Assembly: GCA_026874595.1 (NCBI GenBank)
Contig: CM049318.1
Location: forward strand, 44,930,456 to 44,994,455
Origin: Sipunculus nudus
Taxonomy: Eukaryota; Annelida; Sipuncula; Golfingiida; Sipunculidae
DNA: 64,000 nt
Reading direction: 5' to 3'
The notes under the pieces are model-generated. The model saw only the letters and a list, made by a program, of their open reading frames with translations. It was not told the origin of the DNA and did no database searches. Of this stretch, positions 1 through 64,000 are shown piece by piece (the first letter of the stretch is position 1; each line of letters opens with the position of its first letter). A program made the translations under genes and the position numbers.

Positions 1-3000
1 CGATCTTGTATTACGCGAAAACCGAGCTGATTTCGGCGAAAACAACGTTTGTAACAGGGTCTAAATGGCCTAATGAAGCTTCTAAAACGCTTCTTTCGCA
101 ATTTAAATAGGCCATTTTTGCACAAAACAAGATCTTGTATTACGCGAAAACCGAGCTGATTTCGGCGAAAACGACGTTTGTAACAGGGTCTTAATGGCCT
201 AATGAAGCTTCTAAAACGCTTCTTTCGCAATTTAAATCGGCCATATTTGCACAAAACACGATCTTGTATTACGCGAAAACCGAGCTGATTTCGGCGAAAA
301 CGACGTTTGTAACAGGGTCTAAATGGCCTAATGAAGCTTCTAAAACGCTTCTTTCGCAATTTAAATCGGCCATTTTTGCACAAAACAAGATCTTGTATTA
401 CGCGAAAACCGAGCTGATTTCGGCGAAAACGACGTTTGTAACAGGGTCTTAATGGCCTAATGAAGCTTCTAAAACGCTTCTTTCGCAATTTAAATCGGCC
501 ATTTTTGCACAAAACACGATCTTGTATTACGCGAAAACCGTGCTGATTTCGGCGAAAACCACGTTTGTTACAGGGTCTAAATGGCCTAATGAAGCTTCTA
601 AAACGCTTCTTTCGCAATTTAAATCGGCCATTTTTGCACAAAACAAGATCTTGTATTACGCGAAAACCGAGCTGATTTCGGCGAAAACGACGTTTGTAAC
701 AGGGTCTTAATGGCCTAATGAAGCTTCTAAAACGCTTCTTTCGCAATTTAAAATCGGCCATTTTTGCACAAAAAACACGATCTTGTATTACGCGAAAACC
801 GAGCTGATTTTGGCGAATACGACGTTTGTAACAGGGTCTAAATGGCCTAATGAAGCTTCTAAAACGCTTCTTTCGCAATTTAAATCGGCCATTTTTGCAC
901 AAAACAAGATCTTGTATTACGCGAAAACCGAGCTGATTTCGGCGAAAACGACGTTTGTAACAGGGTCTAAATGGCCTAATGAAGCTTCTAAAACGCTTCT
1001 TTCGCAATTTAAATCGGCCATTTTTGCACAAAACACGATCTTGTATTACGCGAAAACCGAGCTGATTTCGGCGAAAACGACGTTTGTAACAGGGTCTAAA
1101 TGGCCTAATGAAGCTTCTAAAACGCTTCTTTCGCAATTTAAATCGGCCATTTTTGCACAAAACACGATCTTGTATTACGCGAAAACCGAGCTGATTTCGG
1201 CGAAAACGACGTTTGTAACAGGGTCTTAATGGCCTAATGAAGCTTCTAAAACGCTTCTTTCGCAATTTAAATCGGCCATTTTTGCACAAAACACGATCTT
1301 GTATTACGCGAAAACCGAGCTGATTTCGGGCGAAAACGACGTTTGTAACAGGGTCTTAATGGCCTAATGAAGCTTCTAAAACGCTTCTTTCGCAATTTAA
1401 ATCGGCCATTTTTGCACAAAACACGATCTTGTATTACGCGAAAACCGAGCTGATTTCGGCGAAAACGACTTTTGTAACAGGGTCTAAATGGCCTAATGAA
1501 GCTTCTAAAACGCTTCTTTCGCAATTTAAATCGGCCATTTTTGCACAAAAACACGATCTTGTATTACGCGAAAACCGAGCTGATTTCGGCGAAAACGACG
1601 TTTGTAACAGGGTCTAAATGGCCTAATGAAGCTTCTAAAACGCTTCTTTCGCAATTTAAATCGGCCATTTTTTGCACAAAACAAGATCTTGTATTACGCG
1701 AAAACCGAGCTGATTTCGGCGAAAACGACGTTTGTAACAGGGTCTTAATGGCCTAATGAAGCTTCTAAAACGCTTCTTTCGCAATTTAAATCGGCCATTT
1801 TTGCACAAAACACGATCTTGTATTACGCGAAAACCGAGCTGATTTCGGCGAAAACGACGTTTTGTAACAGGATCTAAATGGCCTAATGAAGCTTCTAAAA
1901 CGCTTCTTTCGCAATTTAAATCGGCCATTTTTGCACAAAACACGATCTTGTATTACGCGAAAACCGAGCTGATTTCGGCGAAAACGACGTTTGTAACAGG
2001 GTCTAAATGGCCTAATGAAGCTTCTAAAACGCTTCTTTCGCAATTTAAATCGGCCATTTTTGCACAAAACACGATCTTGTATTACGCGAAAACCGAGCTG
2101 ATTTCGGCGAAAACAACGTTTGTAACAGGGTCTAAATGGCCTAATGAAGCTTCTAAAACGCTTCTTTCGCAATTTAAATCGGCCATTTTTGCACAAAACA
2201 CGATCTTGTATTACGCGAAAACCGAGCTGATTTCGACGAAAACGACGTTTGTAACAGGGTCTAAATGGCCTAATGAAGCTTCTAAAACGCTTCTTTCGCA
2301 ATTTAAATCGGCCATTTTTGCACAAAACACGATCTTGTATTACGCGAAAACCGAGCTGATTTCGGCGAAAACGACGTTTGTAACAGGGTCTAAATGGCCT
2401 AATGAAGCTTCTAAAACGCTTCTTTCGCAATTTAAATCGGCCATTTTTGCACAAAACACGATCTTGTATTACGCGAAAACCGAGCTGATTTCGGCGAAAA
2501 CGACGTTTGTAACAGGGTCTAAATGGCCTAATGAAGCTTCTAAAACGCTTCTTTCGCAATTTAAATCGGCCATTTTTGCACAAAACACGATCTTGTATTA
2601 CGCGAAAACCGAGCTGATTTCGGCGAAAACGACGTTTGTAACAGGGTCTAAGTGGCCTAATGAAGCTTCTAAAACGCTTCTTTCGCAATTTAAATCGGCC
2701 ATTTTTGCACAAAACACGATCTTGTATTACGCGAAAACCGAGCTGATTTCGGCGGAAAACGACGTTTGTAACAGGGTCTTAATGGCCTAATGAAGCTTCT
2801 AAAACGCTTCTTTCGCAATTTAAATCGGCCATTTTTGCACAAAACACGATCTTGTATTACGCGAAAACCGAGCTGATTTCGGCGAAAACGACGTTTGTAA
2901 CAGGGTCTAAATGGCCTAATGAAGCTTCTAAAACGCTTCTTTCGCAATTTAAATCGGCCATTTTTGCACAAAACACGATCTTGTATTACGCGAAAAACCG

Positions 3001-3173
3001 AGCTGATTTCGGCGAAAACGACGTTTGTAACAGGGTCTAAATGGCCTAATGAAGCTTCTAAAACGCTTCTTTCGCAATTTAAATCGGCCATTTTTGCACA
3101 AAACACGATCTTGTATTACGCGAAAACCGAGCTGATTTCGGCGAAAACGACGTTTGTAACAGGGTCTAAATGG

Positions 3174-6100
3174 CCGAATGAAGCTTCTAAAACGCTTCTT
3201 TCGCAATTTAAATCGGCCATTTTTGCACAAAACACGATCTTGTATTACGCGAAAACCGAGCTGATTTCGGCGAAAACGACGTTTGTAACAGGGTCTAAAT
3301 GGCCTAATGAAGCTTCTAAAACGCTTCTTTCGCAATTTAAATCGGCCATTTTTGCACAAAACACGATCTTGTATTACGCGAAAACCGAGCTGATTTCGGC
3401 GAAAACGACGTTTGTAACAGGGTCTAAATGGCCTAATGAAGCTTCTAAAACGCTTCTTTCGCAATTTAAATCGGCCATTTTTGCACAAAACACGATCTTG
3501 TATTACGCGAAAACCGAGCTGATTTCGGCGAAAACGACGTTTGTAACAGGGTCTAAATGGCCGAATGAAGCTTCTAAAACGCTTCTTTCGCAATTTAAAT
3601 CGGCCATTTTTGCACAAAACACGATCTTGTATTACGCGAAAACCGAGCTGATTTCGGCGAAAACGACGTTTGTAACAGGGTCTAAATGGCCTAATGAAGC
3701 TTCTAAAACGCTTCTTTCGCAATTTAAATCGGCCATTTTTGCACAAAACACGATCTTGTATTACGCGAAAACCGAGCTGATTTCGGCGAAAACGACGTTT
3801 TGTAACAGGGTCTAAATTGCCTAATGAAGCTTCTAAAACGCTTCTTTCGCAATTTAAATCGGCCATTTTTGCACAAAACACGATCTTGTATTACGCGAAA
3901 ACCGAGCTGATTTCGGCGAAAACGACCTTTGTAACAGGGTCTAAATGGCCTAATGAAGTTTCTAAAACGCTTCTTTCGCAATTTAAATCGGCCATTTTTG
4001 CACAAAACACGATCTTGTATTACGCGAAAACCGAGCTGATTTCGGCGAAAACGACGTTTGTAACAGGGGTCTAAATGGCATAATGAAGCTTCTAAAACGC
4101 TTCTTTCGCAATTTAAATCGGCCATTTTTGCACAAAACACGATCTTGTATTACGCGAAAACCGAGCTGATTTCGGCGAAAACGACGTTTGTAACAGGGTC
4201 TAAATGGCCTAATGAAGCTTCTAAAACGCTTCTTTCGCAATTTAAATCGGCCATTTTTGCACAAAACAAGATCTTGTATTACGCGAAAACCGAGCTGATT
4301 TCGGCGAAAACGACGTTTGTAACAGGGTCTTAATGGCCTAATGAAGCTTCTAAAACGCTTCTTTCGCAATTTAAATCGGCCATTTTTGCACAAAACACGA
4401 TCTTGTATTACGCGAAAACCGAGCTGATTTCGGCGAAAACGACGTTTGTAACAGGGTCTAAATGGCCTAATGAAGCTTCTAAAACGCTTCTTTCGCAATT
4501 TAAATCGGCCATTTTTGCACAAAACGAGATCTTGTATTACGCGAAAACCGAGCTGATTTCGGCGAAAACGACGTTTGTAACAGGGTCTTAATGGCCTAAT
4601 GAAGCTTCTAAAACGCTTCTTTCGCAATTTAAATCGGCCATTTTTGCTCAAAACACGATCTTGTATTACGCGAAAACCGAGCTGATTTCGGCGAAAACCA
4701 CGTTTGTAACAGGGTCTAAATGGCCTAATGAAGCTTCTAAAACGCTTCTTTCGCAATTTAAATCGGCCATTTTTGCACAAAACACGATCTTGTATTACGC
4801 GAAAACCGAGCTGATTTCGGCGAAAACGACGTTTGTAACAGGGTCTAAATGGCCTTTTGAAGCTTCTAAAACGCTTCTTTCGCAATTTAAATCGGCCATT
4901 TTTGCACAAAACACGATCTTGTATTACGCGAAAACCGAGCTGATTTTGGCGAAAACGACGTTTGTAACAGGGTCTAAATGGCCTAATGAAGCTTCTAAAA
5001 CGCTTCTTTCGCAATTTAAATCGGCCATTTTTGCACAAAACAAGATCTTGTATTACGCGAAAACCGAGCTGATTTCGGCGAAAACGAAGTTTGTAACAGG
5101 GTCTTAATGGCCTAATGAAGCTTCTAAAACGCATCTTTCGCTATTTAAATCGGCCATTTTTGCACAAAACACGATCTTGTATTACGCGAAAACCGAGCTG
5201 ATTTCGGCGAAAACGACGTTTGTAACAGGGTCTAAATGGCATAATGAAGCTTCTAAAACGCTTCTTTCGCAATTTAAATCGGCCATTTTTTGCACAAAAC
5301 ACGATCTTGTATTACGCGAAAACCGAGCTGATTTCGGCGAAAACGACGTTTGTAACAGGGTCTAAATGGCCTAATGAAGCTTCTAAAACGCTTCTTTCGC
5401 AATTTAAATCGGCCATTTTTGCACAAAACACGATCTTGTATTACGCGAAAACCGAGCTGATTTCGGCGAAAACCACGTTTGTTACAGGGTCTAAATGGCC
5501 TAATGAAGCTTCTAAAACGCTTCTTTCGCAATTTAAATCGGCCATTTTTGCACAAAACACGATCTTGTATTACGCGAAAACCGAGCTGATTTCGGCGAAA
5601 ACGACGTTTGTAACAGGGTCTAAATGGCCTAATGAAGCTTCTAAAACGCTTCTTTCGCAATTTAAATCGGCCATTTTTGCACAAAACACGATCTTGTATT
5701 ACGCGAAAACCGAGCTGATTTCGGCGAAAACGACGTTTGTAACAGGGTCTAAATGGGCCTAATGAAGCTTCTAAAACGCTTCTTTCGCAATTTAAATCGG
5801 CCATTTTTGCACAAAACACGATCTTGTATTACGCGAAAACCGACTTGTTGTAACAGGGTCTAAATGGCCTAATGAAGCTTCTAAAACGCTTCTTTCGCAA
5901 TTTAAATCGGCCATTTTTGCACAAAACACGATCTTGTATTACGCGAAAACCGAGCTGATTTCGGCGAAAACGACGTTTGTAACAGGGTCTAAATGGCCGA
6001 ATGAAGCTTCTAAAACGCTTCTTTCGCAATTTAAATCGGCCATTTTTGCACAAAACACGATCTTGTATTACGCGAAAACCGAGCTGATTTCGGCGAAAAC

Positions 6101-9100
6101 GACGTTTGTAACAGGGTCTAAATGGCCTAATGAAGCTTCTAAAACGCTTCTTTCGCAATTTAAATCGGCCATTTTTGCACAAAACACGATCTTGTATTAC
6201 GCGAAAACCGAGCTGATTTCGGCGAAAACGACGTTTGTAACAGGGTCTAAATGGCCTAATGAAGCTTCTAAAACGCTTCTTTCGCAATTTAAATCGGCCA
6301 TTTTTGCACAAAACACGATCTTGTATTACGCGAAAACCGAGCTGATTTCGGCGAAAACGACGTTTGTAACAGGGTCTAAATGGCCGAATGAAGCTTCTAA
6401 AACGCTTCTTTCGCAATTTAAATCGGCCATTTTTGCACAAAACACGATCTTGTATTACGCGAAAACCGAGCTGATTTCGGCGAAAACGACGTTTGTAACA
6501 GGGTCTAAATGGCCTAATGAAGCTTCTAAAACGCTTCTTTCGCAATTTAAATCGGCCATTTTTGCACAAAACACGATCTTGTATTACGCGAAAACCGAGC
6601 TGATTTCGGCGAAAACGACGTTTGTAACAGGGTCTAAATTGCCTAATGAAGCTTCTAAAACGCTTCTTTCGCAATTTAAATCGGCCATTTTTGCACAAAA
6701 CACGATCTTGTATTACGCGAAAACCGAGCTGATTTCGGCGAAAACGACCTTTGTAACAGGGTCTAAATGGCCTAATGAAGTTTCTAAAACGCTTCTTTCG
6801 CAATTTAAATCGGCCATTTTTGCACAAAACACGATCTTGTATTACGCGAAAACCGAGCTGATTTCGGCGAAAACGACGTTTGTAACAGGGTCTAAATGGC
6901 ATAATGAAGCTTCTAAAACGCTTCTTTCGCAATTTAAATCGGCCATTTTTGCACAAAACACGATCTTGTATTACGCGAAAACCGAGCTGATTTCGGCGAA
7001 AACGACGTTTGTAACAGGGTCTAAATGGCCTAATGAAGCTTCTAAAACGCTTCTTTCGCAATTTAAATCGGCCATTTTTGCACAAAACAAGATCTTGTAT
7101 TACGCGAAAACCGAGCTGATTTCGGCGAAAACGACGTTTGTAACAGGGTCTTAATGGCCTAATGAAGCTTCTAAAACGCTTCTTTCGCAATTTAAATCGG
7201 CCATTTTTGCACAAAACACGATCTTGTATTACGCGAAAACCGAGCTGATTTCGGCGAAAACGACGTTTGTAACAGGGTCTAAATGGCCTAATGAAGCTTC
7301 TAAAACGCTTCTTTCGCAATTTAAATCGGCCATTTTTGCACAAAACGAGATCTTGTATTACGCGAAAACCGAGCTGATTTCGGCGAAAACGACGTTTGTA
7401 ACAGGGTCTTAATGGCCTAATGAAGCTTCTAAAACGCTTCTTTCGCAATTTAAATCGGCCATTTTTGCTCAAAACACGATCTTGTATTACGCGAAAACCG
7501 AGCTGATTTCGGCGAAAACCACGTTTGTAACAGGGTCTAAATGGCCTAATGAAGCTTCTAAAACGCTTCTTTCGCAATTTAAATCGGCCATTTTTGCACA
7601 AAACACGATCTTGTATTACGCGAAAACCGAGCTGATTTCGGCGAAAACGACGTTTGTAACAGGGTCTAAATGGCCTTTTGAAGCTTCTAAAACGCTTCTT
7701 TCGCAATTTAAATCGGCCATTTTTGCAGAAAACACGATCTTGTATTACGCGAAAACCGAGCTGATTTTGGCGAAAACGACGTTTGTAACAGGGTCTAAAT
7801 GGCCTAATGAAGCTTCTAAAACGCTTCTTTCGCAATTTAAATCGGCCATTTTTGCACAAAACAAGATCTTGTATTACGCGAAAACCGAGCTGATTTCGGC
7901 GAAAACGACGTTTGTAACAGGGTCTTAATGGCCTAATGAAGCTTCTAAAACGCTTCTTTCGCTATTTAAATCGGCCATTTTTGCACAAAACACGATCTTG
8001 TATTACGCGAAAACCGAGCTGATTTCGGCGAAAACGACGTTTGTAACAGGGTCTAAATGGCATAATGAAGCTTCTAAAACGCTTCTTTCGCAATTTAAAT
8101 CGGCCATTTTTGCACAAAACACGATCTTGTATTACGCGAAAACCGAGCTGATTTCGGCGAAAACGACGTTTGTAACAGGGTCTAAATGGCCTAATGAAGC
8201 TTCTAAAACGCTTCTTTCGCAATTTAAATCGGCCATTTTTGCACAAAACACGATCTTGTATTACGCGAAAACCGAGCTGATTTCGGCGAAAACCACGTTT
8301 GTTACAGGGTCTAAATGGCCTAATGAAGCTTCTAAAACGCTTCTTTCGCAATTTAAATCGGCCATTTTTGCACAAAACACGATCTTGTATTACGCGAAAA
8401 CCGAGCTGATTTCGGCGAAAACGACGTTTGTAACAGGGTCTAAATGGCCTAATGAAGCTTCTAAAACGCTTCTTTCGCAATTTAAATCGGCCATTTTTGC
8501 ACAAAACAAGATCTTGTATTACGCGAAAACCGAGCTGATTTCGGCGAAAACGACGTTTGTAACAGGGTCTAAATGGCCTAATGAAGCTTCTAAAACGCTT
8601 CTTTCGCAATTTAAATCGGCCATTTTTGCACAAAACACGATCTTGTATTACGCGAAAACCGAGCTGATTTCGGCGAAAACGACGTTTGTAACAGGGTCTA
8701 AATTGCCTAATGAAGCTTCTAAAACGCTTCTTTCGCAATTTAAATCGGCCATTTTTGCACAAAACACGATCTTGTATTACGCGAAACCGAGCTGATTTCG
8801 GCGAAAACGACCTTTGTAACAGGGTCTAAATGGCCTAATGAAGTTTCTAAAACGCTTCTTTCGCAATTTAAATCGGCCATTTTTGCACAAAACACGATCT
8901 TGTATTACGCGAAACCGAGCTGATTTCGGCGAAAACGACGTTTGTAACAGGGTCTAAATGGCATAATGAAGCTTCTAAAACGCTTCTTTCGCAATTTAAA
9001 TCGGCCATTTTTGCACAAAACACGATCTTGTATTACGCGAAAACCGAGCTGATTTCGGCGAAAACGACGTTTGTAACAGGGTCTAAATGGCCTAATGAAG

Positions 9101-9674
9101 CTTCTAAAACGCTTCTTTCGCAATTTAAATCGGCCATTTTTGCACAAAACAAGATCTTGTATTACGCGAAAACCGAGCTGATTTCGGCGAAAACGACGTT
9201 TGTAACAGGGTCTTAATGGCCTAATGAAGCTTCTAAAACGCTTCTTTCGCAATTTAAATCGGCCATTTTTGCACAAAACACGATCTTGTATTACGCGAAA
9301 ACCGAGCTGATTTCGGCGAAAACGACGTTTGTAACAGGGTCTAAATGGCCTAATGAAGCTTCTAAAACGCTTCTTTCGCAATTTAAATCGGCCATTTTTG
9401 CACAAAACGAGATCTTGTATTACGCGAAAACCGAGCTGATTTCGGCGAAAACGACGTTTGTAACAGGGTCTTAATGGCCTAATGAAGCTTCTAAAACGCT
9501 TCTTTCGCAATTTAAATCGGCCATTTTTGCTCAAAACACGATCTTGTATTACGCGAAAACCGAGCTGATTTCGGCGAAAACCACGTTTGTAACAGGGTCT
9601 AAATGGCCTAATGAAGCTTCTAAAACGCTTCTTTCGCAATTTAAATCGGCCATTTTTGCACAAAACACGATCTT
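3174..9674 (+). repeat. Higher-order repeat structure within the 129-bp satellite
   Basis: Rare variants recur in the same order at fixed offsets. A CCGAATG variant at 3174 recurs at 5997. AAATTGCC at 3815 recurs at 6637 and 8701. AAGATC at 4268 recurs at 7089 and 9151. GAGATC at 4526 recurs at 7347 and 9409. GCTCAAAA at 4648 recurs at 7469 and 9531. GGCCTTTTG at 4851 recurs at 7672. The first offset is 2821-2823 bp, about 22 units less a short deletion. The second is 2062-2064 bp, 16 units. This shows block duplication of multimers, presumably by unequal exchange. The third block is cut by the gap. Confidence 0.88.
5829..5862 (+). repeat. Internally deleted 129-bp satellite unit
   Basis: In this unit the segment between the AAAACCGA and TGTAACAG landmarks is shortened by about 20 bp, removing most of the GCTGATTTCGGCGAAAACGA part. 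It explains why the first higher-order period is 2821 bp and not 22 x 129 = 2838 bp. It breaks the minus-strand open frame here. It is a useful private marker for read mapping. Confidence 0.85.
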
Positions 9675-10174
9675 NNNNNNNNNNNNNNNNNNNNNNNNNN
9701 NNNNNNNNNNNNNNNNNNNNNNNNNNNNNNNNNNNNNNNNNNNNNNNNNNNNNNNNNNNNNNNNNNNNNNNNNNNNNNNNNNNNNNNNNNNNNNNNNNNN
9801 NNNNNNNNNNNNNNNNNNNNNNNNNNNNNNNNNNNNNNNNNNNNNNNNNNNNNNNNNNNNNNNNNNNNNNNNNNNNNNNNNNNNNNNNNNNNNNNNNNNN
9901 NNNNNNNNNNNNNNNNNNNNNNNNNNNNNNNNNNNNNNNNNNNNNNNNNNNNNNNNNNNNNNNNNNNNNNNNNNNNNNNNNNNNNNNNNNNNNNNNNNNN
10001 NNNNNNNNNNNNNNNNNNNNNNNNNNNNNNNNNNNNNNNNNNNNNNNNNNNNNNNNNNNNNNNNNNNNNNNNNNNNNNNNNNNNNNNNNNNNNNNNNNNN
10101 NNNNNNNNNNNNNNNNNNNNNNNNNNNNNNNNNNNNNNNNNNNNNNNNNNNNNNNNNNNNNNNNNNNNNNNNNN
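9675..10174. other. Assembly gap (500 N)
   Basis: Exactly 500 N separate the 129-bp satellite from the 1269-bp array. A round number like this is a placeholder used by scaffolding software, not a measured length. The adjacency and orientation of the two satellites are therefore not supported by sequence. Confidence 0.98.
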
Positions 10175-13100
10175 ATTTGCGATAGAAAGGTCTGGTGTTT
10201 GGCGTTAGACAGTTTCCCTCTAGTTCTTAGTCATTCAATCGCAAGTCTCGTCATATCTCGCACCGTTTCTCGTGAAACGAGAACACGTGACCATTCAAAG
10301 AAATGCCTATAATTATGTCATTTTTCACGCTACAGACACATGGTTTGCAGCGCTGGATAGCGGCTGACACTCGCAGTCACATTCAGGGGTCACATTGTTA
10401 GTCTCGTCAAATCTCGCGCCGTTTTTCGCCAAACCACGAAGACACGTGCCGTCGCCGCAAGTGGCGGCAGGGTCCCCTACGGTGGGCGGCCGGCGTGTGC
10501 AGCGGTGCGTGACGGCCTCTCCGGGCCCCATCTATGATCATACATGTTGGAGGCACAGTCCAGACTTTATTGCTTGCCGGAAATCTTCGATTTTCGCAAG
10601 CTGGTTGGTCAGTCGCGGGATGTCTGTTTGTCTGTTTGTTTGTTTGTTTGTTTGTCTGTCCAGTCTCTACAGGTCGCAATTTTGATCCCATCGCTTTCAA
10701 ACTTTCACAGTTTGTGTAAAAATCAAAAATGCAAGAAGCCTATTGTTTTTGGGCAATATAGGTCAAAGGTCAAGGTCAAGGTCATCAAAAGTTCCTAAAG
10801 TGCTCTTTTCTTCATATCTCCATTACTATTTGTCATAGCCACTTCAAACAGGGCTCATTTTAATCGGCATTCCAAGGCCTTTCTTCTGATATATATGTTG
10901 CTGAAATCTGCTGTTTCTATGGTTACACATTTTGGGGGGAAACTCATGATTTTCGAAAATAAAAGGCCTAATTTTTCTAACTTTGTCATTTTTAAAGCTA
11001 GAGAGTTCTAGTTTTTTGCATCAGATAGTACTAAATAAGCTTTCAATTATACAAGTGAAAGTCTCGTAAAATCTCGCACCATTTCTCGTCAAACGAGAAT
11101 TTTCGAGATTTCATTAAATATGGCTTACAGGTCGCATTTTTTAAACTATGACTTTGAAAATGACATATTTTGTGTTATTTAGAAATATCTCGAAAACCAA
11201 TTTTTCATTTTTTTGGAAATAGCCACCAGGGGGCGTGGTACATGAAACACTGTAACATATCATTTTTTCTGCAATATCTCAAAAAATATTAAACGTGACA
11301 CCATTTTTTGGGGTCGTATCTGAAACTAGGAACATTGGCTTATCCCTTCGCACATGTTGCTTTGTGCTGCCGTTACCATGGTTACCAAATTTTGGGGTAA
11401 AACTTGACAATCTGAAAATTCGGAGTTTTCCAGCTTCTCTCTCTGTTGATATTTGCGATAGAAAGGTCTGGTGTTTGGCGTTAGACAGTTTCCCTCTAGT
11501 TCTTAGTCATTCAATCGCAAGTCTCGTCATATCTCGCACCGTTTCTCGTGAAACGAGAACACGTGACCATTCAAAGAAATGCCTATAATTATGTCATTTT
11601 TCACGCTACAGACACATGGTTTGCAGCGCTGGATAGCGGCTGACACTCGCAGTCACATTCAGGGGTCACATTGTTAGTCTCGTCAAATCTCGCGCCGTTT
11701 TTCGCCAAACCACGAAGACACGTGCCGTCGCCGCAAGTGGCGGCAGGGTCCCTACGGTGGGCGGGCCGGCGTGTGCAGCGGTGCGTGACGGCCTCTCCGG
11801 GCCCCATCTATGATCATACATGTTGGAGGCACAGTCCAGACTTTATTGCTTGCCGGAAATCTTCGATTTTCGCAAGCTGGTTGGTCAGTCGCGGATGTCT
11901 GTTTGTCTGTTTGTTTGTTTGTTTGTTTGTCTGTCCAGTCTCTACAGGTCGCAATTTTGATCCCATCGCTTTCAAACTTTCACAGTTTGTGTAAAATCAA
12001 AAAATGCAAGAAGCCTATTGTTTTTGGGCAATATAGGTCAAAGGTCAAGGTCAAGGTCATCAAAAGTTCCTAAAGTGCTCTTTTCTTCATATCTCCATTA
12101 CTATTTGTCATAGCCACTTCAAACAGGGCTCATTTTAATCGGCATTCCAAGGCCTTTCTTCTGATATATATGTTGCTGAAATCTGCTGTTTCTATGGTTA
12201 CACATTTTGGGGGGAAACTCATGATTTTCGAAAATAAAAGGCTTAATTTTTCTAACTTTGTCATTTTTAAAGCTAGAGAGTTCTAGTTTTTTGCATCAGA
12301 TAGTACTAAATAAGCTTTCAATTATACAAGTGAAAGTCTCGTAAAATCTCGCACCATTTCTCGTCAAACGAGAATTTTCGAGATTTCATTAAATATGGCT
12401 TACAGGTCGCATTTTTTAAACTATGACTTTGAAAATGACATATTTTGTGTTATTTAGAAATATCTCGAAACCAATTTTTCATTTTTTGGAAATAGCCACC
12501 AGGGGGCGTGGTACATGAAACACTGTAACATATCATTTTTCTGCAATATCTCAAAAAATATTAAACGTGACACCATTTTTTGGGTCGTATCTGAAACTAG
12601 GAACATTGGCTTATCCCTTCGCACATGTTGCTTTGTGCTGCCGTTACCATGGTTACCAAATTTTGGGGTAAAACTTGACAATCTGAAAATTCGGAGTTTT
12701 CCAGCTTCTCTCTCTGTTGATATTTGCGATAGAAAGGTCTGGTGTTTGGCGTTAGACAGTTTCCCTCTAGTTCTTAGTCATTCAATCGCAAGTCTCGTCA
12801 TATCTCGCACCGTTTCTCGTGAAACGAGAACACGTGACCATTCAAAGAAATGCCTATAATTATGTCATTTTTCACGCTACAGACACATGGTTTGCAGCGC
12901 TGGATAGCGGCTGACACTCGCAGTCACATTCAGGGGTCACATTGTTAGTCTCGTCAAAATCTCGCCGCCGTTTTTTCGCCAAACCACGAAGACACGTGCC
13001 GTCGCCGCAAGTGGCGGCAGGGTCCCTACGGTGGGCGGCCCGGCGTGTGCAGCGGTGCGTGACGGCCTCTCCGGGCCCCATCTATGATCATACATGTTGG

Positions 13101-15662
13101 AGGCACAGTCCAGACTTTATTGCTTGCCGGAAATCTTCGATTTTCGCAAGCTGGTTGGTCAGTCGCGGATGTCTGTTTGTCTGTTTGTTTGTTTGTTTGT
13201 TTGTCTGTCCAGTCTCTACAGGTCGCAATTTTGATCCCATCGCTTTCAAACTTTCACAGTTTGTGTAAAATCAAAAATGCAAGAAGCCTATTGTTTTTGG
13301 GCAATATAGGTCAAAGGTCAAGGTCAAGGTCATCAAAAGTCCTAAAGTGCTCTTTTCTTCATATCTCCATTACTATTTGTCATAGCCACTTCAAACAGGG
13401 CTCATTTTAATCGGCATTCCAAGGCCTTTCTTCTGATATATATGTTGCTGAAATCTGCTGTTTCTATGGTTACACATTTTGGGGGGAAACTCATGATTTT
13501 CGAAAATAAAAGGCCTAATTTTTTCTAACTTTGTCATTTTTAAAGCTAGAGAGTTCTAGTTTTTTGCATCAGATAGTACTAAATAAGCTTTCAATTATAC
13601 AAGTGAAAGTCTCGTAAAATCTCGCACCATTTCTCGTCAAACGAGAATTTTCGAGATTTCATTAAATATGGCTTACAGGTCGCATTTTTTAAACTATGAC
13701 TTTGAAAATGACATATTTTGTGTTATTTAGAAATATCTCGAAACCAATTTTTCATTTTTTGGAAATAGCCACCAGGGGGCGTGGTACATGAAACACTGTA
13801 ACATATCATTTTTCTGCAATATCTCAAAAAATATTAAACGTGACACCATTTTTTGGGTCGTATCTGAAACTAGGAACATTGGCTTATCCCTTCGCACATG
13901 TTGCTTTGTGCTGCCGTTACCATGGTTACCAAATTTTGGGGTAAAACTTGACAATCTGAAAATTCGGAGTTTTCCAGCTTCTCTCTCTGTTGATATTTGC
14001 GATAGAAAGGTCTGGTGTTTGGCGTTAGACAGTTTCCCTCTAGTTCTTAGTCATTCAATCGCAAGTCTCGTCATATCTCGCACCGTTTCTCGTGAAACGA
14101 GAACACGTGACCATTCAAAGAAATGCCTATAATTATGTCATTTTTCACGCTACAGACACATGGTTTGCAGCGCTGGATAGCGGCTGACACTCGCAGTCAC
14201 ATTCAGGGGTCACATTGTTAGTCTCGTCAAATCTCGCGCCGTTTTTTCGCCAAACCACGAAGACACGTGCCGTCGCCGCAAGTGGCGGCAGGGTCCCTAC
14301 GGTGGGCGGCCGGCGTGTGCAGCGGTGCGTGACGGCCTCTCCGGGCCCCATCTATGATCATACATGTTGGAGGCACAGTCCAGACTTTATTGCTTGCCGG
14401 AAATCTTCGATTTTCGCAAGCTGGTTGGTCAGTTCGCGGATGTCTGTTTGTCTGTTTGTTTGTTTGTTTGTTTGTCTGTCCAGTCTCTACAGGTCGCAAT
14501 TTTGATCCCATCGCTTTCAAACTTTCACAGTTTGTGTAAAATCAAAAATGCAAGAAGCCTATTGTTTTTGGGCAATATAGGTCAAAGGTCAAGGTCAAGG
14601 TCATCAAAAGTTCCTAAAGTGCTCTTTTCTTCATATCTCCATTACTATTTGTCATAGCCACTTCAAACAGGGCTCATTTTAATCGGCATTCCAAGGCCTT
14701 TCTTCTGATATATATGTTGCTGAAATCTGCTGTTTCTATGGTTACACATTTTGGGGGGAAACTCATGATTTTCGAAAATAAAAGGCCTAATTTTTCTAAC
14801 TTTGTCATTTTTAAAGCTAGAGAGTTCTAGTTTTTTGCATCAGATAGTACTAAATAAGCTTTCAATTATACAAGTGAAAGTCTCGTAAAATCTCGCACCA
14901 TTTCTCGTCAAACGAGAATTTTCGAGATTTCATTAAATATGGCTTACAGGTCGCATTTTTTAAACTATGACTTTGAAAATGACATATTTTGTGTTATTTA
15001 GAAATATCTCGAAACCAATTTTTCATTTTTTGGAAATAGCCACCAGGGGGCGTGGTACATGAAACACTGTAACATATCATTTTTCTGCAATATCTCAAAA
15101 AAATATTAAACGTGACACCATTTTTTGGGTCGTATCTGAAACTAGGAACATTGGCTTATCCCTTCGCACATGTTGCTTTGTGCTGCCGTTACCATGGTTA
15201 CCAAATTTTGGGGTAAAACTTGACAATCTGAAAATTCGGAGTTTTCCAGCTTCTCTCTCTGTTGATATTTGCGATAGAAAGGTCTGGTGTTTGGCGTTAG
15301 ACAGTTTCCCTCTAGTTCTTAGTCATTCAATCGCAAGTCTCGTCATATCTCGCACCGTTTCTCGTGAAACGAGAACACGTGACCATTCAAAGAAATGCCT
15401 ATAATTATGTCATTTTTCACGCTACAGACACATGGTTTGCAGCGCTGGATAGCGGCTGACACTCGCAGTCACATTCAGGGGTCACATTGTTAGTCTCGTC
15501 AAATCTCGCGCCGTTTTTCGCCAAACCACGAAGACACGTGCCGTCGCCGCAAGTGGCGGCAGGGTCCCTACGGTGGGCGGCCGGCGTGTGCAGCGGTGCG
15601 TGACGGCCTCTCCGGGCCCCATCTATGATCATACATGTTGGAGGCACAGTCCAGACTTTATT

Positions 15663-15692
15663 GCTTGCCGGAAATCTTCGATTTTCGCAAGC
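15663..15692. repeat. Foldback hairpin at monomer head
   Basis: The arms GCTTGCCGGAAATC and GATTTTCGCAAGC pair around a TTC loop with one mismatch and one bulge. The same structure recurs in every monomer and, in better-matched form, at 28421-28449 and 30477-30505 in the diverged elements. It could be an element terminus or a structural signal; function unknown. Confidence 0.8.
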
Positions 15693-15712
15693 TGGTTGGT
15701 CAGTCGCGGATG

Positions 15713-15748
15713 TCTGTTTGTCTGTTTGTTTGTTTGTTTGTTTGTCTG
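15713..15748 (+). repeat. TCTG/TTTG microsatellite
   Basis: Tetranucleotide tract TCTG-TTTG-TCTG-(TTTG)5-TCTG. It has the same length in every A and B monomer checked, which implies monomers spread by copying faster than the microsatellite changes. One instance, at about 28411-28420 and 32727-32746, is split by the diverged segment. Confidence 0.92.
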
Positions 15749-15848
15749 TCCAGTCTCTACAGGTCGCAATTTTGATCCCATCGCTTTCAAACTTTCACAG
15801 TTTGTGTAAAATCAAAAATGCAAGAAGCCTATTGTTTTTGGGCAATAT

Positions 15849-15873
15849 AGGTCAAAGGTCAAGGTCAAGGTCA
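15849..15873 (+). promoter_or_regulatory. Cluster of four AGGTCA half-sites (nuclear-receptor-like)
   Basis: Four AGGTCA hexamers lie in direct orientation: one, a 1-bp spacer, then three with no spacer. The first pair forms a DR1 arrangement (known for RXR, HNF4 and COUP-TF type receptors). The later ones form TCAAGGTCA, the extended monomer site known for ERR, SF-1 and FTZ-F1 receptors. The cluster occurs in every 1269-bp monomer and in both diverged elements. Occupancy is not shown; the match is by eye. Confidence 0.5.
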
Positions 15874-16157
15874 TCAAAAGTTCCTAAAGTGCTCTTTTCT
15901 TCATATCTCCATTACTATTTGTCATAGCCACTTCAAACAGGGCTCATTTTAATCGGCATTCCAAGGCCTTTCTTCTGATATATATGTTGCTGAAATCTGC
16001 TGTTTCTATGGTTACACATTTTGGGGGGAAACTCATGATTTTCGAAAATAAAAGGCCTAATTTTTCTAACTTTGTCATTTTTAAAGCTAGAGAGTTCTAG
16101 TTTTTTGCATCAGATAGTACTAAATAAGCTTTCAATTATACAAGTGAAAGTCTCGTA

Positions 16158-16200
16158 AAATCTCGCACCATTTCTCGTCAAACGAGAATTTTCGAGATTT
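16158..16200. repeat. Two-tier CTCG/CGAG palindrome (copy I)
   Basis: Outer arms AAATCTCG (16158-16165) and CGAGATTT (16193-16200) enclose inner arms TTCTCGT (16172-16178) and ACGAGAA (16182-16188) around a CAA loop. Both stems are perfect. Versions recur in the second half of the monomer and in the 149-bp units at 29.6-30.5 kb. It could form a cruciform or RNA stem, or bind a dimeric protein. Confidence 0.82.
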
Positions 16201-16308
16201 CATTAAATATGGCTTACAGGTCGCATTTTTTAAACTATGACTTTGAAAATGACATATTTTGTGTTATTTAGAAATATCTCGAAACCAATTTTTCATTTTT
16301 TGGAAATA

Positions 16309-16322
16309 GCCACCAGGGGGCG
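16309..16322 (+). promoter_or_regulatory. CTCF-like core motif (representative forward site)
   Basis: The 14-mer GCCACCAGGGGGCG matches the core of the animal CTCF consensus. Intact forward copies begin at 11222, 12495, 13768, 15039, 16309 and then every 1269 bp to 27730 (14 sites), and at 33307 to 48551 (13 sites). One copy at 49821 has lost a G. The flanks (ATA before, TGGTAC after) match the longer consensus less well. CTCF binding is inferred from motif only; a species-specific zinc-finger protein of similar specificity is possible. Confidence 0.55.
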
Positions 16323-16456
16323 TGGTACATGAAACACTGTAACATATCATTTTTCTGCAATATCTCAAAAAATATTAAACGTGACACCATTTTTTGGGTC
16401 GTATCTGAAACTAGGAACATTGGCTTATCCCTTCGCACATGTTGCTTTGTGCTGCC

Positions 16457-16470
16457 GTTACCATGGTTAC
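16457..16470. promoter_or_regulatory. X-box-like near-palindrome
   Basis: GTTACCATGGTTAC is centred on CCATGG and resembles the RFX-factor X-box (GTTRCCATGGYAAC) with one to two mismatches. Identical copies lie at 28751-28764 and 29494-29507. A closer match, GTTTCCATGGTAAC, lies at 31075-31088. Weak evidence for function. Confidence 0.35.
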
Positions 16471-16625
16471 CAAATTTTGGGGTAAAACTTGACAATCTGA
16501 AAATTCGGAGTTTTCCAGCTTCTCTCTCTGTTGATATTTGCGATAGAAAGGTCTGGTGTTTGGCGTTAGACAGTTTCCCTCTAGTTCTTAGTCATTCAAT
16601 CGCAAGTCTCGTCATATCTCGCACC

Positions 16626-16650
16626 GTTTCTCGTGAAACGAGAACACGTG
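16626..16650 (+). promoter_or_regulatory. Second CTCG palindrome with adjacent CACGTG E-box
   Basis: Inner arms TTCTCGT (16628-16634) and ACGAGAA (16638-16644) flank a GAA loop, directly followed by the E-box CACGTG at 16645-16650. This is the homologue of copy I, 456 bp upstream. A further CACGTG lies at 16804-16809. CACGTG is the known core for USF, MITF and Myc-type bHLH proteins; binding here is inference. Confidence 0.5.
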
Positions 16651-16774
16651 ACCATTCAAAGAAATGCCTATAATTATGTCATTTTTCACGCTACAGACAC
16701 ATGGTTTGCAGCGCTGGATAGCGGCTGACACTCGCAGTCACATTCAGGGGTCACATTGTTAGTCTCGTCAAATC

Positions 16775-16890
16775 TCGCGCCGTTTTTCGCCAAACCACGA
16801 AGACACGTGCCGTCGCCGCAAGTGGCGGCAGGGTCCCTACGGTGGGCGGCCGGCGTGTGCAGCGGTGCGTGACGGCCTCTCCGGGCCCCA
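16775..16890. other. GC-rich, CpG-dense block in each monomer
   Basis: Positions 16801-16890 contain 68 G or C of 90 (76%) and about 13 CpG, in a monomer that is otherwise AT-rich. It includes GCCGC-aagtg-GCGGC, a 5-bp stem. The diverged elements at 28.4-32.7 kb lack it and have further 149-bp units in the equivalent place, so it looks like a replacement or insertion acquired before amplification. I found no tRNA-type A or B boxes and no recognisable gene. Confidence 0.75.
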
Positions 16891-19800
16891 TCTATGATCA
16901 TACATGTTGGAGGCACAGTCCAGACTTTATTGCTTGCCGGAAATCTTCGATTTTCGCAAGCTGGTTGGTCAGTCGCGGATGTCTGTTTGTCTGTTTGTTT
17001 GTTTGTTTGTTTGTCTGTCCAGTCTCTACAGGTCGCAATTTTGATCCCATCGCTTTCAAACTTTCACAGTTTGTGTAAAATCAAAAATGCAAGAAGCCTA
17101 TTGTTTTTGGGCAATATAGGTCAAAGGTCAAGGTCAAGGTCATCAAAAGTTCCTAAAGTGCTCTTTTCTTCATATCTCCATTACTATTTGTCATAGCCAC
17201 TTCAAACAGGGCTCATTTTAATCGGCATTCCAAGGCCTTTCTTCTGATATATATGTTGCTGAAATCTGCTGTTTCTATGGTTACACATTTTGGGGGGAAA
17301 CTCATGATTTTCGAAAATAAAAGGCCTAATTTTTCTAACTTTGTCATTTTTAAAGCTAGAGAGTTCTAGTTTTTTGCATCAGATAGTACTAAATAAGCTT
17401 TCAATTATACAAGTGAAAGTCTCGTAAAATCTCGCACCATTTCTCGTCAAACGAGAATTTTCGAGATTTCATTAAATATGGCTTACAGGTCGCATTTTTT
17501 AAACTATGACTTTGAAAATGACATATTTTGTGTTATTTAGAAATATCTCGAAACCAATTTTTCATTTTTTGGAAATAGCCACCAGGGGGCGTGGTACATG
17601 AAACACTGTAACATATCATTTTTCTGCAATATCTCAAAAAATATTAAACGTGACACCATTTTTTGGGTCGTATCTGAAACTAGGAACATTGGCTTATCCC
17701 TTCGCACATGTTGCTTTGTGCTGCCGTTACCATGGTTACCAAATTTTGGGGTAAAACTTGACAATCTGAAAATTCGGAGTTTTCCAGCTTCTCTCTCTGT
17801 TGATATTTGCGATAGAAAGGTCTGGTGTTTGGCGTTAGACAGTTTCCCTCTAGTTCTTAGTCATTCAATCGCAAGTCTCGTCATATCTCGCACCGTTTCT
17901 CGTGAAACGAGAACACGTGACCATTCAAAGAAATGCCTATAATTATGTCATTTTTCACGCTACAGACACATGGTTTGCAGCGCTGGATAGCGGCTGACAC
18001 TCGCAGTCACATTCAGGGGTCACATTGTTAGTCTCGTCAAATCTCGCGCCGTTTTTCGCCAAACCACGAAGACACGTGCCGTCGCCGCAAGTGGCGGCAG
18101 GGTCCCTACGGTGGGCGGCCGGCGTGTGCAGCGGTGCGTGACGGCCTCTCCGGGCCCCATCTATGATCATACATGTTGGAGGCACAGTCCAGACTTTATT
18201 GCTTGCCGGAAATCTTCGATTTTCGCAAGCTGGTTGGTCAGTCGCGGATGTCTGTTTGTCTGTTTGTTTGTTTGTTTGTTTGTCTGTCCAGTCTCTACAG
18301 GTCGCAATTTTGATCCCATCGCTTTCAAACTTTCACAGTTTGTGTAAAATCAAAAATGCAAGAAGCCTATTGTTTTTGGGCAATATAGGTCAAAGGTCAA
18401 GGTCAAGGTCATCAAAAGTTCCTAAAGTGCTCTTTTCTTCATATCTCCATTACTATTTGTCATAGCCACTTCAAACAGGGCTCATTTTAATCGGCATTCC
18501 AAGGCCTTTCTTCTGATATATATGTTGCTGAAATCTGCTGTTTCTATGGTTACACATTTTGGGGGGAAACTCATGATTTTCGAAAATAAAAGGCCTAATT
18601 TTTCTAACTTTGTCATTTTTAAAGCTAGAGAGTTCTAGTTTTTTGCATCAGATAGTACTAAATAAGCTTTCAATTATACAAGTGAAAGTCTCGTAAAATC
18701 TCGCACCATTTCTCGTCAAACGAGAATTTTCGAGATTTCATTAAATATGGCTTACAGGTCGCATTTTTTAAACTATGACTTTGAAAATGACATATTTTGT
18801 GTTATTTAGAAATATCTCGAAACCAATTTTTCATTTTTTGGAAATAGCCACCAGGGGGCGTGGTACATGGAACACTGTAACATATCATTTTTCTGCAATA
18901 TCTCAAAAAATATTAAACGTGACACCATTTTTTGGGTCGTATCTGAAACTAGGAACATTGGCTTATCCCTTCGCACATGTTGCTTTGTGCTGCCGTTACC
19001 ATGGTTACCAAATTTTGGGGTAAAACTTGACAATCTGAAAATTCGGAGTTTTCCAGCTTCTCTCTCTGTTGATATTTGCGATAGAAAGGTCTGGTGTTTG
19101 GCGTTAGACAGTTTCCCTCTAGTTCTTAGTCATTCAATCGCAAGTCTCGTCATATCTCGCACCGTTTCTCGTGAAACGAGAACACGTGACCATTCAAAGA
19201 AATGCCTATAATTATGTCATTTTTCACGCTACAGACACATGGTTTGCAGCGCTGGATAGCGGCTGACACTCGCAGTCACATTCAGGGGTCACATTGTTAG
19301 TCTCGTCAAATCTCGCGCCGTTTTTCGCCAAACCACGAAGACACGTGCCGTCGCCGCAAGTGGCGGCAGGGTCCCTACGGTGGGCGGCCGGCGTGTGCAG
19401 CGGTGCGTGACGGCCTCTCCGGGCCCCATCTATGATCATACATGTTGGAGGCACAGTCCAGACTTTATTGCTTGCCGGAAATCTTCGATTTTCGCAAGCT
19501 GGTTGGTCAGTCGCGGATGTCTGTTTGTCTGTTTGTTTGTTTGTTTGTTTGTCTGTCCAGTCTCTACAGGTCGCAATTTTGATCCCATCGCTTTCAAACT
19601 TTCACAGTTTGTGTAAAATCAAAAATGCAAGAAGCCTATTGTTTTTGGGCAATATAGGTCAAAGGTCAAGGTCAAGGTCATCAAAAGTTCCTAAAGTGCT
19701 CTTTTCTTCATATCTCCATTACTATTTGTCATAGCCACTTCAAACAGGGCTCATTTTAATCGGCATTCCAAGGCCTTTCTTCTGATATATATGTTGCTGA

Positions 19801-22800
19801 AATCTGCTGTTTCTATGGTTACACATTTTGGGGGGAAACTCATGATTTTCGAAAATAAAAGGCCTAATTTTTCTAACTTTGTCATTTTTAAAGCTAGAGA
19901 GTTCTAGTTTTTTGCATCAGATAGTACTAAATAAGCTTTCAATTATACAAGTGAAAGTCTCGTAAAATCTCGCACCATTTCTCGTCAAACGAGAATTTTC
20001 GAGATTTCATTAAATATGGCTTACAGGTCGCATTTTTTAAACTATGACTTTGAAAATGACATATTTTGTGTTATTTAGAAATATCTCGAAACCAATTTTT
20101 CATTTTTTGGAAATAGCCACCAGGGGGCGTGGTACATGAAACACTGTAACATATCATTTTTCTGCAATATCTCAAAAAATATTAAACGTGACACCATTTT
20201 TTGGGTCGTATCTGAAACTAGGAACATTGGCTTATCCCTTCGCACATGTTGCTTTGTGCTGCCGTTACCATGGTTACCAAATTTTGGGGTAAAACTTGAC
20301 AATCTGAAAATTCGGAGTTTTCCAGCTTCTCTCTCTGTTGATATTTGCGATAGAAAGGTCTGGTGTTTGGCGTTAGACAGTTTCCCTCTAGTTCTTAGTC
20401 ATTCAATCGCAAGTCTCGTCATATCTCGCACCGTTTCTCGTGAAACGAGAACACGTGACCATTCAAAGAAATGCCTATAATTATGTCATTTTTCACGCTA
20501 CAGACACATGGTTTGCAGCGCTGGATAGCGGCTGACACTCGCAGTCACATTCAGGGGTCACATTGTTAGTCTCGTCAAATCTCGCGCCGTTTTTCGCCAA
20601 ACCACGAAGACACGTGCCGTCGCCGCAAGTGGCGGCAGGGTCCCTACGGTGGGCGGCCGGCGTGTGCAGCGGTGCGTGACGGCCTCTCCGGGCCCCATCT
20701 ATGATCATACATGTTGGAGGCACAGTCCAGACTTTATTGCTTGCCGGAAATCTTCGATTTTCGCAAGCTGGTTGGTCAGTCGCGGATGTCTGTTTGTCTG
20801 TTTGTTTGTTTGTTTGTTTGTCTGTCCAGTCTCTACAGGTCGCAATTTTGATCCCATCGCTTTCAAACTTTCACAGTTTGTGTAAAATCAAAAATGCAAG
20901 AAGCCTATTGTTTTTGGGCAATATAGGTCAAAGGTCAAGGTCAAGGTCATCAAAAGTTCCTAAAGTGCTCTTTTCTTCATATCTCCATTACTATTTGTCA
21001 TAGCCACTTCAAACAGGGCTCATTTTAATCGGCATTCCAAGGCCTTTCTTCTGATATATATGTTGCTGAAATCTGCTGTTTCTATGGTTACACATTTTGG
21101 GGGGAAACTCATGATTTTCGAAAATAAAAGGCCTAATTTTTCTAACTTTGTCATTTTTAAAGCTAGAGAGTTCTAGTTTTTTGCATCAGATAGTACTAAA
21201 TAAGCTTTCAATTATACAAGTGAAAGTCTCGTAAAATCTCGCACCATTTCTCGTCAAACGAGAATTTTCGAGATTTCATTAAATATGGCTTACAGGTCGC
21301 ATTTTTTAAACTATGACTTTGAAAATGACATATTTTGTGTTATTTAGAAATATCTCGAAACCAATTTTTCATTTTTTGGAAATAGCCACCAGGGGGCGTG
21401 GTACATGAAACACTGTAACATATCATTTTTCTGCAATATCTCAAAAAATATTAAACGTGACACCATTTTTTGGGTCGTATCTGAAACTAGGAACATTGGC
21501 TTATCCCTTCGCACATGTTGCTTTGTGCTGCCGTTACCATGGTTACCAAATTTTGGGGTAAAACTTGACAATCTGAAAATTCGGAGTTTTCCAGCTTCTC
21601 TCTCTGTTGATATTTGCGATAGAAAGGTCTGGTGTTTGGCGTTAGACAGTTTCCCTCTAGTTCTTAGTCATTCAATCGCAAGTCTCGTCATATCTCGCAC
21701 CGTTTCTCGTGAAACGAGAACACGTGACCATTCAAAGAAATGCCTATAATTATGTCATTTTTCACGCTACAGACACATGGTTTGCAGCGCTGGATAGCGG
21801 CTGACACTCGCAGTCACATTCAGGGGTCACATTGTTAGTCTCGTCAAATCTCGCGCCGTTTTTCGCCAAACCACGAAGACACGTGCCGTCGCCGCAAGTG
21901 GCGGCAGGGTCCCTACGGTGGGCGGCCGGCGTGTGCAGCGGTGCGTGACGGCCTCTCCGGGCCCCATCTATGATCATACATGTTGGAGGCACAGTCCAGA
22001 CTTTATTGCTTGCCGGAAATCTTCGATTTTCGCAAGCTGGTTGGTCAGTCGCGGATGTCTGTTTGTCTGTTTGTTTGTTTGTTTGTTTGTCTGTCCAGTC
22101 TCTACAGGTCGCAATTTTGATCCCATCGCTTTCAAACTTTCACAGTTTGTGTAAAATCAGAAATGCAAGAAGCCTATTGTTTTTGGGCAATATAGGTCAA
22201 AGGTCAAGGTCAAGGTCATCAAAAGTTCCTAAAGTGCTCTTTTCTTCATATCTCCATTACTATTTGTCATAGCCACTTCAAACAGGGCTCATTTTAATCG
22301 GCATTCCAAGGCCTTTCTTCTGATATATATGTTGCTGAAATCTGCTGTTTCTATGGTTACACATTTTGGGGGGAAACTCATGATTTTCGAAAATAAAAGG
22401 CCTAATTTTTCTAACTTTGTCATTTTTAAAGCTAGAGAGTTCTAGTTTTTTGCATCAGATAGTACTAAATAAGCTTTCAATTATACAAGTGAAAGTCTCG
22501 TAAAATCTCGCACCATTTCTCGTCAAACGAGAATTTTCGAGATTTCATTAAATATGGCTTACAGGTCGCATTTTTTAAACTATGACTTTGAAAATGACAT
22601 ATTTTGTGTTATTTAGAAATATCTCGAAACCAATTTTTCATTTTTTGGAAATAGCCACCAGGGGGCGTGGTACATGAAACACTGTAACATATCATTTTTC
22701 TGCAATATCTCAAAAAATATTAAACGTGACACCATTTTTTGGGTCGTATCTGAAACTAGGAACATTGGCTTATCCCTTCGCACATGTTGCTTTGTGCTGC

Positions 22801-25800
22801 CGTTACCATGGTTACCAAATTTTGGGGTAAAACTTGACAATCTGAAAATTCGGAGTTTTCCAGCTTCTCTCTCTGTTGATATTTGCGATAGAAAGGTCTG
22901 GTGTTTGGCGTTAGACAGTTTCCCTCTAGTTCTTAGTCATTCAATCGCAAGTCTCGTCATATCTCGCACCGTTTCTCGTGAAACGAGAACACGTGACCAT
23001 TCAAAGAAATGCCTATAATTATGTCATTTTTCACGCTACAGACACATGGTTTGCAGCGCTGGATAGCGGCTGACACTCGCAGTCACATTCAGGGGTCACA
23101 TTGTTAGTCTCGTCAAATCTCGCGCCGTTTTTCGCCAAACCACGAAGACACGTGCCGTCGCCGCAAGTGGCGGCAGGGTCCCTACGGTGGGCGGCCGGCG
23201 TGTGCAGCGGTGCGTGACGGCCTCTCCGGGCCCCATCTATGATCATACATGTTGGAGGCACAGTCCAGACTTTATTGCTTGCCGGAAATCTTCGATTTTC
23301 GCAAGCTGGTTGGTCAGTCGCGGATGTCTGTTTGTCTGTTTGTTTGTTTGTTTGTTTGTCTGTCCAGTCTCTACAGGTCGCAATTTTGATCCCATCGCTT
23401 TCAAACTTTCACAGTTTGTGTAAAATCAAAAATGCAAGAAGCCTATTGTTTTTGGGCAATATAGGTCAAAGGTCAAGGTCAAGGTCATCAAAAGTTCCTA
23501 AAGTGCTCTTTTCTTCATATCTCCATTACTATTTGTCATAGCCACTTCAAACAGGGCTCATTTTAATCGGCATTCCAAGGCCTTTCTTCTGATATATATG
23601 TTGCTGAAATCTGCTGTTTCTATGGTTACACATTTTGGGGGGAAACTCATGATTTTCGAAAATAAAAGGCCTAATTTTTCTAACTTTGTCATTTTTAAAG
23701 CTAGAGAGTTCTAGTTTTTTGCATCAGATAGTACTAAATAAGCTTTCAATTATACAAGTGAAAGTCTCGTAAAATCTCGCACCATTTCTCGTCAAACGAG
23801 AATTTTCGAGATTTCATTAAATATGGCTTACAGGTCGCATTTTTTAAACTATGACTTTGAAAATGACATATTTTGTGTTATTTAGAAATATCTCGAAACC
23901 AATTTTTCATTTTTTGGAAATAGCCACCAGGGGGCGTGGTACATGAAACACTGTAACATATCATTTTTCTGCAATATCTCAAAAAATATTAAACGTGACA
24001 CCATTTTTTGGGTCGTATCTGAAACTAGGAACATTGGCTTATCCCTTCGCACATGTTGCTTTGTGCTGCCGTTACCATGGTTACCAAATTTTGGGGTAAA
24101 ACTTGACAATCTGAAAATTCGGAGTTTTCCAGCTTCTCTCTCTGTTGATATTTGCGATAGAAAGGTCTGGTGTTTGGCGTTAGACAGTTTCCCTCTAGTT
24201 CTTAGTCATTCAATCGCAAGTCTCGTCATATCTCGCACCGTTTCTCGTGAAACGAGAACACGTGACCATTCAAAGAAATGCCTATAATTATGTCATTTTT
24301 CACGCTACAGACACATGGTTTGCAGCGCTGGATAGCGGCTGACACTCGCAGTCACATTCAGGGGTCACATTGTTAGTCTCGTCAAATCTCGCGCCGTTTT
24401 TCGCCAAACCACGAAGACACGTGCCGTCGCCGCAAGTGGCGGCAGGGTCCCTACGGTGGGCGGCCGGCGTGTGCAGCGGTGCGTGACGGCCTCTCCGGGC
24501 CCCATCTATGATCATACATGTTGGAGGCACAGTCCAGACTTTATTGCTTGCCGGAAATCTTCGATTTTCGCAAGCTGGTTGGTCAGTCGCGGATGTCTGT
24601 TTGTCTGTTTGTTTGTTTGTTTGTTTGTCTGTCCAGTCTCTACAGGTCGCAATTTTGATCCCATCGCTTTCAAACTTTCACAGTTTGTGTAAAATCAAAA
24701 ATGCAAGAAGCCTATTGTTTTTGGGCAATATAGGTCAAAGGTCAAGGTCAAGGTCATCAAAAGTTCCTAAAGTGCTCTTTTCTTCATATCTCCATTACTA
24801 TTTGTCATAGCCACTTCAAACAGGGCTCATTTTAATCGGCATTCCAAGGCCTTTCTTCTGATATATATGTTGCTGAAATCTGCTGTTTCTATGGTTACAC
24901 ATTTTGGGGGGAAACTCATGATTTTCGAAAATAAAAGGCCTAATTTTTCTAACTTTGTCATTTTTAAAGCTAGAGAGTTCTAGTTTTTTGCATCAGATAG
25001 TACTAAATAAGCTTTCAATTATACAAGTGAAAGTCTCGTAAAATCTCGCACCATTTCTCGTCAAACGAGAATTTTCGAGATTTCATTAAATATGGCTTAC
25101 AGGTCGCATTTTTTAAACTATGACTTTGAAAATGACATATTTTGTGTTATTTAGAAATATCTCGAAACCAATTTTTCATTTTTTGGAAATAGCCACCAGG
25201 GGGCGTGGTACATGAAACACTGTAACATATCATTTTTCTGCAATATCTCAAAAAATATTAAACGTGACACCATTTTTTGGGTCGTATCTGAAACTAGGAA
25301 CATTGGCTTATCCCTTCGCACATGTTGCTTTGTGCTGCCGTTACCATGGTTACCAAATTTTGGGGTAAAACTTGACAATCTGAAAATTCGGAGTTTTCCA
25401 GCTTCTCTCTCTGTTGATATTTGCGATAGAAAGGTCTGGTGTTTGGCGTTAGACAGTTTCCCTCTAGTTCTTAGTCATTCAATCGCAAGTCTCGTCATAT
25501 CTCGCACCGTTTCTCGTGAAACGAGAACACGTGACCATTCAAAGAAATGCCTATAATTATGTCATTTTTCACGCTACAGACACATGGTTTGCAGCGCTGG
25601 ATAGCGGCTGACACTCGCAGTCACATTCAGGGGTCACATTGTTAGTCTCGTCAAATCTCGCGCCGTTTTTCGCCAAACCACGAAGACACGTGCCGTCGCC
25701 GCAAGTGGCGGCAGGGTCCCTACGGTGGGCGGCCGGCGTGTGCAGCGGTGCGTGACGGCCTCTCCGGGCCCCATCTATGATCATACATGTTGGAGGCACA

Positions 25801-28420
25801 GTCCAGACTTTATTGCTTGCCGGAAATCTTCGATTTTCGCAAGCTGGTTGGTCAGTCGCGGATGTCTGTTTGTCTGTTTGTTTGTTTGTTTGTTTGTCTG
25901 TCCAGTCTCTACAGGTCGCAATTTTGATCCCATCGCTTTCAAACTTTCACAGTTTGTGTAAAATCAAAAATGCAAGAAGCCTATTGTTTTTGGGCAATAT
26001 AGGTCAAAGGTCAAGGTCAAGGTCATCAAAAGTTCCTAAAGTGCTCTTTTCTTCATATCTCCATTACTATTTGTCATAGCCACTTCAAACAGGGCTCATT
26101 TTAATCGGCATTCCAAGGCCTTTCTTCTGATATATATGTTGCTGAAATCTGCTGTTTCTATGGTTACACATTTTGGGGGGAAACTCATGATTTTCGAAAA
26201 TAAAAGGCCTAATTTTTCTAACTTTGTCATTTTTAAAGCTAGAGAGTTCTAGTTTTTTGCATCAGATAGTACTAAATAAGCTTTCAATTATACAAGTGAA
26301 AGTCTCGTAAAATCTCGCACCATTTCTCGTCAAACGAGAATTTTCGAGATTTCATTAAATATGGCTTACAGGTCGCATTTTTTAAACTATGACTTTGAAA
26401 ATGACATATTTTGTGTTATTTAGAAATATCTCGAAACCAATTTTTCATTTTTTGGAAATAGCCACCAGGGGGCGTGGTACATGAAACACTGTAACATATC
26501 ATTTTTCTGCAATATCTCAAAAAATATTAAACGTGACACCATTTTTTGGGTCGTATCTGAAACTAGGAACATTGGCTTATCCCTTCGCACATGTTGCTTT
26601 GTGCTGCCGTTACCATGGTTACCAAATTTTGGGGTAAAACTTGACAATCTGAAAATTCGGAGTTTTCCAGCTTCTCTCTCTGTTGATATTTGCGATAGAA
26701 AGGTCTGGTGTTTGGCGTTAGACAGTTTCCCTCTAGTTCTTAGTCATTCAATCGCAAGTCTCGTCATATCTCGCACCGTTTCTCGTGAAACGAGAACACG
26801 TGACCATTCAAAGAAATGCCTATAATTATGTCATTTTTCACGCTACAGACACATGGTTTGCAGCGCTGGATAGCGGCTGACACTCGCAGTCACATTCAGG
26901 GGTCACATTGTTAGTCTCGTCAAATCTCGCGCCGTTTTTCGCCAAACCACGAAGACACGTGCCGTCGCCGCAAGTGGCGGCAGGGTCCCTACGGTGGGCG
27001 GCCGGCGTGTGCAGCGGTGCGTGACGGCCTCTCCGGGCCCCATCTATGATCATACATGTTGGAGGCACAGTCCAGACTTTATTGCTTGCCGGAAATCTTC
27101 GATTTTCGCAAGCTGGTTGGTCAGTCGCGGATGTCTGTTTGTCTGTTTGTTTGTTTGTTTGTTTGTCTGTCCAGTCTCTACAGGTCGCAATTTTGATCCC
27201 ATCGCTTTCAAACTTTCACAGTTTGTGTAAAATCAAAAATGCAAGAAGCCTATTGTTTTTGGGCAATATAGGTCAAAGGTCAAGGTCAAGGTCATCAAAA
27301 GTTCCTAAAGTGCTCTTTTCTTCATATCTCCATTACTATTTGTCATAGCCACTTCAAACAGGGCTCATTTTAATCGGCATTCCAAGGCCTTTCTTCTGAT
27401 ATATATGTTGCTGAAATCTGCTGTTTCTATGGTTACACATTTTGGGGGGAAACTCATGATTTTCGAAAATAAAAGGCCTAATTTTTCTAACTTTGTCATT
27501 TTTAAAGCTAGAGAGTTCTAGTTTTTTGCATCAGATAGTACTAAATAAGCTTTCAATTATACAAGTGAAAGTCTCGTAAAATCTCGCACCATTTCTCGTC
27601 AAACGAGAATTTTCGAGATTTCATTAAATATGGCTTACAGGTCGCATTTTTTAAACTATGACTTTGAAAATGACATATTTTGTGTTATTTAGAAATATCT
27701 CGAAACCAATTTTTCATTTTTTGGAAATAGCCACCAGGGGGCGTGGTACATGAAACACTGTAACATATCATTTTTCTGCAATATCTCAAAAAATATTAAA
27801 CGTGACACCATTTTTTGGGTCGTATCTGAAACTAGGAACATTGGCTTATCCCTTCGCACATGTTGCTTTGTGCTGCCGTTACCATGGTTACCAAATTTTG
27901 GGGTAAAACTTGACAATCTGAAAATTCGGAGTTTTCCAGCTTCTCTCTCTGTTGATATTTGCGATAGAAAGGTCTGGTGTTTGGCGTTAGACAGTTTCCC
28001 TCTAGTTCTTAGTCATTCAATCGCAAGTCTCGTCATATCTCGCACCGTTTCTCGTGAAACGAGAACACGTGACCATTCAAAGAAATGCCTATAATTATGT
28101 CATTTTTCACGCTACAGACACATGGTTTGCAGCGCTGGATAGCGGCTGACACTCGCAGTCACATTCAGGGGTCACATTGTTAGTCTCGTCAAATCTCGCG
28201 CCGTTTTTCGCCAAACCACGAAGACACGTGCCGTCGCCGCAAGTGGCGGCAGGGTCCCTACGGTGGGCGGCCGGCGTGTGCAGCGGTGCGTGACGGCCTC
28301 TCCGGGCCCCATCTATGATCATACATGTTGGAGGCACAGTCCAGACTTTATTGCTTGCCGGAAATCTTCGATTTTCGCAAGCTGGTTGGTCAGTCGCGGA
28401 TGTCTGTTTGTCTGTTTGTT

Positions 28421-28449
28421 GCTTGCCGGAATCAAAGATTTCGGCAAGC
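28421..28449. repeat. Foldback hairpin, element 1
   Basis: GCTTGCCGGAATC pairs with GATTTCGGCAAGC around an AAA loop, 12 of 13 positions matching. It starts exactly where identity with the 1269-bp monomer ends. Confidence 0.85.
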
Positions 28450-28597
28450 ATATTGCTCAGTTGCGTATGTCTGTTTGTCTGTTTGTCTGTTTATTTGTCT
28501 GCACTCTCCTGGCCACAATTTTGCCACAATCACCTTGAAACTTACAGCGATGATGAAAAACATAATTTCTAGGTGCCCTATTGTTTTTGGTTAAAAT

Positions 28598-28622
28598 AGG
28601 TCAAAGGTCAAGGTCAAGGTCA
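28598..28622 (+). promoter_or_regulatory. AGGTCA cluster, element 1
   Basis: The same four-hexamer arrangement as in the satellite monomer (DR1 followed by two directly abutting copies), retained although much of the surrounding sequence has diverged. Confidence 0.5.
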
Positions 28623-28888
28623 CGACAGGTATGGTTAACGGTTTTTGCACTATAACTTCGCCATAAATAGTTTTATCCACTTCTGCAATAGCTCATTTTT
28701 TTCGTCATCACCTGGCCTTTCTTTTGATATGTAGCTTACTTAAATTTGCTGTTACCATGGTTACGCAATTTTGGGGAGAAATCATGGAATTTCCTGATAT
28801 TTTTCAAATTTGCAGCAATCGTACTGATTCTGAGATATTTTATGTAACACAAGAATATCTCGAAATTGTTTTTTCAGATTTTGGAAAT

Positions 28889-28906
28889 GGCCGCCAGGGG
28901 GCGTTG
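28889..28906 (+). promoter_or_regulatory. CTCF-like core, element 1, first
   Basis: GGCCGCCAGGGGGCGTTG matches the CTCF core in the same orientation as the satellite sites. Confidence 0.5.
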
Positions 28907-29345
28907 CAGATGAAAAAACATGAAAATTTGTTTTGGTGCTATACCTCCAGAACTATTAAACATTGGGCCATTTCCATCATAGCACCTTCAACTGGGGTCC
29001 ATGGGCTTATTTTTGCGCATAGGTGCCAAAGTGCGCTATTGCCAGATTTCTCTATTTTTGGGGTAAAACTTTTGAATTTTGAAAATATGCAGTTTTCAGC
29101 TTCTATCTCTATCAGTTTTTATGCTGGAGAGTTCAATTTTTTTGCATCTTGTAGCCCTTGGTGAGCTCTCGGTGATCCAATCAAAAATCTTGCAAAATCT
29201 CGCACCGTTTCTCGTCAAACGAGAGTCTTCGAGATTTCATTAAATATGACCTACAGGTTGCATTTTTTTAACAATGGCTTTGAAATTGATATATTTTGTG
29301 TTATTTATAAATATCTCGAAATCAGATTTTCATTTTTTGGAAATA

Positions 29346-29359
29346 GCCACCAGGGGGCG
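29346..29359 (+). promoter_or_regulatory. CTCF-like core, element 1, second
   Basis: The exact 14-mer GCCACCAGGGGGCG, identical to the satellite version, in sequence that otherwise differs from the monomer at many positions. Confidence 0.52.
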
Positions 29360-29635
29360 TGCTACCTGAAACACTGTAACATATCATTTTTCTGCAATAT
29401 CTAAAATAATTTTAAACATGGCACAATTTTTATCGTTGTATCTTAAACTAGGAACATTGGCTTATTCCTCCGCACATGTAGCTTTGTGCTGCCGTTACCA
29501 TGGTTACCAAATTTGTGGGTTAAACTTGACGATCTGAAAATATGCAGTTTTTGGCTTCTATCTCGGTTAATATTTATGTTTCAAGGGTCTTTTTTTGCAT
29601 AAGGCTGCTTCCCCTTGGTTCTAAGTCATTCAGTT

Positions 29636-30470
29636 GCAAGTCTCGTCAAATTTCGCTCGGTTTATCGTCAAACGAGAAAAAACGAGATTTCACGGAAATG
29701 CTTATAACTCGGCGACTTTTACAGCTACACAGGTCTAGTTTTCGGCATTTCATAACATATGACCAGCTTGACACGCCAGAAAAGAAATCAGGCCAAATCT
29801 CGCACCATATCTCGTCAAGCGAGAAAAAAAACGAGATATCATGGAAATGTTTATAACTAGGCGACTTTTACAGCTACTCAGGTCTAGTTTTTGGCATTTG
29901 GTAACATTTGGCCAACTTGACATAGTAAAACTGCGATACTTGGCGAAATCTCGCACTACATCTGGTCAAATGTGGAAAAACAAGATTTCACAGAAATGCA
30001 TATAAGTCGGCGACTTTCACGGCTAGACAGGTCTAGTTTTTGGCATTCATTAACATTTGGACGGCTTGACATGACAAACCTGCAAGACTGGCCAAATCTC
30101 GCACCATATCTCGTCAAACGATAAAAAAGGAGATTTCACAGAAATGCTAATAACTCGGCAACTTTTACAGCTAGACAGATGTAGTTTTCGCCATTTCATA
30201 ACATTTAGAGAGTTTGATATGACAAATCTACAAGACTGGTCAAATCCTGCACCAAATCTCGTCAAACGAGAAAACACGAGAGTACACGGAAATGCTTATA
30301 ACTCGGCGACTTTTACAGCTAGACGGATCTAGTTTTCGCCATTTCGTAACGTTTGGCCGTCTTGACATAATAAAACTGCTCGTCTTTCCAAATCTCGTAC
30401 TATATCTCGTCAAGCGAGAAAAAACATGATTTCACGTAAATGCTGATAACACGGCGACTTTTGCAGCTAG
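29636..30470 (+). repeat. ~149-bp diverged tandem repeat (about six units)
   Basis: Units share an AAATCTCG...TCTCGTCAA.CGAGA palindrome, GAAATGCTTATAACTCGGCGACTTTTACAGCTA, a GTCTAGTTTT segment and a CTTGACA segment. The palindrome landmark occurs near 29644, 29794, 29944, 30092, 30241 and 30388 (spacings about 147-150 bp). Units differ from each other considerably, so the array is old. The 1269-bp monomer retains a relic: GAAATGCCTATAATTATGTCATTTTTCACGCTA at about 16660 is the same module. The last unit is truncated at GCAGCTAG. Open frames here are short and not conserved between units. Confidence 0.87.
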
Positions 30471-30476
30471 TTTGTT

Positions 30477-30505
30477 GCTTGCCGAATTCAAAGATTTCGG
30501 CAAGC
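30477..30505. repeat. Foldback hairpin, element 2
   Basis: GCTTGCCGAATTC pairs with GATTTCGGCAAGC around AAA, 12 of 13 matching. It is the counterpart of 28421-28449 and followed by the same CAGTTGCGTATGTCTGTTTG stretch. Confidence 0.85.
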
Positions 30506-30523
30506 ATGTTGGTCAGTTGCGTA

Positions 30524-30554
<31 letters not shown>

Positions 30555-30582
30555 TTGTTGGTTTGTTTGTCTGCACTGTCCT

Positions 30583-30915
30583 GGCCACAATTTTGCCACA
30601 ATCACCTTGAAACTTTCAGAGATGATGGAGAATTTCTAGGTGCCCTATTGTTTTTTGGTTAAAATAGTTAAACCTCATTCTTACCCCATTTTGTTCGTCT
30701 TTCCATTGCCCATATCCTGGTATGATCAACCTTTGTTGGCCTTGTGTCACCTTGTCAGTATGTCTGTCTGTTTCAGGGTTGTTGTCAATTTTGTCAACGG
30801 CCTTGTTGTTCTTTCTGACATTTAGCACTCTCCTGCCCACAATTTTGCCACAATCACCTTGAAACTTTCAGATATGATGGGCAACCAAAATTCTAGGTGC
30901 CCTATTGTTTTTGGC
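30583..30915 (+). repeat. Local direct duplication (252-bp offset)
   Basis: The stretch CCACAATTTTGCCACAATCACCTTGAAACTTTCAGA and the following TTCTAGGTGCCCTATTGTTTTT occur twice, from 30583 and from 30835. The intervening sequence includes TCACCTTGTCAGTATGTCTGTCTG, which resembles the 330-bp units further right. This suggests that a unit of that kind was inserted or copied here. Confidence 0.75.
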
Positions 30916-30921
30916 CCAAAT

Positions 30922-30946
30922 AGGTCAAGGGTCAAGGTCGAGGTCA
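30922..30946 (+). promoter_or_regulatory. AGGTCA cluster, element 2
   Basis: The four-hexamer arrangement is still readable with two changes (AGGGTCA spacer and a GAGGTCA). Confidence 0.42.
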
Positions 30947-31074
30947 TCAAAAGTATACAAAACAGGTTTTTCTTCATATCTTTGTAACTGTTAGTCGTAT
31001 CTACTTGAACTATAGCTCATTTTAATCGTCATCCAATGGCCTTTCTTCTGGTGGGTACTTGACTCAAATTTGCC

Positions 31075-31088
31075 GTTTCCATGGTAAC
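31075..31088. promoter_or_regulatory. X-box-like palindrome, element 2
   Basis: GTTTCCATGGTAAC matches the RFX X-box consensus GTTRCCATGGYAAC at 13 of 14 positions, the best match in the window. It occupies the same place as the weaker sites in the satellite monomer. Confidence 0.4.
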
Positions 31089-31372
31089 ACATTTTCGGGG
31101 GAAAATTATCATATTTGAAAATCAATGGACTAATTTGTCAGTTTTAATGCTAGAGAGGTCTAGTTTTTTCCATTAGGTTGCATTCGTTTAATACTACATG
31201 ATTTTATTAAAAGTCTGGCAATATCTCGTAAGATAGCTCATCAAACGAGATATTTCGAGATTTCATTAATCTTGCCCTGGAGGCCACAGTTTTGCAGGAA
31301 TTTTTTTAAAACTGATATATTTCAAGTCTTACCCTCGTATTTCAAATTTGTTTTTTTCATTTTTTTGGATAG

Positions 31373-31390
31373 GGCCGCTAGGGGGCGCTG
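31373..31390 (+). promoter_or_regulatory. CTCF-like core, 330-bp unit 1
   Basis: GGCCGCTAGGGGGCGCTG fits the extended CTCF consensus better than the satellite version does, including the downstream GCGCTG. Confidence 0.58.
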
Positions 31391-31699
31391 GATGCGAACC
31401 TCCCCAACATCATATATTTTGGCCATATCTCCAAAATTATAAGCCTCAATTACATAAACTATAGCTTATTTTCTTCCTCTGAGTCTTCTCCATAACCTGG
31501 TGTAGTCATCTGGTCACAATTTTGTGTCACTTTGTCAGTGTGTCTGTCTGTTTGATCGTTGTCCTCAAATTCGCCTGCTTGCTCTTGCGTCTCACATATA
31601 GCATTCTACAGCCCACAGTTTTGAAAGAATCCTTTTGAAACTATTACATCTTAAGTCTTACACTAATATCTCGAAACCGATTTTTCATTTTCTGGATAT

Positions 31700-31717
31700 G
31701 GCCGCTAGGGGGCGCTG
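31700..31717 (+). promoter_or_regulatory. CTCF-like core, 330-bp unit 2
   Basis: Identical 18-mer to the unit 1 site, 327 bp downstream, while flanking sequence differs at many positions. Confidence 0.58.
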
Positions 31718-32030
31718 AACTCGAACCTCTCCCAACATATCATGCTTAGGCAATATCTCCAAAACTATAAACCTCAGTTATATAAACTGTAGCTTTTTTC
31801 TTCCTTTGAGTCTTCTGCATACCTTGGAGTAGCCATCTGGACTCAATCTCGAGTCACTTTGTCAGTGTGTCTGTCTGTTTGTCAGTTGTTCTCAAATTCG
31901 CCTGCTTGCTGGTTCTTGCGTCTCACATATAGCATTCTATAGGCCACAGTTTTGATGGAATCCTTTTGAAACTATTACACCTTATGTCTTACACTAATAT
32001 CTCGAAATAAATTTTTCATTTTCCGGATAT

Positions 32031-32048
32031 GGCCACTAGTGGGCGCTG
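32031..32048 (+). promoter_or_regulatory. CTCF-like core, 330-bp unit 3
   Basis: GGCCACTAGTGGGCGCTG, 331 bp further on. The two changes (A and T) are at positions where the CTCF consensus is permissive. Confidence 0.55.
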
Positions 32049-32361
32049 CACACAACCCTCACACACATACCATTGTATTGGCCATATCTCTACACCCAAA
32101 GCCTCAGTTACATAAACTATAGCTTATTTTCTTCCTTTGAGTCTTCTCCATAACCTGATTAAGGCATGTGGTTTCAATCTTCTGTCACTTTCTCAGTGTG
32201 TCCATCTGTTTGTCCGTTATCCTCAAAGTCGCCTGCTTGCTGGTTCTTACGCCTTACATATAGCATTCTACAGGCCACAGCTTTGACGGAATCCTTTTGA
32301 AACTGGCTCATCTCATGTCATACTCTAATAATACGAAACGCGTTTGTCGTTTTTGGAATAT

Positions 32362-32379
32362 GTCCGCTAGAGGGCGCTA
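32362..32379 (+). promoter_or_regulatory. CTCF-like core, 330-bp unit 4
   Basis: GTCCGCTAGAGGGCGCTA, 331 bp further on. It retains the CTAGAGGGCGCTA core, again within the CTCF consensus. Confidence 0.52.
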
Positions 32380-32708
32380 CAGTCGAACCTCCCAAGTATA
32401 TCATTAATTCGCCATACCTCCAAAACTATTAATTTAAATTACATAAATTATAACTCATTTTCTTCCTTTGAATCTTCTCCATAACTAGGTTAAGTCATCT
32501 GGTGTCAATCTTGTCTCACAAAGTCAGTATGTCTGTCTGTTCGTCTTTTGTTGTCGGCTTTGTCTGCTTGCCTGTTCTTCTGTCTCATATGTCATTCTAC
32601 TGGCCACATATTCTCAGCAATGGCCCTGAGAGTCATTCCATTGATAGAAAACCGACAAAATGTTCCGTCTGTCCGTCTGTGTTTCACTTCCGATTTCCGG
32701 CAAGCGTT

Positions 32709-32726
32709 CGACCTATGGTCGTCTAG
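32709..32726 (+). other. Short hairpin followed by CTAG at the end of element 2
   Basis: CGACC-tat-GGTCG is a perfect 5-bp stem one base before CTAG, after which the satellite resumes with TTTG. A hairpin followed by CTRR is how Helitron 3' ends look, but this stem is shorter and closer to the end than usual, and element 1 has CTAG without an obvious hairpin. Confidence 0.35.
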
Positions 32727-35700
32727 TTTGTTTGTTTGTTTGTCTGTCCAGTCTCTACAGGTCGCAATTTTGATCCCATCGCTTTCAAACTTTCACAGTT
32801 TGTGTAAAATCAAAAATGCAAGAAGCCTATTGTTTTTGGGCAATATAGGTCAAAGGTCAAGGTCAAGGTCATCAAAAGTTCCTAAAGTGCTCTTTTCTTC
32901 ATATCTCCATTACTATTTGTCATAGCCACTTCAAACAGGGCTCATTTTAATCGGCATTCCAAGGCCTTTCTTCTGATATATATGTTGCTGAAATCTGCTG
33001 TTTCTATGGTTACACATTTTGGGGGGAAACTCATGATTTTCGAAAATAAAAGGCCTAATTTTTCTAACTTTGTCATTTTTAAAGCTAGAGAGTTCTAGTT
33101 TTTTGCATCAGATAGTACTAAATAAGCTTTCAATTATACAAGTGAAAGTCTCGTAAAATCTCGCACCATTTCTCGTCAAACGAGAATTTTCGAGATTTCA
33201 TTAAATATGGCTTACAGGTCGCATTTTTTAAACTATGACTTTGAAAATGACATATTTTGTGTTATTTAGAAATATCTCGAAACCAATTTTTCATTTTTTG
33301 GAAATAGCCACCAGGGGGCGTGGTACATGAAACACTGTAACATATCATTTTTCTGCAATATCTCAAAAAATATTAAACGTGACACCATTTTTTGGGTCGT
33401 ATCTGAAACTAGGAACATTGGCTTATCCCTTCGCACATGTTGCTTTGTGCTGCCGTTACCATGGTTACCAAATTTTGGGGTAAAACTTGACAATCTGAAA
33501 ATTCGGAGTTTTCCAGCTTCTCTCTCTGTTGATATTTGCGATAGAAAGGTCTGGTGTTTGGCGTTAGACAGTTTCCCTCTAGTTCTTAGTCATTCAATCG
33601 CAAGTCTCGTCATATCTCGCACCGTTTCTCGTGAAACGAGAACACGTGACCATTCAAAGAAATGCCTATAATTATGTCATTTTTCACGCTACAGACACAT
33701 GGTTTGCAGCGCTGGATAGCGGCTGACACTCGCAGTCACATTCAGGGGTCACATTGTTAGTCTCGTCAAATCTCGCGCCGTTTTTCGCCAAACCACGAAG
33801 ACACGTGCCGTCGCCGCAAGTGGCGGCAGGGTCCCTACGGTGGGCGGCCGGCGTGTGCAGCGGTGCGTGACGGCCTCTCCGGGCCCCATCTATGATCATA
33901 CATGTTGGAGGCACAGTCCAGACTTTATTGCTTGCCGGAAATCTTCGATTTTCGCAAGCTGGTTGGTCAGTCGCGGATGTCTGTTTGTCTGTTTGTTTGT
34001 TTGTTTGTTTGTCTGTCCAGTCTCTACAGGTCGCAATTTTGATCCCATCGCTTTCAAACTTTCACAGTTTGTGTAAAATCAAAAATGCAAGAAGCCTATT
34101 GTTTTTGGGCAATATAGGTCAAAGGTCAAGGTCAAGGTCATCAAAAGTTCCTAAAGTGCTCTTTTCTTCATATCTCCATTACTATTTGTCATAGCCACTT
34201 CAAACAGGGCTCATTTTAATCGGCATTCCAAGGCCTTTCTTCTGATATATATGTTGCTGAAATCTGCTGTTTCTATGGTTACACATTTTGGGGGGAAACT
34301 CATGATTTTCGAAAATAAAAGGCCTAATTTTTCTAACTTTGTCATTTTTAAAGCTAGAGAGTTCTAGTTTTTTGCATCAGATAGTACTAAATAAGCTTTC
34401 AATTATACAAGTGAAAGTCTCGTAAAATCTCGCACCATTTCTCGTCAAACGAGAATTTTCGAGATTTCATTAAATATGGCTTACAGGTCGCATTTTTTAA
34501 ACTATGACTTTGAAAATGACATATTTTGTGTTATTTAGAAATATCTCGAAACCAATTTTTCATTTTTTGGAAATAGCCACCAGGGGGCGTGGTACATGAA
34601 ACACTGTAACATATCATTTTTCTGCAATATCTCAAAAAATATTAAACGTGACACCATTTTTTGGGTCGTATCTGAAACTAGGAACATTGGCTTATCCCTT
34701 CGCACATGTTGCTTTGTGCTGCCGTTACCATGGTTACCAAATTTTGGGGTAAAACTTGACAATCTGAAAATTCGGAGTTTTCCAGCTTCTCTCTCTGTTG
34801 ATATTTGCGATAGAAAGGTCTGGTGTTTGGCGTTAGACAGTTTCCCTCTAGTTCTTAGTCATTCAATCGCAAGTCTCGTCATATCTCGCACCGTTTCTCG
34901 TGAAACGAGAACACGTGACCATTCAAAGAAATGCCTATAATTATGTCATTTTTCACGCTACAGACACATGGTTTGCAGCGCTGGATAGCGGCTGACACTC
35001 GCAGTCACATTCAGGGGTCACATTGTTAGTCTCGTCAAATCTCGCGCCGTTTTTCGCCAAACCACGAAGACACGTGCCGTCGCCGCAAGTGGCGGCAGGG
35101 TCCCTACGGTGGGCGGCCGGCGTGTGCAGCGGTGCGTGACGGCCTCTCCGGGCCCCATCTATGATCATACATGTTGGAGGCACAGTCCAGACTTTATTGC
35201 TTGCCGGAAATCTTCGATTTTCGCAAGCTGGTTGGTCAGTCGCGGATGTCTGTTTGTCTGTTTGTTTGTTTGTTTGTTTGTCTGTCCAGTCTCTACAGGT
35301 CGCAATTTTGATCCCATCGCTTTCAAACTTTCACAGTTTGTGTAAAATCAAAAATGCAAGAAGCCTATTGTTTTTGGGCAATATAGGTCAAAGGTCAAGG
35401 TCAAGGTCATCAAAAGTTCCTAAAGTGCTCTTTTCTTCATATCTCCATTACTATTTGTCATAGCCACTTCAAACAGGGCTCATTTTAATCGGCATTCCAA
35501 GGCCTTTCTTCTGATATATATGTTGCTGAAATCTGCTGTTTCTATGGTTACACATTTTGGGGGGAAACTCATGATTTTCGAAAATAAAAGGCCTAATTTT
35601 TCTAACTTTGTCATTTTTAAAGCTAGAGAGTTCTAGTTTTTTGCATCAGATAGTACTAAATAAGCTTTCAATTATACAAGTGAAAGTCTCGTAAAATCTC

Positions 35701-38700
35701 GCACCATTTCTCGTCAAACGAGAATTTTCGAGATTTCATTAAATATGGCTTACAGGTCGCATTTTTTAAACTATGACTTTGAAAATGACATATTTTGTGT
35801 TATTTAGAAATATCTCGAAACCAATTTTTCATTTTTTGGAAATAGCCACCAGGGGGCGTGGTACATGAAACACTGTAACATATCATTTTTCTGCAATATC
35901 TCAAAAAATATTAAACGTGACACCATTTTTTGGGTCGTATCTGAAACTAGGAACATTGGCTTATCCCTTCGCACATGTTGCTTTGTGCTGCCGTTACCAT
36001 GGTTACCAAATTTTGGGGTAAAACTTGACAATCTGAAAATTCGGAGTTTTCCAGCTTCTCTCTCTGTTGATATTTGCGATAGAAAGGTCTGGTGTTTGGC
36101 GTTAGACAGTTTCCCTCTAGTTCTTAGTCATTCAATCGCAAGTCTCGTCATATCTCGCACCGTTTCTCGTGAAACGAGAACACGTGACCATTCAAAGAAA
36201 TGCCTATAATTATGTCATTTTTCACGCTACAGACACATGGTTTGCAGCGCTGGATAGCGGCTGACACTCGCAGTCACATTCAGGGGTCACATTGTTAGTC
36301 TCGTCAAATCTCGCGCCGTTTTTCGCCAAACCACGAAGACACGTGCCGTCGCCGCAAGTGGCGGCAGGGTCCCTACGGTGGGCGGCCGGCGTGTGCAGCG
36401 GTGCGTGACGGCCTCTCCGGGCCCCATCTATGATCATACATGTTGGAGGCACAGTCCAGACTTTATTGCTTGCCGGAAATCTTCGATTTTCGCAAGCTGG
36501 TTGGTCAGTCGCGGATGTCTGTTTGTCTGTTTGTTTGTTTGTTTGTTTGTCTGTCCAGTCTCTACAGGTCGCAATTTTGATCCCATCGCTTTCAAACTTT
36601 CACAGTTTGTGTAAAATCAAAAATGCAAGAAGCCTATTGTTTTTGGGCAATATAGGTCAAAGGTCAAGGTCAAGGTCATCAAAAGTTCCTAAAGTGCTCT
36701 TTTCTTCATATCTCCATTACTATTTGTCATAGCCACTTCAAACAGGGCTCATTTTAATCGGCATTCCAAGGCCTTTCTTCTGATATATATGTTGCTGAAA
36801 TCTGCTGTTTCTATGGTTACACATTTTGGGGGGAAACTCATGATTTTCGAAAATAAAAGGCCTAATTTTTCTAACTTTGTCATTTTTAAAGCTAGAGAGT
36901 TCTAGTTTTTTGCATCAGATAGTACTAAATAAGCTTTCAATTATACAAGTGAAAGTCTCGTAAAATCTCGCACCATTTCTCGTCAAACGAGAATTTTCGA
37001 GATTTCATTAAATATGGCTTACAGGTCGCATTTTTTAAACTATGACTTTGAAAATGACATATTTTGTGTTATTTAGAAATATCTCGAAACCAATTTTTCA
37101 TTTTTTGGAAATAGCCACCAGGGGGCGTGGTACATGAAACACTGTAACATATCATTTTTCTGCAATATCTCAAAAAATATTAAACGTGACACCATTTTTT
37201 GGGTCGTATCTGAAACTAGGAACATTGGCTTATCCCTTCGCACATGTTGCTTTGTGCTGCCGTTACCATGGTTACCAAATTTTGGGGTAAAACTTGACAA
37301 TCTGAAAATTCGGAGTTTTCCAGCTTCTCTCTCTGTTGATATTTGCGATAGAAAGGTCTGGTGTTTGGCGTTAGACAGTTTCCCTCTAGTTCTTAGTCAT
37401 TCAATCGCAAGTCTCGTCATATCTCGCACCGTTTCTCGTGAAACGAGAACACGTGACCATTCAAAGAAATGCCTATAATTATGTCATTTTTCACGCTACA
37501 GACACATGGTTTGCAGCGCTGGATAGCGGCTGACACTCGCAGTCACATTCAGGGGTCACATTGTTAGTCTCGTCAAATCTCGCGCCGTTTTTCGCCAAAC
37601 CACGAAGACACGTGCCGTCGCCGCAAGTGGCGGCAGGGTCCCTACGGTGGGCGGCCGGCGTGTGCAGCGGTGCGTGACGGCCTCTCCGGGCCCCATCTAT
37701 GATCATACATGTTGGAGGCACAGTCCAGACTTTATTGCTTGCCGGAAATCTTCGATTTTCGCAAGCTGGTTGGTCAGTCGCGGATGTCTGTTTGTCTGTT
37801 TGTTTGTTTGTTTGTTTGTCTGTCCAGTCTCTACAGGTCGCAATTTTGATCCCATCGCTTTCAAACTTTCACAGTTTGTGTAAAATCAAAAATGCAAGAA
37901 GCCTATTGTTTTTGGGCAATATAGGTCAAAGGTCAAGGTCAAGGTCATCAAAAGTTCCTAAAGTGCTCTTTTCTTCATATCTCCATTACTATTTGTCATA
38001 GCCACTTCAAACAGGGCTCATTTTAATCGGCATTCCAAGGCCTTTCTTCTGATATATATGTTGCTGAAATCTGCTGTTTCTATGGTTACACATTTTGGGG
38101 GGAAACTCATGATTTTCGAAAATAAAAGGCCTAATTTTTCTAACTTTGTCATTTTTAAAGCTAGAGAGTTCTAGTTTTTTGCATCAGATAGTACTAAATA
38201 AGCTTTCAATTATACAAGTGAAAGTCTCGTAAAATCTCGCACCATTTCTCGTCAAACGAGAATTTTCGAGATTTCATTAAATATGGCTTACAGGTCGCAT
38301 TTTTTAAACTATGACTTTGAAAATGACATATTTTGTGTTATTTAGAAATATCTCGAAACCAATTTTTCATTTTTTGGAAATAGCCACCAGGGGGCGTGGT
38401 ACATGAAACACTGTAACATATCATTTTTCTGCAATATCTCAAAAAATATTAAACGTGACACCATTTTTTGGGTCGTATCTGAAACTAGGAACATTGGCTT
38501 ATCCCTTCGCACATGTTGCTTTGTGCTGCCGTTACCATGGTTACCAAATTTTGGGGTAAAACTTGACAATCTGAAAATTCGGAGTTTTCCAGCTTCTCTC
38601 TCTGTTGATATTTGCGATAGAAAGGTCTGGTGTTTGGCGTTAGACAGTTTCCCTCTAGTTCTTAGTCATTCAATCGCAAGTCTCGTCATATCTCGCACCG

Positions 38701-41700
38701 TTTCTCGTGAAACGAGAACACGTGACCATTCAAAGAAATGCCTATAATTATGTCATTTTTCACGCTACAGACACATGGTTTGCAGCGCTGGATAGCGGCT
38801 GACACTCGCAGTCACATTCAGGGGTCACATTGTTAGTCTCGTCAAATCTCGCGCCGTTTTTCGCCAAACCACGAAGACACGTGCCGTCGCCGCAAGTGGC
38901 GGCAGGGTCCCTACGGTGGGCGGCCGGCGTGTGCAGCGGTGCGTGACGGCCTCTCCGGGCCCCATCTATGATCATACATGTTGGAGGCACAGTCCAGACT
39001 TTATTGCTTGCCGGAAATCTTCGATTTTCGCAAGCTGGTTGGTCAGTCGCGGATGTCTGTTTGTCTGTTTGTTTGTTTGTTTGTTTGTCTGTCCAGTCTC
39101 TACAGGTCGCAATTTTGATCCCATCGCTTTCAAACTTTCACAGTTTGTGTAAAATCAAAAATGCAAGAAGCCTATTGTTTTTGGGCAATATAGGTCAAAG
39201 GTCAAGGTCAAGGTCATCAAAAGTTCCTAAAGTGCTCTTTTCTTCATATCTCCATTACTATTTGTCATAGCCACTTCAAACAGGGCTCATTTTAATCGGC
39301 ATTCCAAGGCCTTTCTTCTGATATATATGTTGCTGAAATCTGCTGTTTCTATGGTTACACATTTTGGGGGGAAACTCATGATTTTCGAAAATAAAAGGCC
39401 TAATTTTTCTAACTTTGTCATTTTTAAAGCTAGAGAGTTCTAGTTTTTTGCATCAGATAGTACTAAATAAGCTTTCAATTATACAAGTGAAAGTCTCGTA
39501 AAATCTCGCACCATTTCTCGTCAAACGAGAATTTTCGAGATTTCATTAAATATGGCTTACAGGTCGCATTTTTTAAACTATGACTTTGAAAATGACATAT
39601 TTTGTGTTATTTAGAAATATCTCGAAACCAATTTTTCATTTTTTGGAAATAGCCACCAGGGGGCGTGGTACATGAAACACTGTAACATATCATTTTTCTG
39701 CAATATCTCAAAAAATATTAAACGTGACACCATTTTTTGGGTCGTATCTGAAACTAGGAACATTGGCTTATCCCTTCGCACATGTTGCTTTGTGCTGCCG
39801 TTACCATGGTTACCAAATTTTGGGGTAAAACTTGACAATCTGAAAATTCGGAGTTTTCCAGCTTCTCTCTCTGTTGATATTTGCGATAGAAAGGTCTGGT
39901 GTTTGGCGTTAGACAGTTTCCCTCTAGTTCTTAGTCATTCAATCGCAAGTCTCGTCATATCTCGCACCGTTTCTCGTGAAACGAGAACACGTGACCATTC
40001 AAAGAAATGCCTATAATTATGTCATTTTTCACGCTACAGACACATGGTTTGCAGCGCTGGATAGCGGCTGACACTCGCAGTCACATTCAGGGGTCACATT
40101 GTTAGTCTCGTCAAATCTCGCGCCGTTTTTCGCCAAACCACGAAGACACGTGCCGTCGCCGCAAGTGGCGGCAGGGTCCCTACGGTGGGCGGCCGGCGTG
40201 TGCAGCGGTGCGTGACGGCCTCTCCGGGCCCCATCTATGATCATACATGTTGGAGGCACAGTCCAGACTTTATTGCTTGCCGGAAATCTTCGATTTTCGC
40301 AAGCTGGTTGGTCAGTCGCGGATGTCTGTTTGTCTGTTTGTTTGTTTGTTTGTTTGTCTGTCCAGTCTCTACAGGTCGCAATTTTGATCCCATCGCTTTC
40401 AAACTTTCACAGTTTGTGTAAAATCAAAAATGCAAGAAGCCTATTGTTTTTGGGCAATATAGGTCAAAGGTCAAGGTCAAGGTCATCAAAAGTTCCTAAA
40501 GTGCTCTTTTCTTCATATCTCCATTACTATTTGTCATAGCCACTTCAAACAGGGCTCATTTTAATCGGCATTCCAAGGCCTTTCTTCTGATATATATGTT
40601 GCTGAAATCTGCTGTTTCTATGGTTACACATTTTGGGGGGAAACTCATGATTTTCGAAAATAAAAGGCCTAATTTTTCTAACTTTGTCATTTTTAAAGCT
40701 AGAGAGTTCTAGTTTTTTGCATCAGATAGTACTAAATAAGCTTTCAATTATACAAGTGAAAGTCTCGTAAAATCTCGCACCATTTCTCGTCAAACGAGAA
40801 TTTTCGAGATTTCATTAAATATGGCTTACAGGTCGCATTTTTTAAACTATGACTTTGAAAATGACATATTTTGTGTTATTTAGAAATATCTCGAAACCAA
40901 TTTTTCATTTTTTGGAAATAGCCACCAGGGGGCGTGGTACATGAAACACTGTAACATATCATTTTTCTGCAATATCTCAAAAAATATTAAACGTGACACC
41001 ATTTTTTGGGTCGTATCTGAAACTAGGAACATTGGCTTATCCCTTCGCACATGTTGCTTTGTGCTGCCGTTACCATGGTTACCAAATTTTGGGGGTAAAA
41101 CTTGACAATCTGAAAATTCGGAGTTTTCCAGCTTCTCTCTCTGTTGATATTTGCGATAGAAAGGTCTGGTGTTTGGCGTTAGACAGTTTCCCTCTAGTTC
41201 TTAGTCATTCAATCGCAAGTCTCGTCATATCTCGCACCGTTTCTCGTGAAACGAGAACACGTGACCATTCAAAGAAATGCCTATAATTATGTCATTTTTC
41301 ACGCTACAGACACATGGTTTGCAGCGCTGGATAGCGGCTGACACTCGCAGTCACATTCAGGGGTCACATTGTTAGTCTCGTCAAATCTCGCGCCGTTTTT
41401 CGCCAAACCACGAAGACACGTGCCGTCGCCGCAAGTGGCGGCAGGGTCCCTACGGTGGGCGGCCGGCGTGTGCAGCGGTGCGTGACGGCCTCTCCGGGCC
41501 CCATCTATGATCATACATGTTGGAGGCACAGTCCAGACTTTATTGCTTGCCGGAAATCTTCGATTTTCGCAAGCTGGTTGGTCAGTCGCGGATGTCTGTT
41601 TGTCTGTTTGTTTGTTTGTTTGTTTGTCTGTCCAGTCTCTACAGGTCGCAATTTTGATCCCATCGCTTTCAAACTTTCACAGTTTGTGTAAAATCAAAAA

Positions 41701-44700
41701 TGCAAGAAGCCTATTGTTTTTGGGCAATATAGGTCAAAGGTCAAGGTCAAGGTCATCAAAAGTTCCTAAAGTGCTCTTTTCTTCATATCTCCATTACTAT
41801 TTGTCATAGCCACTTCAAACAGGGCTCATTTTAATCGGCATTCCAAGGCCTTTCTTCTGATATATATGTTGCTGAAATCTGCTGTTTCTATGGTTACACA
41901 TTTTGGGGGGAAACTCATGATTTTCGAAAATAAAAGGCCTAATTTTTCTAACTTTGTCATTTTTAAAGCTAGAGAGTTCTAGTTTTTTGCATCAGATAGT
42001 ACTAAATAAGCTTTCAATTATACAAGTGAAAGTCTCGTAAAATCTCGCACCATTTCTCGTCAAACGAGAATTTTCGAGATTTCATTAAATATGGCTTACA
42101 GGTCGCATTTTTTAAACTATGACTTTGAAAATGACATATTTTGTGTTATTTAGAAATATCTCGAAACCAATTTTTCATTTTTTGGAAATAGCCACCAGGG
42201 GGCGTGGTACATGAAACACTGTAACATATCATTTTTCTGCAATATCTCAAAAAATATTAAACGTGACACCATTTTTTGGGTCGTATCTGAAACTAGGAAC
42301 ATTGGCTTATCCCTTCGCACATGTTGCTTTGTGCTGCCGTTACCATGGTTACCAAATTTTGGGGTAAAACTTGACAATCTGAAAATTCGGAGTTTTCCAG
42401 CTTCTCTCTCTGTTGATATTTGCGATAGAAAGGTCTGGTGTTTGGCGTTAGACAGTTTCCCTCTAGTTCTTAGTCATTCAATCGCAAGTCTCGTCATATC
42501 TCGCACCGTTTCTCGTGAAACGAGAACACGTGACCATTCAAAGAAATGCCTATAATTATGTCATTTTTCACGCTACAGACACATGGTTTGCAGCGCTGGA
42601 TAGCGGCTGACACTCGCAGTCACATTCAGGGGTCACATTGTTAGTCTCGTCAAATCTCGCGCCGTTTTTCGCCAAACCACGAAGACACGTGCCGTCGCCG
42701 CAAGTGGCGGCAGGGTCCCTACGGTGGGCGGCCGGCGTGTGCAGCGGTGCGTGACGGCCTCTCCGGGCCCCATCTATGATCATACATGTTGGAGGCACAG
42801 TCCAGACTTTATTGCTTGCCGGAAATCTTCGATTTTCGCAAGCTGGTTGGTCAGTCGCGGATGTCTGTTTGTCTGTTTGTTTGTTTGTTTGTTTGTCTGT
42901 CCAGTCTCTACAGGTCGCAATTTTGATCCCATCGCTTTCAAACTTTCACAGTTTGTGTAAAATCAAAAATGCAAGAAGCCTATTGTTTTTGGGCAATATA
43001 GGTCAAAGGTCAAGGTCAAGGTCATCAAAAGTTCCTAAAGTGCTCTTTTCTTCATATCTCCATTACTATTTGTCATAGCCACTTCAAACAGGGCTCATTT
43101 TAATCGGCATTCCAAGGCCTTTCTTCTGATATATATGTTGCTGAAATCTGCTGTTTCTATGGTTACACATTTTGGGGGGAAACTCATGATTTTCGAAAAT
43201 AAAAGGCCTAATTTTTCTAACTTTGTCATTTTTAAAGCTAGAGAGTTCTAGTTTTTTGCATCAGATAGTACTAAATAAGCTTTCAATTATACAAGTGAAA
43301 GTCTCGTAAAATCTCGCACCATTTCTCGTCAAACGAGAATTTTCGAGATTTCATTAAATATGGCTTACAGGTCGCATTTTTTAAACTATGACTTTGAAAA
43401 TGACATATTTTGTGTTATTTAGAAATATCTCGAAACCAATTTTTCATTTTTTGGAAATAGCCACCAGGGGGCGTGGTACATGAAACACTGTAACATATCA
43501 TTTTTCTGCAATATCTCAAAAAATATTAAACGTGACACCATTTTTTGGGTCGTATCTGAAACTAGGAACATTGGCTTATCCCTTCGCACATGTTGCTTTG
43601 TGCTGCCGTTACCATGGTTACCAAATTTTGGGGTAAAACTTGACAATCTGAAAATTCGGAGTTTTCCAGCTTCTCTCTCTGTTGATATTTGCGATAGAAA
43701 GGTCTGGTGTTTGGCGTTAGACAGTTTCCCTCTAGTTCTTAGTCATTCAATCGCAAGTCTCGTCATATCTCGCACCGTTTCTCGTGAAACGAGAACACGT
43801 GACCATTCAAAGAAATGCCTATAATTATGTCATTTTTCACGCTACAGACACATGGTTTGCAGCGCTGGATAGCGGCTGACACTCGCAGTCACATTCAGGG
43901 GTCACATTGTTAGTCTCGTCAAATCTCGCGCCGTTTTTCGCCAAACCACGAAGACACGTGCCGTCGCCGCAAGTGGCGGCAGGGTCCCTACGGTGGGCGG
44001 CCGGCGTGTGCAGCGGTGCGTGACGGCCTCTCCGGGCCCCATCTATGATCATACATGTTGGAGGCACAGTCCAGACTTTATTGCTTGCCGGAAATCTTCG
44101 ATTTTCGCAAGCTGGTTGGTCAGTCGCGGATGTCTGTTTGTCTGTTTGTTTGTTTGTTTGTTTGTCTGTCCAGTCTCTACAGGTCGCAATTTTGATCCCA
44201 TCGCTTTCAAACTTTCACAGTTTGTGTAAAATCAAAAATGCAAGAAGCCTATTGTTTTTGGGCAATATAGGTCAAAGGTCAAGGTCAAGGTCATCAAAAG
44301 TTCCTAAAGTGCTCTTTTCTTCATATCTCCATTACTATTTGTCATAGCCACTTCAAACAGGGCTCATTTTAATCGGCATTCCAAGGCCTTTCTTCTGATA
44401 TATATGTTGCTGAAATCTGCTGTTTCTATGGTTACACATTTTGGGGGGAAACTCATGATTTTCGAAAATAAAAGGCCTAATTTTTCTAACTTTGTCATTT
44501 TTAAAGCTAGAGAGTTCTAGTTTTTTGCATCAGATAGTACTAAATAAGCTTTCAATTATACAAGTGAAAGTCTCGTAAAATCTCGCACCATTTCTCGTCA
44601 AACGAGAATTTTCGAGATTTCATTAAATATGGCTTACAGGTCGCATTTTTTAAACTATGACTTTGAAAATGACATATTTTGTGTTATTTAGAAATATCTC

Positions 44701-47700
44701 GAAACCAATTTTTCATTTTTTGGAAATAGCCACCAGGGGGCGTGGTACATGAAACACTGTAACATATCATTTTTCTGCAATATCTCAAAAAATATTAAAC
44801 GTGACACCATTTTTTGGGTCGTATCTGAAACTAGGAACATTGGCTTATCCCTTCGCACATGTTGCTTTGTGCTGCCGTTACCATGGTTACCAAATTTTGG
44901 GGGTAAAACTTGACAATCTGAAAATTCGGAGTTTTTCCAGCTTCTCTCTCTGTTGATATTTGCGATAGAAAGGTCTGGTGTTTGGCGTTTAGACAGTTTC
45001 CCTCTAGTTCTTAGTCATTCAATCGCAAGTCTCGTCATATCTCGCACCGTTTCTCGTGAAACGAGAACACGTGACCATTCAAAGAAATGCCTATAATTAT
45101 GTCATTTTTCACGCTACAGACACATGGTTTGCAGCGCTGGATAGCGGCTGACACTCGCAGTCACATTCAGGGGTCACATTGTTAGTCTCGTCAAATCTCG
45201 CGCCGTTTTTCGCCAAACCACGAAGACACGTGCCGTCGCCGCAAGTGGCGGCAGGGGTCCCTACGGTGGGCGGCCGGCGGTGTGCAGCGGTGCGTGACGG
45301 CCTCTCCGGGCCCCATCTATGATCATACATGTTGGAGGCACAGTCCAGACTTTATTGCTTGCCGGAAATCTTCGATTTTCGCAAGCTGGTTGGTCAGTCG
45401 CGGATGTCTGTTTGTCTGTTTGTTTGTTTGTTTGTTTGTCTGTCCAGTCTCTACAGGTCGCAATTTTGATCCCATCGCTTTCAAACTTTCACAGTTTGTG
45501 TAAAATCAAAAATGCAAGAAGCCTATTGTTTTTGGGCAATATAGGTCAAAGGTCAAGGTCAAGGTCATCAAAAGTTCCTAAAGTGCTCTTTTCTTCATAT
45601 CTCCATTACTATTTGTCATAGCCACTTCAAACAGGGCTCATTTTAATCGGCATTCCAAGGCCTTTCTTCTGATATATATGTTGCTGAAATCTGCTGTTTC
45701 TATGGTTACACATTTTGGGGGGGAAACTCATGATTTTCGAAAATAAAAGGCCTAATTTTTCTAACTTTGTCATTTTTAAAGCTAGAGAGTTCTAGTTTTT
45801 TGCATCAGATAGTACTAAATAAGCTTTCAATTATACAAGTGAAAGTCTCGTAAAATCTCGCACCATTTCTCGTCAAACGAGGAATTTTCGAGATTTCATT
45901 AAATATGGCTTACAGGTCGCAATTTTTTAAACTATGACTTTGAAAATGACATATTTTGTGTTATTTAGAAATATCTCGAAACCAATTTTTCATTTTTTGG
46001 AAATAGCCACCAGGGGGCGTGGTACATGAAACACTGTAACATATCATTTTTCTGCAATATCTCAAAAAATATTAAACGTGACACCATTTTTTGGGTCGTA
46101 TCTGAAACTAGGAACATTGGCTTATCCCTTCGCACATGTTGCTTTGGTGCTGCCGTTACCATGGTTACCAAATTTGGGGGTAAAACTTGACAATCTGAAA
46201 ATTCGGAGTTTTCCAGCTTCTCTCTCTGTTGATATTTGCGATAGAAAGGTCTGGTGTTTGGCGTTAGACAGTTTCCCTCTAGTTCTTAGTCATTCAATCG
46301 CAAGTCTCGTCATATCTCGCACCGTTTCTCGTGAAACGAGAACACGTGACCATTCAAAGAAATGCCTATAATTATGTCATTTTTCACGCTACAGACACAT
46401 GGTTTGCAGCGCTGGATAGCGGCTGACACTCGCAGTCACATTCAGGGGTCACATTGTTAGTCTCGTCAAATCTCGCGCCGTTTTTCGCCAAACCACGAAG
46501 ACACGTGCCGTCGCCGCAAGTGGCGGCAGGGTCCCTACGGTGGGCGGCCGGCGTGTGCAGCGGTGCGTGACGGCCTCTCCGGGCCCCATCTATGATCATA
46601 CATGTTGGAGGCACAGTCCAGACTTTATTGCTTGCCGGAAATCTTCGATTTTCGCAAGCTGGTTGGTCAGTCGCGGATGTCTGTTTGTCTGTTTGTTTGT
46701 TTGTTTGTTTGTCTGTCCAGTCTCTACAGGTCGCAATTTTGATCCCATCGCTTTTCAAACTTTCACAGTTTGTGTAAAATCAAAAATGCAAGAAGCCTAT
46801 TGTTTTTGGGCAATATAGGTCAAAGGTCAAGGTCAAGGTCATCAAAAGTTCCTAAAGTGCTCTTTTCTTCATATCTCCATTACTATTTGTCATAGCCACT
46901 TCAAACAGGGCTCATTTTAATCGGCATTCCAAGGCCTTTCTTCTGATATATATGTTGCTGAAATCTGCTGTTTCTATGGTTACACATTTTGGGGGGAAAC
47001 TCATGATTTTCGAAAATAAAAGGCCTAATTTTTCTAACTTTGTCATTTTTAAAGCTAGAGAGTTCTAGTTTTTTGCATCAGATAGTACTAAATAAGCTTT
47101 CAATTATACAAGTGAAAGTCTCGTAAAATCTCGCACCATTTCTCGTCAAACGAGAATTTTCGAGATTTCATTAAATATGGCTTACAGGTCGCATTTTTTT
47201 AAACTATGACTTTGAAAATGACATATTTTGTGTTATTTAGAAATATCTCGAAACCAATTTTTTCATTTTTTGGAAATAGCCACCAGGGGGCGTGGTACAT
47301 GAAACACTGTAACATATCATTTTTCTGCAATATCTCAAAAAATATTAAACGTGACACCATTTTTTTGGGTCGTATCTGAAACTAGGAACATTGGCTTATC
47401 CCTTCGCACATGTTGCTTTGTGCTGCCGTTACCATGGTTACCAAATTTTGGGGGTAAAACTTGACAATCTGAAAATTCGGAGTTTTCCAGCTTCTCTCTC
47501 TGTTGATATTTGCGATAGAAAGGTCTGGTGTTTGGCGTTAGACAGTTTCCCTCTAGTTCTTAGTCATTCAATCGCAAGTCTCGTCATATCTCGCACCGTT
47601 TCTCGTGAAACGAGAACACGTGACCATTCAAAGAAATGCCTATAATTATGTCATTTTTCACGCTACAGACACATGGTTTGCAGCGCTGGATAGCGGCTGA

Positions 47701-50007
47701 CACTCGCAGTCACATTCAGGGGTCACATTGTTAGTCTCGTCAAATCTCGCGCCGTTTTTCGCCAAACCACGAAGACACGTGCCGTCGCCGCAAGTGGCGG
47801 CAGGGTCCCTACGGTGGGCGGCCGGCGTGTGCAGCGGTGCGTGACGGCCTCTCCGGGCCCCATCTATGATCATACATGTTGGAGGCACAGTCCAGACTTT
47901 ATTGCTTGCCGGAAATCTTCGATTTTCGCAAGCTGGTTGGTCAGTCGCGGATGTCTGTTTGTCTGTTTGTTTGTTTGTTTGTTTGTCTGTCCAGTCTCTA
48001 CAGGTCGCAATTTTGATCCCATCGCTTTCAAACTTTCACAGTTTGTGTAAAATCAAAAATGCAAGAAGCCTATTGTTTTTGGGCAATATAGGTCAAAGGT
48101 CAAGGTCAAGGTCATCAAAAGTTCCTAAAGTGCTCTTTTCTTCATATCTCCATTACTATTTGTCATAGCCACTTCAAACAGGGCTCATTTTAATCGGCAT
48201 TCCAAGGCCTTTTCTTCTGATATATATGTTGCTGAAATCTGCTGTTTCTATGGTTACACATTTTGGGGGGAAACTCATGATTTTCGAAAATAAAAGGCCT
48301 AATTTTTCTAACTTTGTCATTTTTAAAGCTAGAGAGTTCTAGTTTTTTGCATCAGATAGTACTAAATAAGCTTTCAATTATACAAGTGAAAGTCTCGTAA
48401 AATCTCGCACCATTTCTCGTCAAACGAGAATTTTCGAGATTTCATTAAATATGGCTTACAGGTCGCATTTTTTAAACTATGACTTTGAAAATGACATATT
48501 TTGTGTTATTTAGAAATATCTCGAAACCAATTTTTCATTTTTTGGAAATAGCCACCAGGGGGCGTGGTACATGAAACACTGTAACATATCATTTTTCTGC
48601 AATATCTCAAAAAATATTAAACGTGACACCATTTTTTGGGTCGTATCTGAAACTAGGAACATTGGCTTATCCCTTCGCACATGTTGCTTTGTGCTGCCGT
48701 TACCATGGTTACCAAATTTTGGGGTAAAACTTGACAATCTGAAAATTCGGAGTTTTCCAGCTTCTCTCTCTGTTGATATTTGCGATAGAAAGGTCTGGTG
48801 TTTGGCGTTAGACAGTTTCCCTCTAGTTCTTAGTCATTCAATCGCAAGTCTCGTCATATCTCGCACCGTTTCTCGTGAAACGAGAACACGTGACCATTCA
48901 AAGAAATGCCTATAATTATGTCATTTTTCACGCTACAGACACATGGTTTGCAGCGCTGGATAGCGGCTGACACTCGCAGTCACATTCAGGGGTCACATTG
49001 TTAGTCTCGTCAAATCTCGCGCCGTTTTTCGCCAAACCACGAAGACACGTGCCGTCGCCGCAAGTGGCGGCAGGGTCCCTACGGTGGGCGGCCGGCGTGT
49101 GCAGCGGTGCGTGACGGCCTCTCCGGGCCCCATCTATGATCATACATGTTGGAGGCACAGTCCAGACTTTATTGCTTGCCGGAAATCTTCGATTTTCGCA
49201 AGCTGGTTGGTCAGTCGCGGATGTCTGTTTGTCTGTTTGTTTGTTTGTTTGTTTGTCTGTCCAGTCTCTACAGGTCGCAATTTTGATCCCATCGCTTTCA
49301 AACTTTCACAGTTTGTGTAAAATCAAAAATGCAAGAAGCCTATTGTTTTTGGGCAATATAGGTCAAAGGTCAAGGTCAAGGTCATCAAAAGTTCCTAAAG
49401 TGCTCTTTTCTTCATATCTCCATTACTATTTGTCATAGCCACTTCAAACAGGGCTCATTTTAATCGGCATTCCAAGGCCTTTCTTCTGATATATATGTTG
49501 CTGAAATCTGCTGTTTCTATGGTTACACATTTTGGGGGGAAACTCATGATTTTCGAAAATAAAAGGCCTAATTTTTCTAACTTTGTCATTTTTAAAGCTA
49601 GAGAGTTCTAGTTTTTTTGCATCAGATAGTACTAAATAAGCTTTCAATTATACAAGTGAAAGTCTCGTAAAATCTCGCACCATTTCTCGTCAAACGAGAA
49701 TTTTCGAGATTTCATTAAATATGGCTTACAGGTCGCATTTTTTAAACTATGACTTTGAAAATGACATATTTTGTGTTATTTAGAAATATCTCGAAACCAA
49801 TTTTTCATTTTTTGGAAATAGCCACCAGGGGCGTGGTACATGAAACACTGTAACATATCATTTTTCTGCAATATCTCAAAAAATATTAAACGTGACACCA
49901 TTTTTTGGGTCGTATCTGAAACTAGGAACATTGGCTTATCCCTTCGCACATGTTGCTTTGTGCTGCCGTTACCATGGTTACCAAATTTTGGGGTAAAACT
50001 TGACAAT
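32727..50007 (+). repeat. 1269-bp satellite array, subfamily A, block 2 (~13.6 copies)
   Basis: The array resumes within the TTTG microsatellite and continues head to tail. The ATGATCATACATGTTGG landmark is at 33892 and then every 1269 bp to 40237, then at 41507, 42776, 44045, 45319, 46592, 47866 and 49136. Copies up to about 41 kb look identical to block 1. Copies from about 44.9 kb rightwards are 1270-1274 bp long because of extra bases in homopolymers. There is no gene. The array is cut by the second gap 27 bases after the GGTTACCAAATTTTGGGG landmark begins. Confidence 0.96.
49821..49833 (+). promoter_or_regulatory. Damaged CTCF-like core
   Basis: Reads GCCACCAGGGGCG: one G missing from the run of five. 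It is the last copy before the gap, in a zone rich in homopolymer indels, so a consensus error is as likely as a real mutation. Confidence 0.6.
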
Positions 50008-50507
50008 NNNNNNNNNNNNNNNNNNNNNNNNNNNNNNNNNNNNNNNNNNNNNNNNNNNNNNNNNNNNNNNNNNNNNNNNNNNNNNNNNNNNNNNNNNNNN
50101 NNNNNNNNNNNNNNNNNNNNNNNNNNNNNNNNNNNNNNNNNNNNNNNNNNNNNNNNNNNNNNNNNNNNNNNNNNNNNNNNNNNNNNNNNNNNNNNNNNNN
50201 NNNNNNNNNNNNNNNNNNNNNNNNNNNNNNNNNNNNNNNNNNNNNNNNNNNNNNNNNNNNNNNNNNNNNNNNNNNNNNNNNNNNNNNNNNNNNNNNNNNN
50301 NNNNNNNNNNNNNNNNNNNNNNNNNNNNNNNNNNNNNNNNNNNNNNNNNNNNNNNNNNNNNNNNNNNNNNNNNNNNNNNNNNNNNNNNNNNNNNNNNNNN
50401 NNNNNNNNNNNNNNNNNNNNNNNNNNNNNNNNNNNNNNNNNNNNNNNNNNNNNNNNNNNNNNNNNNNNNNNNNNNNNNNNNNNNNNNNNNNNNNNNNNNN
50501 NNNNNNN
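50008..50507. other. Assembly gap (500 N)
   Basis: A second placeholder gap of exactly 500 N. Array orientation and subfamily both change across it, so the join is not supported by sequence. Confidence 0.98.
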
Positions 50508-52578
50508 TATATTGCCCAAAAACAATAGGCTTCTTGCATTTTTGATTCTACACAAACTGTGAAAGTTTGAAAGCGATGGGATGAAAATTGCGACCTGTAG
50601 AGACTGGACAGACAAACAAACAAACAAACAAACAGACAAACAGACATCCGCGACTGACCAACCAGCTTGCGAAAATCGAAGATTTCCGGCAAGCAAGAAA
50701 GTTGTGACTGTGCCTCCAACATGTATGATCATAGATGGGGCCCGGAGAGGCCGTCACGCACCGCTGCACACGCCGGCCGCCCACCGTAGGGACCCTGCCG
50801 CCACTTGCGGCGACGGCACGTGTCTTCGTGGTTTGGCGAAAAACGGCGCGAGATTTGACGAGACTAACAATGTGACCCCTGAATGTGACTGCGAGTGTCA
50901 GCCGCTATCCAGCGCTGCAAACCATGTGTCTGTAGTGTGAAAAATGACATAATTATAGGCATTTCTTTGAATGGTCACGTGTTCTCGTTTCACGAGAAAC
51001 GGTGCGAGATATGACGAGACTTGCGATGGAATGACTAAGAACTAGAGGGATGCTGTCTAACGCCAAACACCAGACCTTTCTATCGCAAAATATCAACAGA
51101 GAGAGAAGCTGGAAAACTCCGAATTTTCAGATTGTCAAGTTTTACCCCCAAAATTTGGTAACCATGGTAACGGCAGCACAAAGCCAACATGTGCGAAGGG
51201 ATAAGCCAATGTTCCTAGTTTCAGATACGACCCAAAAAATGGTGTCACGTTTAATATTTTTTGAGATATTGCAGAAAAATGATATGTTACAGTGTTTCAT
51301 GTACCACGCCCCCTGGTGGCTATTTCCAAAAAATGAAAATTGATTTCGAGATAGTTTCTAAAACAACACAAAATATGTCATTTTCAAAGTCATAGTTTAA
51401 AAAATGCGACCTGTAAGCCATATCTAATGAAATCTCGAAAATTCTCGTTTGACGAGAAAATGGTGCGAGATTTTACGAGACTTTTACTTGTATGATAAAA
51501 AGCTTATTTAGTACTATATGATGCAAAAAACTAGGAATCTCTAGCTTTAAAAATGACAAAGTTAGAAAAATTAGGCCTTTTATTTTCGAAAATCATGAGA
51601 TTTCCCCCAAAATGTGTAACCATAGAAACAGCAGATTTCAGCAACATATACATCAGAAGAAAGGCCTTGGAATGCCGATTAAAAGGAGCCATGTTTGAAG
51701 TGGCTATGACGAAATAGTAATGGAGATATGAAGAAAAGAGCACTTTAGGAACTTTTGATGACCTTGACCTTGACCTTTGACCTATATTGCCCAAAAACAA
51801 TAGGCTTCTTGCATTTTTGATTCTACACAAACTGTGAAAGTTTGAAAGCGATGGGATGAAAATTGCGACCTGTAGAGACTGGACAGACAAACAAACAAAC
51901 AAACAAACAGACAAACAGACATCCGCGACTGACCAACCAGCTTGCGAAAATCGAAGATTTCCGGCAAGCAATAAAGTTGTGACTGTGCCTCCAACATGTA
52001 TGATCATAGATGGGGCCCGGAGAGGCCGTCACGCACCGCTGCACACGCCGGCCGCCCACCGTAGGGACCCTGCCGCCACTTGCGGCGACGGCACGTGTCT
52101 TCGTGGTTTGGCGAAAAACGGCGCGAGATTTGACGAGACTAACAATGTGACCCCTGAATGTGACTGCGAGTGTCAGCCGCTATCCAGCGCTGCAAACCAT
52201 GTGTCTGTAGCGTGAAAAATGACATAATTATAGGCATTTCTTTGAATGGTCACGTGTTCTCGTTTCACGAGAAACGGTGCGAGATATGACGAGACTTGCG
52301 ATTGAATGACTAAGAACTAGAGGGATGCTGTCTAACGCCAAACACCAGACCTTTCTATCGCAAATATCAACAGAGAGAGAAGCTGGAAAACTCCGAATTT
52401 TCAGATTGTCAAGTTTTACCCCAAAATTTGGTAACCATGGTAACGGCAGCACAAAGCAACATGTGCGAAGGGATAAGCCAATGTTCCTAGTTTCAGATAC
52501 GACCCAAAAAATGGTGTCACGTTTAATATTTTTTGAGATATTGCAGAAAAATGATATGTTACAGTGTTTCATGTACCA

Positions 52579-52592
52579 CGCCCCCTGGTGGC
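52579..52592 (-). promoter_or_regulatory. CTCF-like core (representative reverse site)
   Basis: CGCCCCCTGGTGGC is the reverse complement of the subfamily A motif with no change between subfamilies. Ten copies begin at 51307, 52579, 53848, 55117, 56386, 57655, 58924, 60193, 61462 and 62731. Confidence 0.55.
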
Positions 52593-53023
52593 TATTTCCA
52601 AAAAATGAAAAATTGATTTCGAGATATTTCTAAACAACACAAAATATGTCATTTTCAAAGTCATAGTTTAAAAAATGCGACCTGTAAGCCATATCTAATG
52701 AAATCTCGAAAATTCTCGTTTGACGAGAAATGGTGCGAGATTTTACGAGACTTTTACTTGTATGATAAAAAGCTTATTTAGTACTATATGATGCAAAAAA
52801 CTAGGAATCTCTAGCTTTAAAAATGACAAAGTTAGAAAAATTAGGCCTTTTATTTTCGAAAATCATGAGATTTCCCCCAAAATGTGTAACCATAGAAACA
52901 GCAGATTTCAGCAACATATACATCAGAAGAAAGGCCTTGGAATGCCGATTAAAAGGAGCCATGTTTGAAGTGGCTATGACAAATAGTAATGGAGATATGA
53001 AGAAAAGAGCACTTTAGGAACTT

Positions 53024-53052
53024 TTGATGACCTTGACCTTGACCTTTGACCT
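53024..53052 (-). promoter_or_regulatory. AGGTCA cluster in subfamily B (representative)
   Basis: Read on the minus strand this is the same four-hexamer AGGTCA arrangement as in subfamily A, unchanged, followed by TATTGCCCAAAAACAATAG on the plus strand. Confidence 0.48.
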
Positions 53053-56000
53053 ATATTGCCCAAAAACAATAGGCTTCTTGCATTTTTGATTCTACACAAA
53101 CTGTGAAAGTTTGAAAGCGATGGGATGAAAATTGCGACCTGTAGAGACTGGACAGACAAACAAACAAACAAACAAACAGACAAACAGACATCCGCGACTG
53201 ACCAACCAGCTTGCGAAAATCGAAGATTTCCGGCAAGCAATAAAGTTGTGACTGTGCCTCCAACATGTATGATCATAGATGGGGCCCGGAGAGGCCGTCA
53301 CGCACCGCTGCACACGCCGGCCGCCCACCGTAGGGACCCTGCCGCCACTTGCGGCGACGGCACGTGTCTTCGTGGTTTGGCGAAAAACGGCGCGAGATTT
53401 GACGAGACTAACAATGTGACCCCTGAATGTGACTGCGAGTGTCAGCCGCTATCCAGCGCTGCAAACCATGTGTCTGTAGCGTGAAAAATGACATAATTAT
53501 AGGCATTTCTTTGAATGGTCACGTGTTCTCGTTTCACGAGAAACGGTGCGAGATATGACGAGACTTGCGATTGAATGACTAAGAACTAGAGGGATGCTGT
53601 CTAACGCCAAACACCAGACCTTTCTATCGCAAATATCAACAGAGAGAGAAGCTGGAAAACTCCGAATTTTCAGATTGTCAAGTTTTACCCCAAAATTTGG
53701 TAACCATGGTAACGGCAGCACAAAGCAACATGTGCGAAGGGATAAGCCAATGTTCCTAGTTTCAGATACGACCCAAAAAATGGTGTCACGTTTAATATTT
53801 TTTGAGATATTGCAGAAAAATGATATGTTACAGTGTTTCATGTACCACGCCCCCTGGTGGCTATTTCCAAAAAATGAAAAATTGATTTCGAGATATTTCT
53901 AAACAACACAAAATATGTCATTTTCAAAGTCATAGTTTAAAAAATGCGACCTGTAAGCCATATCTAATGAAATCTCGAAAATTCTCGTTTGACGAGAAAT
54001 GGTGCGAGATTTTACGAGACTTTTACTTGTATGATAAAAAGCTTATTTAGTACTATATGATGCAAAAAACTAGGAATCTCTAGCTTTAAAAATGACAAAG
54101 TTAGAAAAATTAGGCCTTTTATTTTCGAAAATCATGAGATTTCCCCCAAAATGTGTAACCATAGAAACAGCAGATTTCAGCAACATATACATCAGAAGAA
54201 AGGCCTTGGAATGCCGATTAAAAGGAGCCATGTTTGAAGTGGCTATGACAAATAGTAATGGAGATATGAAGAAAAGAGCACTTTAGGAACTTTTGATGAC
54301 CTTGACCTTGACCTTTGACCTATATTGCCCAAAAACAATAGGCTTCTTGCATTTTTGATTCTACACAAACTGTGAAAGTTTGAAAGCGATGGGATGAAAA
54401 TTGCGACCTGTAGAGACTGGACAGACAAACAAACAAACAAACAAACAGACAAACAGACATCCGCGACTGACCAACCAGCTTGCGAAAATCGAAGATTTCC
54501 GGCAAGCAATAAAGTTGTGACTGTGCCTCCAACATGTATGATCATAGATGGGGCCCGGAGAGGCCGTCACGCACCGCTGCACACGCCGGCCGCCCACCGT
54601 AGGGACCCTGCCGCCACTTGCGGCGACGGCACGTGTCTTCGTGGTTTGGCGAAAAACGGCGCGAGATTTGACGAGACTAACAATGTGACCCCTGAATGTG
54701 ACTGCGAGTGTCAGCCGCTATCCAGCGCTGCAAACCATGTGTCTGTAGCGTGAAAAATGACATAATTATAGGCATTTCTTTGAATGGTCACGTGTTCTCG
54801 TTTCACGAGAAACGGTGCGAGATATGACGAGACTTGCGATTGAATGACTAAGAACTAGAGGGATGCTGTCTAACGCCAAACACCAGACCTTTCTATCGCA
54901 AATATCAACAGAGAGAGAAGCTGGAAAACTCCGAATTTTCAGATTGTCAAGTTTTACCCCAAAATTTGGTAACCATGGTAACGGCAGCACAAAGCAACAT
55001 GTGCGAAGGGATAAGCCAATGTTCCTAGTTTCAGATACGACCCAAAAAATGGTGTCACGTTTAATATTTTTTGAGATATTGCAGAAAAATGATATGTTAC
55101 AGTGTTTCATGTACCACGCCCCCTGGTGGCTATTTCCAAAAAATGAAAAATTGATTTCGAGATATTTCTAAACAACACAAAATATGTCATTTTCAAAGTC
55201 ATAGTTTAAAAAATGCGACCTGTAAGCCATATCTAATGAAATCTCGAAAATTCTCGTTTGACGAGAAATGGTGCGAGATTTTACGAGACTTTTACTTGTA
55301 TGATAAAAAGCTTATTTAGTACTATATGATGCAAAAAACTAGGAATCTCTAGCTTTAAAAATGACAAAGTTAGAAAAATTAGGCCTTTTATTTTCGAAAA
55401 TCATGAGATTTCCCCCAAAATGTGTAACCATAGAAACAGCAGATTTCAGCAACATATACATCAGAAGAAAGGCCTTGGAATGCCGATTAAAAGGAGCCAT
55501 GTTTGAAGTGGCTATGACAAATAGTAATGGAGATATGAAGAAAAGAGCACTTTAGGAACTTTTGATGACCTTGACCTTGACCTTTGACCTATATTGCCCA
55601 AAAACAATAGGCTTCTTGCATTTTTGATTCTACACAAACTGTGAAAGTTTGAAAGCGATGGGATGAAAATTGCGACCTGTAGAGACTGGACAGACAAACA
55701 AACAAACAAACAAACAGACAAACAGACATCCGCGACTGACCAACCAGCTTGCGAAAATCGAAGATTTCCGGCAAGCAATAAAGTTGTGACTGTGCCTCCA
55801 ACATGTATGATCATAGATGGGGCCCGGAGAGGCCGTCACGCACCGCTGCACACGCCGGCCGCCCACCGTAGGGACCCTGCCGCCACTTGCGGCGACGGCA
55901 CGTGTCTTCGTGGTTTGGCGAAAAACGGCGCGAGATTTGACGAGACTAACAATGTGACCCCTGAATGTGACTGCGAGTGTCAGCCGCTATCCAGCGCTGC

Positions 56001-59000
56001 AAACCATGTGTCTGTAGCGTGAAAAATGACATAATTATAGGCATTTCTTTGAATGGTCACGTGTTCTCGTTTCACGAGAAACGGTGCGAGATATGACGAG
56101 ACTTGCGATTGAATGACTAAGAACTAGAGGGATGCTGTCTAACGCCAAACACCAGACCTTTCTATCGCAAATATCAACAGAGAGAGAAGCTGGAAAACTC
56201 CGAATTTTCAGATTGTCAAGTTTTACCCCAAAATTTGGTAACCATGGTAACGGCAGCACAAAGCAACATGTGCGAAGGGATAAGCCAATGTTCCTAGTTT
56301 CAGATACGACCCAAAAAATGGTGTCACGTTTAATATTTTTTGAGATATTGCAGAAAAATGATATGTTACAGTGTTTCATGTACCACGCCCCCTGGTGGCT
56401 ATTTCCAAAAAATGAAAAATTGATTTCGAGATATTTCTAAACAACACAAAATATGTCATTTTCAAAGTCATAGTTTAAAAAATGCGACCTGTAAGCCATA
56501 TCTAATGAAATCTCGAAAATTCTCGTTTGACGAGAAATGGTGCGAGATTTTACGAGACTTTTACTTGTATGATAAAAAGCTTATTTAGTACTATATGATG
56601 CAAAAAACTAGGAATCTCTAGCTTTAAAAATGACAAAGTTAGAAAAATTAGGCCTTTTATTTTCGAAAATCATGAGATTTCCCCCAAAATGTGTAACCAT
56701 AGAAACAGCAGATTTCAGCAACATATACATCAGAAGAAAGGCCTTGGAATGCCGATTAAAAGGAGCCATGTTTGAAGTGGCTATGACAAATAGTAATGGA
56801 GATATGAAGAAAAGAGCACTTTAGGAACTTTTGATGACCTTGACCTTGACCTTTGACCTATATTGCCCAAAAACAATAGGCTTCTTGCATTTTTGATTCT
56901 ACACAAACTGTGAAAGTTTGAAAGCGATGGGATGAAAATTGCGACCTGTAGAGACTGGACAGACAAACAAACAAACAAACAAACAGACAAACAGACATCC
57001 GCGACTGACCAACCAGCTTGCGAAAATCGAAGATTTCCGGCAAGCAATAAAGTTGTGACTGTGCCTCCAACATGTATGATCATAGATGGGGCCCGGAGAG
57101 GCCGTCACGCACCGCTGCACACGCCGGCCGCCCACCGTAGGGACCCTGCCGCCACTTGCGGCGACGGCACGTGTCTTCGTGGTTTGGCGAAAAACGGCGC
57201 GAGATTTGACGAGACTAACAATGTGACCCCTGAATGTGACTGCGAGTGTCAGCCGCTATCCAGCGCTGCAAACCATGTGTCTGTAGCGTGAAAAATGACA
57301 TAATTATAGGCATTTCTTTGAATGGTCACGTGTTCTCGTTTCACGAGAAACGGTGCGAGATATGACGAGACTTGCGATGGAATGACTAAGAACTAGAGGG
57401 ATGCTGTCTAACGCCAAACACCAGACCTTTCTATCGCAAATATCAACAGAGAGAGAAGCTGGAAAACTCCGAATTTTCAGATTGTCAAGTTTTACCCCAA
57501 AATTTGGTAACCATGGTAACGGCAGCACAAAGCAACATGTGCGAAGGGATAAGCCAATGTTCCTAGTTTCAGATACGACCCAAAAAATGGTGTCACGTTT
57601 AATATTTTTTGAGATATTGCAGAAAAATGATATGTTACAGTGTTTCATGTACCACGCCCCCTGGTGGCTATTTCCAAAAAATGAAAAATTGATTTCGAGA
57701 TATTTCTAAACAACACAAAATATGTCATTTTCAAAGTCATAGTTTAAAAAATGCGACCTGTAAGCCATATCTAATGAAATCTCGAAAATTCTCGTTTGAC
57801 GAGAAATGGTGCGAGATTTTACGAGACTTTTACTTGTATGATAAAAAGCTTATTTAGTACTATATGATGCAAAAAACTAGGAATCTCTAGCTTTAAAAAT
57901 GACAAAGTTAGAAAAATTAGGCCTTTTATTTTCGAAAATCATGAGATTTCCCCCAAAATGTGTAACCATAGAAACAGCAGATTTCAGCAACATATACATC
58001 AGAAGAAAGGCCTTGGAATGCCGATTAAAAGGAGCCATGTTTGAAGTGGCTATGACAAATAGTAATGGAGATATGAAGAAAAGAGCACTTTAGGAACTTT
58101 TGATGACCTTGACCTTGACCTTTGACCTATATTGCCCAAAAACAATAGGCTTCTTGCATTTTTGATTCTACACAAACTGTGAAAGTTTGAAAGCGATGGG
58201 ATGAAAATTGCGACCTGTAGAGACTGGACAGACAAACAAACAAACAAACAAACAGACAAACAGACATCCGCGACTGACCAACCAGCTTGCGAAAATCGAA
58301 GATTTCCGGCAAGCAATAAAGTTGTGACTGTGCCTCCAACATGTATGATCATAGATGGGGCCCGGAGAGGCCGTCACGCACCGCTGCACACGCCGGCCGC
58401 CCACCGTAGGGACCCTGCCGCCACTTGCGGCGACGGCACGTGTCTTCGTGGTTTGGCGAAAAACGGCGCGAGATTTGACGAGACTAACAATGTGACCCCT
58501 GAATGTGACTGCGAGTGTCAGCCGCTATCCAGCGCTGCAAACCATGTGTCTGTAGCGTGAAAAATGACATAATTATAGGCATTTCTTTGAATGGTCACGT
58601 GTTCTCGTTTCACGAGAAACGGTGCGAGATATGACGAGACTTGCGATTGAATGACTAAGAACTAGAGGGATGCTGTCTAACGCCAAACACCAGACCTTTC
58701 TATCGCAAATATCAACAGAGAGAGAAGCTGGAAAACTCCGAATTTTCAGATTGTCAAGTTTTACCCCAAAATTTGGTAACCATGGTAACGGCAGCACAAA
58801 GCAACATGTGCGAAGGGATAAGCCAATGTTCCTAGTTTCAGATACGACCCAAAAAATGGTGTCACGTTTAATATTTTTTGAGATATTGCAGAAAAATGAT
58901 ATGTTACAGTGTTTCATGTACCACGCCCCCTGGTGGCTATTTCCAAAAAATGAAAAATTGATTTCGAGATATTTCTAAACAACACAAAATATGTCATTTT

Positions 59001-62000
59001 CAAAGTCATAGTTTAAAAAATGCGACCTGTAAGCCATATCTAATGAAATCTCGAAAATTCTCGTTTGACGAGAAATGGTGCGAGATTTTACGAGACTTTT
59101 ACTTGTATGATAAAAAGCTTATTTAGTACTATATGATGCAAAAAACTAGGAATCTCTAGCTTTAAAAATGACAAAGTTAGAAAAATTAGGCCTTTTATTT
59201 TCGAAAATCATGAGATTTCCCCCAAAATGTGTAACCATAGAAACAGCAGATTTCAGCAACATATACATCAGAAGAAAGGCCTTGGAATGCCGATTAAAAG
59301 GAGCCATGTTTGAAGTGGCTATGACAAATAGTAATGGAGATATGAAGAAAAGAGCACTTTAGGAACTTTTGATGACCTTGACCTTGACCTTTGACCTATA
59401 TTGCCCAAAAACAATAGGCTTCTTGCATTTTTGATTCTACACAAACTGTGAAAGTTTGAAAGCGATGGGATGAAAATTGCGACCTGTAGAGACTGGACAG
59501 ACAAACAAACAAACAAACAAACAGACAAACAGACATCCGCGACTGACCAACCAGCTTGCGAAAATCGAAGATTTCCGGCAAGCAATAAAGTTGTGACTGT
59601 GCCTCCAACATGTATGATCATAGATGGGGCCCGGAGAGGCCGTCACGCACCGCTGCACACGCCGGCCGCCCACCGTAGGGACCCTGCCGCCACTTGCGGC
59701 GACGGCACGTGTCTTCGTGGTTTGGCGAAAAACGGCGCGAGATTTGACGAGACTAACAATGTGACCCCTGAATGTGACTGCGAGTGTCAGCCGCTATCCA
59801 GCGCTGCAAACCATGTGTCTGTAGCGTGAAAAATGACATAATTATAGGCATTTCTTTGAATGGTCACGTGTTCTCGTTTCACGAGAAACGGTGCGAGATA
59901 TGACGAGACTTGCGATTGAATGACTAAGAACTAGAGGGATGCTGTCTAACGCCAAACACCAGACCTTTCTATCGCAAATATCAACAGAGAGAGAAGCTGG
60001 AAAACTCCGAATTTTCAGATTGTCAAGTTTTACCCCAAAATTTGGTAACCATGGTAACGGCAGCACAAAGCAACATGTGCGAAGGGATAAGCCAATGTTC
60101 CTAGTTTCAGATACGACCCAAAAAATGGTGTCACGTTTAATATTTTTTGAGATATTGCAGAAAAATGATATGTTACAGTGTTTCATGTACCACGCCCCCT
60201 GGTGGCTATTTCCAAAAAATGAAAAATTGATTTCGAGATATTTCTAAACAACACAAAATATGTCATTTTCAAAGTCATAGTTTAAAAAATGCGACCTGTA
60301 AGCCATATCTAATGAAATCTCGAAAATTCTCGTTTGACGAGAAATGGTGCGAGATTTTACGAGACTTTTACTTGTATGATAAAAAGCTTATTTAGTACTA
60401 TATGATGCAAAAAACTAGGAATCTCTAGCTTTAAAAATGACAAAGTTAGAAAAATTAGGCCTTTTATTTTCGAAAATCATGAGATTTCCCCCAAAATGTG
60501 TAACCATAGAAACAGCAGATTTCAGCAACATATACATCAGAAGAAAGGCCTTGGAATGCCGATTAAAAGGAGCCATGTTTGAAGTGGCTATGACAAATAG
60601 TAATGGAGATATGAAGAAAAGAGCACTTTAGGAACTTTTGATGACCTTGACCTTGACCTTTGACCTATATTGCCCAAAAACAATAGGCTTCTTGCATTTT
60701 TGATTCTACACAAACTGTGAAAGTTTGAAAGCGATGGGATGAAAATTGCGACCTGTAGAGACTGGACAGACAAACAAACAAACAAACAAACAGACAAACA
60801 GACATCCGCGACTGACCAACCAGCTTGCGAAAATCGAAGATTTCCGGCAAGCAATAAAGTTGTGACTGTGCCTCCAACATGTATGATCATAGATGGGGCC
60901 CGGAGAGGCCGTCACGCACCGCTGCACACGCCGGCCGCCCACCGTAGGGACCCTGCCGCCACTTGCGGCGACGGCACGTGTCTTCGTGGTTTGGCGAAAA
61001 ACGGCGCGAGATTTGACGAGACTAACAATGTGACCCCTGAATGTGACTGCGAGTGTCAGCCGCTATCCAGCGCTGCAAACCATGTGTCTGTAGCGTGAAA
61101 AATGACATAATTATAGGCATTTCTTTGAATGGTCACGTGTTCTCGTTTCACGAGAAACGGTGCGAGATATGACGAGACTTGCGATTGAATGACTAAGAAC
61201 TAGAGGGATGCTGTCTAACGCCAAACACCAGACCTTTCTATCGCAAATATCAACAGAGAGAGAAGCTGGAAAACTCCGAATTTTCAGATTGTCAAGTTTT
61301 ACCCCAAAATTTGGTAACCATGGTAACGGCAGCACAAAGCAACATGTGCGAAGGGATAAGCCAATGTTCCTAGTTTCAGATACGACCCAAAAAATGGTGT
61401 CACGTTTAATATTTTTTGAGATATTGCAGAAAAATGATATGTTACAGTGTTTCATGTACCACGCCCCCTGGTGGCTATTTCCAAAAAATGAAAAATTGAT
61501 TTCGAGATATTTCTAAACAACACAAAATATGTCATTTTCAAAGTCATAGTTTAAAAAATGCGACCTGTAAGCCATATCTAATGAAATCTCGAAAATTCTC
61601 GTTTGACGAGAAATGGTGCGAGATTTTACGAGACTTTTACTTGTATGATAAAAAGCTTATTTAGTACTATATGATGCAAAAAACTAGGAATCTCTAGCTT
61701 TAAAAATGACAAAGTTAGAAAAATTAGGCCTTTTATTTTCGAAAATCATGAGATTTCCCCCAAAATGTGTAACCATAGAAACAGCAGATTTCAGCAACAT
61801 ATACATCAGAAGAAAGGCCTTGGAATGCCGATTAAAAGGAGCCATGTTTGAAGTGGCTATGACAAATAGTAATGGAGATATGAAGAAAAGAGCACTTTAG
61901 GAACTTTTGATGACCTTGACCTTGACCTTTGACCTATATTGCCCAAAAACAATAGGCTTCTTGCATTTTTGATTCTACACAAACTGTGAAAGTTTGAAAG

Positions 62001-64000
62001 CGATGGGATGAAAATTGCGACCTGTAGAGACTGGACAGACAAACAAGCAAACAAACAAACAGACAAACAGACATCCGCGACTGACCAACCAGCTTGCGAA
62101 AATCGAAGATTTCCGGCAAGCAATAAAGTTGTGACTGTGCCTCCAACATGTATGATCATAGATGGGGCCCGGAGAGGCCGTCACGCACCGCTGCACACGC
62201 CGGCCGCCCACCGTAGGGACCCTGCCGCCACTTGCGGCGACGGCACGTGTCTTCGTGGTTTGGCGAAAAACGGCGCGAGATTTGACGAGACTAACAATGT
62301 GACCCCTGAATGTGACTGCGAGTGTCAGCCGCTATCCAGCGCTGCAAACCATGTGTCTGTAGCGTGAAAAATGACATAATTATAGGCATTTCTTTGAATG
62401 GTCACGTGTTCTCGTTTCACGAGAAACGGTGCGAGATATGACGAGACTTGCGATTGAATGACTAAGAACTAGAGGGATGCTGTCTAACGCCAAACACCAG
62501 ACCTTTCTATCGCAAATATCAACAGAGAGAGAAGCTGGAAAACTCCGAATTTTCAGATTGTCAAGTTTTACCCCAAAATTTGGTAACCATGGTAACGGCA
62601 GCACAAAGCAACATGTGCGAAGGGATAAGCCAATGTTCCTAGTTTCAGATACGACCCAAAAAATGGTGTCACGTTTAATATTTTTTGAGATATTGCAGAA
62701 AAATGATATGTTACAGTGTTTCATGTACCACGCCCCCTGGTGGCTATTTCCAAAAAATGAAAAATTGATTTCGAGATATTTCTAAACAACACAAAATATG
62801 TCATTTTCAAAGTCATAGTTTAAAAAATGCGACCTGTAAGCCATATCTAATGAAATCTCGAAAATTCTCGTTTGACGAGAAATGGTGCGAGATTTTACGA
62901 GACTTTTACTTGTATGATAAAAAGCTTATTTAGTACTATATGATGCAAAAAACTAGGAATCTCTAGCTTTAAAAATGACAAAGTTAGAAAAATTAGGCCT
63001 TTTATTTTCGAAAATCATGAGATTTCCCCCAAAATGTGTAACCATAGAAACAGCAGATTTCAGCAACATATACATCAGAAGAAAGGCCTTGGAATGCCGA
63101 TTAAAAGGAGCCATGTTTGAAGTGGCTATGACAAATAGTAATGGAGATATGAAGAAAAGAGCACTTTAGGAACTTTTGATGACCTTGACCTTGACCTTTG
63201 ACCTATATTGCCCAAAAACAATAGGCTTCTTGCATTTTTGATTCTACACAAACTGTGAAAGTTTGAAAGCGATGGGATGAAAATTGCGACCTGTAGAGAC
63301 TGGACAGACAAACAAACAAACAAACAAACAGACAAACAGACATCCGCGACTGACCAACCAGCTTGCGAAAATCGAAGATTTCCGGCAAGCAATAAAGTTG
63401 TGACTGTGCCTCCAACATGTATGATCATAGATGGGGCCCGGAGAGGCCGTCACGCACCGCTGCACACGCCGGCCGCCCACCGTAGGGACCCTGCCGCCAC
63501 TTGCGGCGACGGCACGTGTCTTCGTGGTTTGGCGAAAAACGGCGCGAGATTTGACGAGACTAACAATGTGACCCCTGAATGTGACTGCGAGTGTCAGCCG
63601 CTATCCAGCGCTGCAAACCATGTGTCTGTAGCGTGAAAAATGACATAATTATAGGCATTTCTTTGAATGGTCACGTGTTCTCGTTTCACGAGAAACGGTG
63701 CGAGATATGACGAGACTTGCGATTGAATGACTAAGAACTAGAGGGATGCTGTCTAACGCCAAACACCAGACCTTTCTATCGCAAATATCAACAGAGAGAG
63801 AAGCTGGAAAACTCCGAATTTTCAGATTGTCAAGTTTTACCCCAAAATTTGGTAACCATGGTAACGGCAGCACAAAGCAACATGTGCGAAGGGATAAGCC
63901 AATGTTCCTAGTTTCAGATACGACCCAAAAAATGGTGTCACGTTTAATATTTTTTGAGATATTGCAGAAAAATGATATGTTACAGTGTTTCATGTACCAC

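Follow-up and report, generated by a model that had tools for sequence, protein, structure and literature searches.

The tandem array of 1,269-bp units analyzed here is probably a piece of a HINE-type transposon family that became tandemized, with host CTCF binding the core of the units and with amplification of the lineages that carried a bindable site. This reading, drawn from sequence comparison, would make the lineages that keep the bindable site the same ones that kept amplifying. As an example of a possible route, CTCF and cohesin might keep a copy open to Helentron replication proteins, and unequal exchange or rolling-circle amplification could then expand one unit into a long array. 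The array would be a dense cluster of CTCF sites in the same orientation, a by-product of transposon biology rather than a dedicated chromosome-folding locus. Binding of CTCF to the core of the array and the family is plausible, and a chromosome-folding role for the array is speculation. A bolder version seems doubtful: that a Helentron-like family captured a host architectural protein, its lineages being selected for the bindable site, that most of the strongest such sites of the genome come from this family, and that its long arrays act as CTCF/cohesin stops reshaping the folding.

If the preferred reading is true, an invertebrate Helentron-like DNA transposon spreads CTCF sites that persist from lineage to lineage without being maintained at individual insertions, and selection acting at the level of the transposon can give rise to architectural sites. 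For spiralian genomes, of which this may be one, little evidence is available on CTCF and its part in folding (PMC10658181, PMC10658182). If the reading holds, studies of such genomes that find motifs enriched at the borders of domains would need to account for their transposon content.

Organization of the array

In the window, i.e., the whole 64-kb stretch of DNA that was analyzed, exact matches to the 14-mer GCCACCAGGGGGCG number 28 on the forward strand (11222 to 48551) and 10 on the reverse strand (51307 to 62731); 100 dinucleotide shuffles yielded none. This corresponds to one copy per 1,269-bp unit plus one extra copy inside an inserted element. The blocks of the array were delimited by exact-motif positions and comparison of units. 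Block 1 (10175..28418, plus strand) contains 14 exact copies, at 11222, 12495, 13768, 15039, 16309, 17578, 18847, 20116, 21385, 22654, 23923, 25192, 26461, and 27730. Block 2 (32727..50007, plus strand) contains 13, at 33307, 34576, 35845, 37114, 38383, 39652, 40921, 42191, 43460, 44729, 46006, 47279, and 48551; in its unit near 49820, the 14-mer has lost one G. The 28th forward copy (29346) and a one-mismatch copy (28890) are located within the inserted element. Block 3 (50508..64000, minus strand) is an inverted, separately homogenized variant with exact copies at 51307, 52579, 53848, 55117, 56386, 57655, 58924, 60193, 61462, and 62731. These counts agree with the initial annotation, which had reported 27 forward copies in blocks 1 and 2, 10 reverse copies in the inverted block, and one copy per monomer; exceptions to the last rule are the copy in the inserted element and the G-short unit.

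When cut at the motif, 25 of the 34 complete units are exactly 1,269 bp long. In blocks 1 and 2, all 25 units lie within 0–2 substitutions of the consensus; in block 3, the 9 units lie 22–25 substitutions away. The array extends for at least 10 kb past position 64000 with its phase unchanged (locus L120). Both joins, at 9675–10174 and at 50008–50507, are runs of 500 N, the latter being the scaffold gap that separates blocks 2 and 3. Therefore, no contiguous sequence supports the 129-bp satellite as a neighbor of the array, or the inversion of block 3 relative to block 2. In the two 1,269-bp units whose open reading frames were listed, the longest frame was of 114 aa. No Rfam match at gathering scores was found in positions 26400–34000.

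The inserted element and its family

The 4.3-kb element between blocks 1 and 2 (TTGCTTGCC...TCTAG; 28419..32726, plus strand), delimited by its shared ends and the empty site, is a HINE-type, that is, non-autonomous Helentron-like, element. At its 5' end, GCTTGCCGGAATC and an inverted repeat (28420..28450, plus strand) form the hairpin typical of the HINE 5' subTIR and IR (fold z −5.2, a stability that none of 200 shuffles reached), followed by a TGTTTG-type microsatellite. The 3' subTIR GATTTCCGGCAAGC (32692..32705, plus strand) is an inverted copy of the 5' end. It is followed by the palindrome CGACCTATGGTCG (32709..32721, plus strand) and by TCTAG up to 32726; the fold z of this 3' stretch is −2.2, with 8 of 200 shuffles reaching its stability. 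All six fetched loci (L011–L016) share these ends, and insertion was into T-rich DNA, with T on either side in the window copy and in the same six loci. In the one insertion examined for an empty site, the joined 40-bp flanks reproduce the unit consensus exactly, without target-site duplication. A 30-mer from the 3' end has 2,319 matches with up to two mismatches in the assembly, against 0 for the reversed control. Helitron_like_N gave 143 matches with open frames of up to 2,426 aa, which are candidates for the autonomous partner of the HINE family.

Inside the element, tandem arrays with units of 148 and 331 bp were found, as well as six CTCF-like sites, all on the plus strand: TGGCCGCCAGGGGGCGTTG (28888..28906, matrix p 3.4e-8), TAGCCACCAGGGGGCGTGC (29344..29362, p 9.2e-8), GGGCCGCTAGGGGGCGCTG (31372..31390, p 1.2e-8), TGGCCGCTAGGGGGCGCTG (31699..31717, p 1.6e-9), TGGCCACTAGTGGGCGCTG (32030..32048, p 3.9e-8), and TGTCCGCTAGAGGGCGCTA (32361..32379, p 3.9e-8). 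The 1,269-bp unit opens with the 5' hairpin and microsatellite of the HINE family and aligns with the inserted element at 73% and 83%.

In total, 10,874 GCCRCYAGGGGGCG cores were found in the assembly, mostly within the HINE family, against 2 for the reversed control. CTCF words absent from the family were found 170 times, against 5 for reversed words. Among copies chosen by their flanks, 72 of 80 have a site with matrix p < 1e-6. Of 100 listed places, 80 were fetched, with dense arrays thinned and the last six left out. Units found with a motif-masked profile reach p < 1e-6 in 164 of 192 cases (excluded were hits that failed to span the motif, ran past the end of a locus, or contained N, as well as identical units), and none of the 768 control windows reached p < 1e-4. 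For the cores without TTTT, 20 of the 23 listed were fetched, and three members of one array were left out. Since family copies elsewhere carry a similar near-perfect CTCF-type match, the family may have spread CTCF-like sites throughout the genome. Two patterns searched in a viral contig collection and one in a genome contig collection gave no match, a result of little weight because neither collection includes animal genomes. A COX1 search of the assembly gave nine nearly equal hits and a tenth, all on small contigs of bacterial appearance, plus a short, broken fragment on C5, and no contig was recognized as mitochondrial.

Among known elements, Cg_HINE of the Pacific oyster, with repeats of 140–180 bp mostly in up to five copies (PMC7492417), resembles this family in many respects. 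The likeness includes a 5' subTIR with inverted repeat and microsatellite, central tandem repeats, a 3' subTIR with palindrome, T-rich insertion without duplication, and satellite-like arrays (PMC7492417). In contrast to Cg_HINE, the units here are 148, 331, and 1,269 bp, the array is long, and most units examined have a CTCF-like core; the available parts of the oyster description mention no CTCF site (PMC7492417). The spread of CTCF sites by transposons, with binding shown by ChIP, has already been described for mammalian retroelements, which likewise multiply such sites across the genome (PMC3368268); the carrier here differs in being a Helentron-like DNA transposon, with sites predicted from sequence. 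No paper containing both CTCF and Helentron was found in the literature collection searched.

ISX of Drosophila miranda is a Helitron relative. It similarly scatters sites for a chromosome-wide regulatory complex, namely the dosage compensation complex, whose binding was demonstrated for 77 sites of a single chromosome (PMC4384637). The sites described here differ from those of ISX in being CTCF-like, genome-wide, and predicted from sequence (PMC4384637).

Conservation of the core and alternative explanations

The matrix used for CTCF was a vertebrate one, which weakens the case for binding by the host CTCF. With this matrix, the site of the monomer scores 20.8 bits (p = 6e-8). The CTCF likeness proposed in the initial annotation holds against shuffled monomers, as none of 1,000 reached the real score (best shuffle, 19.8 bits). 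The CTCF of the species, to whose zinc fingers that annotation had also pointed, was found in the genome as an orthologue with 11 zinc fingers. Its contact residues are identical to those of human CTCF in fingers 3–5 and differ at three of four positions in finger 6 and at two of four in finger 7. A match to its YDF stretch is visible in the alignment to 7w1m; a phmmer search with this 50-residue stretch alone gave no match at E up to 10.

Conservation was analyzed in 23 flank-defined lineages (of 26, two with a broken flank and one with a deleted core were dropped) and in a set of 14 (of 18 clusters, two judged junction-broken or near another and two near-duplicates were dropped). Twelve loci for the lineage set were picked in clusters of upstream-anchor matches, which means that lineage sampling was not random; some consensuses are also near each other, with identity up to 0.95.

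Simple inheritance of a motif that arose once by chance in the ancestral element, without any constraint, is quite unlikely. Between lineages, divergence from the majority is 0.099 for the core and 0.220 for the flank. Of the 23 lineages, 19 have p < 1e-6, against a mean of 6.2 and a maximum of 14 in 5,000 runs of a drift null that ignores shared ancestry. Two results favor such inheritance. Inside three subfamilies, the rate of change in the core is 1.6% (non-CpG), and 39 of 163 non-overlapping, non-anchor windows have a rate no higher than this. In the 14-lineage analysis, no difference was seen between fixed and private changes (P 0.29, or 0.16 without one old fragment). An early comparison with less change in the core than in the flank (pooled non-CpG, 11/687 vs. 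699/16,829) was given up because remote, frayed parts of the flank accounted for much of the difference. Purifying selection by the host on individual sites was tested and is not supported: single copies decay like their neighborhood, so selection, if any, works on element lineages. It is less improbable, though still not likely, that the core sits at the end of a ~60-bp block needed for replication of the element, its resolution, or repeat amplification, the CTCF likeness being incidental and CTCF not binding. In the 23 lineages, no other 14-bp window is as well kept as the core, by a narrow difference (column identity 0.838 vs. 0.823 for the best of 155 other windows); when 19 bp are compared, 2 of the 145 other windows do as well as the motif or better. 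The windows ~35–41 bp upstream have identities of 0.82 (14 bp) and 0.79–0.80 (19 bp); with this block nearly as well kept, the constraint may not concern CTCF. The substitution test by distinct events, which is not significant (P 0.08 for 23 lineages and 0.12 for 14), also agrees with such a block. Against it, most lineages have a near-optimal core (p 1.6e-9 to 6e-8 with the vertebrate matrix), and in the 23 lineages variability per position tracks matrix information (Spearman 0.46, P 0.046). Counted by haplotype, the changes are also milder than expected from a matched null that does not include shared ancestry (P 0.0034). The matched test in the 14 lineages gave P 0.026 with the old fragment left out, a post hoc choice. 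A first substitution null (0/20,000) was set aside, as it took no account of common ancestry or of the type of mutation.

The initial annotation had seen in the array an invertebrate counterpart of DXZ4, a dense CTCF platform. What stands of this proposal is the strong matrix match in each unit together with the CTCF orthologue; a DXZ4-type single locus is not supported. DXZ4 is GC-rich, exclusively X-linked in human, and bound by CTCF on the inactive X (PMC3218863). The array shares with it the tandem form and a CTCF site per unit, predicted in the present case, and differs in belonging to a dispersed transposon family and in a GC content of the unit of only 41% (PMC3218863). A dedicated macrosatellite with its tandem form kept for chromosome folding would fit the strong same-orientation sites in nearly all units of a block, the high homogenization of units, and the continuation of the array past the window. 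It is nevertheless very improbable and was not adopted as the main reading, since the sites occur across the whole family: dispersed copies in their thousands and short arrays at other places in the assembly carry them as well. Further, single copies show no host-level constraint, and the inverted arrangement depends on a gap. Unlike a macrosatellite confined to one locus, the array has units and relatives on C2, C4, C5, and C15 and dispersed relatives on many contigs.

The 1,269-bp array and its probable kinship to HINE elements

A 1,269-bp tandem repeat occupies positions 10175-64000 of the window, interrupted by an inserted element and a 500-N run, and extends at least 10 kb beyond the window end. 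The exact length was found in 25 of the 34 complete units, and most units with small indels are situated towards gaps. Relative to the consensus, units of the forward blocks 1 and 2 carry 0-2 substitutions and the nine units of the inverted block 3 carry 22-25. The 14-mer GCCACCAGGGGGCG was found in 28 forward and 10 reverse copies (0 in 100 shuffles). As the initial annotation had counted, blocks 1 and 2 hold 27 exact forward copies in their array units, together with one copy that is one G short; the 28th lies within the inserted element, outside the array units. A 129-bp satellite occupies positions 1-9674, before the first gap, and continues upstream of position 1 for at least 10 kb (locus L121).

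The inserted element (4.3 kb, 28419-32726) lies between blocks 1 and 2, and its 40-bp flanks, once joined, reproduce the unit consensus exactly. From its 5' end, it contains a hairpin, a TGTTTG-type microsatellite, and internal arrays with 148-bp and 331-bp units; at its 3' end, an inverted copy of the 5' end is followed by a palindrome and TCTAG. These features match those of oyster HINE elements, non-autonomous Helentron-like transposons, as described in PMC7492417. Both ends are common to six further loci on six contigs, with a T flanking each side; compared with these loci, about 70 bp near 30671 are missing from the window copy. The 3' 30-mer of the element matches 2,319 places with up to two mismatches versus none in the reversed control, and of 40 candidates scored for the 331-bp unit, 39 are other full-length matches at 99-100%.

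The hairpin and microsatellite at the start of the 1,269-bp unit are those of the inserted element, and the unit aligns to parts of this element at 73% and 83%. A tandemised relative of HINE elements is the best description of the array. The unit was also found in short arrays on at least four contigs (C2, C4, C5, and C15; 5 of 2,510 candidates scored). The assembly also contains Helitron replication-protein domains (143 matches), in open frames as long as 2,426 aa. At loci L007-L010, family heads (TTGCTTGCCG) succeed one another every 60-72 bp, as if elements had inserted into the microsatellite of other copies; such insertion could be a route to composite arrays. On contig C1, 37 of the 77 HINE 3' ends listed lie at 63.3-67.7 Mb, a 4.4-Mb stretch of the 110.9-Mb contig that is perhaps pericentromeric.

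The CTCF-like site and its spread

The best 19-mer of the unit, TAGCCACCAGGGGGCGTGG, scored 20.8 bits (p 6e-8) with a vertebrate CTCF matrix; the second-best site in the unit reached only 5.8 bits. In the comparison with shuffled monomers proposed in the initial annotation, this score exceeded the best scores of all 1,000 dinucleotide shuffles (mean 5.0, maximum 19.8). Each of the six units in the inserted element also has a CTCF-like site (p 1.6e-9 to 9.2e-8).

In the 1.43-Gb assembly, the exact 14-mer occurs 3,463 times versus 0 in the reversed control, and GCCRCYAGGGGGCG, the core of the site, occurs 10,874 times versus 2. TTTT at the commonest family spacing accompanies 7,398 of these 10,874 occurrences. 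Among the first 100 listed, 23 lack TTTT; 20 of these were fetched, of which 18 match the flank-only family profile and two are copies of another repeat. The latter (L115 and L116, C1:10097046 and 10101900) bear the same 14-mer and resemble each other around it, with no match to the family profile. The CTCF-like site is a property of the family. The CTCF likeness first noted for the array units holds, and its extent is wider than the array.

Retention of the core across copies

Copies were sampled blind to the motif, at 80 of 100 listed matches to a 26-base upstream anchor (6,412 matches in all). In this sample, the site scored p < 1e-6 in 72 copies and p < 1e-4 in 78; the core was exact in 61 and deleted in two. 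A motif-masked profile retrieved 192 distinct spanning units from the long loci; p < 1e-6 was reached in 164 of them and p < 1e-4 in 188, compared with p < 1e-4 in none of 768 control windows.

Flank-only clustering gave 26 groups, of which three broken ones were left out; the 23 remaining lineages have a mean pairwise flank identity of 0.66 (0.43-0.95). Among 14-bp windows, the core ranks first in column identity (0.838, against 0.823 for the best of the other 155). Its margin is small, and an upstream block, partly the anchor by which the copies were chosen, is nearly as conserved, since 2 of 145 other 19-bp windows equal or beat the motif. The core was again the top window in a 14-lineage set (0 of 194 others reach it) and in 11 single representatives of long loci (0 of 234).

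Scores of p < 1e-6 were found in 19 of the 23 lineages, and of p < 1e-4 in 22; drift at the flank rate gave a mean of 6.2 lineages at p < 1e-6 and a maximum of 14 in 5,000 runs, versus the observed 19. Per-position variability tracks matrix information (Spearman 0.46, P 0.046). Against a transition/CpG-matched null, changes were milder when counted by haplotype (18; P 0.0034) and not significantly milder when counted as 22 distinct events (P 0.08). In the 14-lineage set, counting by events yielded P 0.12, and no significant difference between fixed and private changes was seen (P 0.29).

Within three subfamilies, non-CpG change in the core is 1.6%, similar to most windows within about 60 bp, and 39 of 163 non-overlapping, non-anchor windows change as little or less. 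No protection of the core at single insertions is visible within these subfamilies. Selection on the site, if any, would operate through which element lineages continue amplifying.

Host CTCF and the overall reading

The CTCF zinc fingers of the species, which the initial annotation had proposed to seek, were located at C11:67037578-67038510, where an 11-finger protein with 56% identity to the human fingers is encoded. Its best PDB match is CTCF (7w1m chain H, E 1.5e-113). Contact positions of fingers 3, 4, and 5 are the same as in human CTCF; finger 7 shows two replacements (S to T, V to I), finger 6 departs from human at three of its four contact positions, and differences also occur in fingers 1, 2, and 8-11. 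An SVYDF stretch, which we take to be the cohesin-binding motif, aligns with CTCF. Further C2H2 zinc-finger genes are numerous: the CTCF fingers gave 320 matches, many of them on C16, with C7 and C9 also represented.

CTCF words of the vertebrate type, having G at motif position 7 (CCAGYAGRGGGCGC), occur 170 times versus 5 in the reversed control, which has one more CpG; this G was found in none of 265 distinct family units. For 91 of the 100 places listed, no second word lies within 20 kb. These counts suggest that CTCF-type sites exist outside the family, some possibly as members of other repeats.

Additionally, AGGTCAAAGGTCAAGGTCAAGGTCA, a run of nuclear-receptor-type half-sites, is present in the inserted element as well as in the 1,269-bp unit (10760-10784, 28598-28622, and other units), and 66 related runs were found in the DNA examined. 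This would give the family a second host-factor-like motif.

The proposed analogy to the DXZ4 macrosatellite is not supported. On the best reading, the array is HINE-derived, one form of a family with CTCF-type cores in most internal units examined; HINE kinship, site, and family spread are, taken jointly, highly probable. Judged from sequence, CTCF has a somewhat better than even chance of binding the core in vivo, enough to merit testing, and boundary function at this locus is very improbable. In the literature, echinoderm borders are described as enriched without an orientation rule (PMC13317027), and reviews term spiralian evidence sparse (PMC10658181, PMC10658182). In the literature searched, no paper combined CTCF with Helentron.

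COX1 matches were found on the small bacterial-looking contigs C60, C61, C62, C66, C72, C74, C75, C89, and C123, and elsewhere only as a short broken match on C5. These contigs look like symbiont or contaminant DNA within the assembly.
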